Part shown: positions 1 to 38,024 of the stretch, one piece after another
Layout of the letters: every line of letters starts with the position of its first letter
Position numbering within the stretch: position 1 is the stretch's first letter
Source: a virus
Strand: one strand, 5' to 3'
Virus record (IMG/VR): IMGVR_UViG_3300035162_001736
Location: 1-38,024 of that record
DNA length: 38,024 nucleotides
Program-made: the position numbers and the translations under genes
The notes under the pieces: model-generated
What the model saw: the letters and a program-made list of their open reading frames with translations, nothing else
Told to the model about the DNA's origin: nothing
Database searches by the model: none

Positions 1-1
1 T

Positions 2-385
2 AAGAGAAAGGCCATAGCTGACCAGAAGAGAGCTAACAAGCAGGCTGCATACGAGGCAGAGCTGGAAGCACAGCGAGCCAAGAACGATGGTTTGACAGAT
101 TGGGAGTTGCAGCAAAAAGAGCGAGCCAAGGCGTTGGAAGCAAAAAGGGACGCTGTTGCAGTAATTGCAGAGCCTATCCTGACTTCTCTGAGAAATGCTG
201 GCGGCGATTTCTGCGCTGACATCTCTTGCCAGATATTAGACGGTCACTTTCCCTCTAACCGAGCTGCAACGATTGTTATCGAGATCATAGCAAAGCAGTC
301 AGGCAGAAAGGGTTCTAAGGCTTATGATGCTGCTTACCCTGCGGCAGAGCAGTTATTTAAATCAATAGCGGAGCAATTGCAATAA
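2..385 (+). CDS. Hypothetical protein, 5' end cut by window edge
   Basis: The frame is open from base 2 to a TAA stop, giving 127 visible residues with no obvious start inside the window. A TTG at 92 could be mistaken for a start, but the upstream codons are open and coding-like, so I treat the gene as partial. The first 45 or so visible residues are Lys, Glu and Ala rich and would form a charged helix or coiled coil. The rest is a mixed helical domain with two cysteines (a CADISC segment). I do not recognise a family. It is the first of a co-oriented row of small genes of the kind found in phage early or accessory regions. Confidence 0.6.
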   Translation, partial: KRKAIADQKRANKQAAYEAELEAQRAKNDGLTDWELQQKERAKALEAKRDAVAVIAEPILTSLRNAGGDFCADISCQILDGHFPSNRAATIVIEIIAKQSGRKGSKAYDAAYPAAEQLFKSIAEQLQ

Positions 386-394
386 TCAACCACA

Positions 395-407
395 GCCCCT
401 CCGGGGC
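395..407 (+). other. Short GC hairpin between small genes
   Basis: gcccc-tcc-ggggc forms a 5-bp stem with a 3-base loop, 17 bases before the next start codon. No T-run follows; the Shine-Dalgarno AAGGAG comes right after it. It may protect or pause the transcript rather than terminate it. The hairpin at 1723-1744 has the same gcccc/ggggc core. Confidence 0.4.
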
Positions 408-423
408 ATTAAGGAGCAAGTCA

Positions 424-771
424 ATGAACAATATGCCCGATAGCAATACCGCAGCATTGAATCAATACATGCTAGATCAAGATCGTCTTGATTTAGCTGC
501 TGAGATTGCAGCCGATGACGAAGAGATGCGGCTTGATGATTTAGTTCTTGCTGAGATTGAAACGGATGGCTTAGTCGCTCTGGAGGCGATAGGCACAGAA
601 GCAACTTTAGAATCCATGCATCATGCTGACAAGAATTTCAGAGAAGCATTGATGGAAGCTATTCAATGCAAAGGCTCAAACTCTCAAGATGCTGCCGATA
701 AAGACTTGGGAAAGATATTCAGAGAACTCACGTATGAGTATATCGCACACTCAATGGAGGATTTGATATGA
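424..771 (+). CDS. Small acidic hypothetical protein
   Basis: This 115-aa protein has a clear AAGGAG ribosome site seven bases before its ATG. It is strongly acidic (many Asp and Glu across residues 18-60) and predicted helical, without membrane segments or metal motifs. Its TGA stop overlaps the next ATG (ATGA), which implies translational coupling. I do not recognise a family. Acidic small phage proteins are sometimes DNA mimics or inhibitors of host enzymes, but nothing here shows that. Confidence 0.6.
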   Translation: MNNMPDSNTAALNQYMLDQDRLDLAAEIAADDEEMRLDDLVLAEIETDGLVALEAIGTEATLESMHHADKNFREALMEAIQCKGSNSQDAADKDLGKIFRELTYEYIAHSMEDLI

Positions 772-992
772 GCAAGCCTAACTGGCTAGTAGACAAGGAC
801 TACAAGCCATCTGAGAAACGCCGTGCAGAGCTACGGCAAACCATGAAGGTATGGGACTTTTACGATGAGTTTGTATGGGATGACCATAAGCCTTGGTGGC
901 TACGCTTTTTGCAGGTACTGGGTTTTGTGGCTACGGGCGTAGGGCTAACAGCCTGCATCTACTACTCCACACTAATTTTATTTTTGCTTTAA
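768..992 (+). CDS. Small C-terminal membrane protein
   Basis: This 74-aa protein starts inside the stop of the previous gene (ATGA overlap). Residues 1-44 are polar and rich in Trp, Asp and Lys (DFYDEFVWDD, HKPWW). From about residue 46 to the end is one long hydrophobic stretch able to span the membrane once, with the N-terminus probably cytoplasmic. No family is recognised. Its place among early-side small genes, far from the lysis cassette, argues against a holin; a host-membrane-directed accessory role is possible. Confidence 0.6.
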   Translation: MSKPNWLVDKDYKPSEKRRAELRQTMKVWDFYDEFVWDDHKPWWLRFLQVLGFVATGVGLTACIYYSTLILFLL

Positions 993-1003
993 GGAGAAAT
1001 TTT

Positions 1004-1228
1004 ATGGATTTAGAAAACAAAAAACAAATTTCTGATTTATTAGAAGAGACGCGACAAAGGATCGTTGCTCAAGGTCGTGTTGTCGATGACCGTCTTTTGC
1101 GGAGAGAGAAAAATCTTGAAAGCGTTTTAAATAGACTGGAATCGATTAGGTCTTGTGATGTAAGCCTTCGATATGTTCGCAAAGGCTGGCCAGTAAACAT
1201 AACTCCATCTCTAAATAGGGAAGTTTAA
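1004..1228 (+). CDS. Small helical hypothetical protein
   Basis: This 74-aa protein has a strong AAGGAG site seven bases before the ATG at 1004. A longer reading of this frame from 893 would overlap the membrane gene and lacks a ribosome site, so I reject it. Residues 1-50 are a charged helix (Glu/Lys/Arg, probable coiled coil), followed by a short basic tail. Its stop abuts the next start directly. No known family is recognised. Confidence 0.65.
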   Translation: MDLENKKQISDLLEETRQRIVAQGRVVDDRLLRREKNLESVLNRLESIRSCDVSLRYVRKGWPVNITPSLNREV

Positions 1229-1711
1229 ATGTATATTATTTTATCGCTCGACAACACCATTTCGGATGACTCTTGGCGCGCTCACAGGATTGATTGGACT
1301 GAACAAGACGCCATGACTCGTAACAACGACTACCATTTGCTTTCTGGATTTGACGTGCCTGGCAACGAATGGTTGTGGCAGAGCAACGATTACAAGATTG
1401 TGGTTCTCACCTCACGCCCCAAATTTTATTCAGCCATTACTGTTCACTGGCTAAAGAGTATTGGTCTTGACCCTGCTTGCTTAATCATGAGAGACGATAG
1501 CGATTATTCTTCCGCTCCTAAGTTAAAGTACGATCAGCTACAGTTGTTTTACGAAAAGATGGGCGCTAGCTCGGAAGACATCGTTGGAGCCTATGACGAC
1601 TGCCGAGAGGTCGTAGAGATGTATTGTGAGCAGGGCATTAAAGGTAGCGTAATAGCTATCCACAATGAGCATCAAGACTCAGATCTCTATAGCAAGGACA
1701 ATGACCGTTGA
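1229..1711 (+). CDS. HAD-superfamily phosphatase-like protein, Ser at nucleophile position
   Basis: This 160-aa protein has the layout of small phage HAD phosphatases (nucleotidase or polynucleotide 3'-phosphatase-like). Motif I is at residues 3-13 and reads hhLSLDNTISD. Motif II is VVLTSR (residues 58-63), motif III lysine is K98 or K100, and motif IV is DD at 123-124 in the segment GAYDDCREVV. In the family, motif I is DxDxT and the first Asp is the nucleophile; here that position is Ser6, while the acid/base Asp8 is kept. The fold assignment is fairly secure, but ordinary phosphatase catalysis is doubtful. The gene begins immediately after the previous stop and is followed by a strong hairpin. 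A role in nucleotide or nucleic-acid end metabolism is an inference from family. Confidence 0.65.
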   Translation: MYIILSLDNTISDDSWRAHRIDWTEQDAMTRNNDYHLLSGFDVPGNEWLWQSNDYKIVVLTSRPKFYSAITVHWLKSIGLDPACLIMRDDSDYSSAPKLKYDQLQLFYEKMGASSEDIVGAYDDCREVVEMYCEQGIKGSVIAIHNEHQDSDLYSKDNDR

Positions 1712-1722
1712 ATAACCTTTCT

Positions 1723-1744
1723 GAAGCCCCTAGAATGGGGCTTC
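1723..1744 (+). terminator. Perfect 8-bp hairpin after HAD gene, possible terminator
   Basis: gaagcccc, a 6-base loop (tagaat), then ggggcttc form a perfect 8-bp stem 11 bases after the HAD stop codon. The downstream tract is atactaaataag, without a T-run, so it is a weak intrinsic terminator at best. It could also be a processing or 3'-stabilising hairpin. Confidence 0.45.
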
Positions 1745-1773
1745 ATACTAAATAAGAAGGCAGCAATGAGTTG

Positions 1774-1989
1774 GTGAATAAAATTAATATCCCGACAATC
1801 GAAGAAGAAAAAGAAGCATTACGAGAAAAGATTGCTCAGCAGATTAGAGTCTATTTATCCAAAGGCGGCGTTATAAAAAGATACCCCAGAGGCGAATCTT
1901 CTTTGGATTTTTCTCACATAAATAGCTTAGGCGAAGTAAAGCGATCAGGATTTGAAAGGCGAAACAAAAGTAAGACCTTGGCAAACTGA
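1774..1989 (+). CDS. Small hypothetical protein with unusual start region
   Basis: About 71 aa from a GTG at 1774 (TTG at 1771 is also possible). It has a Glu/Lys/Arg-rich helix (EEEKEALREKI, then an amphipathic segment to YLSKGG) and a basic tail. The best-placed ATG (1766, after AAGAAGG) opens a three-codon reading frame, Met-Ser-Trp-stop, whose TGA overlaps the GTG. One extra T in the TT at 1771-1772 would join that ATG to this frame. So this is either a coupled minicistron, a decayed start or a sequencing slip. Function is unknown. Confidence 0.5.
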   Translation: MNKINIPTIEEEKEALREKIAQQIRVYLSKGGVIKRYPRGESSLDFSHINSLGEVKRSGFERRNKSKTLAN

Positions 1990-2007
1990 ATAGTTTTAGG
2001 AGGCATT

Positions 2008-2226
2008 ATCAAGTACAAAAACTTTATTTTAAAAGATATGGACGAAACTGAGCGCTGGCTAAACAAAGCCTCTGAAAGATTCTCTAAGGATGATTTGAAC
2101 TTTCTTCAAACCATGGCCTGGAATATTTCAAACATGGAGAATTTTATATTTTCTAAAGAAGATATAAGCGATGAATTCTTTAGCTACATGAGAGCAGAAG
2201 GGCATTATCAAAAACACTTGCACTAG
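2008..2226 (+). CDS. Small hypothetical protein, probable non-ATG start
   Basis: The frame is open from the stop at 1987-1989. A perfect AGGAGG (1998-2003) sits four bases before an ATC at 2008, followed by a coherent N-terminus (KYKNFILKDMDETERW). The first ATG (2038) has no ribosome site, so I favour initiation at ATC 2008 (72 aa), or an ATG changed to ATC; the ATG form would be 62 aa. The protein is helical and acidic with no recognised family. Its TAG stop shares CTAG with the stop of the leftward endolysin gene. It is in the same frame as the preceding gene, separated by a single TGA. Confidence 0.45.
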   Translation: MKYKNFILKDMDETERWLNKASERFSKDDLNFLQTMAWNISNMENFIFSKEDISDEFFSYMRAEGHYQKHLH

Positions 2227-2675
2227 CTTTCATCTGGGTACTCGCCTGTGGCGATCATAGATGCGAGTTCAACAGAGCGGCCCTTTACGGTGCGGCTCCA
2301 ATCGGAATCTAAAAATTCTTCTGCGGCAGTCTTATAGTCTGCCTGTTCCATCGCATCTAGTGCCAGTACGAATTTGCGTAGCTTCGTAGCTCCCAGGTTA
2401 AAGCTGATGTCGATCATAGCATCTTTTCTTGTTTGATCTAAATCGCTGAACCAAGCGTACTCTATGCTCAGTTCCTTGATTACACGCTCGATGTCTTGCT
2501 CTAGCAAGAAGTCTACTTCTTTGTCTGAAAGACCCAGCCCGCCGTTAACATCGACATTTCTGCCAATCCCTATTGTCCAGTGGCCTGCCGAGCACTTGTA
2601 GATAAGGTGACGGCCATTAGTGACAACCTCACCCTCATGCCTCTTGAGCATCTCGATTAAGTTCTGCATGTCCAT
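2223..2675 (-). CDS. Endolysin, GH24 (T4-type) lysozyme
   Basis: This 150-aa muramidase cuts the MurNAc-GlcNAc bond of peptidoglycan at the end of infection. Family marks are the catalytic Glu in KRHEG (E14), the active-site hairpin ending YKCSAGHWTIGIGRN with Cys28 at the T4 Asp20 position, and Thr34 at the T4 Thr26 position. A C-terminal helical lobe carries the conserved SFNLG segment (about residues 91-95) and a W in the DSDWSR segment (about residue 125). The Glu...Cys-x5-Thr form is a known natural variant of phage GH24 enzymes, so activity is expected. There is no signal peptide, which fits dependence on the holin encoded next door. The start overlaps the holin stop as TAATG; a second ATG two codons in is also possible. 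Confidence 0.92.
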   Translation of the reverse strand: MDMQNLIEMLKRHEGEVVTNGRHLIYKCSAGHWTIGIGRNVDVNGGLGLSDKEVDFLLEQDIERVIKELSIEYAWFSDLDQTRKDAMIDISFNLGATKLRKFVLALDAMEQADYKTAAEEFLDSDWSRTVKGRSVELASMIATGEYPDES

Positions 2676-3061
2676 TACTTCTCTCTGCTAACTTTTTTTA
2701 CTTTCTCGTAGCTTCTGGCGCCAACTAAACCCAACATGCCAAGCATAGTGCTAGTTAATAAAGTGCTATCAATTTCTGGGACTTCTACCCATATGCCCAA
2801 GAATGGCGCTAAGATAGTTGAGTAAAGCAAAGAGAATCCGCAGCACCAGCCTATGGCAGGTCGCCATCCAGAGACAAAAAGGCTCTTATGAGCAGCCTCG
2901 GTTTTGTTGATCTCTAGTTGTGCAAGAACTTGCTCTTGAGAATGTCTGTCGGCCATTGTTGCGAGATCATGACTTAGCCTGTCGCGGGTCGTTTTGTCCG
3001 GTACTGCTCTTTCCAGCAACGCAGATACGGGGCCAATCAGGGCGCTAATCGTAGACAGCAT
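2675..3061 (-). CDS. Holin, GTA 3TM family
   Basis: This 128-aa protein matches the pattern of the 3TM holins first named from gene transfer agents. It has an N-terminal helix (residues 1-20), a charged amphipathic middle ending near AAHKSLFVSGWRP, and hydrophobic segments at about 62-90 and 101-114. A conserved late motif reads GLVGARSYEKVKKV. In this family the protein oligomerises in the inner membrane and releases the cytoplasmic endolysin. The position directly upstream of the endolysin, with overlapping stop and start, supports the role. It is followed upstream by a 45-aa membrane peptide gene. Confidence 0.85.
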   Translation of the reverse strand: MLSTISALIGPVSALLERAVPDKTTRDRLSHDLATMADRHSQEQVLAQLEINKTEAAHKSLFVSGWRPAIGWCCGFSLLYSTILAPFLGIWVEVPEIDSTLLTSTMLGMLGLVGARSYEKVKKVSREK

Positions 3062-3199
3062 TTAGATAACAGCCCAGATCAAGCCGGCAAAGATCAAAAT
3101 CCAGATCACAATTGCAGCCCCTAAAGTCGAATGGGTAGTTGTCTGCACGAGTCTCCAGGCTGGTCCGCCAATCTTCGATAGTATTTTTTTCAAGCTCAT
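3062..3199 (-). CDS. 45-aa single-span membrane peptide in lysis cassette
   Basis: This short gene fills the gap between the holin and the coiled-coil membrane protein. It has an ATG at 3199 preceded by AGAGGTG seven bases away, and a TAA one base before the holin ATG. The product has a basic N-terminus (MSLKKILSKIGG), then a hydrophobic span at about residues 28-45 (AAIVIWILIFAGLIWAVI). Placement suggests a lysis helper such as an antiholin or pinholin-like peptide, but there is no direct family match. The AAGAGG site overlaps the stop of the upstream gene, so translation is probably coupled. Confidence 0.7.
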   Translation of the reverse strand: MSLKKILSKIGGPAWRLVQTTTHSTLGAAIVIWILIFAGLIWAVI

Positions 3200-3208
3200 A
3201 AACACCTC

Positions 3209-3673
3209 TTATATAATTATGTAAATTAATAAAGTTAAGCTGCCGATCGTAAATGCGAACATGGAACAAATAAGAACCACGTCAGCAAAGAATTTTTTTT
3301 GTTCAGCAGCTCTTCTTTGATTGATTCGCCTGCGAGTTCTTTCTTCTTGTCGAATTCGCATCATCCGGGTGTAGACCTCTGCCTGGCCGGAATAAACAAA
3401 TAACTCTCTAAGCTGCTTTTCTAATTCCTTGGTTTTATGTTCGGCTAAAGCAACCTCTAGCGCATACGCCTCAACACTTTGCTTTGCGAAGACTTTGCTG
3501 CCCAGGGTTGAGTTGTCTACCTGAGCTCTGGCTTTTGCTATTTCATCTTTAGCGTCAAAAAATTGACTAAAATATACCGTTAGCTCACTGGCATCTTTTC
3601 GCAGCTTAAAACCTTTCTGAATGATAGCAACCGCTTTGGAGGCGGTAGCCAGTGCAATTCCAATTTCAAGCAT
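3209..3673 (-). CDS. Coiled-coil protein with C-terminal membrane anchor
   Basis: This 154-aa protein has an N-terminal segment (residues 1-27, IGIALATASKAVAIIQKG), a long charged helical middle, a strongly basic stretch near residues 103-125 (RIRQEERTRRRINQRR), and one hydrophobic span at about 131-154. Proteins of this shape recur beside endolysin and holin genes in marine phages without an assigned function. It could be a spanin-like or lysis-regulating factor, but it lacks a lipobox and a typical Rz layout with an N-terminal anchor. It lies between the internal virion proteins and the 45-aa membrane peptide. Confidence 0.7.
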   Translation of the reverse strand: MLEIGIALATASKAVAIIQKGFKLRKDASELTVYFSQFFDAKDEIAKARAQVDNSTLGSKVFAKQSVEAYALEVALAEHKTKELEKQLRELFVYSGQAEVYTRMMRIRQEERTRRRINQRRAAEQKKFFADVVLICSMFAFTIGSLTLLIYIII

Positions 3674-3697
3674 TGCATTGTCACCTTATCTCCTCAA

Positions 3698-5713
3698 CTA
3701 ATCCGCTATCACAATCTCTTCTTCTGTCTCTTCAACTGGGAAAAATGAAGTATCGCCTTGACCAGACAAACCTCTGGGCGGAATCTGAGCAAATCCTAAG
3801 ATAGTCGAGGCTTCAGCCCTGCCAATGTTCGCAGCCCTTGGAGCAGCTTTCGCTGTATATTCTTCAAGAAGTTTAACCACTGCAGCGATTTCTTCTGGAG
3901 ATTCAGACATCAACATTTTTGCCATTCGCTCTTGAACCTTTTCGGGTATTGTAGCTCTCTGCAATACTCTTACAGCCATGCTCATAAGACCGCTAACTGG
4001 GTTGAAGCTAGACTGAATAGCGTCTCCAGCCGCTTCTGCAGCGCCTGGATTTGACTCTAGTTGATCAACTGCAGCTCTTCTGGCTGCGGTTGGAGATCCG
4101 CCAAGAATCTTACCAGCTCTCTCAAATAGCTGCTTTTCTCTTAAAAGAGCGGCCTCTAACAGGTCATAGCCTGATTGATTGGTATTTGGGAAAAGAAGTT
4201 TTATTTTAGCTCGCATGTCTGGAGAGCCAATTATTCTTTTTGCAAAATTAGCTTCATTTGATGGAGTTGTGATTTTATTCAGAATGCTTCTTGTTGCGCC
4301 AATTGCAAAAACTTCTCGTTCAGCTTGGCTAAAGTCATTTAACAGTTTAGAGACTTGCTCTGGCGCAAAACTTGGCTTGCTAAAATCTGAAAGTCCTAGC
4401 TCTAAAGCCTCGACAACTTCAATGTCACCCTTATAAACATTTCGAGCATTACGGTAAGCTGACACGCCGTCCACTTCGGTAACTTCATCTAAGATATTTA
4501 TATACTGCTGGCGTAAGCCTTTTAATGCGTTAGCCTCTGCGGGAGCCATGCCAGTGCCATCGAAGCCTTTACGAATAACATCGTCTAACCCTCGCTTTAT
4601 GTAGTCAAGAGTCCTTACATCAGGAAGTTCGCCCTCTCCCTGCAGCATAAATCTATAGCCGTCTCCTCCTGCTAACATATCAGCATCTTGCTCATATCTT
4701 GCAATAGTTTTTGCTCTTTTATATGCTTCTTGAAATGCTGGATTGTTCTCTAATAGATTAAGTATGCGAGGATCGTCTACAGTCCCGAATGCATAAGCTT
4801 CATCGTATACATCGTCAGCGTTGCGCCTTAAATTGGTTATTAGAGTATCTTGTGTCGCATAAAAATTATCATTACTTACTGCGTCTTTAACCTGCTCTCC
4901 AACTCTAGCTCTAGATCCAGAGCGCATGTCTTCTAATGTGTCTTGAATTATTGCTGGCGAGTCGCCTCTTCCGGCTGTGTTAACGGCGTCTGTTAGGTTA
5001 GTAAGTGGTCGAGTTGTTGTTCCGATTGTGGCTGGAACACCTAAGTATGCGTCTGCCTGCATCGTATTAACGACATCTTGCATAGTGCCGCCCTTGCTTG
5101 AAACAGAATCAAAGATTCTTCGCAAAGCGCCCATGTCTATCATGCTATCACTAGCAATTAATCGTTCTTTAATTGCATTCCACGCAGCTCCGCCAGCCCT
5201 GGCCGTAAGAGGAATGCCCGCGCCAAGAACTGCTCCGGCAATAAGCCCGATTGCGCCGCCTTCAAATCTATCTCCTGGATTACCAGCTCCTGCTCCGCCG
5301 ACTAAGCCGGTTCCGGTTCCAACCATCACTCCTCTTCCAATGGTGTTTTGAGGGATAACTTTTGCTGCCTGTGTTGCTGTTGTTGTTCCTAGTTGCCTTA
5401 GTTTATTCAATGCTCCAAGACTTCTCGTTGCAGCCGCAGCAGTTCCTGCTGTGCTGGCCCCGCCAGTAAACGGGGCTGCTGCCAGTGACCCAATTAGCGG
5501 AAGGAATCCACCTCCAATTTCTCCAGATAGGGCAACGCCTGGATTTTCATCCGCGAACTGTGTATAGCTGTCATTAATCATGTTCAGCTCTTCTTCATAA
5601 GTCTCATCGCCGCGCATTGATCTTATTCTGGCTTCAAGCTCATCGCCCCAGCCCATGGCCAAGCCTTGACCGAGAACTGCGCGAGCCGTGTTACCCCAAA
5701 AATTGTCTGCCAT
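3698..5713 (-). CDS. Putative internal virion / ejection protein
   Basis: This 671-aa protein starts MADNFWGNTARAVLGQG. Residues of about 58-185 are rich in Gly and Ala with glycine-zipper-like stretches (GEIGGGFLPLIGSLAAA, GTGTGLVGGAGAG, GAIGLIAGAVLGAG) that could insert into a membrane. The remainder is helical and charged. Phage ejection proteins often pair glycine-zipper membrane segments with long helices and are placed late in the structural operon, as here. No catalytic motif (for example transglycosylase) is visible. The role in DNA delivery is inferred from composition and position. Confidence 0.6.
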   Translation of the reverse strand: MADNFWGNTARAVLGQGLAMGWGDELEARIRSMRGDETYEEELNMINDSYTQFADENPGVALSGEIGGGFLPLIGSLAAAPFTGGASTAGTAAAATRSLGALNKLRQLGTTTATQAAKVIPQNTIGRGVMVGTGTGLVGGAGAGNPGDRFEGGAIGLIAGAVLGAGIPLTARAGGAAWNAIKERLIASDSMIDMGALRRIFDSVSSKGGTMQDVVNTMQADAYLGVPATIGTTTRPLTNLTDAVNTAGRGDSPAIIQDTLEDMRSGSRARVGEQVKDAVSNDNFYATQDTLITNLRRNADDVYDEAYAFGTVDDPRILNLLENNPAFQEAYKRAKTIARYEQDADMLAGGDGYRFMLQGEGELPDVRTLDYIKRGLDDVIRKGFDGTGMAPAEANALKGLRQQYINILDEVTEVDGVSAYRNARNVYKGDIEVVEALELGLSDFSKPSFAPEQVSKLLNDFSQAEREVFAIGATRSILNKITTPSNEANFAKRIIGSPDMRAKIKLLFPNTNQSGYDLLEAALLREKQLFERAGKILGGSPTAARRAAVDQLESNPGAAEAAGDAIQSSFNPVSGLMSMAVRVLQRATIPEKVQERMAKMLMSESPEEIAAVVKLLEEYTAKAAPRAANIGRAEASTILGFAQIPPRGLSGQGDTSFFPVEETEEEIVIAD

Positions 5714-5725
5714 GACTTCTTCCTT

Positions 5726-8248
5726 TTATTTGGCCGCAGATCGCCGGCTATAAGATCCCGCTGAAATTGTTTGCAACTTGGTTTTGGTTTCGTTTTGCAA
5801 CTGTCTCATTGTGTCAAGAGCCTGCTGTATAATATCTCTACGAGCCTCAAGACTTTTAGAGCTAGTTCCTTGAAGATCTAGATTAGCTGCTCGCTCTCCA
5901 TCAGAGATGTTTCCTCCAAAAGTCGCCTTCAATGTCATTAACGCGCCTTTAGACAGCACATTCATCAGCTTCTCAGTATTCATATACTTTTCGCTGTCAG
6001 GGTCTGTTATTGATGCTACACCTTTCGCTAGCGTATCAGCGATGCTGTTTGTGTATGAGTTTTCGTTTAGCGTCAGAGCCTCTTCAAGCAAGTTTATAGC
6101 AGCTCCCTGCGAGAGTATGTCTGCATCAGTTTTAGCTTTAAGATCTATCTCTTTATTGGTCAGCTGATTGGCCTGCATGGTCAGCGTCTTTATCTCCAAG
6201 TCTTTTCTCTCTTCTTCTCTGTCATACCAATCTGTTATTTGGTTAGTGTACTCATCTGTTCCAACTTCAAATCCCATTTCAAGGGCTATTAGACCTGCTT
6301 CAGACTGAGGAGTTTTTGTTTTTAAATCAGCGTCATATGCTCTCTGCTCTTGGAGGCTCAGTAAATCATAGTCTCTTTGATCTTTTAAAGTTTGTGACTC
6401 TCTTTCCCAATCCAGAAACATTTCTTGAAGGCGCTCATTGCGCTGACGCTCTCCTGCCGCTAGGGTTTTGTCAGACTCTAATTGCTCTTGTAAAAGCCCC
6501 ATTCCGAACTGAGCAGACTGAAGTCTCAAGGCATCGCCTTGTGTTCCTGCCTCTCTTCTTTCAGAGGCAACGTCTGCCAGGACTGTGTTTACATTTCCCA
6601 AGCCTTCAAAGAAATTTCCGGTCTCTGTAGGCTTGCCTAGCGCCGCAGCGATCCTAAACCATTTTTCAGATTCAGATGGACCTTTACTCTGACTCGTAGC
6701 CATATCCTCAATTAAGGACTGGAAGTCACTTGCGCTTTGATTATAGCTATCCTGACTAGAAGCTATGCCTGCGTCATAAGACGTGCCTTGGTTATTTTTC
6801 AGCATAGTCAGCATTTCTTGCATGCTCTCAGACCGACTCGGCGCAGCCGCGGCTTGTATCATGACATCCATATCCAGAGGATCTCCGGTAAGAGTCACAT
6901 CGAGCTCTTCTTCTTCAACAAAATCGACAGGATTTTGAACAAACCGATGGCCTGGGTTACTCGCCAAATCTCCGGCAGCGTAACCTTTAATTGCGCCTCC
7001 TCTGGCCATAAGCTGAGGTCCAAACAAGTCAAAATTTTCAAAATCCAAACCCAAATCAAAATCTACATCGGAGCCAATTATGTTGCCGGTGTTTAGATTT
7101 GAGTCATCTGTAACTGTCCAAGTATCGTTATTAATAAGATCTGAGTTAAAGTTAGATCCGCCACCAGGAGTGTAAATGTCGGAATAATCATAATCAATTG
7201 GCACTCCATTCGCGTCTACTATTGTGCCGTCAGAATTTACTGTGTTTCCCGATACGGGCGTTGATGTTCCTGGAAACTGCAGAGGTCCATTAAACGTAGT
7301 TCCTGGAATCGTTATAGTTCCATTATCTGACAGAACAATATCGTCGATAGTAAATGTTACTGGCTCGCCATCGGCATTGTTAAACTCAAAATCACCTTCT
7401 GTGCCGCCACCAGTATTGTCATTGCCACCAGTATTGTCATTGCCACCAGTATTGTCATTGCCGCCAGTATTGTCATTGCCACCAGTATTGTCATTACCGC
7501 CAGTATTGTCATTACCGCCAGTATTGTCATTACCGCCAGTATTGTCATTACCGCCAGTATTGTCATTACCGCCAGTATTGTCATTACCGCCAGTATTGTC
7601 ATTACCGCCAGTATTATCGCCGCCGCCTATCGGAACCCCACCATAGCCATAAACATTTCCGGTATTAACTGGAGCACTCAAAACATTGCCGTAGTAATTG
7701 CCGCTCTGGTTCATCACATTTTGATTACCAGTGTTGTTTATTCCTCGCTGGGCGAATTCAGTCTCTGCATTTCTAAGGAAGGCATTGCGCTCAGCATCGC
7801 TGACTTGTCGATTTTCGTCTTCGTAGGCTCTTTGCCTTTCTTCAGGAGTAGGGCCATAGCCAATCGCCATTGGCCAAACGTCACCGAGCTTATTCTCATT
7901 CTCTCGGCCCAAATACTTTTGATACATTTCATTGACAGTATCGGGAGTCTCGCTAGCTGGCCTCTTTGACTGGCTGAATTGTTGCTGAGCATACATCGGC
8001 GTGTTCTGCAGGCGCTGATCATATTGAGCTGCGTAAGTGTCATACGCTGCTTTGTCGGCGTCATAATTCGCTAGCTGTGCGTTGTAAGCCTCAAGCTGAG
8101 CCGCTTCGGTTATAGCCTCTTCAGCAGCATTTTTCTTAGTCGCGTCATAAGCAAATGTCTCGCCAGGATTCCGAGCCCCAGCATAGCCCAGCTTAGAAGC
8201 CGAGCCGATACCGTATTGTTGCTTCAGTCTGTTAAGATTAAATCCCAT
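5726..8248 (-). CDS. Large virion protein with a GGNDNT repeat linker
   Basis: This 840-aa protein has a helical N-terminus rich in Tyr, Ala and Gln (residues 1-115). A low-complexity linker of eleven perfect GGNDNT hexapeptides plus one variant sits at about residues 211-285. A beta-rich Asp/Asn/Thr/Gly region follows (about 285-415), then a MARGGAIKGYAAGD motif near residue 415. The long C-terminal helical half carries Gln/Glu-rich coiled coils. It lies among the large internal-protein genes, so it is probably a virion or ejection component. The repeat linker looks flexible. No enzymatic domain is seen. Confidence 0.6.
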   Translation of the reverse strand: MGFNLNRLKQQYGIGSASKLGYAGARNPGETFAYDATKKNAAEEAITEAAQLEAYNAQLANYDADKAAYDTYAAQYDQRLQNTPMYAQQQFSQSKRPASETPDTVNEMYQKYLGRENENKLGDVWPMAIGYGPTPEERQRAYEDENRQVSDAERNAFLRNAETEFAQRGINNTGNQNVMNQSGNYYGNVLSAPVNTGNVYGYGGVPIGGGDNTGGNDNTGGNDNTGGNDNTGGNDNTGGNDNTGGNDNTGGNDNTGGNDNTGGNDNTGGNDNTGGNDNTGGGTEGDFEFNNADGEPVTFTIDDIVLSDNGTITIPGTTFNGPLQFPGTSTPVSGNTVNSDGTIVDANGVPIDYDYSDIYTPGGGSNFNSDLINNDTWTVTDDSNLNTGNIIGSDVDFDLGLDFENFDLFGPQLMARGGAIKGYAAGDLASNPGHRFVQNPVDFVEEEELDVTLTGDPLDMDVMIQAAAAPSRSESMQEMLTMLKNNQGTSYDAGIASSQDSYNQSASDFQSLIEDMATSQSKGPSESEKWFRIAAALGKPTETGNFFEGLGNVNTVLADVASERREAGTQGDALRLQSAQFGMGLLQEQLESDKTLAAGERQRNERLQEMFLDWERESQTLKDQRDYDLLSLQEQRAYDADLKTKTPQSEAGLIALEMGFEVGTDEYTNQITDWYDREEERKDLEIKTLTMQANQLTNKEIDLKAKTDADILSQGAAINLLEEALTLNENSYTNSIADTLAKGVASITDPDSEKYMNTEKLMNVLSKGALMTLKATFGGNISDGERAANLDLQGTSSKSLEARRDIIQQALDTMRQLQNETKTKLQTISAGSYSRRSAAK
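7406..7603 (-). repeat. Eleven 18-bp tandem repeats encoding GGNDNT
   Basis: Eleven uninterrupted 18-bp units, differing only at synonymous wobble bases (gccacc or gccgcc; attg or atta), encode Gly-Gly-Asn-Asp-Asn-Thr. A degenerate twelfth unit (GGGDNT) follows. The near identity points to recent slippage or recombination and predicts copy-number variation between relatives. Confidence 0.95.
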
Positions 8249-8260
8249 TTCAAGCTCCTG

Positions 8261-11200
8261 TTAGCCGGCTAGACCCCGGTATGTGGAAAATCCTGCGCCT
8301 AGTTGCGCCAGCGGAGAAGGACTATATGTGGACCCAGTTGTCGATCCAGACGTTGATACGCGATTAGGCGTAATAGGCGCCATACCGCGCACTTGAGTGC
8401 TAAGCCAATCCATCTGCTGCTGAGGATAACGCTGCTGATCCAGAAATTCTTTTTCAGCGGCTGATAATTGATTCTGCAGCTGCATTTGTTCTGCTTGTCC
8501 AGCCGCTTCAAGAGCACTTAAATCTCTATAGTTAGCTTGCTGACCGGCAATTGCCATATCTCCCATGCTCTGCAATGCGCCAATTTGTCGATTGTAATCT
8601 TGTGCCTTAGCCTGCTGTACTTGCGAAGCCGCGTTAAGCCCCAACTGTTGTTGGCTTAGACCTGCATTACTTCGGCTCTGCGCTAGATTGCCCAGCTGAG
8701 ACATTTGCTGACCTGATAGCTGGCCGGTTGTTGAGCCCAAGCCAGCAAGCTGAGAAGCCTGCTGCCCTGTTAGCTGACCCATGTTCTGGCCTATCTGAGC
8801 CTGACGACTGGCGTCTTGACCCATCAACTGTCCTGCTGTAGACGCAGCCTGCATCTGGCGCGCTGCATCTGCATTGGTCATCTGACCTGCTACTCCTGCG
8901 GCCTGAAATTGTCGTGCGGCATCTTGACCAGTTAACTGTCCTGCTGTGCTTGCTAGCTGCGCCTGGCGCGCTGCGTCAGCATTAGTCAAAGACCCTAACT
9001 GACTAGCAATTTGAGCTTGTCTTGCCGCGTCAGCGTTAGTAAGGGCTCCTAGCTGAGTACCAGCCTGAATCTGTCTGGCTGCATCCTGTCCTGTAAGTTG
9101 TCCCAACTGGCTAGCAATTTGAGCTTGTCTTGCTGCATCCGCATTCGTAAGAGCTCCTAGTTGAGTACCAGCTTGAATCTGTCTGGCCGCATCCTGTCCA
9201 GTAAGTTGTCCCAACTGACTAGCAACTTGTGCTTGTCGAGCAGCATCTGCATTTGTAAGAGCTCCTAGTTGAGTGCCAGCCTGCAGCTGTCTTGCTGCGT
9301 CCTGACTTGTGAACTGGCCCATCTGGCTAGCAACTTGAGCTTGTCTTGCTGCGTCAGCGTTAGTAAGAGCTCCTAGCTGAGTCCCAACCTGAAGTTGTCT
9401 TGCCGCGTCTTGTCCAGTAAGTTGTCCCATTTGACTAGCAACTTGTGCTTTTCGGGCAGCATCTGTATTTGCAAGAGCTCCTAGTTGCGTACCAACCTGA
9501 AGTTGCCTGGCTGCATCTTGTCCAGTAAGTTGCCCCATTTGGCTAGCAACTTGTGCTTTTCGAGCAGCATCTGTATTTGCAAGAGCTCCTAGTTGCGTAC
9601 CAACCTGAAGTTGCCTGGCTGCATCTTGTCCAGTAAGTTGCCCCATTTGGCTAGCAACTTGTGCCTGTCTTGCTGCATCTGCATTCGTAAGCTGACCCGC
9701 TTGAGAAGCAGCTTCCATTTGACGGCTAGCATCTTGATTTGTTAGCTGACCCATAGTTGATGCAAGCTGCGCCTGTCTTGCTGCGTCAGCATTTGTAAGC
9801 TGACCTGCTTGAGAAGCAGCTTGCATTTGTCTTGCTGCGTCCTGACTTGTGAGCTGGCCCATTTGGCTGGCAACTTGAGCCTGTCTTGCTGCGTCTTGAC
9901 TTGTTAGCTGGCCTGCCTGTGCTCCTAGTTGAGAGTATTGTCCTGCTCCCTGTAATGTGCGACCTAAATCAGCACCAGAAATGCTGCCTACTGTTCCCGC
10001 AAGGCTAGCTTGACGTGCCTTGTCAGCTGCTGAGGCTTGCATAGCCTGAGCATAACCCTGCTGCATCATTGGAGCCTGCTGCCTTAGAACAGACTCTTGC
10101 GTGTCTCTTAGAGCCCTAGATCCGAATTCGCCCATATTTCTACTGCCGAACTGACCTGCTCTTATAAAAGAATCTGAGACCCCAGGAAGTAGATTCTCAG
10201 TCAGATTCCGAGCTCCTTGCTGCGCGATTGCATCCATGACATTCGTTTGATACGGATTCATGTACTGATCTATATTAGACACAGAAGACTGAGATGCTTG
10301 CTGTAAATAAGGGTTAGCGGCATTCAAAGCCTTGTCTGCTAACGCCTGGGCGGTAGTGTTTTGAGATTGAGTCATGTAAGGGCTAGCCGCGCTCATCCCG
10401 CTGGCCCCAGCCGCTTGCTGAAGAAGAGGATTGGCTGAATCAAAAGCACTCGCTGACACGCCGGCCTGCAAATAAGGATTGGCTGCATTCATGCCGCTAG
10501 CCGATCCTGCCGCTTGAATATACGGGCTAGCCGCATTGACGCCGCTTGCAGAAGTTCCGGCTTGCAGATAAGGATTGGCCGCTCCCATACCGCTTGCACT
10601 AGCAGCTTCTTGAAGCAAAGGATTAGCAACGTCAAAAGCATTTGCTTCTGCCGCTCTTTGAAGCATAGGGTTAGCTGCTTCCATACCGCTTGCACTAGCA
10701 GCTTCTTGAAGCAAAGGATTAGCAACGTCAAAAGCATTTGCTTCTGCCGCTCTTTGAAGCATGGGATTAGCTGCTTCCATACCGCTTGCACTAGCAGCTT
10801 CTTGAAGCAAGGGATTGGCAACGTCAAAAGCATTTGCCTCTGCTGCTCTTTGAAGCATAGGGTTAGCAGCATTCAGGCTGCTAGCCGCGCCCGCCTGCTG
10901 AAGCATAGGATTTGCAGCATCAAAAGCACTTGCCGCAGCTGCCTGCTGAATCATAGGATTTGCTGCATTCAAGCTGCTTGCTGCGCCCGCCTGCTGAAGC
11001 ATGGGATTAGCAGCATCAAAAGCACTTGCCGCAGCTCCCTGCTGAAGCATAGGATTTGCTGCATTAAATCCGCTTGCTGCGGACGCCTGCTGAAGCATAG
11101 GATTTGCAGCATTCAAGCCGCTAGCTGCAGCTCCTTGCTGAAGCATAGGATTTGCAGCATTCATGCCGCTAGCTGCGGCCGCTTGCTGAAGCATAGGATT

Positions 11201-11854
11201 AGCAGCATTCATGCCGCTAGCTGCGTTTGCAGCGCCCATGTAACCGCTAGCGGCATCCATAGCATTAGCAGCTGAACCGGCTTGTAAATAAGGATTAACG
11301 GCATCCAATGAGCTTGCAGAAGCGCCAGATTGCAGATAAGGATTAGCTGCGTCAGATGCGCTCATTCCTGCCGCTGCAGTTAAGTAGGGAGACGCTGAGC
11401 CGACAATATTATTTGCATTTGTTTGAGCCTGAGTTAGCAAAGGCTGTGCAGAGCCTAAAATATCCATGTTGCCAGCGCTCGTAAATAAATCCTGTCCGGC
11501 ATTTAAGTTTTTACCAGCCAAAGAAGTTGCCGCTGGATTCAGGTATGAGCCTTGAGCAGTAGATAAGGTGGCAGAAGTTCCGTTAGCAGACTGGGCCTCC
11601 ATAGCGGCCTGAGCTTTTTCTAAATTTGTTTTGTAAGCTCCCTGAGCATTTGCAATTCCGGTATAAGCGTCTTGCTGATTCTGAGAAAGACCAGCAACAG
11701 TCGGCAGCGAATAGTCTTCATAAGGCTTGTTGGCTATGTTTGTGGCCCAATTTACCTGATTAAAGATAGCATCCTGCATCCACTTCGGCGTTTCCGTTGT
11801 GCTCGCGCTATAAGTAGTAGCGGTTTGTGGCGTTCCTTGAAATATGCTACCCAT
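8261..11854 (-). CDS. Giant dual-repeat virion protein, putative ejection or tape-measure-like
   Basis: This 1197-aa protein has four parts. The N-terminal domain (residues 1-167) includes ETPKWMQDAIFNQVNWATN and resembles a family of uncharacterised marine-phage structural proteins. Residues 168-487 are 20 tandem copies of a 16-residue unit (NAANPMLQQAAAASGM type). A non-repeat spacer (488-647) follows. Residues 648-1061 are 23 copies of an 18-residue unit (GQLTNADAARQAQVASQM type). The C-terminal domain contains QQRYPQQQMDWLS. It is Ala/Gln/Ser-rich with no Trp or Cys in the repeats. Eighteen residues equal five alpha-helical turns, so the second block could form a long helix with a straight stripe. 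The start and the upstream gene's stop overlap as TAATG. Function is inferred from position only. Confidence 0.65.
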   Translation of the reverse strand: MGSIFQGTPQTATTYSASTTETPKWMQDAIFNQVNWATNIANKPYEDYSLPTVAGLSQNQQDAYTGIANAQGAYKTNLEKAQAAMEAQSANGTSATLSTAQGSYLNPAATSLAGKNLNAGQDLFTSAGNMDILGSAQPLLTQAQTNANNIVGSASPYLTAAAGMSASDAANPYLQSGASASSLDAVNPYLQAGSAANAMDAASGYMGAANAASGMNAANPMLQQAAAASGMNAANPMLQQGAAASGLNAANPMLQQASAASGFNAANPMLQQGAAASAFDAANPMLQQAGAASSLNAANPMIQQAAAASAFDAANPMLQQAGAASSLNAANPMLQRAAEANAFDVANPLLQEAASASGMEAANPMLQRAAEANAFDVANPLLQEAASASGMEAANPMLQRAAEANAFDVANPLLQEAASASGMGAANPYLQAGTSASGVNAASPYIQAAGSASGMNAANPYLQAGVSASAFDSANPLLQQAAGASGMSAASPYMTQSQNTTAQALADKALNAANPYLQQASQSSVSNIDQYMNPYQTNVMDAIAQQGARNLTENLLPGVSDSFIRAGQFGSRNMGEFGSRALRDTQESVLRQQAPMMQQGYAQAMQASAADKARQASLAGTVGSISGADLGRTLQGAGQYSQLGAQAGQLTSQDAARQAQVASQMGQLTSQDAARQMQAASQAGQLTNADAARQAQLASTMGQLTNQDASRQMEAASQAGQLTNADAARQAQVASQMGQLTGQDAARQLQVGTQLGALANTDAARKAQVASQMGQLTGQDAARQLQVGTQLGALANTDAARKAQVASQMGQLTGQDAARQLQVGTQLGALTNADAARQAQVASQMGQFTSQDAARQLQAGTQLGALTNADAARQAQVASQLGQLTGQDAARQIQAGTQLGALTNADAARQAQIASQLGQLTGQDAARQIQAGTQLGALTNADAARQAQIASQLGSLTNADAARQAQLASTAGQLTGQDAARQFQAAGVAGQMTNADAARQMQAASTAGQLMGQDASRQAQIGQNMGQLTGQQASQLAGLGSTTGQLSGQQMSQLGNLAQSRSNAGLSQQQLGLNAASQVQQAKAQDYNRQIGALQSMGDMAIAGQQANYRDLSALEAAGQAEQMQLQNQLSAAEKEFLDQQRYPQQQMDWLSTQVRGMAPITPNRVSTSGSTTGSTYSPSPLAQLGAGFSTYRGLAG
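8672..9913 (-). repeat. 23 tandem 54-bp repeats (18-residue units)
   Basis: 1242 bp, exactly 23 x 54, encode units of the form G-[QA]-L-T-x-x-D-A-A-R-[QK]-x-Q-x-[AG]-[ST]-Q-x. Even and odd units often alternate (GQLTGQDAARQ versus GALxNxDAAR), giving a 108-bp higher-order repeat, nearly identical between about 9400 and 9660. The last three units are degenerate. Confidence 0.93.
10394..11353 (-). repeat. 20 tandem 48-bp repeats (16-residue units)
   Basis: 960 bp, exactly 20 x 48, encode units like [ND]AANPMLQQAAAASGM. Each carries an Asn-Pro helix breaker followed by a short Ala-rich helix. Units 11-16 (10586-10873) form three almost identical 96-bp copies, a recent higher-order duplication. 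A 21st unit is decayed. Confidence 0.93.
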
Positions 11855-13731
11855 TATGCAATTCCTTGTCTTAGATAATTTAGAGGCGACTTGGCGTTAG
11901 GGCTGAATTTGCCTTTAGCTAAGACTTTTCCTTTGTGCGATCTAATTCCTTCGCGCATACCATTCAACGCCTCTGCGCCAGCCTTGCTCGATCCGTCACC
12001 TAACATCGATACTGTCTCTGCATCTACCACATATTCGCCATCGCTGAGATAGGCCGGTATTTCATCAGATCTTCCCGTACCGCCGCCCCTGACGTAGCGA
12101 GAGGCTTTCTCAAGCGCGCCTCCTTGATTCATACGCATCGGACCTCCTCGATAGTAACCGCTAAAATCACTACTCGTACCCGTAGACTGCATGTTGTACT
12201 GGCCAGACGTTAAGTTATTAAAATTCTGCGCCATAAATTCAGTCAAAGACAGGTTGGCTCGATTAGCGTCTTGACGCACCGCATCCCAATCCCATGAAGT
12301 GAGAGGCCGATTAAAATACTCTTGCTGCTCTGGGGACATAGTGGAAACAGCATCGACGACATCAACAGGTGTATCAGGTTCCATCATTCCCATGGCTCCC
12401 AAGCCCAACATTCCAGCTGCCATTTTATTGTCACCAATCCAGTCCCTTGCGCTGTCAAACATTCCGGGAGTAGATGGCATCGGCCTGTTCTGCATATCGA
12501 GATACGGCTGCTGCAAATCTGCGCCAATATTTCCTGCAGCAAAATTAGCAGAAGGATCAAGACCGGCAGCAAAGGGATCGTTTGAGTTCAGGCTTATAAA
12601 CTCGTTTTGTTTTGCTGCCATTATATCGTCAAAAGTAGTTCCTTCAGGTACTTGCCCTGGCGCTAATGGCGCTCCGGCCTGTCCAGTTTGCTTGATACCA
12701 TCTACTACAGCTTCAGAAGGCTTTGGACCAGATAACAAAGACTTTCCTGCGCTAAAGAGACCTGCTGTAGCCCCTCCTTGCAACGACTCTCTTGGAGTGT
12801 AGCCCGCTGTCAGCATATTTCCCGTAGCGTCTACTCCAGACTGTATTGCGCCCTGGAAAGCGTTTGGCGCTCCTGTGCCAGAGCCTGTTCCTGCAAAGTT
12901 TTTGAGAAGCTGGCCACCTGCTCCCTGCAGTGCTCCTTGCTTAAAGCCATCTCCACTGACCACTCCTGCCGCGCCGCCAACTAAGCCGCTGCCCAGCGTT
13001 GCCGCCATCGGAGCTGACAAACCTAAATTCAAACCTTGATTTATTGCGTCTCCGGCTACGTTACCAATTCCTCCTGTAATGCCGCCCATGATAGCGCCGC
13101 GCTTCCAGTCGCCGCCTGTTGCAGCAGCCGTGCCTGCGCCGACGATTGAGCTACCCACTACTGCCGCAGCAGTTCCAGTAAGCCCCAGGCTAGTCCCTAT
13201 AGCAGTGCCGAGACCCGGAGCAAAAACCATCAGAGCAACAGGCAACACTGTTTTTAAAGTCTTCTTCAGGCTTTTATACTCTGCCAATCCAGTGTTTGGG
13301 TTTACCGTGCCTTGACCGCCCATTCTTCGCAATACTTCAGCTTCACGAGGATTAATGTGAGCCAGCATGCTATCGCCGCCCTGCCCTTGATTAGCTAAAC
13401 GCCTGCCGGCAACAGTTAAGCCGCCACGAGCATAGCCTTGAGCCATGCCTCGTTCTTGAAGACCATAAAGCGCCATTAAAATTGAGATGATAAAAACCGC
13501 ATCAAACTCTGCGGGAGCATCGCCCTCATCAATTAAGCCGTCAGCAATTGCAGCCTGTACCATTTCGGCGTACATAGCTGGATTCTCAAGAGCCGCTTCA
13601 AGCATCTCAATCGCTTCGTCTAAGTCCTCTGGGACCATAGCCGTGCGAGATAGGCGCTCCTCGATGATATCAATACCCTGGCCGAACTCCGGGCTCTGGC
13701 TGGCCAATTCTAATATTTGTTCCCTAATCAT
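11854..13731 (-). CDS. Large virion-associated protein with glycine-zipper core
   Basis: This 625-aa protein has an acidic helical N-terminus (residues 1-95) and a GYARGGLTVAGRR motif near residue 99. Hydrophobic Gly/Ala segments (about 163-260, for example LPVALMVFAPGLGTAIGTSLG split over several stretches) could be membrane-inserting. A linker rich in Pro/Gly follows. The C-terminal domain holds YYRGGPMRMNQGG, RYVRGGGTGRSDEIPAYLSDGEYVV and a basic tail; the SDEIPAYLSDGEYVV type segment recurs in marine phage structural proteins. It is probably an internal or ejection protein. Start is ATG; the gene overlaps the repeat-protein gene by one base. Confidence 0.6.
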   Translation of the reverse strand: MIREQILELASQSPEFGQGIDIIEERLSRTAMVPEDLDEAIEMLEAALENPAMYAEMVQAAIADGLIDEGDAPAEFDAVFIISILMALYGLQERGMAQGYARGGLTVAGRRLANQGQGGDSMLAHINPREAEVLRRMGGQGTVNPNTGLAEYKSLKKTLKTVLPVALMVFAPGLGTAIGTSLGLTGTAAAVVGSSIVGAGTAAATGGDWKRGAIMGGITGGIGNVAGDAINQGLNLGLSAPMAATLGSGLVGGAAGVVSGDGFKQGALQGAGGQLLKNFAGTGSGTGAPNAFQGAIQSGVDATGNMLTAGYTPRESLQGGATAGLFSAGKSLLSGPKPSEAVVDGIKQTGQAGAPLAPGQVPEGTTFDDIMAAKQNEFISLNSNDPFAAGLDPSANFAAGNIGADLQQPYLDMQNRPMPSTPGMFDSARDWIGDNKMAAGMLGLGAMGMMEPDTPVDVVDAVSTMSPEQQEYFNRPLTSWDWDAVRQDANRANLSLTEFMAQNFNNLTSGQYNMQSTGTSSDFSGYYRGGPMRMNQGGALEKASRYVRGGGTGRSDEIPAYLSDGEYVVDAETVSMLGDGSSKAGAEALNGMREGIRSHKGKVLAKGKFSPNAKSPLNYLRQGIA

Positions 13732-13733
13732 CG

Positions 13734-14168
13734 TTAGCTCCTACACCAGTCGTGTTCTTTGTATTCGTTTTCAAGAAAGCCGTAAAGATGCATGTCTTCA
13801 TCGTCATTGTACGCTTTTCTCATAATTCCTTCTTTCTGAAAGCCTATTTGTTCTACAAATTTCTGACAGGCTACGTTTGAACTGGCAATTAAAGCCGTGC
13901 TTCTGACTGCCTTTAGCTCATCAAACACCATTTGAAACAAGCCGTTGAACATCATAATGGTGCTCTTTGGAGTCAAAAAACAATCGGCAACAATATTTAC
14001 GTCAATATTTCTCTTGGTAAAATTAGTCAATAATATTACGCAAGCAAAATCGCCTTTTTCATTAACTGACGATAGAGCTCTAAAGACTTCTGGAGAGCTC
14101 TTGACGCCAAGGTGTTTGCTAGCCCACTTCTCTGCCTTTTCTTCATCTTGATAGCCGATATATCTCAT
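13734..14168 (-). CDS. GNAT-like acetyltransferase homologue
   Basis: I choose the ATG at 14168 (144 aa), because it overlaps the previous gene's stop as ATGA; a longer reading from a GTG at 14207 would overlap that gene by 43 bases. The C-terminal half has the GNAT end pattern: ASSNVACQKFVEQIGFQKEG, then MRKAY and DMHLYGFLENEY. The usual acetyl-CoA loop (Q/RxxGxG/A) is not evident before the helix FQMVFDEL, so activity is uncertain. Similar small GNAT-like proteins occur inside structural operons of marine phages. A role in modifying a virion or host protein is possible but not shown. Confidence 0.6.
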   Translation of the reverse strand: MRYIGYQDEEKAEKWASKHLGVKSSPEVFRALSSVNEKGDFACVILLTNFTKRNIDVNIVADCFLTPKSTIMMFNGLFQMVFDELKAVRSTALIASSNVACQKFVEQIGFQKEGIMRKAYNDDEDMHLYGFLENEYKEHDWCRS

Positions 14169-14404
14169 AGTGTTGTCTGAACAAATCTCTCTGCCCACTC
14201 TCTCCACTGGCTAATGTCATAAGAATAAGGATCGGGAAAGTCTTCTACTAAATTTGTAGCCCGGTTGTATTGTGTTGCCCAGTCTTGCCACTTTTCCGGG
14301 TCATTCAAAGGCTGATAAACACCAAACGCATCAAAATCTATAATCAGGCAGTCTGCCCAGTCTTGTAATTCTATTCCTACAGGTAGCGTTACGCTTAGGC
14401 TCAT
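14165..14404 (-). CDS. Small conserved-looking hypothetical protein
   Basis: This 79-aa acidic protein is rich in Trp and Asp (QDWADCLIIDFD, EKWQDWATQYN, QWREWAERF), with repeated W-x-x-W-A type motifs suggesting a small helical domain. It overlaps the gp10-like gene start region by four bases and the GNAT start by four, so all three are translationally coupled. Position right after the tail-hub gene suggests a small tail or assembly role. I do not recognise a characterised family. Confidence 0.6.
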   Translation of the reverse strand: MSLSVTLPVGIELQDWADCLIIDFDAFGVYQPLNDPEKWQDWATQYNRATNLVEDFPDPYSYDISQWREWAERFVQTTL

Positions 14405-16587
14405 CCTAAATCCGTCCCATCGCCACTATCAAAATGACCGATAATTTGACCCATTTGGTAATCTCCATACAGCTCATTCGATTCAAATCTTACTCTTAAT
14501 TCTCTGCGCTGCTCTTTGAGCATTACTATCTGCTCATAAGGCTGTACAGCTGACTCTGGAAAAGTAAAAGTAGTGCTGATAACTTCTGGCGCCCTGGCGT
14601 TAGCCCTGCCTGTTACATTGACGGTCATTGGGCCGCTTTGTACAAAATCTGGCTCAATGGTTGTGCAGCGCAGATATCTGTTGGTTCCGCTAACCAAAGT
14701 AGAAAGATCAGCAGTTTCAAAGAAAGACTTTATTGGCCTGACAGTAGATCCATCATATTCGTCTGATTTGAATTCATGCCGCCAGACTTTGTAGCCAGAA
14801 CCTCTGGCATCTGTATTGACTTGACCGCCCATGCCGCTGTGAATGGTGCAATAGTAATATAAAGTAGGCGTTCCAGTCCCGACAACGATTTGCGTGTACG
14901 CTCCTGGGTTGCCCGGCACGCCAGCAACCGTGACTCCAGCTGTGTACTCTGCACCTCCTCCATGCGTTCCATCTAGCGTTGTCGAAAGACGCAAAGGATG
15001 ACCTGCATTATTCCCTGCCGACTGATCAAAACGGTAGGTGTTACCTTCAACAAAAGTCAGAGTAGGTTGCGCTCCTCCGCTCATATTGTATTTGTTCCCA
15101 GAACCCGCGTTAACAACAGTAACAGCAAGAATTGACAAAGGATCTACTGCAAAAAGAGAGGGCTCGACACCTGTTAAGATTGGCGCCGCAAAAGAATTAT
15201 TAAAATGACCCGCTGAGCGGCCATAGTTGGGAAGTTCGGTATCATACCAAGTGTTTTCTCGGACGTTATAAACTACTGCATGCGTACACTCAGTTGCTGT
15301 TCCGCGAGGATAACACCACCATATCTCGCCATACTTTGGCACTTGAAAGCAGAATGTTTTGCTTTGCTCGTTGACGTTGATTCCGTCAAAGAAGTAATTA
15401 AGATTCATGCTGTTTGGCACTTCGCGCACTACGCCGTTGAACATGTAGAAGCGATCTACTCCGGCCCAGTAAAATACGCCATCATAATCTACAACGCAGA
15501 ACTGCGACATTATTGAAGTGCCGGTGGAAACTATGTCAAACTGAAAGACAGTCGCTCCACCCGTAAATGTTGCTCGAATAACTGCGTCAAACGCCCAGAA
15601 GAGCCCTGCAGGAGCAGTTCCAGAGCCTGCTCGCATTGGCAGACCTTTGATTATCTTTTGCCCCCAGACGCGAGCTAGGCCGCTTCCTGATCCAGTTAGA
15701 TCTGTAGGCTCTCCGGCTACGGACCAACCAATAATGCCATCAGTACCGTAATAAAATAAGTAAGGATGAAGACTAACAATCCCGCCTGTGACATTAGCAT
15801 TAGGCGGTAGAGGTATGCTTCTTAAATCGCCCGTACCTAAAACTTCTCCAAAAAATATTTGACCGTCTTGGTCGTTGCATACGCAAGTACCATTGGGCGC
15901 TACCGAGGCAATTAAATAATTTTTATTGCTAGAAGAGCCATACTGAACATCAAACATCCAGTAGTTAAAAGGATTGGCCAATAGCGCATCAGAGCCGTAG
16001 TCAAAGTTGACTAGAGTTGATGTCAGCGTAGTCAAAGTGTTGGTAATTATAAATCCGTTAACCTGGTCGCCTGTGGTAACTGACGTGATAGTTATAACAG
16101 CGCCTGCCGCAGCAGCAGTGTAATTAGGTGTTGAGGTAAATGCAGTAATATTTGAGGCAACGTCAGTAGCTGTCTGGTCTATAGTGGTATTAAAAGCCAC
16201 TGCACCGGACATAATGTCAATACCATCAACGGCAATCATATTTACTGAGCCGCTAGCACCCGCCAAAGTGACAGTTCCATACGCGCCAGTAGCAGCCGGA
16301 GTTCTGTCAGTTATTATTGAGCTATTTCCAGTTGCGTCAAGAGTGAATCGCTCTACTTTATTAGCCCCGCCAGAGTGACAGTAAACGTAAAGCATCTGCG
16401 TAAAAGTGGAGAAGCCACGGCTTATTTCTTGCAAGAATTTTTGAGTGGTTTTATAGCCTCCAATTTTTCTAGGCAACGCTCTTTGCCAGCGAACCCACTG
16501 ACCGTCAGTGTAAAAATCGCCTTCATACTTAGTTCCATCCCTTTTAATGCCGGGATTAGACTTTAAGACTGCAGTCTGAATAGGCAT
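14401..16587 (-). CDS. P22 gp10-like tail hub / DNA stabilisation protein with inserted domains
   Basis: This 728-aa protein opens with a segment common in marine podovirus-like phages (SNPGIKRDGTKYEGDFYTDG). The body has beta-propeller-like repeats (about 197-480), with motifs such as YLIASVAPNGTCVCN and DGVFYWAGVDRFYMFNG. The end QRRELRVRFESNELYGDYQM is typical of gp10-type packaged-DNA stabilisation or hub proteins. Two modules interrupt it: residues of about 101-195 (a beta-rich VDGIDIMSGAV / YTAAAAGAVITI domain) and about 484-595. The second resembles a cupredoxin with His530, Cys580, His583 and Met586. It probably closes the portal channel and joins fibers. The assignment rests on pattern, not alignment. 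Confidence 0.6.
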   Translation of the reverse strand: MPIQTAVLKSNPGIKRDGTKYEGDFYTDGQWVRWQRALPRKIGGYKTTQKFLQEISRGFSTFTQMLYVYCHSGGANKVERFTLDATGNSSIITDRTPAATGAYGTVTLAGASGSVNMIAVDGIDIMSGAVAFNTTIDQTATDVASNITAFTSTPNYTAAAAGAVITITSVTTGDQVNGFIITNTLTTLTSTLVNFDYGSDALLANPFNYWMFDVQYGSSSNKNYLIASVAPNGTCVCNDQDGQIFFGEVLGTGDLRSIPLPPNANVTGGIVSLHPYLFYYGTDGIIGWSVAGEPTDLTGSGSGLARVWGQKIIKGLPMRAGSGTAPAGLFWAFDAVIRATFTGGATVFQFDIVSTGTSIMSQFCVVDYDGVFYWAGVDRFYMFNGVVREVPNSMNLNYFFDGINVNEQSKTFCFQVPKYGEIWWCYPRGTATECTHAVVYNVRENTWYDTELPNYGRSAGHFNNSFAAPILTGVEPSLFAVDPLSILAVTVVNAGSGNKYNMSGGAQPTLTFVEGNTYRFDQSAGNNAGHPLRLSTTLDGTHGGGAEYTAGVTVAGVPGNPGAYTQIVVGTGTPTLYYYCTIHSGMGGQVNTDARGSGYKVWRHEFKSDEYDGSTVRPIKSFFETADLSTLVSGTNRYLRCTTIEPDFVQSGPMTVNVTGRANARAPEVISTTFTFPESAVQPYEQIVMLKEQRRELRVRFESNELYGDYQMGQIIGHFDSGDGTDLG

Positions 16588-17789
16588 TAGGTGAACGTGC
16601 CTCCATTTACGTTACCCGCCTGAGCCACTCCCAAAGCTGTCCAGGCAGCTGCTTGATTTGCAGCCTCAAACAGAGCTATACCCGTGGACGTGCCGCCTAA
16701 ATTTATCAGTGCTGCGCCTGCTGATGTAGCGCCAGTGCCGCCATTAGCAATAGAAATAGGAAGACCAATAGTTGCGGTGTCTGCATCTAATATTTCACTT
16801 CCGTCACAGTAAAATATGCCGCGCTCATTGGTGGTGAGCGTGACGCCTGTGGTTCCAGATACTTTTACCGTGAAGGTAAAGCTGCCCGTTGTTCGATTAT
16901 CAATCCAATATTGCTGCACAGTAGCAGGAATAATGATGTTACGAGCGCCTGTTAAAATACCTGTGAATCGATAAGCCACTCGATTGAGCTGAGCTCCTGA
17001 AAGAGTAAAGTCTCCAGATCCAGGAACGTCAATTACCGTATAATCAAAGGCGAAAGTAGCTGCTTGACCGAATCCAATAGTGTAAAAGTTAGACCCATCA
17101 GACGCAATTATTGACGACTCGCCTGGCTGAAAGGCCAGTGGAGAAGTTCCATCAATGGTCGTAGAGCCTGGAGGAGTAACTGAAATTTGACCAGAACCGG
17201 AATTACGCAGATACATAAACCAATTGTTGCCAACAGCCGTAGGATCTGGAAGCGTTAAAACTCCACCTGCACCGGTCCAGTTGTACATTCTGGCACGATC
17301 AGTGTTTCCAGCTGTGTAGCTTGAGTTGAAAGCCGTGATCGGCACTGACTGAGACAGCAAAGTACCAACAGCAACAATACCAGTGCCGGCTAATGCCGAA
17401 GCATTGGCGCTGGATGTTGTGGCCCCGTATTGCAGAATCTGCCAAACGCCATTGGTTGTTGTGTTATCCGTTAAATAGACCTGCCAAATCTGACCAGCCG
17501 CAATTGTGCCAACTTGAACGCCGCCAGCATTTTTGACAGTAAATATGTCAGAGCCCTTGTTATTAAAAAGAATCGTGTTACCTGTTCCGCTTTTCTTGGC
17601 GTCAGGCAAAATAATGCTAAAACCCGCACCCGATGGAGTAACATCCATAATTCTTGTGGCAAGGTTTACATTTGTAGAAGTTTCTTCTGGCCAGCTTAAT
17701 GTAATATCTGCGCTCAGAGCGACAGAGCTATAGCTAATCTCGCTTGGATAAATATTGGCGCCGCCAAACACATCTGTATAACTCGGCAT
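16587..17789 (-). CDS. Tail fiber / virion structural protein
   Basis: This 400-aa beta-rich protein is high in Thr, Gly, Ser and Ala, with few charges. The middle has repeated beta segments where a value is read out after a Gly turn (GVLTLPDPTAVGNNWFMYLRN, NIIIPATVQQYWIDNRT). The C-terminus contains IANGGTGATSAGAALINLG, the Phage_fiber_2-type tail fiber repeat, and ends NVNGGTFT, an ending echoed by the 72-aa protein at 24490 (ISGGTF). It sits between the adaptor and hub genes and overlaps the hub start by one base. It probably forms part of the fiber or its attachment. Confidence 0.65.
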   Translation of the reverse strand: MPSYTDVFGGANIYPSEISYSSVALSADITLSWPEETSTNVNLATRIMDVTPSGAGFSIILPDAKKSGTGNTILFNNKGSDIFTVKNAGGVQVGTIAAGQIWQVYLTDNTTTNGVWQILQYGATTSSANASALAGTGIVAVGTLLSQSVPITAFNSSYTAGNTDRARMYNWTGAGGVLTLPDPTAVGNNWFMYLRNSGSGQISVTPPGSTTIDGTSPLAFQPGESSIIASDGSNFYTIGFGQAATFAFDYTVIDVPGSGDFTLSGAQLNRVAYRFTGILTGARNIIIPATVQQYWIDNRTTGSFTFTVKVSGTTGVTLTTNERGIFYCDGSEILDADTATIGLPISIANGGTGATSAGAALINLGGTSTGIALFEAANQAAAWTALGVAQAGNVNGGTFT

Positions 17790-18421
17790 TATGCTTCACT
17801 CCTTTGTGCGGATCTGTCCATTATCTTAGATAGATCTTCGCCATTTAATGCTTGCGCCGCCCTATCATACATCTCTCGCCACATTGGCACGCGCTCGTCA
17901 CTCTTTAAGAATGGAGTAGCCTCCAAAAGAGCGGCATACAATAGGACATCTGGCGCGTATTCTGTGAGCCAATTGCTTTGAAAGTCTTCGCCCAAAAGAG
18001 CGGGCTGTTCGTAATACAATATCTCTAAAGTGCTTGCAGCATTAGGAGTAGGGGCTATCAACCAGTGTTGATAGTCATAATCCGCATAAAACTGAGGAGC
18101 CGCAGTTTCTGATTCATCTGGCCAGTAGTTGCGACAATACTCGTAAGACCGGGCAAATATTGAAGACCCGCTGACATTCATCGAGGCGGTGTCTCTCCAT
18201 CGATCAGGCTTTAAATAAGTTGAAACACCGATTGATAGCGGAAGATTAACGGCTCGGATAAAGCCTTCTATTTTAAGCTCACGAGCAATACGGCGCTCTC
18301 CCAGGGTAATTAACCGTGGAAGTTGATCAAAGACAATTTGATCGCTGGCCTCAGTAAATCCTCGCTCTAAATAACGACGAAGATCAACAAGCAAGCTGTC
18401 GTATGTCATCGTATAGCTCAT
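17789..18421 (-). CDS. Head-tail adaptor, SU10-adaptor type
   Basis: This 210-aa protein is dominated by helices and fits the phage adaptor family that binds under the portal. Features are an early helix pair (residues 4-60, including FDQLPRLITLGERRIAREL), then PLSIGVSTYLKPDRWRDTASM. The conserved-looking run YWPDESETAAPQFYADYDY is followed by HWLIAPTPN and LEILYYEQPALL. The C-terminal helices contain LLYAALLEATPFLKSDERV. Adaptors of this kind form a dodecameric ring between portal and tail hub. The gene immediately precedes the fiber and hub genes in the transcript. Confidence 0.75.
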   Translation of the reverse strand: MSYTMTYDSLLVDLRRYLERGFTEASDQIVFDQLPRLITLGERRIARELKIEGFIRAVNLPLSIGVSTYLKPDRWRDTASMNVSGSSIFARSYEYCRNYWPDESETAAPQFYADYDYQHWLIAPTPNAASTLEILYYEQPALLGEDFQSNWLTEYAPDVLLYAALLEATPFLKSDERVPMWREMYDRAAQALNGEDLSKIMDRSAQRSEA

Positions 18422-18422
18422 T

Positions 18423-18668
18423 TTACGATTTCCCAGTGATTTTTAGGTAAGACCCAGCAAGCAGTGCGCCCAGAAACAAATATGTCAAAGTCTGCACAAC
18501 GGCGCGGCCAGCAGTACGTTTAGCCATCCTCCACGCATCAAGGACCGACCTGAGTTCTCTCAAGTCGGGATTAGCATTTTTGTCTGACAAACCGAGATCG
18601 TGCAGAGCTTTCGCGGCAGCAGCAGAAGCAGCTTTTTCAACCATTGCTTCCATCTCTTCTTCGGTCAT
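18423..18668 (-). CDS. DUF6127-like small membrane protein
   Basis: This 81-aa protein has an acidic N-terminal helix (TEEEMEAMVEKAASAAAAKAL), the segment LGLSDKNANPDLRELRSVLDAW followed by a basic stretch (RMAKRTAGR), and one hydrophobic span near residues 58-76. This order fits the DUF6127 pattern seen in phage structural operons. Function is unknown; a role at the membrane during assembly or entry is possible. It overlaps the upstream gene by one base and ends one base before the adaptor gene. Confidence 0.65.
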   Translation of the reverse strand: MTEEEMEAMVEKAASAAAAKALHDLGLSDKNANPDLRELRSVLDAWRMAKRTAGRAVVQTLTYLFLGALLAGSYLKITGKS

Positions 18669-18973
18669 TAGGCAGCATTCAGCGCGTCAATTTGCGCTTG
18701 CAGTCTAGCTATCTCGGCAACTTTTGGGTCAACCCAATCAGCTACTTCAGTCCACGTTGTGCCATCAAAAGTGTAACGGTTTCCCTGCCAGTCAGCCGGA
18801 GCTGTCACGCCAGTGTGCAGAGTCGCATTGCCAGAGTGCATATCGCCGATGTAGAAATCAGGGTCAGCGTCATCGCCTACCGTGATTCTGTCAGCACCCA
18901 TTGTGACGTTTTTCGCGTCATCAAAGATGTAAGGCGAACGCCCTGTGTCGTTAAAAGTTAATGTCTTACTCAT
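18668..18973 (-). CDS. Small virion-associated hypothetical protein
   Basis: This 101-aa protein has an N-terminal beta-rich half (DDAKNVTMGADRITVGDDAD) and a DWQGNRYTFDGTTWTEV segment. A C-terminal helix (EIARLQAQIDALNAA) could form a short coiled coil for trimerisation. Such C-terminal helices appear on small tail proteins and fiber chaperones. Its place directly downstream of the three propeller genes suggests it serves the fiber, possibly as a cap or assembly factor. Confidence 0.55.
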   Translation of the reverse strand: MSKTLTFNDTGRSPYIFDDAKNVTMGADRITVGDDADPDFYIGDMHSGNATLHTGVTAPADWQGNRYTFDGTTWTEVADWVDPKVAEIARLQAQIDALNAA

Positions 18974-20439
18974 TATGAATCTCCGTTCAAAAGTAGTGAT
19001 GTTGTCGATATTGCTAGTCCTGCGTTGACGCTGCTGCTCACAGTGGTTACGGTTCCATCGTCCTGCACATAGTATTTAGAGCCAGTGGTTAAGCTGCTTA
19101 ATCCTGTAGCCGTACCGCCCTGCACAACAACTGTACCCGTAGCCGAACTGGATATGGCTGCGTCTGCTATGCCTACGAAGTCGGCTGAGTTGGTTGAAGT
19201 TCCCGGCGGAGTGTATACAGTAGCTTGCCCAGAAATATTCCCTCTATTGTATGCAGTAACTACTTTGTTTTCAGTGGAACTGTACGCAGACCCTATATCA
19301 GGAGAAGGCCCACCAGAATTAAGAATAAGAGCTGACCCAAAAGTTATGCTGCTGCCAGAAACAACGCCCGAAATAATACGTGCGTAAAAAGAATTAGATG
19401 CACCCCCTTGGTATGATACAACAATATTACCACCAGAAGAGTCATACGTTGTTGAGACATAGCCACTTATAGCCGCGGTTTCAAAAACAACCGCCGTACC
19501 GAAACTAAGGCTTGTACCGCTTACCGTGCCTACTACGGCTGTTCCGTAGTCGCTATTAGAGTTATCTCTATAGGCAACGACTACCCTTTCGTTAGCAGAA
19601 TCATAAGCTATGGAGTAAAAAGTACGGCTTGAAGCACTAGTATAAGTAGCTTCAGTACCAAAACTAATACTTGTACCAGACACAGTTCCGACTCTTGCTT
19701 TTCCTCCTGAAGTACCCTGCCCTTTGTATGAAACAATCGTTTTTTCATTAGCAGAATCATAAGTGGAGGTTACGTAGGAAAGGGCAGAAGAATAAAAAGT
19801 AACAGCACTACCAAAAGAAATGCTTGTTCCGCTAACTGTACCGACTATCGCTTTGCCAAGATCACCTGCGTCAGCATCTGCAAAGAAAACTACTACTTTC
19901 CCAGAAGCCGTATCGAACACTGGAGCGGGGTTAAAAGTTGCGCTTGAAGTAAATGTAACAACAGACCCAAATGAAATTGAAGTGCCTGAAACAGTTCCAA
20001 TTTTTGCGCTGCCTGCGTAATTACTAGCGTCGTTACTGTAAATAACTACTACTTTCCCCGCAACAGAGTCAAAAGTTGCGCCGTTTTGGTTTGTTGCACC
20101 GCTGTTATAGACGACAGGAGTGCCAAAACTAATCGATCCTCCTGAAATAGTTCCAACTGACGCAGTCCCATAAGAGCTATTTCCAGAATCTCTGTAGGTT
20201 ACAATTATTTTGTTGTTTGTAGAATCATAAGTTACCGAGTTTTCATTGGGAAGTGAGTATGAAGCATCAAAAGTACCTGCCACGCCTACTGCTTGAGGTA
20301 TACTAGTTTCAGCAACAGCACTAACCGTCCCAGCACTGTTAAGAATGACAGGCGCTTTGCTGGTAATGTTTGCCGTGGCTACCGCTTCAATGGTCTTACC
20401 AGAAGCACCCGCAGGAAGTAAGTCAGAAAGATTGCTCAC
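18973..20439 (-). CDS. Propeller-type tail fiber/receptor-binding paralogue 3
   Basis: This 488-aa protein starts with GTG overlapping the previous stop (GTGA). The N-terminal anchor SNLSDLLPAGASGK and VILNSAGTV is shared with the two upstream paralogues. Residues of about 60-430 hold seven repeats of about 52 residues with the pattern YDS-x3-K-x-VVxY, then VGTVSGTSISFG, like blades of a seven-bladed beta-propeller. The C-terminal segment SKYYVQDDGTVTTV is also shared. Blades here are the most regular of the three. Propellers with variable loops suit glycan or surface binding, so a receptor-binding role is an inference. Confidence 0.65.
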   Translation of the reverse strand: MSNLSDLLPAGASGKTIEAVATANITSKAPVILNSAGTVSAVAETSIPQAVGVAGTFDASYSLPNENSVTYDSTNNKIIVTYRDSGNSSYGTASVGTISGGSISFGTPVVYNSGATNQNGATFDSVAGKVVVIYSNDASNYAGSAKIGTVSGTSISFGSVVTFTSSATFNPAPVFDTASGKVVVFFADADAGDLGKAIVGTVSGTSISFGSAVTFYSSALSYVTSTYDSANEKTIVSYKGQGTSGGKARVGTVSGTSISFGTEATYTSASSRTFYSIAYDSANERVVVAYRDNSNSDYGTAVVGTVSGTSLSFGTAVVFETAAISGYVSTTYDSSGGNIVVSYQGGASNSFYARIISGVVSGSSITFGSALILNSGGPSPDIGSAYSSTENKVVTAYNRGNISGQATVYTPPGTSTNSADFVGIADAAISSSATGTVVVQGGTATGLSSLTTGSKYYVQDDGTVTTVSSSVNAGLAISTTSLLLNGDS

Positions 20440-21974
20440 GATTGGTACTCCAGATTAATTGATGTCGCCGACATGGCGCGGCCTATCTTGACCGCAGAAC
20501 CTGTAGAAACGGTACTTATAGTTCCGTCTGCCTGCGCGTAGTAGTCGCTGCCCGGAGTCAATGAAGTCAGCCCCGTAGCCGCTATACCACCCTTGATTGT
20601 TACGTTGCCGCTGGCCGCGCTTGATATAGCTGCATCGGAAATGCCAATGAAGTTTGTTGAGGTGAGGTTGGTTGAGGTATATCCTTGCTGACTAGCTACC
20701 GAACTGCAGCCATCATAGTTTTTCTCTCTCCAAGCCGTGACAAAACTTCCTGCATCGTTAGGGTTCATAGCCGCCACTAAATAATTCGTGCTATTTACTC
20801 CTTCTGTCGTAATTTGAACAGGAGTTCCCGCTGTAATTGTTGTACCGCTAACACTTAAAGCAGCAGCAAAAGGACGATCACTTGTAGCATCATTTCTGTA
20901 AACGATTTGAAAAGCTCTTCCTACTCCAGATGGAGCCATAGCCCAGAAATCAGTAGAAGCTGTAGAGTTAAACTGTACTTTAGTTCCAAAAGTAAAAACG
21001 GTTCCAGATAAGGTTGCAGCACAAGCTGCTCCATAGTTACTGCTGCCAGCGTCTCTAAAAGCAATTATTAAATTGTCAGCATTAACCGAATCAAACACGC
21101 AAGCTGAGTATGGAGTAGTCTCAAAAGCTGCTCCTGTGGCGTTGAAAGTTTGAGCAGTGCCTCCGGTAATTGTAGTCCCTGAGATAGTTCCACACACCGC
21201 TATTCCGGCATAAGGACTTGCATAATTGTTAGCGACTACAGCAAATTTACCTGTAGTGCTTGGGTCAAAAGCAAGTCCTATACGCCAATCGTTTACCGCT
21301 GTACCATAAAGCTCTACCTCAGTTTGCAAGGTAACTGTAGTTCCACTATAGGTTCCCAATGTACCAAACAGCTTATTGCTATCCGCAGCTTTTTGCCAAG
21401 CTAATACAAAAGTGCTAGAGGTAAAATCAAACTCTAATGCTCCATACGAATTAGCCGTTGAAAAATTAACTCCTGAACCAAAACTTAAAGTCGTTCCGCT
21501 GAGAGTACCCACTTTTATAAAAGACCCAGAACTACCTGCAAAATCATTGTACGCTATTGCAAATACCCCTGTAGCAGCGGGATCAGCCGCAATACTAGGA
21601 TGAAGAACTGTACTAGAATTAAATACCGTTTTAGTGCCATAAGTTAATGTAGAACCAGAAATAGACCCCACTATGTAAGAAGCGTAACTACTAACTTTAG
21701 CGTCTGCAAAAACCATAACGAATTTGTCTGATGAAACATCAAAAGCTATATCTATGTAATTGGCTGTGCTGTAGGGCGAACTAACTGGTGCTGCAAACCA
21801 AACTGTATCTGACCCTTCAGGAATAGACTCACTAACGCTAGTTTCAGATATAGGTGTAACCGTCCCCGCCGAGTTAAGAATCACAGGCTTACCCGCCGCG
21901 CTTATTGCGCCATCAGCAACAAAGCTAACTTGTTTGCCCGCGCCTGCAGGGAATAGATCGGAAAGATTTGTCAT
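20436..21974 (-). CDS. Propeller-type tail fiber/receptor-binding paralogue 2
   Basis: This 512-aa protein has the shared N-terminal anchor (TNLSDLFPAGAGKQ, FVADGAIS, KPVILNSAGTV). About seven repeat units of 50-55 residues follow (for example AFDVSSDKFVMVFAD, then VGSISGSTLTYG). The C-terminal segment SDYYAQADGTISTV is shared. Blade sequences have diverged from both neighbours while the ends are kept, as expected if the ends attach to a common partner and the middle binds variable targets. It overlaps both neighbouring genes by four bases. Confidence 0.65.
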   Translation of the reverse strand: MTNLSDLFPAGAGKQVSFVADGAISAAGKPVILNSAGTVTPISETSVSESIPEGSDTVWFAAPVSSPYSTANYIDIAFDVSSDKFVMVFADAKVSSYASYIVGSISGSTLTYGTKTVFNSSTVLHPSIAADPAATGVFAIAYNDFAGSSGSFIKVGTLSGTTLSFGSGVNFSTANSYGALEFDFTSSTFVLAWQKAADSNKLFGTLGTYSGTTVTLQTEVELYGTAVNDWRIGLAFDPSTTGKFAVVANNYASPYAGIAVCGTISGTTITGGTAQTFNATGAAFETTPYSACVFDSVNADNLIIAFRDAGSSNYGAACAATLSGTVFTFGTKVQFNSTASTDFWAMAPSGVGRAFQIVYRNDATSDRPFAAALSVSGTTITAGTPVQITTEGVNSTNYLVAAMNPNDAGSFVTAWREKNYDGCSSVASQQGYTSTNLTSTNFIGISDAAISSAASGNVTIKGGIAATGLTSLTPGSDYYAQADGTISTVSTGSAVKIGRAMSATSINLEYQS

Positions 21975-23473
21975 CCGGTGTAGTCCTTAATGTTGATTTG
22001 GGTGGCTGTTATGGCTTGACCAATAAGCTGCGCGGGGGAGGCACTGGCTGTGGTTATCGTGCCATCTTCTTGCACGTAGTAGTCAGAGCCAATTGTAAGG
22101 CTTGTCTGAGCTTCGTTCCTGCTACCCCATGTGTTTATCGTTCCGGTAGCAGTATCCAGAATAGCTCCTGAAGCTATGCCCAAGAGGTTGGTTGCGGTGA
22201 GGTTTGCATAATCCCCCGCCAGTGTCATAACATTAGCTACGGCTAAATCTGAACCCGTAGAAGCATAAGCAATAATATTTCTTTCTGCTGTGCTGTCGTA
22301 ATAAACAACAGGGTGACCAGAAAAAGCCCCAGAAAATGCTACCGTCGCGTCCCAAGCTATGGTTGATGCTCCAACCGCTCCAACATTGTAATAAAGTTTA
22401 TAATCACTATTTTTTTTATGTAACGTAACTACTCTATCCTTGGCGATATTATAAGAAGTTGAGAGAGCATCACCGTAAACGGTAGATGCGCTGGATATTA
22501 GAACGGTGGGTGTTGTCCATGTCAGTTGTCCCGGGTAACCCACGCTAGACCCGTTTGTTCCCAAAGTATAATAAACATAATTATCAGAACTATTCTGATA
22601 AGTCGCTACATATCTAGCAATGCTAGAGTCGTAAGCCAAGGTAACATTACTTTCAACAGTGGGCGAGAATGATAGAGAAACAGTAGCCATCGACCAAGCA
22701 CTAGCACTCAATGTAAATGTTTTACCAATTCCAAACTTATTAGCGCCCGAAGTGTATCTACTTGCTATCATAAACCCATCTGTACCGGTAATATTAACGA
22801 GCTGCGCTTGCCCGTTGAGAGTACTGTTTCCAGTATTGTCCAAAAGATCGGCAGTTATTGTGGTTCCCGAAACAGTCAACCTATAAACAAAAGCATAGTT
22901 ATAGCGATTTACCACACATACTGTGGCATTTCTTACGGAGCTATAAGCTAACGCTTGGGCGGTCATATAAGTAGCAGTCGAAAAAAGCGTAATTTCAGTC
23001 CCAAAAACGATTGTTTTTGTAGCCGCCGTTATTGTTCCGCATCGCGCATACTGATAACCACTGGCGTCAAGGTATGTCGCTATAATCTTCCCACCGCCAA
23101 TAGAACAAACAGAGGCAGGATTACTGGAATTAGAAGAGGCTTTAACTTGTACCGGAGTTCCCCATACCGTAGTACTGCCCGAAATAGCACCGATAACTAC
23201 ATGCCAGTAGTTGCTAACACCACCGTTACGATAAATTAAAACTTGAGTGTTGGTAGCTGCATCAAAACAGCCCCCAAGCATCTGTACTGAGTTGCCTCCA
23301 TTAAAGTCGGAATCTGCTCCTAGATTAGTAGATACAGTCTCGACGGCAACCTGCGCAGCCTTACCCGCCGCCGTCAGGATCACAGGCTTACCCGAGGTTA
23401 TCGCCCCGTCAGCAACAAAGTCGGTATTATTCTGACCGCCTCCTGCGGGGATCAGCTCGGAAAGATTGCTCAT
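21971..23473 (-). CDS. Propeller-type tail fiber/receptor-binding paralogue 1
   Basis: This 500-aa protein has the same plan as its two neighbours: anchor SNLSELIPAGGGQN and FVADGAITSGKPVILTAAG, then about seven diverged repeats (CFDAATNTQVLIYRN, VIGAISGSTTVWG; YYDSTAERNIIAYAS), and the C-terminal SDYYVQEDGTITTA. The units are longer and less regular than in the third paralogue. The first gene of the trio, it starts one base within the stop of the upstream fiber gene. A role in host recognition is inferred from the repeat plan and fiber context. Confidence 0.65.
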   Translation of the reverse strand: MSNLSELIPAGGGQNNTDFVADGAITSGKPVILTAAGKAAQVAVETVSTNLGADSDFNGGNSVQMLGGCFDAATNTQVLIYRNGGVSNYWHVVIGAISGSTTVWGTPVQVKASSNSSNPASVCSIGGGKIIATYLDASGYQYARCGTITAATKTIVFGTEITLFSTATYMTAQALAYSSVRNATVCVVNRYNYAFVYRLTVSGTTITADLLDNTGNSTLNGQAQLVNITGTDGFMIASRYTSGANKFGIGKTFTLSASAWSMATVSLSFSPTVESNVTLAYDSSIARYVATYQNSSDNYVYYTLGTNGSSVGYPGQLTWTTPTVLISSASTVYGDALSTSYNIAKDRVVTLHKKNSDYKLYYNVGAVGASTIAWDATVAFSGAFSGHPVVYYDSTAERNIIAYASTGSDLAVANVMTLAGDYANLTATNLLGIASGAILDTATGTINTWGSRNEAQTSLTIGSDYYVQEDGTITTASASPAQLIGQAITATQINIKDYTG

Positions 23474-24462
23474 TACACGCTCCAGCCAATAGTTCCGTTG
23501 ATGTAGGTTAGTACAATTTCAGCAAAATTCTTATCAAAAGTGAGGTCGGTTGCAGAGCTTGCGATGTTAGAGCCATTACGCGCTACGGTAAAACTGGTAG
23601 TTGCGGCTGCTCCGGTTCCATCTTTGACTGTTACTGTATCTCCGGCAGTCGGTGAAGCGGGCAGAGTAATAGTGATACTTCCAGCCGTAGCAATGATGTA
23701 GTCCCTGTTGATAGCCGTATATCCAACCCCTTTTAGCAGCGGAGTAATCGCACCAGAACCGCCGTTAGCAAACGGTAATACGCCTGTAACCCCCGTGGTT
23801 AGCGGAAGTCCTGTTGTATTGGTCAGCACACCGGACGCTGGAGTGCCGAGAGCAGGTGTAACCAGCGCAGGGCTTGTAGAAAGGACTACTGCCCCCGTAC
23901 CTGTAGAGGTAGTGACACCCGTACCGCCATTGGCAACAGCAAGAGTACCCGCAACCGTGATTGTTCCAGAGCCTGTAATCGGGCCTCCAGAAGTAGTAAG
24001 GCCCGTAGTTCCGCCAGATACCGCCACGCTTGTTACTGAGCCACCGGCATCACTTCTATATTCTAAGGCTGTACCGCCTGCGTTCATCGCAAGAACTTGA
24101 TTAGGCGCCCCAAGAGCAGAGAGGTTTGTTCCGCCGTTGGCAACAGGCAATATGCCTGTTATCTGTGAGGTTAAATCAACGCCTGTTAGCGCGCCACCCA
24201 AGACCAAGTTGCCAGTAGTAGTAACTGTACCTGTCAGGGAAATTCCGTTAACAGTGCCTGTACCGCCGACAGAGACAACTGTTCCCGTTGACCCTCCAGT
24301 AGAAGCAATCTCAGTGACCACTCCTCCTGAGTTTTTAAAGAACAATTTGCCGTCATTAGTGTTAATTGCAAGCTCGCCATCAGTCATATCTACAGCAGAA
24401 GGTACGGCTGCTGCTGTCGCAGTTCTATACAATTGAATCGGTGTAAATCCTGTTTCAGCCAT
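23473..24462 (-). CDS. Tail fiber protein with ANGGTG repeats
   Basis: This 329-aa protein begins AETGFTPIQLYRTATAAAVP, then GELAINTNDGKLFFKNSGG, a start common to phage fiber proteins. Four (L/I)xxANGG(T/S) motifs recur (PVANGGTNL, AVANGGTGV, PFANGGSGA), separated by Thr/Gly/Val-rich beta strands, as in trimeric fiber shafts. The C-terminal region (about 245-329) carries ITITLPASPTAGDTVTVKDG, typical of a beta-sandwich knob. A GGAGG site precedes its ATG. It lies directly upstream of the propeller trio and could be the shaft they attach to. Confidence 0.75.
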   Translation of the reverse strand: MAETGFTPIQLYRTATAAAVPSAVDMTDGELAINTNDGKLFFKNSGGVVTEIASTGGSTGTVVSVGGTGTVNGISLTGTVTTTGNLVLGGALTGVDLTSQITGILPVANGGTNLSALGAPNQVLAMNAGGTALEYRSDAGGSVTSVAVSGGTTGLTTSGGPITGSGTITVAGTLAVANGGTGVTTSTGTGAVVLSTSPALVTPALGTPASGVLTNTTGLPLTTGVTGVLPFANGGSGAITPLLKGVGYTAINRDYIIATAGSITITLPASPTAGDTVTVKDGTGAAATTSFTVARNGSNIASSATDLTFDKNFAEIVLTYINGTIGWSV

Positions 24463-24489
24463 TTCAGCCTCCGCTTATTGAAAATATTA

Positions 24490-24708
24490 TTAGAAAGTAC
24501 CGCCAGAGATTCCGGTCGTAGCTACGACTGAAGTAAAAGAACCTGCTGCCTTGGTTGTCGCTCCTATTACAGCATTGTCTATGGTTCCGCCAACGATAGT
24601 CGGAGCAATTGGAGACGCTAGCTTTGCTGTGGTTACTATACCGTTACCCAACTGATCCGTAGTTAACGGTACGTTGGTTGGCGCATTACCAATATATGGA
24701 TTAGACAT
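24490..24708 (-). CDS. Small fiber-associated protein
   Basis: This 72-aa protein opens SNPYIGNAPTNVPLTTDQLG, a start found in longer phage fiber or neck proteins, followed by short beta repeats (IVGGTIDNAVIGATTKAAG). It is either a truncated fiber N-terminal adaptor or a small subunit that anchors the fiber. GGAGATAACCTA before the ATG is a good ribosome site, and the start overlaps the upstream stop (TAATG). It ends in ISGGTF, resembling the end of the 400-aa protein at 16587. Confidence 0.6.
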   Translation of the reverse strand: MSNPYIGNAPTNVPLTTDQLGNGIVTTAKLASPIAPTIVGGTIDNAVIGATTKAAGSFTSVVATTGISGGTF

Positions 24709-25040
24709 TAGGTTATCTCCAGGATTGATAAGACAGCGTCTACTGAGGCTGCTGCGCTTGAGTTAACTTTGATTGAGTCGCCGGTTATCAAAACAATCTT
24801 CTGATTGCCGCCTACTGGCACGAGAGCGCCTCCTACGGGAACAGGAGCATCTTTGACGACATAGGTGTCGTTAGCCCCATCATTTACCGTGACATCGATA
24901 TTAACTGTTGCGGCGCTAGTGTTGGCGACAGTTAAGCCTATGACCGTGGTCTGAGTAGAAGCGCCTACAACATAAGAGCCCACTGCGGTCAGTGCCGTGC
25001 CTATGTCTCTAGAAACTTTGCGTGTAAATGTATTTGCCAT
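24708..25040 (-). CDS. Small beta-sandwich virion protein
   Basis: This 110-aa protein reads as a single beta-sandwich domain: ASTQTTVIGLTVANTSAATV, VNIDVTVNDG, YVVKDAPVPVGG and GDSIKVNSSAAASVDAVLS. Proteins with this pattern accompany tail-fiber genes in marine phages and are probably virion surface or fiber components. It overlaps the 72-aa fiber-associated gene by one base. No enzymatic motif is visible. Confidence 0.6.
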   Translation of the reverse strand: MANTFTRKVSRDIGTALTAVGSYVVGASTQTTVIGLTVANTSAATVNIDVTVNDGANDTYVVKDAPVPVGGALVPVGGNQKIVLITGDSIKVNSSAAASVDAVLSILEIT

Positions 25041-25049
25041 GTTATTCCT

Positions 25050-26705
25050 TTACCCTAGTGCAACAGCTAACGCTATTACATCATCAGTCGTTACGCCAGC
25101 AGCCGGAGTAGATGAAGTCCAGGCAGAGCCAGTAGAAGTAAGCACGTTACCGCTGGCGCCAGGGGCGGTTATTCCCGTGCCTCCGTTCGCTGCAGCTAAC
25201 GTGCCTGCCAATGTTATGTCGCCGGTAGTGCCTGTATTCGGAGTTAACCCGGTAGATCCTGCGCTAAAGCTAGTCACTGCTGCCGTTACCGCTGTCGTCC
25301 ACACAAAAGCTGAACCATTCCACTTTAAGAATGTGTCCGTTACAGTGGGAGCAGTTAAAAAATCGCTGGCCCCTGAGCCTGTATTATACACTATTCTATT
25401 TGCAGCTCCTCCCGCTACATTAGTAGCGCTTGCGGCAGTGCCGGATATTGAAATACCCCAAGTTCCTGTTGCGCCTGTTCCGTCAGTCTGAGGAGCGCCA
25501 ACATTTGCTGCAGTCAACACGACAACGCCTGTCTGTCCATTCACCGATACAACAGTGTTCGATTGATCTATTTTCTGCCAAACGGCTCCGCTAAATACCG
25601 CCCAATCTCCTACCTGCCAGTCTGTTATTCCGTCAAGATTGGTTGTTCCTGCAACGTCTACTATATAATAATGACCCTGAGTTCCAGCCCCTGAAGCCAA
25701 TGTAGGGGAGTTTGTTGCTGCGTTCCACACACCTTGATATGCCAACCCTGTCTGGAAAGAAGCCGTTGTTACTCCGGTTATTACGCCTTTTGCGTCAACT
25801 GTGACAACTGGTATTAAAGCAGCAGATCCGTATGTTCCAGCAGTTACGCCAGAGGCAGGTAAATCAGCGTTAACCAAAGCTCTGAAAGATGTCGGGGCAT
25901 CGGCGCCAGCGGCTGGACCTCCGTAAAACACATTGGCTGGCTGATCAGTCTGAATAAGAGCAGATCCCCAGGTGTAAGCTCCTGTGCCGCCAGATACTAA
26001 AACTTGTCCAGAGGCGCCTGCCGTTCCTAATCTTATGGTGCTTCCGCCGCCGTAAGCTATAGCTCCAGGGGCGCTAGCATTGGATATTCCCGTGCCTCCC
26101 TGGTCAATAGGCAAAACGCCGTCAATTTGATTTTGATCTGATAGATCTACCGGAGGATGCTGATGGTCTCCTCGTGAGAGCTCGGTCAAAGTTCCCGCAC
26201 TTCCATTAGTCGTTCCGGTTAATGGCGCGGTGTCTTCAAAGTCTGCCGTCAAAGTTACGTTGGCGTTAAGGTTTCCTCCGCCTTCTAAACCTGCCCCAGC
26301 AATTATCTGCCGGCTAGTGGGTACATAACCAGTGATAACCGCAGGAACTGAAGATATTGCTGTAATACGCCCTGTCGCGTCTAACGTGACAACAGGGATA
26401 TTAGTGCCATCGCCATAAGTTCCCGCAGTAGCGCCACTGGCCGCTAGCTGAGCCGTTCCTACGCCTCCGTTAGCAATACTGAGAGTAACATCGGCGCTAA
26501 GAGGTCCGCCGCCTGTCATTCCAGTTCCGGCTATAACTTGCCGAGTTGTTGGCACTCCAGCTACTTGAAGAAGGTCTCCAGCTCGAATCTGATAGCTGAC
26601 TCCTTGATAAGTAAAAAGAAGCAGTCCGTCAGCAGATGCAACTGGAGCAGTAGGAAGCTGAGTAACTCTGCTAGGTATTAAATTACTTGGAACATTTGCG
26701 GTCAT
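25050..26705 (-). CDS. Long tail fiber protein
   Basis: This 551-aa protein is rich in Thr, Gly, Ala and Val with repeated shaft motifs. TAGTYG..IPVVT(L/V)DAxGxIT appears twice, GDHQHPPVDLSD once (a pattern seen in many fiber shafts), LPIDQGGTG once and AAANGGTGITAPG near the end. TVVSVNGQTGVVVLTAANVGA is a classic fiber module. The block LAYQGVWNAATNSPTLASG to GDWAVFSGAVWQKI (about residues 318-390) resembles a carbohydrate-facing insertion. The start overlaps the upstream stop by one base. Confidence 0.75.
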   Translation of the reverse strand: MTANVPSNLIPSRVTQLPTAPVASADGLLLFTYQGVSYQIRAGDLLQVAGVPTTRQVIAGTGMTGGGPLSADVTLSIANGGVGTAQLAASGATAGTYGDGTNIPVVTLDATGRITAISSVPAVITGYVPTSRQIIAGAGLEGGGNLNANVTLTADFEDTAPLTGTTNGSAGTLTELSRGDHQHPPVDLSDQNQIDGVLPIDQGGTGISNASAPGAIAYGGGSTIRLGTAGASGQVLVSGGTGAYTWGSALIQTDQPANVFYGGPAAGADAPTSFRALVNADLPASGVTAGTYGSAALIPVVTVDAKGVITGVTTASFQTGLAYQGVWNAATNSPTLASGAGTQGHYYIVDVAGTTNLDGITDWQVGDWAVFSGAVWQKIDQSNTVVSVNGQTGVVVLTAANVGAPQTDGTGATGTWGISISGTAASATNVAGGAANRIVYNTGSGASDFLTAPTVTDTFLKWNGSAFVWTTAVTAAVTSFSAGSTGLTPNTGTTGDITLAGTLAAANGGTGITAPGASGNVLTSTGSAWTSSTPAAGVTTDDVIALAVALG

Positions 26706-27010
26706 TAATTCATCTCCAAGTATTTATTACCATCTTCAGTAACAATGAACTCGTCTCCAGCTTCTTGAATGACGCCGGCAGGATGTGTGTCTATGTTTGT
26801 GTCGGGCCTATTAAAAGGCAAGACAATTTGATCTGGTTGCCTAGCTGGCAACAAATAAGGGTCGTATTCGTCTTTATCGGCCGCGCAAACCATGAGCCCA
26901 GGAAAATTAGGATCAGGCGAAAGCTCAGACAATAAGAATTTACAAGAGCACCTAGCGCATATAGCAATACCAAATGTGGGCTGACCTCTCGGATCAAGAT
27001 AGATACTCAC
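26705..27010 (-). CDS. Small Cys-motif protein, zinc-ribbon-like
   Basis: This 101-aa protein has CARC at residues 18-21 and a second half-site VCAAD at 41-45, joined by a loop (ELSPDPNFPGLM). Phage relatives that I recall carry CxxC and CxxC knuckles with a GLxVC motif; here the last Cys is replaced by Asp45, so metal binding could be CxxC...CxxD. YDPYLLPARQPDQIVL and FNRPDTNI follow. It sits between the gp4-like adaptor and the long fiber gene, with overlaps on both sides, and is probably a minor tail or assembly factor. Confidence 0.6.
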   Translation of the reverse strand: MSIYLDPRGQPTFGIAICARCSCKFLLSELSPDPNFPGLMVCAADKDEYDPYLLPARQPDQIVLPFNRPDTNIDTHPAGVIQEAGDEFIVTEDGNKYLEMN

Positions 27011-28017
27011 GCCGTGTAAGCTCCTATGCCGGGATTGATTTGAATGGGAGATCCATCATTATCTCCATCCCAGGCTCTTTGCATACTCATAGCGGCTTTG
27101 GCATCAAGCATCGGCACAAGCTGAGCATCAGCCGCAGGCGTTTCAGCGCAGACTCTAGCAGCCAAACCATTTATTACAGCCTCTAGCCAGCGGTTAGGTA
27201 TCTCTATCTCTTGCTGTAAGTTGTCTGTATCCATTATTTGACGATGACGCCAAAGCACTAATTGATACTTCTCAGAGGCAGCGCTGGGCGCTGGCCAAAG
27301 ATTAACAACAGGCTGCGGAATATCGCGCTGATAATAGAAGCTGCTTGGACGGCCAGAAAAGACTAAATTGCTTTGATTGACGTAGTTGTCTCTGCTTAGA
27401 ATGCCCAAAGGAATAGCTTGAGGCATGTTACCCAAAGTTATCGAGGTAAAAGAGATGGTCGAAGCGCCGTCTGTAGGAATTATTCTGAAGTATTGTTTAG
27501 CTAAAGCTCCAGTTATTTCACTCCAAGTAATATTGCCAGCTACCGCCGTAGAGGCTGTTGAGAGGTTTAAACTGGTCGAAGTTCCGACTGTAGTCCACGC
27601 AATATTGTCAGAACTGGTCTGAAAAGTGACCGGAATAGCCGCCGCAGACCACTTAATTCCGATGAAATTGACTATTGTGGGAGTGGTAAAATTGACTAAA
27701 TAAGACGTATTTGTCGTCGTTACAGTGCCGCTGAGCTCTTGAAGTACGTTTAAATTCAAGTTTAAAACGTCTATTGTGCCTTTGGGGAGCGTCACAATTT
27801 GGTTATTTTCGTATAAAGGCAGTATTTGCTGCTCTATGCACCAGGCAGGCGTGCGAATATTAGCCAGCTCATCCAACATAAAAGAAAGAGAGTCGAGACC
27901 GTACTCTTGCATTTCTGAGGTTATAGCTTGAGCAGGCAGGCGACATCGCCTAAAGGCATGATCTACTACCTTCAGAGCGTTAAATGTTTTTACGCCAATG
28001 TTGCCGGAATAAGCCAT
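27007..28017 (-). CDS. gp4-like tail adaptor with inserted discoidin-like domain
   Basis: This 336-aa protein's outer parts match the P22 gp4 / tail accessory factor plan. The N-terminal helices (residues 9-57, ALKVVDHAFRRCRLP...LDSLSFMLDEL) are followed by ILPLYENNQIVTLPKG. Later come SRDNYVNQSNLVFSGRPSSF, VVNLWPAPS and YQLVLWRHRQI, then helices. Between them, about residues 95-200 form a beta-rich insert (VNFIGIKWSAA, VTFQTSSDNIAWTTVG, KQYFRIIPTDGAS) resembling F5/8-type C (discoidin) carbohydrate-binding domains. The protein probably bridges portal and tail, and the insert may be displayed outside. Confidence 0.65.
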   Translation of the reverse strand: MAYSGNIGVKTFNALKVVDHAFRRCRLPAQAITSEMQEYGLDSLSFMLDELANIRTPAWCIEQQILPLYENNQIVTLPKGTIDVLNLNLNVLQELSGTVTTTNTSYLVNFTTPTIVNFIGIKWSAAAIPVTFQTSSDNIAWTTVGTSTSLNLSTASTAVAGNITWSEITGALAKQYFRIIPTDGASTISFTSITLGNMPQAIPLGILSRDNYVNQSNLVFSGRPSSFYYQRDIPQPVVNLWPAPSAASEKYQLVLWRHRQIMDTDNLQQEIEIPNRWLEAVINGLAARVCAETPAADAQLVPMLDAKAAMSMQRAWDGDNDGSPIQINPGIGAYTA

Positions 28018-28045
28018 ATAGTTCCCATATTTTTTTAACTATTAT

Positions 28046-28065
28046 GGTTGCTGATACAGCATACC
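28046..28065 (-). other. Small hairpin upstream of the gp4-like gene
   Basis: In the 66-base gap between two genes, tgctg-ata-cagca forms a 5-bp stem extended by ggt/acc with one bulged base. No T-run follows on the leftward strand. It could mark an RNA processing point; otherwise the gap holds only the ribosome site of the gp4-like gene. Confidence 0.3.
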
Positions 28066-28083
28066 CGATGAAGACAGAGGATT

Positions 28084-28305
28084 TTAGTCCCAGCTGTGCT
28101 TCATGGTTCCCATTTTTTTAAAGCCTGCGACTTCACCGCCTTTGCTATAGCCTTGGGCGCTACTCATATTGCCTGAATAAGCTCGGTTTCCCATGGACTT
28201 TTCCATGCCCATGCCTTCATTGCGTCGAGCTTTCATAGACTGACTTTTTTTGCCGTTTCTGGCGCCCATTGAGTCGTCTAATCGATCATTATATCCTTGT
28301 CTCAT
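28084..28305 (-). CDS. Small basic KGG-motif protein
   Basis: This 73-aa protein is strongly basic and Met/Gly/Ser-rich (MKARRNEGMGMEKSMGN), and probably disordered. It carries AQGYSKGGEVAGF, the same GYSKGG motif that is tandemly repeated in the protein at 33731. It might bind DNA or coat a virion component; I know of no characterised family. A 66-base gap with a small hairpin separates it from the gp4-like gene. Confidence 0.6.
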   Translation of the reverse strand: MRQGYNDRLDDSMGARNGKKSQSMKARRNEGMGMEKSMGNRAYSGNMSSAQGYSKGGEVAGFKKMGTMKHSWD

Positions 28306-28316
28306 GAAAATATCCT

Positions 28317-28832
28317 CTATGTCATCTTAGAAAATGATTTAGCGAGATTAGCTCGCTTCATCGTTTTAGCAGACGGCTTAGGGCCACCCGCAATTGCTGG
28401 TTTTCCCGCAGCAACTTTGTTTAATTTGCTTTTTGGAATGCTTTGCCCTTCAGGAGTGTCCATATACTCACGAAGAGCACCCGGCTTTTTTACAGCACCC
28501 TTAATCCAGTCTTTTTTAGACCCGCCTGTAGATGCGCGAAAACCTTTTTCAGCTTCACCGCGCAGCCTGGTCATTTCATCACGAGCATTACGCTCACGGG
28601 AGCCAACACGAGCTATTTGCGCTCTTTTGTCCATGCGCTCAGCAGCATCATTTGACCTACGGCTCTCAACTCTACGCTTTTCATCGGCTGCGTTATCCTG
28701 GACGCCGATTACGCGAGCCTCCTCTTGACGAATATTTTTCATACCGCCCCGATTCATTTTTACAGGCCCAGAAGACTTTGTGAATCCAAAGTCTGAAGGA
28801 AACTCAAATTCATCGATATAATTAATGGTCAT
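28317..28832 (-). CDS. Basic helical hypothetical protein
   Basis: This 171-aa protein is rich in Arg, Lys and Glu. A short N-terminal region leads to VKMNRGGMKNIRQEE (a GG motif shared with other virion proteins here). A long charged helix follows (residues of about 48-95, DEKRRVESRRSNDAAERMDKR split across it), then a Lys/Pro-rich tail. It may package with DNA or act in head assembly. Start is ATG at 28832, overlapping the upstream gene's stop by one base. No family is recognised. Confidence 0.6.
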   Translation of the reverse strand: MTINYIDEFEFPSDFGFTKSSGPVKMNRGGMKNIRQEEARVIGVQDNAADEKRRVESRRSNDAAERMDKRAQIARVGSRERNARDEMTRLRGEAEKGFRASTGGSKKDWIKGAVKKPGALREYMDTPEGQSIPKSKLNKVAAGKPAIAGGPKPSAKTMKRANLAKSFSKMT

Positions 28833-29473
28833 TAGTAACCTCCTCCTGAATTATTGATGTGAGCAGTGATCGTGGCTCCGGCGGTGAATGAGTTAATTCG
28901 CAGCATTATAGCTCGACAACTTTCGCCGCCATTTGCCAGAACTTGAGCTGTTACCGCGCTCATATTGGGAATAGCTACTCCCAGATCGGTATAAACAGTG
29001 CCTACTTCATCAAAGATGTTGGCTGGTGTCTGAAGAACAGTGTAGTTAATTGTCCCAGTTACGTTAACCATTACCATAGGAGCAGACATGGTATTTTCTA
29101 AATTAACCCAGTAACCAATAGCTTCGGCAAGAAGACCTACTGACAATACAAGACCGCCCATAGTTGCGCTAGGTTGTATAGTTTCAACAGTAAGGAAGAA
29201 CTTAGTGCTATTTACTGTTGCTCCGCTTGCAGGTCCAGCTGCGATCACTTCAGTCTGAGAATTACCAGCTGCATCAGTGCCAACTATAGTGAAAGCAATG
29301 CCTGCCAAAGTGGCTTGGACGGGAGCGGTTAGGGTGACTATATGAGCTAGATTATCTAACGTACTAGTCTGTAAAGGAGCAACTGCTGCCCCTGTACTTG
29401 TAAAAGCGCCAGGATTAAACCAAACCGTGCTGGTATCACTAGGAGTCAAAGTTCCTATTTTTACTGGTCTCAT
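28832..29473 (-). CDS. Putative head decoration / virion surface protein
   Basis: This 213-aa beta-rich protein is of low charge and high Thr, Ala and Val content: STLDNLAHIVTLTAPVQATL, AGIAFTIVGTDAAGNSQTEV and VVLSVG-type strands. It comes soon after the capsid gene and beside the 122-aa protein of similar style, an arrangement typical of decoration proteins. The tail ends ITAHINNSGGGY. There is no signal or enzyme motif. The assignment is positional. Confidence 0.55.
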   Translation of the reverse strand: MRPVKIGTLTPSDTSTVWFNPGAFTSTGAAVAPLQTSTLDNLAHIVTLTAPVQATLAGIAFTIVGTDAAGNSQTEVIAAGPASGATVNSTKFFLTVETIQPSATMGGLVLSVGLLAEAIGYWVNLENTMSAPMVMVNVTGTINYTVLQTPANIFDEVGTVYTDLGVAIPNMSAVTAQVLANGGESCRAIMLRINSFTAGATITAHINNSGGGY

Positions 29474-29483
29474 GATTTACTCC

Positions 29484-29852
29484 TTACGCTACAGTCACAC
29501 TACGATCAGATACAAGAGTCCAGCCAACAGTTTCAACAAACAATAGCATGCAAGTGTCAGCGGCGGCATTAAACGTCAATGTCGCACCGTTAGCAAATGT
29601 GGTTGGAGTGACTACTGCTGCGCCGCCACCTGTAGAAGATACGGTAAGAATTTTTAATTGACCAGCATAACCATCAGCTAATGTGATCGCCAATGCGCCA
29701 GCACCAGGAGGCGCCATAACTGTAGACAGAGTTGTAAGATTAGCCGCTGTAGAAGTAGTGACTGTTTGTACATCACCCTTAAATGCGCCTGAAATTGTAC
29801 CAATAAAACCATTGGTAGATGTCACTGGACCTGAAAAAGTAGTAGAGCTCAT
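29484..29852 (-). CDS. Small beta-rich virion protein
   Basis: This 122-aa protein is Thr/Ala/Val/Gly-rich: FSGPVTSTNGFIGTISGAF, then ADGYAGQLKILTVSSTGGG and TPTTFANGATLTFNAAADT. The ANGATLTF and LFVETVGWTLVSD segments resemble the knob modules of small capsid-decorating or fiber proteins. It is the first gene after the terminator behind the capsid gene and has a GAGG ribosome site. It is probably a decoration protein. Confidence 0.55.
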   Translation of the reverse strand: MSSTTFSGPVTSTNGFIGTISGAFKGDVQTVTTSTAANLTTLSTVMAPPGAGALAITLADGYAGQLKILTVSSTGGGAAVVTPTTFANGATLTFNAAADTCMLLFVETVGWTLVSDRSVTVA

Positions 29853-29922
29853 GATAAATTCCTCACATGCGAGTTAAAAGATTTGATTGCTGTCTGCATG
29901 TAGTCAGCCGAAGCTGTCAGCA

Positions 29923-29939
29923 ACCAAATTAAATTTGGT
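29923..29939 (-). promoter_or_regulatory. 17-bp perfect inverted repeat after capsid terminator
   Basis: accaaatt-a-aatttggt is a perfect 8-bp inverted repeat around one base, sitting directly after the T-run of the capsid terminator (reading leftward) and before the next gene. It could be an operator, a second weak terminator arm or part of a promoter. The rest of the 140-base gap (29853-29992) shows no other clear signal. Confidence 0.45.
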
Positions 29940-29983
29940 AAAAATGTCTCTAACTCTAGAAGGGGTCTACCAGAGTTAGAGAC
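29940..29983 (-). terminator. Intrinsic terminator after the major capsid gene
   Basis: Reading leftward, the sequence gtctctaactct, a 14-base loop, then agagttagagac gives a perfect 12-bp stem, followed by ATTTTTACC. It lies nine bases beyond the capsid stop. The stem and T-run match a rho-independent terminator, placed as T7 places Tphi after its capsid gene. Leaky termination would set capsid expression above the downstream genes. Confidence 0.85.
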
Positions 29984-29992
29984 GATACTTAC

Positions 29993-30907
29993 TTATACGC
30001 CTGGTGTGCCGAACACGCCACGCGGATCTGTCCAACCAACTGTGTAACGCTCTGTCGCTTTATAGCGCATAGAGTCAGTTGCAAAGTCACCTTCCATAGA
30101 CTTCTCAAGACCGCGGCGCATGAGGAGCTTTAAGCCTTCAGGAGCGTCAGTCTGAACCCACCATGCGGTGGTAGAAGTAATACGAGAAAGGTTTGCTTGA
30201 CCATCTGCCAAAAGCCCCATGGACTTAATAGCGTTGATGTCGTTGTCAGCGGTCCCGCTTCGTAGAACTGATTTTAACAAAGTTTCCGCTTGGAAAACAT
30301 TGCTTGGACCAGTAACGATTTGAGTAGGAGTCAATCGGATGCGCTTACCGTTGTTATCAACAGCGTTACGAATCTGAATAAGCATCTGCTCAAGAGAGGT
30401 CTGAGAAAGTGCAGCAGCCGCATTAAGCACGTTGCTGAAAGTCCCTTGCACAATCGGGTGAGCATTGCTGCTCAAGGCAACACCGTCACCGCCTGTAAAG
30501 GCTGCGTTAAACGCACGGTTCATGATGTTGGCCGTCAGGGTCTCTTTTGTTTCAATCAAAGATTGCGCCAAGTGCTTAGCGTAAGTTTGACCGATACGAA
30601 TGTGATCGCCATCTTCAACCAATACTTTGGTCAATGCAAAAGCAAGGCCATAGACGTGGTAAAGATAACGCTGCACAAACAAGATGCCGCCTGATTGATA
30701 GGTAACAGCCATGCCGTCTGGAAGCTCAGGAGCCGCGCCAAAACCATAAAGAACGGGTTCTTCATGATAGTTACGTGGAATACCTTTTTGCTCACGGAAG
30801 ACCTTCTTCCACTCATCAGCTCGCTGCTCGTAAACTCCGTCAAATACTTCGTTGAGTATTGGCTCAACTATCGACCGAAAGTCTGTACTACGCATTGGAG
30901 TAGCCAT
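29993..30907 (-). CDS. Major capsid protein
   Basis: This 304-aa protein is the predicted shell subunit with an HK97-like fold. It follows the scaffold and virion-associated genes and is followed by a strong terminator, both typical of the capsid locus. The N-terminus (MRSTDFRSIVEPILNEVFDG) leads to RIGQTYAKHLAQSLIETKET near residue 105, and GGDGVALSSNAHPIVQGTFSN, a loop common in phage capsid proteins. The conserved beta-hinge-like segment PTQIVTGPSNVFQAE comes next. The C-terminus (MRYKATERYTVGWTDPRGVFG) is typical of MCPs. It has a strong AGGAGG-type ribosome site. No protease gene is seen, so no cleavage is implied. Confidence 0.85.
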   Translation of the reverse strand: MATPMRSTDFRSIVEPILNEVFDGVYEQRADEWKKVFREQKGIPRNYHEEPVLYGFGAAPELPDGMAVTYQSGGILFVQRYLYHVYGLAFALTKVLVEDGDHIRIGQTYAKHLAQSLIETKETLTANIMNRAFNAAFTGGDGVALSSNAHPIVQGTFSNVLNAAAALSQTSLEQMLIQIRNAVDNNGKRIRLTPTQIVTGPSNVFQAETLLKSVLRSGTADNDINAIKSMGLLADGQANLSRITSTTAWWVQTDAPEGLKLLMRRGLEKSMEGDFATDSMRYKATERYTVGWTDPRGVFGTPGV

Positions 30908-30920
30908 TTTTTAGACCTCC

Positions 30921-31514
30921 TTATACTGAGTTAACAGCGGCTTTGTATTGATGCTCGTTTATTCTAACCGAGACCTTTACAAATGCATCTGTAATCAAAT
31001 TATTGGGACCACCCGCGATACCTGTAATCTGGTACTGACCAGAGGTAGTTTGGATAGCAGTAAGAGACGTGGCAGATAGCCCAGTGGCTGTTAAGCCGCC
31101 TGGAGCAGTAGGAACCCAGTCGCATTCCTCGCCAACTGCTGTTTGAACCGTAGTTCCAGCTGCTGGATTAGGATATTCAACATCAAATATAGTTTCCGGG
31201 TCGTCATAGACGAAGGCCACGATGTTTGTTGCTGTTGCACTCGCAGGCCAAAATGGCGAGAGAGTAGGCTTGCCTAGCGCATCATCATATTGAACGCCGG
31301 CAAAGATACCAAGATTGCTGATACCATCGACCGTGCCAGTACGAGTGCCGTCAGAAGTTGCGAGTTGAATAGTACCTGCGTCAACCAGCTTTACGGGGTC
31401 ACCTGAGAATACGTTCTGGGCGTATCCAGATGCAATAGTGTAGGCTTTCGCCGTTATTCTACCACTGTTGTGATAGGAAGCGCGGAAGCCAAATGCTTCA
31501 GTAGTCGCTGACAT
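30921..31514 (-). CDS. Virion structural protein next to capsid, possible decoration
   Basis: This 197-aa protein begins FGFRASYHNSGRITAKAYTIASGYA, then GDPVKLVDAGTIQLAT, GISNLGIFAGVQYDD and PFWPASATATNIVAFVYDDPE. This beta-sandwich pattern recurs in marine phages immediately upstream of the major capsid gene. It is probably a capsid-associated or decoration protein. The gene ends 13 bases before the capsid start, which has its own ribosome site. The precise function is not known. Confidence 0.6.
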   Translation of the reverse strand: MSATTEAFGFRASYHNSGRITAKAYTIASGYAQNVFSGDPVKLVDAGTIQLATSDGTRTGTVDGISNLGIFAGVQYDDALGKPTLSPFWPASATATNIVAFVYDDPETIFDVEYPNPAAGTTVQTAVGEECDWVPTAPGGLTATGLSATSLTAIQTTSGQYQITGIAGGPNNLITDAFVKVSVRINEHQYKAAVNSV

Positions 31515-31546
31515 ACTGTTGCTCCTTTGGTTAAATAGATTGCTCG

Positions 31547-32083
31547 TCAGACCAGATCAAATTGACCCGATCGCTCTACTCCAAGCCCTTTATTACCGTC
31601 ACCTTGCACGATGCTACTGCCGCTTGCTTCAGCCTGTTGCTGAAGGAATTCGGCTGTTTCTGTCAATTTGCTTTCTTCTCTGTTTGGAGCGTCATGATGA
31701 GCTTCCATCATGTACTTTTCATACAAAGATATAGGCAGCTTGAAGGCCAGCATCTCGTTAACCCCAATAAATCCCTGCCAATCACCTGTTTTCAGGGAGG
31801 CATATTCCCAGCCAGGGACATCTTCTGGCTTTACAGCTTCGTAGCCTAAACGGATACGAGCTTGGATAGAGTCACGCGGGTTAGTTGTTGTAAGCCAGCA
31901 CATGTGCCAGCCAGGCAATTCTGGTAAATCAGGCAATGAAGTCTGAAATAATTGTTGACGGAACATTTCTACCCGCTCACTTTCTGTGACTTCTCGATTT
32001 TCGGTATGTGCGCGATCTACCATCGCACGATTTTCCCGGCCTTCGTCTACGGATTTCTTTACTCGTTCGTCTGTTTTACTCAT
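31547..32083 (-). CDS. Conserved virion-associated hypothetical protein
   Basis: This 178-aa protein has a charged N-terminal helix (residues 1-45), then LPELPGWHMCWLTTTNPRDS and RIRLGYEAVKPEDVPGWEY. FIGVNEMLAFKLPISLYEKYM follows, with MEAHHDAP after it. I associate this order (CWLTTTN, IRLGYEAVK, NEMLAFKLP, HHD) with a conserved protein next to the scaffold gene in marine phages; its role is unknown. An AAAAAAGGAGC site precedes the ATG. The 77-base gap upstream holds a possible promoter or operator. Confidence 0.65.
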   Translation of the reverse strand: MSKTDERVKKSVDEGRENRAMVDRAHTENREVTESERVEMFRQQLFQTSLPDLPELPGWHMCWLTTTNPRDSIQARIRLGYEAVKPEDVPGWEYASLKTGDWQGFIGVNEMLAFKLPISLYEKYMMEAHHDAPNREESKLTETAEFLQQQAEASGSSIVQGDGNKGLGVERSGQFDLV

Positions 32084-32115
32084 ATCTAGTCGCTCCTTTT
32101 TTCAGCGATTGCTTC

Positions 32116-32132
32116 AGTATGTATTATATACT
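32116..32132 (-). promoter_or_regulatory. Possible promoter or operator between scaffold and next gene
   Basis: In the 77-base gap, leftward reading gives AGTATATAATACATACT, a near-palindrome (one mismatched pair) that contains a consensus TATAAT. No good -35 hexamer lies 16-18 bases upstream, so a standard sigma70 promoter is weak. It could serve as an operator or a phage-specific element. Confidence 0.35.
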
Positions 32133-32160
32133 TATATTAGCGCAAGTGGTTTGTTTTTGA

Positions 32161-33105
32161 TCAAGCGTTGCTTTTATCATACGCTGCGTATCTTTTAACG
32201 TATCGAGATCGCAGTACCGGATCATCCCAAACTCCAGCCTCTACAAGAGCGGCTTTGCGCTCTGGGCTGATATAAACTTCTTTTCTGGTAGATGCTGGCG
32301 CGTGTTCTTTTCCTGACCCTACTGCCGGGCCTCCTCTAGCCTTGCGCGTTGTTTTAGTTGATTTCTCTAAAACAGAATCATCAAATCGCTCTGGTAGTCT
32401 TCGGGCAGATCGAGCTGTTAGCTCATCCCAGTATTCTTCAGTTTGTGGGTTATAGCCGTCACGACTAAGAGATTGATCAATGGCCATAACGATAGCCGAG
32501 TCTTCATCTCGACCATTGGAGTCATACCATGGATTGTCCTCCATAAACTGCCTTGCCAGATGCATAGTTCTGTCATCAACTTGTGGGGCAGTGTTTACTT
32601 GTTGCGCCGCCTGCTGCTTGTTGTAAGCCAGATGCTGCGCCTTATTCATGGCCTCGTCACGATACTTCATCGCTTTAGCCACGTCATTGCCGTTGTTGTT
32701 TTCAACCGCTTTGGCGATAACTCGCTCGGCCATTCCTACTTCTTTGTTGGCTTGAGCAATTGCCTGATCAATACCATGAATCTCTTGCTGATGAGCGCGA
32801 TGTTCTTGCGTGCTTACCCGTCTTTCGAGATCATCATTACGATTTCTCAAAAAATCTAACTCAGTCTTGTCGCGCTTGATAGCGGTTTCGCGCCGCTCTT
32901 TGCGATCAACTTTCTCTTTGCGCCTACGCTCACGAATAGCCTCACGCTCTGAGTCGTCATTATCAGCCTCGGCTGTGACTCGATCATCCTCATCGCTATC
33001 GCCCTTAGCTTCAGGATCGTCTTCTACAATAATGATGCTGTCTTCTATTTCGTTTTCTTTTTCATCGCTTTCAATTAAAACGCCTTCTTCTATTTCTTCA
33101 CTCAT
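32161..33105 (-). CDS. Capsid scaffolding protein (putative)
   Basis: This 314-aa protein is strongly charged and mostly helical. It has an acidic N-terminus (residues 1-50), then a basic coiled coil (REAIRERRRKEKVDRKERRE, FLRNRNDDLERRVSTQ) and Gln-rich helices (about 113-170). The C-terminal domain has NPWYDSNGRDEDSAIVMAID and a basic tail (RKARGGPAVG), ending WDDPVLRSRYVKRYAAY. Charged helical scaffolds encoded between portal and capsid genes are standard in podovirus-like phages. Position is the main support. Confidence 0.75.
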   Translation of the reverse strand: MSEEIEEGVLIESDEKENEIEDSIIIVEDDPEAKGDSDEDDRVTAEADNDDSEREAIRERRRKEKVDRKERRETAIKRDKTELDFLRNRNDDLERRVSTQEHRAHQQEIHGIDQAIAQANKEVGMAERVIAKAVENNNGNDVAKAMKYRDEAMNKAQHLAYNKQQAAQQVNTAPQVDDRTMHLARQFMEDNPWYDSNGRDEDSAIVMAIDQSLSRDGYNPQTEEYWDELTARSARRLPERFDDSVLEKSTKTTRKARGGPAVGSGKEHAPASTRKEVYISPERKAALVEAGVWDDPVLRSRYVKRYAAYDKSNA

Positions 33106-33120
33106 TACTCATCTCCTTTA

Positions 33121-33540
33121 TCAGATGAATGCCTTGACTTTAAGCGGGTCGCCTTTAACGCTTCCCATAATGTCAAGATCATTAAAAATTACAAACATTG
33201 CTGACTCGCCATGGGAAGCGTCAGGGATAGGAACTTCCCATCTATCTCCTCCATATTTAGCAACTCTCACAAAATCTCCCTCTTTGCACCAACTCCCTTC
33301 TGGCCAGCTGTCCATCGTGTTACGATTTTTGAAAGCTAGCGGCCCAACGGAAACAACTTTGCCGACCTGGGTATTCCACTTCTCTGTGTCAGAAGTGTCA
33401 GTGGTCAGTAAAATTCCCCCAGATGTTTTGTTTTTAGCGGTGCGAATCTGGATCAGAACACGGCTACCGAAAGGCTGGATTCCACCATCTACTGTTGGAA
33501 AAGCCTCCGCAAGTGCGTCCTCATAAGTCTTGTTTTCCAT
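33121..33540 (-). CDS. Viral GroES-like co-chaperonin
   Basis: This 139-aa protein from the ATG at 33540 (preferred because GAGGAT sits seven bases before it; an ATG four codons earlier has no site) matches the Cpn10 core. PFGSRVLIQIR opens the barrel, KNKTSGGILLT is the mobile loop with the hydrophobic I-L-L triplet that binds GroEL, and NTQVGKVVSVGPLAF is the following strand pair. GSWCKEGDFVRVAKYGG stands for the GD-V-F region of GroES, and the last strand is AMFVIFNDLDIMG. T4 gp31 and other phage homologues replace host GroES for capsid folding. The location between scaffold and portal fits. Confidence 0.88.
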   Translation of the reverse strand: MENKTYEDALAEAFPTVDGGIQPFGSRVLIQIRTAKNKTSGGILLTTDTSDTEKWNTQVGKVVSVGPLAFKNRNTMDSWPEGSWCKEGDFVRVAKYGGDRWEVPIPDASHGESAMFVIFNDLDIMGSVKGDPLKVKAFI

Positions 33541-33718
33541 TTTTATCCTCATCTATTAAGTTTAAGAGCACGTCTATGGACGCTTCATATCCAGCGACCA
33601 TTCCTACACGATACCCGTACTCGAAAGTGTCGCGTTTTTGAGGTCTCTTCAAGGCTTCAAGCGCAAATTCTGCTTGATTGGCTTTGAGGAGATTCAGAAG
33701 TTTTGAGTCTATATTCAT
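33521..33718 (-). CDS. Small hypothetical protein
   Basis: This 65-aa protein is a mixed helix pair (LLNLLKANQAEFALEALK; VGMVAGYEASIDVLLNLID) with a charged end (DEDKNGKQDL). It overlaps the start of the co-chaperonin gene by 20 bases and could be translated in coupling with it. No family is recognised. Confidence 0.5.
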   Translation of the reverse strand: MNIDSKLLNLLKANQAEFALEALKRPQKRDTFEYGYRVGMVAGYEASIDVLLNLIDEDKNGKQDL

Positions 33719-33730
33719 TAAGCATTATTC

Positions 33731-33928
33731 TTAGGCTGGCGTATTGCCAGAGCCTTGGTTGACTTTAAATCCAGCGGCCATACGCTTGTGCTGAGATACT
33801 TGATCTGAATTCATATTTACTTGGCCACCTTTGGCGTAGCCTTTAGTTTTCATCTTGCCACCTTTTGAGTAGCCCTTTGTTTTCATTGCGCCACCCTTAG
33901 AGTAGCCTTTAGTCTTCATGTTGTTCAT
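33731..33928 (-). CDS. KGG tandem-repeat micro-protein
   Basis: This 65-aa protein from the ATG at 33928 has a GAGGAAGACAAAA ribosome site; a longer reading upstream would only add residues from an overlapping frame. Three near-perfect 11-residue units at its start read MKTKGYSKGGA, MKTKGYSKGGK and MKTKGYAKGGQ. A basic tail follows (SQHKRMAAGFKVNQGS). Similar short KGG-rich proteins recur in marine phage contigs without known function. It sits in the head module. A role in binding nucleic acid or in virion assembly is a guess. Confidence 0.7.
   Translation of the reverse strand: MNNMKTKGYSKGGAMKTKGYSKGGKMKTKGYAKGGQVNMNSDQVSQHKRMAAGFKVNQGSGNTPA
33821..33919 (-). repeat. Three 33-bp tandem repeats encoding MKTKGY(S/A)KGG
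   Basis: Three adjacent 33-bp units with mostly synonymous changes encode the 11-residue repeat of the KGG micro-protein. Selection on the peptide rather than on the DNA is suggested by the wobble differences between units. Confidence 0.9.
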
Positions 33929-34610
33929 TTTTGTCTTCCTCTGCATAGAGATTATTAAAAACTTGATTAACGTCGAGAGTATAATCCAAATCAGATTTAC
34001 TGTGATGCGTGTGCTGAGATGGGCGAAACTCTGGCGCCCCTTCTCCTCGCTCAAACCAAGCAGGAGCTGTGACCCTAACGCGATTATTAGGTAGAGCTAT
34101 AATATTTCCTGTCCACTCGCCTGCATCCAGAAGCTCTAGCACATGAGACTGCTTATGCTGTGCCGGGTCATCCGCTATTTCTGAATCGGTGTAATCGACT
34201 GTAAAATAATACTTAGCCGGATAAAATTCGCCGTCTATCTTGGCTAGCCAAGGAGAAGGAGAGCATCTATCCAACTTATAAACACTGTGAGTCCGAGAAG
34301 CACAGTCCCAAGGTTGAGCGTCATGTACGGCCATAGGTTTGGGCCATTCTTGTAACGGTTCGTCTGCAACCAAAGCAGTTATAGGCATTCTGGCCCACAT
34401 TGCTCCTCCATGAACATTAGGTTCATTATCATCATTGTAAGTTTCAGCTCCAGTAAATATAACTTGAAAGCTCAGACACCGTTCTGGCATCGTAGTAACC
34501 GCAACGACCATGGCGTGAATAAACTCGCCGTGAAACTTTTCATGATTGTGCGTGTATTCTTTTCTAACCCAGCATTTAAAATACGGTATGTTGCTCTGTA
34601 GAAATGCCAC
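33909..34610 (-). CDS. Conserved virion-associated protein of unknown function
   Basis: This 233-aa protein begins AFLQSNIPYFKCWVRKEYTH and contains LSFQVIFTGAE, HGGAMWARMPITALVADEP, AQPWDCASRTHSVYKLDRCS, PSPWLAKIDGEFYPAKYYFTVDYTD and WTGNIIALPNNRVRVTAPAW, in that order. I associate this arrangement with a protein conserved next to the portal in marine podovirus-like phages; its role is not known. It lies just downstream of the portal (starts overlap by one base) and its C-terminus overlaps the KGG gene by 20 bases. Several Cys and His residues could bind metal. Confidence 0.65.
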   Translation of the reverse strand: MAFLQSNIPYFKCWVRKEYTHNHEKFHGEFIHAMVVAVTTMPERCLSFQVIFTGAETYNDDNEPNVHGGAMWARMPITALVADEPLQEWPKPMAVHDAQPWDCASRTHSVYKLDRCSPSPWLAKIDGEFYPAKYYFTVDYTDSEIADDPAQHKQSHVLELLDAGEWTGNIIALPNNRVRVTAPAWFERGEGAPEFRPSQHTHHSKSDLDYTLDVNQVFNNLYAEEDKNEQHED

Positions 34611-37204
34611 TATGGATCAATTCCTTTTCCGCTGGTGTATGAAGTCTTTTCACCTGACTCCATCTCCATGTCGGCTAACTCTTTAGCCGTTCTGTTGTCG
34701 GCATCATTCATGCGCTCTCTAGCCGCTAGATCTTCTGCCTTACGCTTGTTTTCGCCTTTCTCACGAGTATTTAGTCGATCAGTCTCAGACATTTCGCGGA
34801 TATTATTGCGCTCTGTCTCAGACATTTCTTTGAGCCCAGCTAATTCAGCCTTCTCATCACGTTCTTGCTCTTTAACTGCTAGCTTCGCTCTCTCAATTTC
34901 AGCAGTCTGCTGCATCTTGAGCTGTGCAATCTCGTTAGCTGCTTGCATTTTGGCGTTGTCTAGCTGAATCCTGGCTCCATCACGCTCTGTACGCTGAGCG
35001 AGCTCGCCCTGCTTGATCTGAGCACTAAGTTCTGCAATCTTTATTGCATCGCCAGGCTGTTGCGGCTGGTTTTCAGGCTTAAATTGCTCTGCCACTTCGT
35101 TGATTTGAGCCAGTTCCTGAGCAAATCCACCCAGCTGCTCTTCAATAAACTGCTGAACCTTGAGGATCACGTCTACTTGCTGTTCTGCCTCTTCAGGAAT
35201 TAACTTCTGAGTCTGCGCCTCCTCGATAGCATTGTGAGATTCCACTAGATAGTAATTCAAGAGATGATCGCGCATGTGCAGGGCCATTGGATAAAAGAAT
35301 GTGCTCATAATGCCAGGGCTTGAGCCAAACATTGGAGACTTTAAGAAGGGTAAGTGAACCTCAAGGTGAGCCAAGTGATCTTGCTGAGGCAGCACGTAAA
35401 TTCCTTGATTCATTGCTGCGGCTACGTTTTCGCTTACTGGATCTCGATCTTCTGAGCCCGGCTGCTGTGTCATTACCTCAGAAGCTGGAATCTTTAGCGT
35501 TCGCAGAAACATTTCTTCGACCGCTTTCTGATCGTACATTTGCGGCATTTTTTCAGCACGCTGCATAATCGCCTGGATCTGTGCAAAGCGCTGGGCTTCA
35601 CTGAATATCGCAGGATTACTGATCGGAACCACGTCTGAAGGTCCATCGAAGTCTTCTGTAGATATCTCTAGGCCGGCGTCCAGCGCATCGAGCTCTTCTT
35701 GCGTGTAGTACATGCCGTTGATGCGGTGAAGGATATTAAAGCTGCGAGCCATTGATGCGTGCAAACGAGAATGGATTGAGCTAAACACAACCATTCCTTG
35801 CTCGATGATAGCCATGGTAGTGCCAACTGGTGCGTTCGGATTCTGGTCGTTAAACTTCTCAAACGATGTCTGAACAACGCCTTTGCCTGCGTCAACCAAG
35901 AAGCCTAGCAGTTGAAACAAAGTAGGGCTGGGGCCGGCAAATGGCAGCGGCATAGCGAGCTTGCGAACGTCATCGATCAGCGCCCCGCCTTCCATCTCAA
36001 CAATCTCAGTAGGCTGAACATTTAGAGTCTGACCGTTTGGTCCACCTTTCAGCTTCAATAGAGTTGGCACGTTCTGGATATACGCCGAGTCTAATAGAGC
36101 TCGTAACGCGCCAGTAGCCGCGCCACTTAATCCGCCGATCATGTGAGTTAGGCCAATTGGATAAGCGCCACGCCATGGAACGAATGGGAATTCTACAATC
36201 CAGTGCAGCTCATTCTTCCTGGCGTCTTCTTCTTCCCAGTTACGGTAAAGGCACAAGGCTTTATCTGATGACTTGTCCACGCTCAAGATGTAAGGCGCCA
36301 AGCCCTCGCCGTCTTCAAAGTCCATAAACGTGTAGATTTCAAAGATTGTTCGCAGGCCGTCTTCATTGTAGCTAGTGTTCTGCTTGCCCTCGATCTTCTC
36401 GTTGGCACGCTCAGCTGCGCTAAACTCAGGATCATTTGGAGTGGGCAGATCTATATCCGCATACATTCCAGCTTCGACACGCTTCTCGTATTCCATTTGC
36501 GTGACGTACTGAACGTGAGTCTTACGCTCCGCGGTGTAGAAGTTTGTTGCTGAGAAGGGCAGGTAGATATCATCGATAGGAACGAACTCAGAGGTGGGCC
36601 GCATGAATCTAGCGTTCCACATAAACTTCATGTACTGACCGCCGCCTAAAGGCAGCTGCGTGCTTAACTGTTCAAGCTCTGAGCGAAATTCGACCATCTG
36701 CTCAGTAGTCTGCCAGTTCATAAACTCAGTCTTGCGCTGGGCCTTGCTGACCTTGGCCTTGTCGGCCTCGCCTATGATCTTGGATTTTACTGGGCCAGTA
36801 GGCGGGAATATTTCCTTAATGAATCGAGCGGAGAAATCAACGCAAGCCTCGACTAGCATGGGGTGAACAACCTTGTTAGCTCCCTGGAATTGAGCTCCAC
36901 CTGGCGCGTCATCGCCTAGTCCAGTACGGCGCAAGCCTTCTTCGTACTGCAGATCTCGCTTCTGGCGAGCTTCCTTATCGCGTTCTATTTTCTCCATCAG
37001 GTCGTTGATGGCTGTCTTTAAAAGGCTAGGGTCAACCTCGTCTACAATATTGGCAAAGTGCTCAGATGCTTCTCGTACAGTGACCTTCTCCATCATGACA
37101 ACAGCGCCGCCGTCTTCGGTATCTTCAAATTCCAGTTCTTCTTCTGGAATCTCAACCATTGTCATTTCTTCTATCTCAACTTCAATTTCGTTTTCTTCAG
37201 CCAC
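34610..37204 (-). CDS. Portal protein
   Basis: 864 aa from the GTG at 37204. Start choice is decided by AGGAGG six bases upstream; the CAG GAG GCT TAA of the preceding gene makes that site. An acidic N-terminus leads into the portal body (about residues 60-640), with LLKTAINDLMEKIERDKEAR, HPMLVEACVDFSARFIKEIFP, YLPFSATNFYTAERKTHVQY, GGPNGQTLNVQPTEIVEME and PVGTTMAIIEQGMVVFSSIH. The last 160 residues are a long charged coiled coil with EMSETERNNIREMSETDRLN repeats, like the barrel of P22-type portals. It forms the dodecameric DNA gate and binds terminase and adaptor. Confidence 0.88.
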   Translation of the reverse strand: MAEENEIEVEIEEMTMVEIPEEELEFEDTEDGGAVVMMEKVTVREASEHFANIVDEVDPSLLKTAINDLMEKIERDKEARQKRDLQYEEGLRRTGLGDDAPGGAQFQGANKVVHPMLVEACVDFSARFIKEIFPPTGPVKSKIIGEADKAKVSKAQRKTEFMNWQTTEQMVEFRSELEQLSTQLPLGGGQYMKFMWNARFMRPTSEFVPIDDIYLPFSATNFYTAERKTHVQYVTQMEYEKRVEAGMYADIDLPTPNDPEFSAAERANEKIEGKQNTSYNEDGLRTIFEIYTFMDFEDGEGLAPYILSVDKSSDKALCLYRNWEEEDARKNELHWIVEFPFVPWRGAYPIGLTHMIGGLSGAATGALRALLDSAYIQNVPTLLKLKGGPNGQTLNVQPTEIVEMEGGALIDDVRKLAMPLPFAGPSPTLFQLLGFLVDAGKGVVQTSFEKFNDQNPNAPVGTTMAIIEQGMVVFSSIHSRLHASMARSFNILHRINGMYYTQEELDALDAGLEISTEDFDGPSDVVPISNPAIFSEAQRFAQIQAIMQRAEKMPQMYDQKAVEEMFLRTLKIPASEVMTQQPGSEDRDPVSENVAAAMNQGIYVLPQQDHLAHLEVHLPFLKSPMFGSSPGIMSTFFYPMALHMRDHLLNYYLVESHNAIEEAQTQKLIPEEAEQQVDVILKVQQFIEEQLGGFAQELAQINEVAEQFKPENQPQQPGDAIKIAELSAQIKQGELAQRTERDGARIQLDNAKMQAANEIAQLKMQQTAEIERAKLAVKEQERDEKAELAGLKEMSETERNNIREMSETDRLNTREKGENKRKAEDLAARERMNDADNRTAKELADMEMESGEKTSYTSGKGIDP

Positions 37205-37205
37205 G

Positions 37206-38024
37206 TTAAGCCTCCTGTAGTATTCGGTTGGCGATTTCATTAATCCTGCTAGGGTTATAAATCGCTGGTCCGCCTTCGGCAAAATTCTCAGCCATTATAC
37301 TCTTTGCAATTTTATTTATCTTATCTGCGTCATATTTAGCGTTAACTGCTCCGCCTTTAGAGAATGCATAGTCTATGTCTTCGGCGTTAGTGACCAAGAC
37401 TTCGCCACCTATTAGCTCTTCGCCCCGATTATTCCGACCCTTAACTCCCTTGCCATCAATGTTCCCAATACTGTTAATGATTGCGTCCTTTGCCTCTCGA
37501 CGGCTAAGACCTTGCTCGGCTAAATTAAACCCAAACTTGTTGTTGAAATAGTCTAGATATTCTGACTTAGGATCGCCGCCTTTTAGCTTTTTCTTTGCGC
37601 CTTGATACAGCTCTTTAGCTTGGCTAGCCACAGCTGCGATTTTGCTTTGTCCGGCATCATAAGAGAACAATGCGTGATTGACGGCGTTGAATACTTCTTC
37701 GTCGCCTCTGATCCCAGTGTTTTGTCGAGTTTGATTTGAGCCGTTCTTTGGCATCACCAGCTCTACTCTAAATTGCTCAGGAACGAGACCGGCGTCTACC
37801 ATTTCATTCGTGAGATCTACAGCCTCTTGGCTTATGGCTACTTGACGCTCATGGCCAAAGCCAAGAGCATCGGCGCCTTTCTGAATAGCTTTCTCTATTA
37901 GACCGCCTCCGGCAAAACCTTCTGTCGGATTAGTTGGAGATTGCAGCGCCTCATCCTGTAACCTTACAGCCTGATCGTAATCCTTAACCACAGGGACATC
38001 CTTGGCGCCGCCATAGTAGTCTGA
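37206..38024 (-). CDS. Hypothetical protein with GG motifs, N-terminal part outside window
   Basis: The frame is open through the right edge, so the visible 272 or so residues are the C-terminal part. Visible segments include NPTEGFAGGGLIEKAI, RGDEEVFNAVNHALFSYDAG, GGDPKSEYLDYFNNKFGFN and AFSKGGAVNAKYDADKI, and finally FAEGGPAIYNPSRINEIANR. The NHALFSYDAG...YFNNKFG pattern loosely recalls the DUF6973-type phage proteins, but this is unsure. Its stop codon overlaps the portal ribosome site, so they are co-transcribed. Function is unknown; the GG motifs link it to the KGG micro-protein and the large virion proteins. Confidence 0.55.
   Translation of the reverse strand, partial: SDYYGGAKDVPVVKDYDQAVRLQDEALQSPTNPTEGFAGGGLIEKAIQKGADALGFGHERQVAISQEAVDLTNEMVDAGLVPEQFRVELVMPKNGSNQTRQNTGIRGDEEVFNAVNHALFSYDAGQSKIAAVASQAKELYQGAKKKLKGGDPKSEYLDYFNNKFGFNLAEQGLSRREAKDAIINSIGNIDGKGVKGRNNRGEELIGGEVLVTNAEDIDYAFSKGGAVNAKYDADKINKIAKSIMAENFAEGGPAIYNPSRINEIANRILQEA
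37211..37216 (-). promoter_or_regulatory. Shine-Dalgarno site deciding the portal start
   Basis: AGGAGG (leftward strand) lies six bases before GTG 37204 and is formed by the last codons of the upstream gene. It sets the portal start 26 codons downstream of the longest possible reading. Confidence 0.85.

What the first reader, a model, noticed from the sequence alone, without database searches (positions are those of the whole stretch)
5726..38024. Recurring aromatic-x-x-GG motif across at least six co-transcribed virion genes
GYSKGG (x3 in the 33731 protein, x1 in the 28084 protein), MNRGG (28317), YARGG, YYRGG and YVRGG (11854), MARGG (5726), and FAGGG, FSKGG and FAEGG (37206) share a short pattern of the type [YFM]-x-[RKEG]-G-G. 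The proteins are otherwise unrelated. A common peptide tag could be a binding site for one hub protein, a processing site after GG, or a nucleic-acid contact.
Basis: partly seen in the sequence, partly recalled or inferred. Interest (0 to 1): 0.7.

Follow-up and report, generated by a model that had tools for sequence, protein, structure and literature searches.

The report
Shared peptide tag on phage proteins
Several otherwise different late proteins of an uncultured aquatic phage and its relatives carry the same short peptide, about [Tyr/Phe/Trp/Met]-x-[Lys/Arg/Glu]-Gly-Gly, placed between and after the domains of a giant multi-domain protein and in small basic proteins, so it may be a tag that loads proteins into the virus particle, which has not been tested.

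Summary
The motif is real and above chance: 13 sites in 7 late ORFs against 2.4 in composition-matched shuffles (P = 2e-4). In 330 non-redundant proteins from contigs of uncultured relatives it occurs 154 times against 11.7 expected. It is absent from all 119 early-strand genes of five relatives.

An unbiased scan of GG contexts gives [YFWM]-A-[KRE]-G-G-x-V. The 37206 ORF is the cut C-terminus of a giant protein between terminase and portal. In relatives this protein matches ART-PolyVal and PcfJ, domains of "polyvalent" effector proteins; the motif sits between domains and at the C-terminus, while the domains are swapped. The window's small KGG protein carries the same extended module. KGG-array genes sit beside the 33909-type gene in 103 of 111 loci.

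Most likely a cargo-loading or anchoring peptide for internal, ejected proteins: an inference (about 0.4) by analogy with the T4 capsid targeting sequence and encapsulin targeting peptides. Cleavage, GroEL binding and a shared nucleic-acid contact fit worse. No virion mass spectrometry, binding data or structure was available.

The parts
37206..38024 (-). C-terminal piece (cut by contig end) of the giant polyvalent protein encoded before the portal; DUF6973-like domain flanked by motifs
   Evidence: relatives 767-1993 aa, ART-PolyVal/PcfJ/DUF6973 in homologues
37902..37916 (-). motif FAGGG (YAGGG/YYEGG/YGGGG in relatives), N-terminal border of the domain
37350..37364 (-). motif FSKGG, starts the two-unit C-terminal module (FSKGGAVNAKYDADKINKIAKSIMAEN + FAEGGPAIYNPSRINEIANRILQEA, 37364-37209)
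37269..37283 (-). motif FAEGG, second unit of the C-terminal module
33909..34610 (-). 233-aa protein (phrog_3704 family, labelled ferredoxin/PurM in cyanophages), conserved neighbour of KGG-array genes
33731..33946 (-). small basic KGG-array protein: GYSKGG, GYSKGG, GYAKGGQVNMNSDQV
33824..33904 (-). three motif copies at 33904-33890, 33871-33857, 33838-33824
28317..28832 (-). 171-aa basic protein with MNRGG at residue 26 (28757-28743); M[NS]RGG kept in most orthologues
28084..28305 (-). 73-aa basic protein with GYSKGG (28149-28135)
11854..13731 (-). 625-aa tape-measure-like protein with YARGG (13434-13420), YYRGG (12156-12142), MNQGG (12132-12118), YVRGG (12096-12082); the last precedes GTGRSDEIPAYLSDGEYVVDAETV
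5726..8248 (-). 840-aa late protein with MARGG (7009-6995); motif present in some orthologues at other positions, absent in most
26505..26519 (-). MTGGG in the 25050 fibre-like protein: pattern hit, probably chance

Best explanation
The motif, in its full form [YFWM]-A-[KRE]-G-G-x-V (often continued as [NST]-[YM]-[DN]-[PSA]-x-x-[VI]), is a short linear anchoring peptide carried by proteins destined for the inside of the virion: the giant polyvalent effector protein, small basic KGG proteins, and possibly the tape-measure/ejection-type protein. Proposed working: during head assembly the peptide docks on a constant internal surface (capsid wall, scaffold, portal or ejection complex), so each effector domain with a copy beside it is retained and can be exchanged without losing targeting. 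Shown: enrichment, conservation, placement in linkers and at the C-terminus, domain swapping between copies, confinement to late genes. Inferred: that carriers are inside the particle and that the peptide is what loads them. The docking partner is unknown.
For: Enrichment: window 13 against 2.4; uncultured relatives 154 against 11.7, 154 of 945 GG sites against 15.9 expected. Unbiased consensus. Motif positions border domains: L069 672 | ART 726-852 | 871; L058 1082 | ART 1152-1304 | 1323, near the C-terminus; L049 778 | DUF6973 803-897 | 925, 951. The C-terminal two-unit module is kept while the domain before it is replaced; the window's domain reappears near the N-terminus of L089. Homology-block ends lie within 15 aa of a motif in 20.4% against 8.9% of random positions. 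Late genes 45 hits against 7 expected; opposite-strand genes 0; within G001-G003 confined to polyvalent, post-MCP small, tape-measure-like and one 5726-like protein apart from one low-complexity GRGGGG hit. Same tail on 33731-type and polyvalent proteins, P 0.0004-0.007 for the better-scoring tails. Purifying selection: Arg codons CGT/CGC/CGA/AGA/AGG, or Lys, with the same residue pattern. ART-type polyvalent proteins are thought to be head-packaged and injected (PMC5512222).
Against: No proteomics shows any carrier inside a virion. Other internal-type proteins (8261, 3698) normally lack the motif, so it cannot be the only entry signal. The 11854 sites lack V at +3. No docking partner is identified; no structure could be predicted.
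Confidence: 0.4

Rival explanations
1. Modular linker/recombination joint: the Gly-Gly turn and following helix are a flexible spacer that separates domains, helps large proteins unfold and pass the portal, and at DNA level gives homologous sites for domain shuffling; no partner is bound.
For: Placement between domains and at domain-swap borders; Gly-Gly; repeated copies.
Against: A plain linker would not need aromatic/Met at -3, charge at -1 and V at +3 (60 of 70 in large proteins); the motif is also at protein ends and in tiny proteins with no domains; codons vary while residues stay.
Confidence: 0.22
2. The sites are two or three unrelated things: a KGG-array module linked to the 33909-type gene, the polyvalent [YFW]AEGGxV module, and the GG elements of tape-measure-like proteins, alike by convergence.
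For: Class-specific -1 residue (E in polyvalent, K in small, R in 11854 type) and no V at +3 in 11854 type; KGG arrays occur in many contigs without a window-type portal.
Against: 33731-type tails share further positions with the polyvalent module; both classes occur in the same genomes.
Confidence: 0.2
3. Nucleic-acid contact: KGG arrays condense or bind packaged DNA.
For: 33731, 28084, 28317 have net charge +12, +7, +16; arrays of KKKGYAKGG.
Against: Giant proteins have mostly Glu at -1; carriers 11854, 5726, 37206 are acidic overall.
Confidence: 0.1
4. Processing site cut at or after the motif by a head protease (FAE|GG resembles the AXE| rule).
For: Placement between domains; cleavage of internal proteins is known in T4 and SPN3US (PMC7411985).
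Against: -1 is K, R or E; no protease domain found in the window proteins scanned: the MCP matches only the C-terminal part of the head maturation protease profile; arrays with 11-residue spacing would be shredded.
Confidence: 0.05
5. GroES mobile-loop mimic that recruits host GroEL (the phage encodes its own GroES).
For: GroES loops contain GGI[VL]L (own knowledge); the phage GroES has TSGGILL; the GroES gene is close by.
Against: The motif has no hydrophobic preference at +2, and the phage GroES loop has no aromatic at -3.
Confidence: 0.02
6. Chance or composition of Gly-rich proteins.
For: One or two hits (MTGGG) are of this kind.
Against: Shuffles and relatives.
Confidence: 0.01

Closest known systems
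T4 capsid targeting sequence of internal proteins and Alt
   Same: Short shared peptide on otherwise unrelated proteins, including an ADP-ribosyltransferase, that are packed in the head and ejected (PMC3012670, PMC7411985)
   Different: The T4 CTS is a single N-terminal propeptide of 10-20 aa, cut off by gp21; here copies are internal, C-terminal and multiple, and no protease was found
Encapsulin targeting peptides (cargo-loading peptides)
   Same: Short peptides at C-termini or in disordered regions; a proposed Family 2B motif GPTGLGTSAAR lies between two domains and again at the C-terminus (PMC8346489)
   Different: Sequence differs; host compartments, not phage; docking here not shown
Phage polyvalent proteins (Iyer et al. 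2017)
   Same: Giant multidomain protein with ART-PolyVal and PcfJ domains encoded by virion genes, predicted to be packaged
   Different: My term searches of that paper (motif, linker, glycine) showed no mention of a repeated interdomain peptide
Tape-measure C-terminal element GxGTGxSDxIPAxLSxGEYV
   Same: C-terminus of the 11854 protein; weak PHROG matches to tape measure proteins at 544-606
   Different: The rest of the protein is not a tape measure homologue by sequence; the window looks like a podovirus-type genome

Membership tests
Polyvalent proteins | two or more effector-type domains in one polypeptide, encoded among virion genes | tested here: met
   In homologues: ART-PolyVal 1.6e-15 and PcfJ 1.9e-9 in L058, ART-PolyVal 1.7e-19 in L069, gene next to portal. 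The window's own piece gives only DUF6973 at E 0.11
Polyvalent proteins | packaged in virion and injected | not testable with these tools
   needs virion proteomics
T4-type capsid targeting sequence | N-terminal position | tested here: not met
   copies are internal and C-terminal
T4-type capsid targeting sequence | removed by a head maturation protease | tested here: inconclusive
   no protease family matched among the window proteins scanned; the MCP hits only the C-terminal part of phrog_133
Encapsulin-type targeting peptide | binds inner wall of HK97-fold shell | not testable with these tools
   the MCP matches Phage_capsid_4 and Mu gpT profiles; binding untested, structure prediction switched off
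GroES mobile loop | hydrophobic tripeptide directly after GG | tested here: not met
   +2 is mostly S/P/A/E/T
Prohead protease site | fixed residue at the cut position and a cognate protease | tested here: not met
   -1 is K, R or E by class; no protease found

The most novel reading that the evidence does not exclude
A previously undescribed, widely distributed cargo-loading code of phages: [YFWM]A[KRE]GGxV peptides repeated through giant effector proteins and small accessory proteins, docking on a constant virion surface (or on the 33909-type protein), so that effector domains can be exchanged freely and still be packaged and injected.
Probability: 0.3. Interest if true: 0.85.

Novelty: new variant of a known kind. 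Interest (0 to 1): 0.58.

Why it matters
How phages choose which proteins go into the head is known in detail for only a few models. A short, exchangeable tag shared by effectors would let one predict the injected proteins of uncultured phages from sequence, and might be used to load reporter proteins into capsids. Even if it is only a linker, it marks the domain joints of polyvalent proteins and so helps to find new effector domains.

Tried and rejected
Chance or composition: rejected by shuffles and by relatives. GroES loop mimicry: residues do not fit. Protease site: no protease found, -1 residue variable. One universal hub equal to the 33909-type protein: strong linkage to KGG arrays (103 of 111 loci within 100 bp; conversely 62 of 80 with a motif ORF within 250 bp, 41 of 80 with two or more copies, against 2 of 151 control genes), but motif-rich MW202545 gave no match to it in the 50 kb read, so it is not required. 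Pfam gives no hit above threshold for any carrier of the window. Literature: literal strings YAKGG, YAEGG, FAEGG, and 'KGG motif' with phage, returned no phage paper about the motif. tblastn of a KGG-array protein against named phages found nothing, possibly because of the low-complexity filter.

Full report
What was checked. The window is a 38,024-base virus record (IMG/VR) with a portal (phrog_1216), a GroES, a Mu gpT/Phage_capsid_4 type major capsid protein, two proteins matching the SU10 adaptor family and a virion structural (stabilisation-type) protein in one minus-strand late cluster. Its nearest named relatives by portal are Caulobacter phage RW and its like (49%), with Roseobacter CRP-901/902, Pelagibacter HTVC023P/027P and Phage DSL-LC04 further off.

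Chance. Without the KGG repeat protein it is 10 against 2.31 (P = 2e-4). Counting proteins, the excess is 7 against 2.2 (P = 0.005), so the window alone is suggestive rather than crushing. The relatives settle it: 154 sites against 11.7 +- 3.2 in 330 non-redundant proteins from portal-bearing contigs, and 154 of 945 GG sites against 15.9 expected (sites in related proteins are not fully independent). Looking at all GG dipeptides with no pattern imposed, Y (3.05-fold), F, W and M are enriched at -3, A (2.26) at -2, K and E at -1, V (2.47) at +3.

Where it sits. In relatives the gene just before the portal encodes large proteins (767-1993 residues where long enough contigs exist) with up to seven copies. 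Pfam finds ART-PolyVal, PcfJ and DUF6973 in them, which makes them polyvalent proteins in the sense of Iyer et al. (PMC5512222). Copies lie on both sides of these domains and at or near the C-terminus. The window's 37206 ORF is the last 272 residues of such a protein: FAGGG, a domain of about 180-200 residues, FSKGG plus a helix-like segment, FAEGG plus a helix-like segment, end. Some relatives share only the last 50 or so residues and have another domain in front; L089 has the window's domain near its N-terminus. Ends of homologous blocks between such proteins fall within 15 residues of a motif twice as often as random positions, 20.4% against 8.9%; the shared motif itself may lengthen alignments, so this is supporting evidence only.

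Other carriers. Small basic proteins after the portal (33731) and after the capsid gene (28084, 28317) carry the motif in most orthologues. The tail YAKGGQVNMNSDQV of 33731 and its relatives matches the polyvalent module FAEGGSVSYDPNQV beyond the motif (P 0.0004 to 0.007 for the better-scoring relatives, 0.0016 for QVNMDSDQV; these are related sequences, so about one event). In the 11854 protein YARGGL at residue 100 is kept as [YFM]A[RK]GGL in all window-type orthologues that cover it, with Arg written CGT, CGC, CGA, AGA or AGG, so the protein sequence is selected. But its context (GGL..GR...GDSMLAHINPREAE; GGGTGRSDEIPAYLSDGEYV) differs from the other class, and V at +3 is missing. In 5726 the motif is present in some orthologues only, elsewhere in the protein. 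Proteins 8261 and 3698 lack it, except one 3698-like protein (L090) that has it near the N-terminus and twice near the C-terminus.

Where it is not. In five longer relatives, 119 opposite-strand genes hold none (1.9 expected) and 198 late-strand genes hold 45 (7.0 expected). Portal, adaptors, GroES, scaffold-like, stabilisation and capsid proteins have none in G001-G003.

A linked gene. From the other side, 62 of 80 loci with the 33909-type gene have a motif ORF within 250 bp and 41 have two or more copies, against 2 of 151 control genes with two or more. The 33909-type protein is 66-83% identical to the window's where portal and capsid are only 27-51% identical, which suggests that the pair moves between phages, or is under unusually strong constraint. 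The family (phrog_3704) is labelled ferredoxin or PurM in cyanophages; Pfam and PDB sequence searches give no support for either name.

Mechanism. I commit to an anchoring or cargo-loading peptide (0.4). The anatomy, between domains and at the C-terminus, matches the proposed targeting motif of cyclases associated with Family 2B encapsulins (PMC8346489) and the logic of the T4 capsid targeting sequence, where unrelated internal proteins share only the tag (PMC3012670). Shown are enrichment, conservation, placement, swapping and restriction to late genes. Inferred are internal location, docking and the identity of the dock. It is not filed as a T4-type CTS, because the N-terminal position is not met.

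Limits. No complete genome of the window's virus is held; gene sets were made by a simple longest-ORF caller; many loci are related, so P values on pooled sites overstate independence; no structure prediction could be run; only open-licence papers were searchable.

Noticed in passing
33909-34610 and L104-L215, L256-L335: The 33909-type gene (phrog_3704) and a KGG-array gene form a conserved pair across phages with divergent capsid and portal proteins, in either order; the ferredoxin/PurM labels look unsupported.
   Followed up: partly
L012:1217-1600, L105:2114-2389, L215:492-785: The N-terminal part of the giant polyvalent protein (about 88 aa, phrog_7595) also occurs as a free small protein in other phages, with homologues in Roseobacter phages CRP-1 and SIO1 and Synechococcus phage S-CBS2; in the polyvalent form it is followed by W-A-[EK]-G-G.
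   Followed up: partly
5726-8248 (protein residues about 210-280): The 5726 protein contains about a dozen tandem copies of NDNTGG, a different Gly-Gly repeat.
   Followed up: no
8261-11854: 1197-aa protein built of two sets of degenerate repeats (AANPMLQQAAAASG-like and GQLTxxDAARQxQxASQ-like), motif-free in all relatives.
   Followed up: no
18973-23473: Three adjacent fibre-like proteins with similar starts (M[ST]NLS[ED]L[ILF]PAG) look like tandem paralogues.
   Followed up: no
L007/L216 (record G005), portal gene: The tool reported one TGA and one TAG inside the matched portal stretch of this relative although it also lists an open frame of 895 aa.
   Followed up: no
L090:2-1993: A 3698-like protein with the motif near its N-terminus and twice near the C-terminus, whereas the other orthologues have none: apparent gain of the tag.
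   Followed up: partly

Follow-up and report, generated by a model that had tools for sequence, protein, structure and literature searches.

By what means phages with short tails cross cell envelopes of differing thickness is an open question, and ejection proteins show little conservation and are difficult to image. The gene P0001, which lies in a 38,024-base IMG/VR virus record (the window, i.e., the whole stretch of DNA that was analysed), raises the question of whether repeats within one protein might be involved in such a bridge (Table 1). In the original prediction an uninterrupted block of 54-bp repeats in this gene was read, if fully helical, as one straight, continuous helix that might form a conduit wall, a length gauge or an ejected tube.

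Table 1. Position and organization of the gene P0001, its parts and the neighbouring genes in the window.
Feature	Position	Strand	Size and remarks
P0001 gene, ejection-type protein with two repeat arms	8261..11854	(-)	1197-aa ORF
N core, half of presumed base	11603..11806	(-)	residues about 17-84
Whole N arm, N core to central core	10265..11602	(-)	446 aa, approximate boundaries
N-arm array	10349..11356	(-)	21 x 16-aa units, residues 167-502
Central core, presumed hairpin tip	9986..10264	(-)	about 93 aa, residues about 531-623
Whole C arm, central core to C core	8531..9988	(-)	487 aa, approximate boundaries
C-arm array	8672..9913	(-)	23 x 18-aa units, residues 648-1061
C core, other half of presumed base	8351..8530	(-)	residues about 1109-1168
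P0004, upstream operon neighbour	11854..13731	(-)	625 aa, with hydrophobic segment; C-terminal motif resembling that of tape measures
P0002, downstream neighbour	5726..8248	(-)	840 aa, DNTGGN linker repeats
P0003, downstream neighbour	3698..5713	(-)	671 aa, phrog_5880

The block itself was confirmed, as its 23 × 54 bp encode 414 amino acids, i.e., 23 × 18 residues, with zero indels. Within this C array the glycine at unit position 1 is invariant, Asp7, Ala8 and Arg10 are nearly so, and the final two 18-aa units are degenerate. The identity at a lag of 18 residues amounts to 0.596 in the best 396-residue stretch, compared to at most 0.182 in 1000 shuffles. At a lag of 36 residues the identity is higher than at a lag of 18 (0.78 vs. 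0.59), showing that the C array is partly an A/B alternation of two unit types forming 36-aa dimers. Neighbouring copies of the same type differ mostly by synonymous exchanges, indicating a coding constraint. On the other side of the central core a second array was found, which was absent from the original prediction and consists of 21 units of 16 amino acids of the NAANPMLQQAAAASGM type. Each of these 16-aa N units contains Asn-Pro, the 18-aa C units start with TxxD and end with Gly, and the composition of the arrays is rich in Ala, Gln and Gly. A conserved stretch beginning YMNPYQTNVMDAI lies between them. In the window protein and in the relative L151 the two arrays of the same protein alternate between A and B unit types, and seen from the core this alternation covers approximately the same units in both.

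The presence of two arrays in one protein leads to the question of how they are related in size. Viral contigs and genomes were scanned for relatives, and 126 distinct ones were obtained in which the N, central and C cores can all be recognised. The N arm was defined as the distance from the N core to the central core and the C arm as that from the central core to the C core, the boundaries being set by profile anchors and therefore approximate. The central core is nearly constant in length, with 92–93 residues across all 126 relatives, the N arm ranges from 15 to 446 and the C arm from 12 to 487 residues, and the window protein is the longest found. The lengths of N arm and C arm correlate with r = 0.986 over the 126 distinct proteins. 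Independent contrasts on a quick, midpoint-rooted tree built from the cores alone (104 non-zero contrasts) gave a slope of 1.095 and r = 0.989, and of the 79 contrasts in which the C arm changed by 9 residues or more, 76 showed an N-arm change of the same sign by at least 6 residues.

As read from these sequences, the coupling is one for one in units. A single unit pair (16/18 residues) separates L168 from L115, L020 from L018 and L172 from L050, and L114 and L116 differ by two unit pairs (+32/+36). The cores of L002 and L007 are only 0.026 substitutions per site apart, yet their arms differ by 162 and 180 residues, i.e., by ten units on each side. If k is defined from the C arm (C = 109 + 18k), the relatives with 16-aa N units follow N = 105 + 16k within 0–5 residues, and this ladder is met at k = 0, 1, 2, 3, 4, 6, 7, 8, 11, 14 and 21, the last value being that of the window protein. 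Relatives with 18-aa N units follow N = 105 + 18k within 0–2 residues. In L107 the N units have a length of 14 amino acids and the 18-aa C units a sequence unlike that of the window, and the arms of L124 differ from those of its tree neighbour by 75 (N) and 79 (C) residues because a larger module was duplicated in both arms. The coupling thus holds across several different unit sequences. Exceptions are L074, L016 and L145, the latter two having N-arm inserts rich in Gly, Asn and Pro, and L078, which by inspection, as for these inserts, has a deletion in the C core. The source contigs are metagenomic and the repeat copy number may be miscounted in single cases, but the near-exact ladder makes a general error in copy number unlikely. 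Matched arrays of this kind are a clear case of enforced coevolution of two non-homologous tandem repeats in one gene.

Two further ideas connected with the coupling were examined. No DNA similarity between N and C array was detectable when both orientations were compared, so the arrays are not DNA relatives duplicating jointly and common repeat recombination does not explain the coupling. A co-lengthening of the neighbouring genes was rejected for the upstream neighbour, the length of which does not track the arms (rho −0.07), and is weak for the downstream neighbour (rho 0.33).

Next to their number, the placement of the duplications along both arrays was compared. The unit-to-unit DNA similarity pattern of the N array was set against that of the C array, both read outward from the core. 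The patterns agree at register zero in 11 of 11 proteins (r = 0.42–0.87, untrimmed). Untrimmed cross-protein control pairings are likewise high, and because of this and of end effects the end-trimmed comparison alone is relied on. With two end units trimmed, the N/C pairs of the same protein reached r = 0.21–0.83 in 7 proteins, compared to −0.75 to 0.33 when the arrays were set in parallel order and −0.56 to 0.44 when arrays of different proteins were paired; the mirror signal is weak in L114 and L151. A first test on the window alone gave no separation between antiparallel (0.60) and parallel (0.52) order. Units 6–8 from the core have the highest lag-2 DNA identity in both arrays of the window (N: 1.00/.96/.96; C: 1.00/.98/.89). 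Sub-block duplications sit at mirror positions relative to the core, which provides contact information without a structure.

Regarding the fold of the arms, the arithmetic of the original prediction is sound: 18 residues correspond to five turns, and 414 residues at 0.15 nm give 62 nm. The whole C arm of 487 residues would measure 73 nm if fully helical. Structure prediction, for which one database-sequence row was left out of the alignment, yielded predicted helices at residues 685–831 and 850–1032 of the 18-aa array with pLDDT values mostly of 65–81, rather than disorder or beta structure. The N array of the window protein was modelled by AlphaFold as coil with a pLDDT of about 35 (mean pLDDT of the protein 55.9, pTM 0.32). 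The mid-length relative L020 was modelled mostly as long helices (pLDDT 60, pTM 0.32). Neither of the two monomer models, both of low global confidence with a pTM of 0.32, contains a trustworthy packing of the arms. When the family profile was run against the PDB sequences, no relative of solved structure was found, and in a Foldseek search with the L020 model the PDB matches were non-significant (Rad50 and a chemoreceptor hairpin, with an E value of 4.9 at best) and the viral matches mostly unnamed proteins of uncultured phages.

Moreover, the C-arm lengths themselves carry a helical signal. At 100 degrees per residue, the C-arm lengths share a helical phase with R = 0.92, compared to R = 0.11 for the N-arm lengths, the C-arm lengths not being independent because many are linked by 18-residue steps. 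The distinct C-arm lengths fit 12 + 18a + 7b in 28 of 29 cases, and an even number of units is as permissible as an odd one. As 18 = 7 + 11 is an accepted period of coiled coils, an 18-residue period is less unusual than had been claimed. Hydrophobic periods of 3.0 and 3.6 residues both occur in the C arm and compete; in the window that of 3.0 is the strongest and that of 3.6 weaker, a point on which the original prediction is not supported. Of the lone helical rod originally proposed, the helix was retained and the solitary rod given up, the 18-aa array being one of two coupled arms. In our reading the C arm would form a continuous helix, next to which the N arm would run, broken by prolines.

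For the function of P0001 its relatives are informative. Pfam and PHROG scans of P0001 gave zero matches. The greater part of the sequence of short relatives is matched by phrog_4287, 'DNA ejection protein' (E 2e-7 to 5e-26), whereas the window protein itself does not; no descriptions of arrays were found for the phrog_4287 family. For a distant relative, gp27 of Sinorhizobium phage phiM5, the record notes its detection in the phage particle proteome. Its gene precedes those of three putative internal virion proteins, and it is annotated as putative tailspike. In Caulobacter phage GB2A the gene of the relative gp064 is found two positions upstream of one whose product bears a C-terminal lytic domain of the internal-virion (ejection) type. 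The distant relatives L126, L195 and L196 carry a C-terminal endosialidase-type chaperone domain, yet are located among internal virion genes; in the window protein this domain gave no match in the Pfam and PHROG scans. The window phage encodes an SU10-type adaptor, a portal and a head-closure-type structural protein, which we liken to P22 gp10, and no major tail protein was matched among the window genes tested, suggesting a short-tailed phage. A role as tail tape-measure protein was rejected on the same grounds: tape measures are helical, repeat-rich and variable in length like P0001, but the window phage has no long tail. The match to an ejection family, the distant homologue recorded in virions and the short tail together make a trans-envelope conduit or rod probable, and P0001 is probably a component of a conduit that is ejected or part of the virion. 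A conduit or length role for the array, as first suggested, is plausible.

Comparisons by hhalign showed no profile similarity to T7 gp15 (E 0.68), which belongs to phrog_1339, to P22 gp7 (E 0.64) and gp20 (E 0.4) or to the P22 tail needle gp26 (E 0.59), and a profile comparison with T7 gp14 found nothing. P0001 is therefore not placed in those families. P22, with its ejection proteins gp7 and gp20 and the helical trimeric needle gp26, is a short-tailed phage too, and P0001 may act like these P22 and T7 proteins even though it is not grouped with them. T7 crosses the periplasm with a tunnel of about 20 nm that consists of gp15 and part of gp16 (PMC8954989), and in phage DEV gp72 and gp73 build a tube (PMC10925440). 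Like T7 gp15 and DEV gp72, P0001 would be a helical protein of an ejection operon, and for those of T7 and DEV a position across the whole periplasm is assumed (PMC8954989, PMC10925440). A description of coupled arrays in ejection proteins was not found in the open-access literature. A close parallel are the long antiparallel helical hairpins in the cytoplasmic part of bacterial chemoreceptors, the classes of which vary in length by symmetric seven-residue indels around a conserved tip (PMC5907407). Both systems share a matched length change in two arms about a conserved tip. However, chemoreceptors change by heptads and P0001 by steps of 18 residues in the C arm and of 14–18 residues in the N arm, with occasional steps of 7, and in this phage protein, for which the hairpin is deduced, the arms are tandem arrays of differing unit sequence. 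The logic of a hairpin with symmetric indels is hence already known, and new here are full tandem arrays, 18-aa steps and proline-broken partner units.

Judged by length coupling and mirror placement, the N and C arrays very probably form a paired hairpin. The central 93-aa core would be its tip, the N and C cores would jointly be its base and the two arrays the sides of the shaft, with N unit k packing against C unit k as counted from the core. The C side would be a near-continuous α-helix, in which the permitted steps of 18 and sometimes 7 residues preserve the helical phase, and the N side would add one proline-broken unit of 14–18 residues per step. Each added unit pair would extend the shaft by about 2.7 nm, and a unit gained on one side only would bring the shaft out of register, by which selection would hold the arrays matched. 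Several copies would probably join to build a trans-envelope conduit or rod, the length of which follows the unit number. We infer this packing, the oligomer, the ejection into the periplasm and length as a selected trait from the data above, and on balance we slightly favour the reading as a whole, i.e., an antiparallel helical hairpin with matched arrays assembled as a trans-envelope conduit or rod. Several observations count against it. The TxxD...G pattern and the Gly at unit starts could cap separate short helices, and a 73-nm shaft far exceeds the T7 gp15 tunnel of about 20 nm (PMC8954989). The low global confidence of the AlphaFold models with the N array drawn as coil, the PDB search that found no relative, the hydrophobic period of 3.0, the exceptions to the coupling and the chaperone domain of distant relatives, which would suit a needle or fibre equally, also weigh against it.

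The first of these is the basis of a different model, in which short capped helices stack as a solenoid, a unit pair adds a layer of about 1 nm and the window arms measure about 27 nm. The cap-like TxxD start and Gly end of the 18-aa units, the Asn-Pro of the 16-aa units, the hydrophobic period of 3.0 and the alternation of A and B units fit such a stack, and 27 nm would, from general knowledge, suit the periplasm better. However, that odd and even unit numbers are permitted alike sits uneasily with helices running up and down and joined by 3-residue turns, and weakens the short-helix stack, as do the 7-residue steps, the constant helical phase of the C arm and the continuous helices drawn by AlphaFold, so that we consider the solenoid improbable. 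Somewhat less improbable, but still unlikely, is a matched hairpin serving as a trimeric rod or needle outside the tail, with the arm length setting its reach. Such a rod stays a rival because distant relatives bear a chaperone domain of the kind used by trimeric fibres; the annotation of phiM5 gp27 reads putative tailspike, and the needles of P22 and SU10 are trimeric coiled coils (PMC3741392, PMC9509320). Against it stand the match of short relatives to a 'DNA ejection protein' family, the internal-virion-type genes that surround the gene in phiM5 and GB2A, the missing profile similarity to P22 gp26 and the relatives of the window protein, which are without the chaperone domain.

A pairing of the arms would be dispensable if the arrays do not touch and are flexible or helical low-complexity segments whose lengths obey a common constraint from outside, for instance the size of the capsid or the overall length of the protein. 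The Ala/Gln/Gly-rich composition and the low AlphaFold confidence for the N array would agree with this, but the exact ladder, the mirror duplications and the helical phase require a register beyond length, and the neighbouring genes do not co-vary, making it very improbable. We give hardly any credence to an artefact of assembly or sampling, i.e., wrong metagenomic copy numbers or a correlation that stems from few lineages. Short-read assembly, as is generally known, can collapse near-identical 108-bp repeats, and window copies reach 98–100% DNA identity. However, the correlation persists in the 104 non-zero tree-corrected contrasts, and the units are of different length in the two arms and in different lineages, a pattern that misassembly would not reproduce.

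For the hairpin assembled as a trans-envelope conduit, the length of the conduit might be set by the unit number, although we rate this somewhat below even. Still more tentative is a two-strand ruler, in which unrelated arrays of equal number extend a trans-envelope DNA conduit in 2.7-nm steps, presumably according to the thickness of the envelope. If this were true, the conduit would measure a few nm in those relatives that have the shortest arms and about 70 nm in the window phage. The family represents a natural length series, in which the C arm has 0 to about 26 units and follows an inherent rule, making the relation of conduit length to unit number directly testable.

Several further features were observed in the window. 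In the next operon gene, P0002, an 18-bp tandem repeat (7410–7615, 11.4 copies, 97% matches) encodes an Asp-Asn-Thr-Gly-Gly-Asn linker. Just upstream of the ejection-type operon a GNAT-like acetyltransferase gene is found (13734–14207), and in Ochrobactrum phage OH an annotated acetyltransferase lies immediately upstream of the P0001 relative. The head-closure-type protein P0005 (14401–16587) contains an insert at residues of about 494–595, which also matches tail-fibre PHROGs and ends with YYYCTIHSGMGG, resembling the copper-site motif of cupredoxins. Three consecutive paralogues of about 500 amino acids (18973–23473; 36% and 31% identity in the aligned parts) probably represent a multiplied fibre or adhesin gene. 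Finally, a GroES-like co-chaperonin (33121–33552; PF00166, E 5e-10) is encoded between the portal and scaffold-like genes, and a 33-bp tandem repeat of 3 copies (33824–33923) is located close to the portal gene.

Follow-up and report, generated by a model that had tools for sequence, protein, structure and literature searches.

The window, that is the whole stretch of DNA analysed here, is a 38,024-base IMG/VR virus record. It carries an ORF for a tail nozzle protein, which hosts the only copy of the cupredoxin domain present in the window. The features referred to below are as follows.

14401-16587, minus strand: tail nozzle (hub) protein, the domain host (728 aa ORF; nozzle structure matches and phrog_3287)
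15973-16293, minus strand: second optional inserted domain of the nozzle protein, residues about 99-205 (comparison of relatives)
15190-15588, minus strand: conserved nozzle core adjoining the cassette, residues 334-466 (PHROG 3287 and PDB nozzle match)
14797-15165, minus strand: inserted cassette, residues about 475-597 (borders from comparison with cassette-free relatives)
14764-15162, minus strand: cupredoxin-fold domain as modelled, residues 476-608 (pLDDT 89.1, pTM 0.80; cupredoxin structure matches)
14998-15000, minus strand: His530, first predicted metal ligand (invariant in 55 copies; aligns with the first ligand His of plastocyanin)
14848-14850, minus strand: Cys580, predicted thiolate ligand at a strand end (conservation, model, profile-profile alignment with plastocyanin)
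14839-14841, minus strand: His583, predicted ligand (conservation in diverse and ligand-blind sets; plastocyanin alignment)
14830-14832, minus strand: Met586, predicted axial ligand (conservation in diverse and ligand-blind sets)

A profile of 22 relatives of the ORF product matched solved nozzle proteins, namely 9nwi (E=6.3e-26), 8zkm (1.7e-15) and 8zkk (about 2e-15), and all of these matches cover the core adjoining the cassette. Both 8zkm and 8zkk were deposited as nozzle, whereas 9nwi, which consists of six chains, bears only the depositors' name 'capsid and scaffold protein'. The virion structural protein family phrog_3287 matched the same ORF over residues 334-466 (E=9.9e-23). The initial annotation, made from the sequence alone, had labelled the product a tail-hub protein; the label is supported, since the profile matches solved nozzles, and tail nozzle is the more exact name. 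A model of the whole nozzle protein based on 22 relatives reached a pLDDT of 41.5, which is too poor to place the cupredoxin domain on the nozzle.

Comparison of 95 nozzle relatives revealed the cassette at this site in 33 and a short loop in 62. The cassette takes the place of a 5-residue KNDGG-like loop, the junctions reading LTGV-KNDGG-GYKVW in cassette-free relatives and LTGV-cassette-GYKVW in those that carry it. Relatives L127-L132, whose 276 flanking residues are 95% identical, were cleanly cassette-free. Seven cassette changes were needed on a tree of the core, at least 5 of them on well supported branches. In L133-L136 the cassette was nested in the second inserted domain and not at the site used in the window, and in three cassette-free records the cupredoxin domain occupied a separate 258-residue frame. 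Since 62 close relatives have only the short loop here, four of them carrying the domain at the other site, it is dispensable for nozzle function. When the domain was masked, the other carriers formed 16 groups without detectable mutual similarity, and these 16 virion-protein backgrounds include fibres, baseplate gp9 and minor tail proteins. Among marine phages the domain is a cassette that can be exchanged, and its spread takes in both tail and baseplate proteins.

From 38 diverse rows, AlphaFold modelled the domain as a beta sandwich with pLDDT 89.1 and pTM 0.80, the well-ordered core comprising residues about 484-595. In the model Cys580 ends a strand, and His583 and Met586 lie in the next loop (model residues 105, 108 and 111). 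Foldseek placed copper nitrite reductase (HdNIR, 2.3e-4) and rusticyanin (4.6e-4) at the top of the PDB matches, followed by multicopper oxidases. By VIA-align, 2dv6 was matched with Z=10.0 and an rmsd of 3.0 over 103 residues and rusticyanin with Z=8.7, and all 50 listed entries were copper proteins with the cupredoxin fold. A VIA Z near 8 may by itself reflect a common arrangement; here the list was uniform and the whole domain was covered. With a Greek-key beta-barrel fold as the criterion for membership, the model predicts that the domain belongs to the cupredoxin superfamily.

Conservation of the ligands was followed in several sets of copies. An iterative profile search retrieved 141 copies in 124 loci. 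When 55 diverse copies, 31-84% identical to the window's copy, were aligned over 191 columns, only the four columns of the putative site (H, C, H and M) were invariant; rows of this alignment had been pre-selected for the Cys, not for the other three ligands. Without the Cys filter all four ligands were present in 39 of 45 non-redundant copies, the other six being without the set or ending before it. A ligand-blind set, fetched by the N-terminal 44 residues only, comprised 80 loci, one of them truncated at a contig end, and 78 of the 79 complete copies had all four ligands. The usual His-to-Cys distance among these was 50, and one copy (L262) had an additional residue ahead of the Met. Since the ligand-blind copies are closely related, with a median column conservation of 0.87, the diverse set of 55 is the stronger test. 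Across non-redundant copies the ligand set was kept or lost together. We infer, from sequence alone, that the four residues are under selection as one unit, as a metal site predicts. The criterion for a type-1 copper site, i.e. His, Cys, His and an axial Met in this order and conserved, was met, with the ligand distances in the model unmeasured. The residue following the first His was Pro in over 90% of copies in the diverse-copy alignment. Classical type-1 sites carry Asn or Ser at this position; therefore the second shell differs, and the site is perhaps unusual there.

The initial annotation had named His530, Cys580, His583 and Met586 as ligands in a cupredoxin-like domain, and all four positions were exact. 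Its span of 14803-15140 corresponds to residues 483-595, and the cassette borders, judged against cassette-free relatives, are about 475-597 (14797-15165). A predicted fold other than a cupredoxin barrel had been set beforehand as grounds for refutation; the fold came out as cupredoxin, with copper proteins as the best solved matches. The suggestion of type-1 copper or other metal binding in a virion is supported by fold and ligand conservation, without data on copper uptake.

Two individual copies depart from this ligand set. In L236 (601-1320) the second His is replaced by Gln (CDNQSGM), which is the sole ligand change in the ligand-blind set, and L124 from phage DSL-LC03 of Dishui Lake, the one lake phage sampled, is a degenerate copy without the ligands.

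A link to copper proteins was also detectable by sequence profiles. The profile of 55 copies matched CuNIR in the PDB at E=1.9e-4 and plastocyanins at E about 0.02, amid chance antibody matches. The first profile, built from 12 close copies, found only antibody in the PDB, and success needed a profile of diverse copies. Alignment by hhalign with plastocyanins from picocyanobacterial genomes gave P=4.7e-5 and a probability of 68%, with H530, C580 and H583 falling on copper ligands, the identity of which is established in plastocyanin. Single-sequence searches with the window protein alone yielded no Pfam, NCBIfam or PDB match to copper proteins. The gathering cut-off of PF00127 was not reached: the window protein gave no match, the best value was E=0.015, in 2 of 12 relatives, and the window's own virus record gave none. 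Kinship to the cupredoxin superfamily is detectable by profiles, through CuNIR and plastocyanin. Recent capture of a host plastocyanin is unsupported, because the link to cellular plastocyanins is at superfamily level only.

Among known systems, the N-terminal cupredoxin domain of Hyphomicrobium CuNIR (2dv6, 6tfo) was the best structural match, with 21% identity over the 103 residues aligned. It is part of a bacterial enzyme, whereas the phage domain is a tail-protein cassette in which Pro follows the first His. The fold class is shared by plastocyanin (PF00127), three of whose ligands (both His and the Cys) align with those of the phage domain, but the Met is two residues closer in the phage (C-x2-H-x2-M) than in plastocyanin (C-x2-H-x4-M). 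The petE gene of cyanophages is a separate metabolic gene (PMC2984593). Rusticyanin resembles the phage domain in structure but its loop length is unlike. The loop of amicyanin is C-x2-H-x2-M, and the His-to-Cys distance is 47 in plastocyanin, 53 in rusticyanin and 39 in amicyanin. The phage domain has the amicyanin loop but not the amicyanin distance (50 against about 39), being nearer the other two in this respect. Hence the ligand order and spacing of the amicyanin kind, claimed in the initial annotation, held for the loop and failed for the first His, and amicyanin membership was dropped because of this distance.

Iron-binding HxH motifs in phage tail fibres are a precedent for metal in tails (PMC11705849), but they differ in fold, residues and metal, and the phage cupredoxin is one compact domain per chain. 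Ig-like accessory virion domains are likewise optional and exchanged between unrelated virion proteins; the cassette differs from them in its cupredoxin fold and conserved metal-ligand set. No Pfam or NCBIfam family covers the cupredoxin domain as an exchangeable virion part, and no description of a cupredoxin or of copper in phage virions was found in the literature searched, most subscription papers being outside the search. The fold has long been known; an exchangeable virion cupredoxin domain is undescribed in Pfam, NCBIfam and the literature searched.

A tblastn search of 50,697 phage records with a threshold of E<=1e-3 found the domain in 260, from marine phages, so that the expectation of copies in other marine phages held. 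The carriers were phages of Synechococcus, Prochlorococcus, Pelagibacter and Methylophilales, together with marine single-virus records, and S-TIM5, HTVC028P and P-SSM2 are cultured carriers. The annotated carrier proteins were tail fibres, gp9 'baseplate wedge tail fiber connector', baseplate wedge and virion structural proteins, in agreement with PHROGs. A structural library of viral proteins searched with the domain model gave 65 matches at E<=0.001. Few picocyanobacterial genomes possess the domain with intact ligands (6 of 151, one of them likely a phage contig). A bacterial origin was considered and rejected, the genome-collection matches being phage-like where examined and rare in picocyanobacteria; one such match, L092, sits in a phage tail-fibre-like gene.

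Several individual occurrences deserve mention. Two picocyanobacterial proteins of about 616 residues (L301 and L302) start with this same cupredoxin domain, in which the ligands are kept. A 189 kb contig (C3) of the Prochlorococcus single-cell genome G024 has the domain five times, in giant frames (locus L106), as well as a PF00127 plastocyanin match of its own, and this contig is likely a cyanophage genome. At L057 (5644-6300) a cupredoxin domain is joined to a short N-terminal segment in which a Cys-x2-Cys pair occurs twice (CDVCG...CPECW) and which is zinc-ribbon-like. The BFVD entries A0A481Z6J5, A0A481Z7Q7 and A0A481YVH3, which match the model, are 'beta-sandwich protein' of Pithovirus/Marseillevirus giant viruses with 124-169 residues.

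Taken as a whole, the domain is likely a metal-binding cupredoxin cassette with a complete type-1 ligand set, where metal binding is inferred without any metal measurement. Our best reading is that tails display an accessory domain which binds metal and is type-1-copper-like, both the metal and the role being inferred. In this reading the site would bind one metal ion, most likely copper, which may be acquired while the virion assembles or, once the host has lysed, in sea water. Because the cytosol holds little free copper, uptake after lysis is possible. A nozzle would display about six copies of the cassette if it is hexameric, an assumption based on the six chains of 9nwi. The domain is exchanged among fibres, baseplate and nozzle like other accessory virion domains. 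The most likely role, and the weakest step of the inference, is that of a metal-dependent display domain which would aid engagement of the host envelope by the tail, whether by a surface contact that contains copper or merely as an adhesin module stabilised by metal. Such a host-contact role is inferred solely from placement in fibres and baseplates, and we hold it with more doubt than belief. Contact with the host envelope nevertheless ranks slightly above metal-based stability, and redox use ranks lower.

The closest competitor is a metal-stabilised structural cassette, in which the ion only locks a small beta sandwich serving as spacer or decoration, without any contact or redox function. 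This remains possible, as the domain is exchangeable, dispensable in the nozzle and present in many unrelated virion proteins, with its four ligands selected as a unit; however, the marine-only spread and the placement in tail fibres and baseplates hint at a specific role, and other virion domains are stable without metal. It may also be that the domain, once loaded with copper, acts as a 'Trojan horse' or as a ligand for the host surface, and that marine hosts recognise it through their proteins for copper handling or electron transfer. The analogy with the iron-loaded tail fibre hypothesis (PMC11705849), the presence of the domain in fibres, gp9 and nozzle, and its sharing by phages of unrelated marine hosts speak for this possibility, but no receptor is known, the hosts are taxonomically diverse and there is no experiment.

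A redox-active virion domain, which would scavenge oxidants such as superoxide in sunlit sea water or transfer electrons during entry, appears unlikely. The complete type-1 ligand set with axial Met and the marine surface hosts are compatible with it, but no partner or acceptor was seen and the Pro after the first His is unlike classical sites. A type-1 site by itself carries electrons and is not an enzyme. Least probable of all is a metal-free adhesin that reuses the fold and in which something other than metal binding keeps the four residues conserved. Degenerate ligand-less copies do exist and L236 has His changed to Gln; against this, the four ligands were the sole invariant columns, the set was kept or lost together, and it was complete in all but one of the ligand-blind copies.

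Returning to the preferred reading of a metal-binding display domain, a bolder form of it is a mobile copper-binding cassette shared by marine tailed phages on their tails and baseplates, with virion copper joining in infection and virus particles forming an unrecognised pool of bound copper in sea water; we consider the evidence to fall a little short of favouring it. As the four ligands are kept across hundreds of marine phages, many virus particles of the ocean may carry bound copper, although copper binding is untested. The carriers infect Prochlorococcus, Synechococcus, SAR11 and Methylophilales, which are among the most abundant ocean bacteria. Metals in phage tails have been discussed mainly for iron, and a type-1-copper-like site would add copper. 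The conserved site would allow a clear test of metal-assisted infection and the naming of many unannotated virion proteins, and since cultured carriers exist the copper question is directly testable.

Elsewhere at the locus, the second optional insert of the nozzle protein (GTVTLAGASGSV...) is missing from L017, L144, L145, L149 and others. Directly downstream of the nozzle gene, amid tail genes, lies a GNAT-like acetyltransferase gene (13734-14207, minus strand).

Follow-up and report, generated by a model that had tools for sequence, protein, structure and literature searches.

In the Ackermannviridae, the tailspikes TSP1-4 form a branched complex of receptor-binding proteins in which a conserved attachment part, particular to each protein, sets where it sits, and receptor-binding modules occur on different TSP types (PMC8432352, PMC11414711). 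There, attachment is N-terminal (XD/TD, Gp10-like) and the receptor-binding modules are C-terminal; swaps have been reported for some TSPs. In Kuttervirus, tailspikes with a fixed position are described as exchanging their receptor-binding modules (PMC8432352), and in phage S117 tsp genes were exchanged experimentally (PMC11414711). For the virophage DSLV2, a published report describes three consecutive, co-oriented paralogous tail genes whose products form a 1:1:1 heterotrimer, the tail proteins being T4 gp37-like with a collar domain, PF07484 (PMC12724248).

We analysed a stretch of DNA (the window; a linear virus record of 38,024 bases, probably a fragment) from a marine-type bacterial virus with its virion genes on the minus strand. 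Three tandem genes in it encode proteins, here called carriers, with conserved ends (anchors) and a diverged middle (head); the position of a carrier gene in its array is called a slot. The principle resembles that of the Ackermannviridae tailspikes, but the parts are different. As in TSP1-4, each of several putative receptor-binding proteins has a conserved attachment part of its own, and heads likewise cross slots; unlike the tailspikes, the carriers have a cement-like anchor split over both ends, loop-inserted heads and near-random exchange between slots. The C-terminal beta-helix module of the Ackermannviridae is absent in the carriers P1 and P3, whose AlphaFold2 propellers lie between both termini. 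With DSLV2, the family shares three consecutive, co-oriented paralogues (48 of 60 arrays); the collar domain PF07484 was not found in P1-P3 (Pfam, E<=1). Our searches of the open-access literature gave no description of the family, and as far as those searches go the split cement-like socket, loop-inserted heads and near-random slot traffic are undescribed.

The three-gene cassette and its relatives

An earlier note on the window had placed three tandem paralogues with shared ends at 18973-23473, and we confirmed them as minus-strand open reading frames of 488 (P1), 512 (P2) and 500 (P3) amino acids. The cassette runs in the order fibre gene, P3, P2, P1, small gene, joined by 1- or 4-nt overlaps (ATGA at P3/P2 and GTGA at P2/P1). 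The features are as follows.

34610-37282, minus strand: portal, related to those of Caulobacter phages RW/KcrB and Roseobacter phages CRP-901/902
29993-30907, minus strand: capsid gene
23473..24462, minus strand: fibre gene, directly upstream of P3, 1-nt overlap
21971..23473, minus strand: P3, the slot 1 carrier, 500 aa (open reading frame; AlphaFold2 model), transcribed first of the three
23348..23473, minus strand: P3 N-anchor, aa 1-42, first part of the split cement-like domain (HMM and alignment)
22193..23347, minus strand: P3 head, a predicted diverged beta-propeller of about 385 aa (AlphaFold2; PLL2/PHL lectins top in Foldseek)
21974..22192, minus strand: P3 C-anchor, second part of the split cement-like domain (PF09956 match below cut-off)
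20436..21974, minus strand: P2, the slot 2 carrier, 512 aa (open reading frame; slot-2 anchor signature)
20658..21848, minus strand: P2 head, about 397 aa, closest to the L167 slot 3 head
18973..20439, minus strand: P1, the slot 3 carrier, 488 aa, GTG start (open reading frame; AlphaFold2; slot-3 signature)
19186..20313, minus strand: P1 head, a predicted seven-bladed propeller of about 376 aa (repeat spacing; 7 blades; AlphaFold2; VIA)
18976..19185, minus strand: P1 C-anchor (PF09956 match in situ, below cut-off)
18668..18973, minus strand: small downstream gene, 101 aa (position and motif as after slot 3 in other arrays)
17789..18421, minus strand: SU10-type adaptor protein of the tail (PF24175, E 2.8e-25)

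The SU10-type tail adaptor places the three-gene cassette in the tail gene region; an SU10 adaptor was found in 13 of 16 sampled records. The 101-aa product of the small gene may be an assembly factor.

Besides the window, IMG/VR contained at least 220 loci of the carrier family, with membership decided by sequence only; some scans kept the best 80 of 253, 261 and 537 relatives, and others returned all found. A scan with just the conserved start hit 280 stretches of viral contigs, of which 253 were relatives, and 4 stretches in a cellular collection of 84,980 species, of which 1 was a relative. From 74 dereplicated enclosed loci, we removed six cut at a contig end (L001, L012, L042, L080, L120 and L160) and eight with another N-terminus (L038, L190, L193, L194, L200, L203, L204 and L212). 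The remaining 60 fairly bounded arrays had three genes in 48 cases, two in 10 and one in 2. The group of L016, L019, L020, L022 and L025, which has another N-terminus and up to 4 genes, stands outside these counts.

The 96 junctions within the 48 three-gene arrays comprised 86 overlaps of 4 nt, 8 overlaps of 7 nt and 2 gaps of 402 nt, the gaps leaving space for one extra gene. A fibre gene with the C-terminal end IGW.. lay upstream of slot 1 in all 48 arrays, and a small gene followed slot 3 in 46 of 48 with a looser pattern and in 37 of 48 with the stricter first pattern. In the two-gene arrays, the second gene had a slot-2-like N-anchor in 8 out of 10 cases and a slot-3-like tail in 6 out of 10 (4 ties), as if slots 2 and 3 were fused or still unsplit. 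Since ten of the 60 arrays have two genes, a set of three subunits is not obligatory.

A distant homologue was found in Lentibacter phage ICBM2 (hypothetical protein AYP28108; 30.6% over 56% of P1). Its gene lies among tail genes, genes annotated 'tail assembly chaperone' hold the position of the small downstream gene, and the locus as annotated is not a three-slot array of the window type.

Anchors and inserted heads

The N-termini in the window read SNLSDLLPAG, TNLSDLFPAG and SNLSELIPAG, and the C-terminal segments YYVQDDGT, YYAQADGT and YYVQEDGT. Full-length P1-P3 gave no matches to PHROG or Pfam at E<=1. Six carriers, 115-124 aa long, naturally lack a head: L045, L060 and L219 in slot 1, L154 and L160 in slot 2, and L054, the last gene of a two-gene array. 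The relation of the anchor to cement proteins surfaced only after these headless relatives were scanned. They matched PF09956 (Phage_cement_2, formerly DUF2190) across about 85-90 of the 103 profile positions. The L219 carrier scored best, at 27.4 bits, above the Pfam gathering cut-off of 24 bits; those from L060, L154 and L160 fell slightly below it, and those from L045 and L054 matched weakly. At E<=1, 11 of 13 anchors matched. With the head removed, the window anchors scored 22.1, 15.3 and 20.8 bits, all below the 24-bit cut-off, as were the matches in situ at the P3 C-anchor (22001-22273, E 5e-4, 15.7 bits) and in P1 (19003-19185, E 0.008, 11.9 bits). By profile comparison, the two termini together are shown to make up one small predicted anchor domain related to phage cement proteins (PF09956). 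Members of PF09956 differ from the carriers, whose termini flank a propeller and whose genes lie in the fibre region.

The heads are insertions in one or two loops of the anchor domain. Among 185 heads, 46 were second-site inserts between two parts of the C-anchor (11 in slot 1, 8 in slot 2 and 27 in slot 3), usually another propeller.

A cement-like anchor could indicate the capsid instead of the tail. The domain would then hold lectins on the capsid for loose adhesion to cells or particles, not for specific docking, a reading consistent with the PF09956 relation and with weak matches of PHROG head-decoration profiles to the anchors. However, the carrier genes lie behind a fibre gene, among SU10 adaptor and tail genes, with the capsid gene about 6 kb away, and the ICBM2 homologue adjoins tail genes and chaperones. 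PF09956-like folds may also be reused in tails, since the anchor profile gave a weak neck-fibre row in the PDB (8keg, E 0.21). We therefore regard capsid decoration as improbable: gene position, SU10 adaptors and the tail neighbours in ICBM2 favour the tail, without proving it. The putative decoration protein at 30921-31514, adjoining the capsid gene, gave no match to the anchor. Ribosomal L15 and PCNA rows in the PDB comparison of the anchor profile were taken as chance matches.

Each of the three middles had been described in the earlier note as seven propeller-like repeats of about 52 residues. In P1, the repeat motifs are spaced by 52, 52, 51, 53 and 54 residues. A blade HMM, seeded on P1 and iterated, found 7 blades in P1, 6 in P2 and 5 in P3; thus, the seven-fold repeat is evident from sequence in P1 and is not plain in P2 and P3. 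The proposed fold itself was upheld by AlphaFold2 models of P1 and P3 as single chains, made with a 29-row alignment: P1 had a propeller strand pattern (pLDDT 88.7, pTM 0.80), and P3 was a less certain propeller (pLDDT 77.8, pTM 0.78).

By VIA, the best row for P1 was the BP39L lectin (Z 32.7, rmsd 2.8, 320 aligned), with PLL lectins at Z about 30; over all PLL/PHL and BP39L rows, Z was 29.3-32.7 and rmsd 2.6-3.0 over 312-322 residues, at 8-15% identity. Non-lectin propellers followed closely (YncE at 31.8; integrins and WD40 proteins at about 29), and the lectin reading is weak because their scores are nearly equal. For P3, Foldseek ranked two lectins first, PLL2 (TM by target 0.77) and PHL (0.74). 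These bacterial lectins, PLL/PHL and BP39L, have a seven-bladed fold like the P1 model, without a sequence-family match; P1 compared with the PDB by sequence gave chance-level rows and no lectin match. A C1q-type domain was negative in a test that had no working control. Because Foldseek also ranks sialidases near the top for both P1 and P3, the heads might instead be glycan-cutting, sialidase-like enzymes. We find this very doubtful: the top sialidase rows have a TM by query length of about 0.4-0.46 at 6-13% identity, and lectins rank higher by VIA for P1 and come first in the list for P3. Sugars of the host surface are the probable ligands of the propeller heads.

Across 2462 distinct blade sequences, the most variable run was positions 5-12 (entropy 2.65-3.78 bits), which lead into the first strand; positions 25, 27 and 31 of the next loop were also variable. 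The most constant stretch was the SGTSISFG strand (0.7-1.6 bits). Judged by sequence, the variable positions appear to form one variable face.

Anchor order and head traffic

Each slot has its own anchor signature: GGGQN ... INIKD in slot 1 (P3), AGxGKQVSF ... INLEYQS in slot 2 (P2) and ...LLLNGDS in slot 3 (P1). For all three window carriers, the nearest anchors were without exception from the same slot. Across the 48 arrays, the closest relative outside its own array had the same slot for 138 out of 144 N-anchors, 143 out of 144 C tails and 142 out of 144 N and C ends combined. After thinning to less than 85% mean anchor identity, the 29 representative arrays gave 85 out of 87. The earlier note had proposed duplicated heads on one attachment point; the duplicated propeller heads and conserved ends stand, but a single point does not fit slot-specific signatures and the 142 out of 144 agreement. 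Retained in distant phages, these signatures appear to mark three different attachment places.

The heads behaved differently from the anchors. In the 48 arrays, the nearest head came from the same slot in 78 out of 185 cases (61.8+-7.3 after shuffling, the observed value being reached by 80 of 5000 shuffles), and in the 29 representatives in 42 out of 105 (34.9+-5.2; reached by 522 of 5000). In a smaller set of 35 arrays, the count was 50 out of 137 (shuffled, 45.6+-6.2), so that the small slot excess appears on going from 35 to 48 arrays. The excess was stronger at 80% identity or more (24 out of 34 same-slot, full set), as expected from recent common descent. With L015 and L064 slot 1 (Gly-rich heads) omitted, the anchor tree, of 85 rows, needed 4 slot changes (mean after shuffling 40.9, minimum 35); the head tree, of 82 rows, needed 40 (mean after shuffling 38.8). 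When array pairs were binned by anchor similarity, the same-slot share of heads was 0.26-0.41 in all bins below 0.95 and reached 1.00 only at 95% or more (12 comparisons, near-identical arrays); same-slot heads in the 0.85-0.95 bins had a median identity of 34-35%, with about 34% where anchors agreed at 90-95%. In a mirror-tree comparison of 20 arrays, with the same two omissions, the anchors, the fibre end and the small gene co-diverged and heads mostly did not; neighbouring anchors were not favoured (N1-N3 0.69, C2-N3 0.67).

The prediction that the middles evolve faster than the ends was borne out. In pairwise comparison of the window paralogues, the N ends were 51-60% and the C ends 43-59% identical, and the middles only 27-31%. 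Compared with L112 slot 1, P3 was 98% identical in the N-anchor and 96/95% in the C-anchor, but only 28% in the head. The P2 head had its best match in L167, with 51% identity to the head of slot 3 there and 33% to that of slot 2. The difference between ends and middles within the window would also fit plain tandem duplication with a faster-drifting middle and heads never exchanged. That account is already contradicted and deserves next to no credence, as head and anchor histories conflict and near-identical heads occupy different slots.

Head swapping was traced in individual cases. L090 slot 3 and L156 slot 2 have a common head (97% amino-acid identity), and in matching slots these two arrays have anchors alone in common; their DNA identity climbs within the N-anchor and ends just past the start of the C-anchor. 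The heads of L049 slot 3 and L102 slot 1 are 93% identical, with the same DNA border pattern. The earlier note had suggested that direct repeats at the gene ends could allow recombination swaps. The swaps are real, but in these two transfers the DNA breakpoints lie at the anchor/head junction and not at whole-gene end repeats, and the 'direct repeats' (29-51 nt, 64-83% identical) are coding sequence of the shared anchors. Heads disappear, are acquired and cross between slots and phages, and the anchors keep their order. Slot-specific anchors together with slot-mobile heads point to three attachment points with exchangeable heads.

Proposed place on the virion

The ordered slot-specific ends, the coupled translation, the constant upstream fibre gene and the retained headless subunits suggest that the carriers are jointly needed at fixed places; in the simplest reading, these would lie on the tip of the fibre encoded upstream. 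The best explanation overall, to which we give moderate confidence, is that the carriers are three head-carrier subunits of the host-recognition apparatus of a short-tailed phage, with slot-specific cement-like anchors and exchangeable propellers. Their likely function would be to present three glycan-binding heads at fixed positions on the tail-fibre tip. The three anchors would sit at fixed, non-equivalent and mutually adjoining places on the tip of the upstream-encoded fibre, and translational coupling would allow the three carriers to be produced in step. The propellers would be lectin-like and bind surface glycans, and recombination at anchor/head borders could allow a phage lineage to replace any one of its heads, six at most, with assembly undisturbed.

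The slot signatures might instead denote three docks for separate homotrimeric fibre tips rather than one mixed complex. Slot-specific N-termini are equally suited to separate docks, two-gene arrays occur, and phage SU10 builds its long and its short fibres each as a homotrimer (PMC9509320). However, a single fibre gene with a conserved end lies directly upstream in 48 out of 48 arrays, and headless carriers are retained in slots 1 and 2 though they display nothing, which fits a subunit required by its neighbours. We judge separate tips somewhat unlikely. For the preferred reading, joint carriers on one fibre, a stronger form is a tentative possibility: the tip would be an ordered hetero-assembly of three cement-fold sockets with two insertion loops each, bearing up to six lectin heads that are reshuffled faster than the sockets change by a few percent.

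The family separates the part that fits the virion from the part under host pressure, which are usually confounded in phage receptor-binding proteins, and it raises the structural question of whether ordered hetero-assemblies can form the ends of phage fibres. Slot-locked anchors provide fixed sequence marks for collecting heads from metagenomes, and the heads collected would give a catalogue of the exchangeable modules, probably glycan-binding, that uncultured phages carry. Head turnover rate becomes measurable against anchor divergence. Head copies were also observed within single arrays: all three heads of L006 are 79-81% identical, and two heads of L002 are 79% identical.

Carriers with other modules

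Carrier genes in related IMG/VR loci were found to hold a different repeat type at the second insertion site, the anchor loop between the two parts of the C-terminal anchor:
L059, 4457-6709: carrier with the other repeat type
L067, 9756-12020: carrier with the other repeat type
L087, 2002-4281: carrier with the other repeat type
L101, 4109-6373: carrier with the other repeat type

Judging by sequence, these repeats (for example, GSKMYVCGDTGDDxNQY) look like another propeller family. The second-site inserts of L059 slot 3 and L067 slot 2 were 95% identical.

We also observed slot 1 carriers that end in a glycine-rich region instead of a propeller:
L015, 4918-6141: glycine-rich slot 1 carrier
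L064, 1376-2494: glycine-rich slot 1 carrier
L172, 6350-7462: glycine-rich slot 1 carrier

The glycine-rich ends in L015 and L064 include RIIWGPNRAFPSTNTG. After its glycine-rich carrier, L015 has an additional gene of ~137 aa, perhaps encoding an assembly factor for that carrier.

A related group (L016, L019, L020, L022 and L025) lacks the conserved N-terminal SNLS start; its loci contain up to four propeller genes, some of them ~250 nt apart.

Repeat-rich and possibly composite proteins in the window

8261-11854: protein of 1197 aa in which two kinds of repeat (AANPMLQQA.. and QLTxxDAARQxQ..) form long arrays; it matched no PHROG family and had no credible hit in Pfam
5726-8248: 840-aa virion-region protein with a run of NDNTGG repeats; no PHROG match
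14401-16587: virion structural PHROG match with an internal domain that matches other PHROGs

In the last of these proteins, residues ~492-595 matched tail-fibre PHROGs 30742 and 693 together with PHROG 27200, and the remainder matched a virion structural PHROG. The internal domain appears to be another inserted module.

Neighbors of the cassette and portal gene

18423-18668: DUF6127 protein (PF19622, E 2.9e-22), encoded between the three-carrier cassette and the adaptor gene
33909-34610: match to PHROG 3704, labeled ferredoxin (E 5e-29), an odd neighbor adjoining the portal gene
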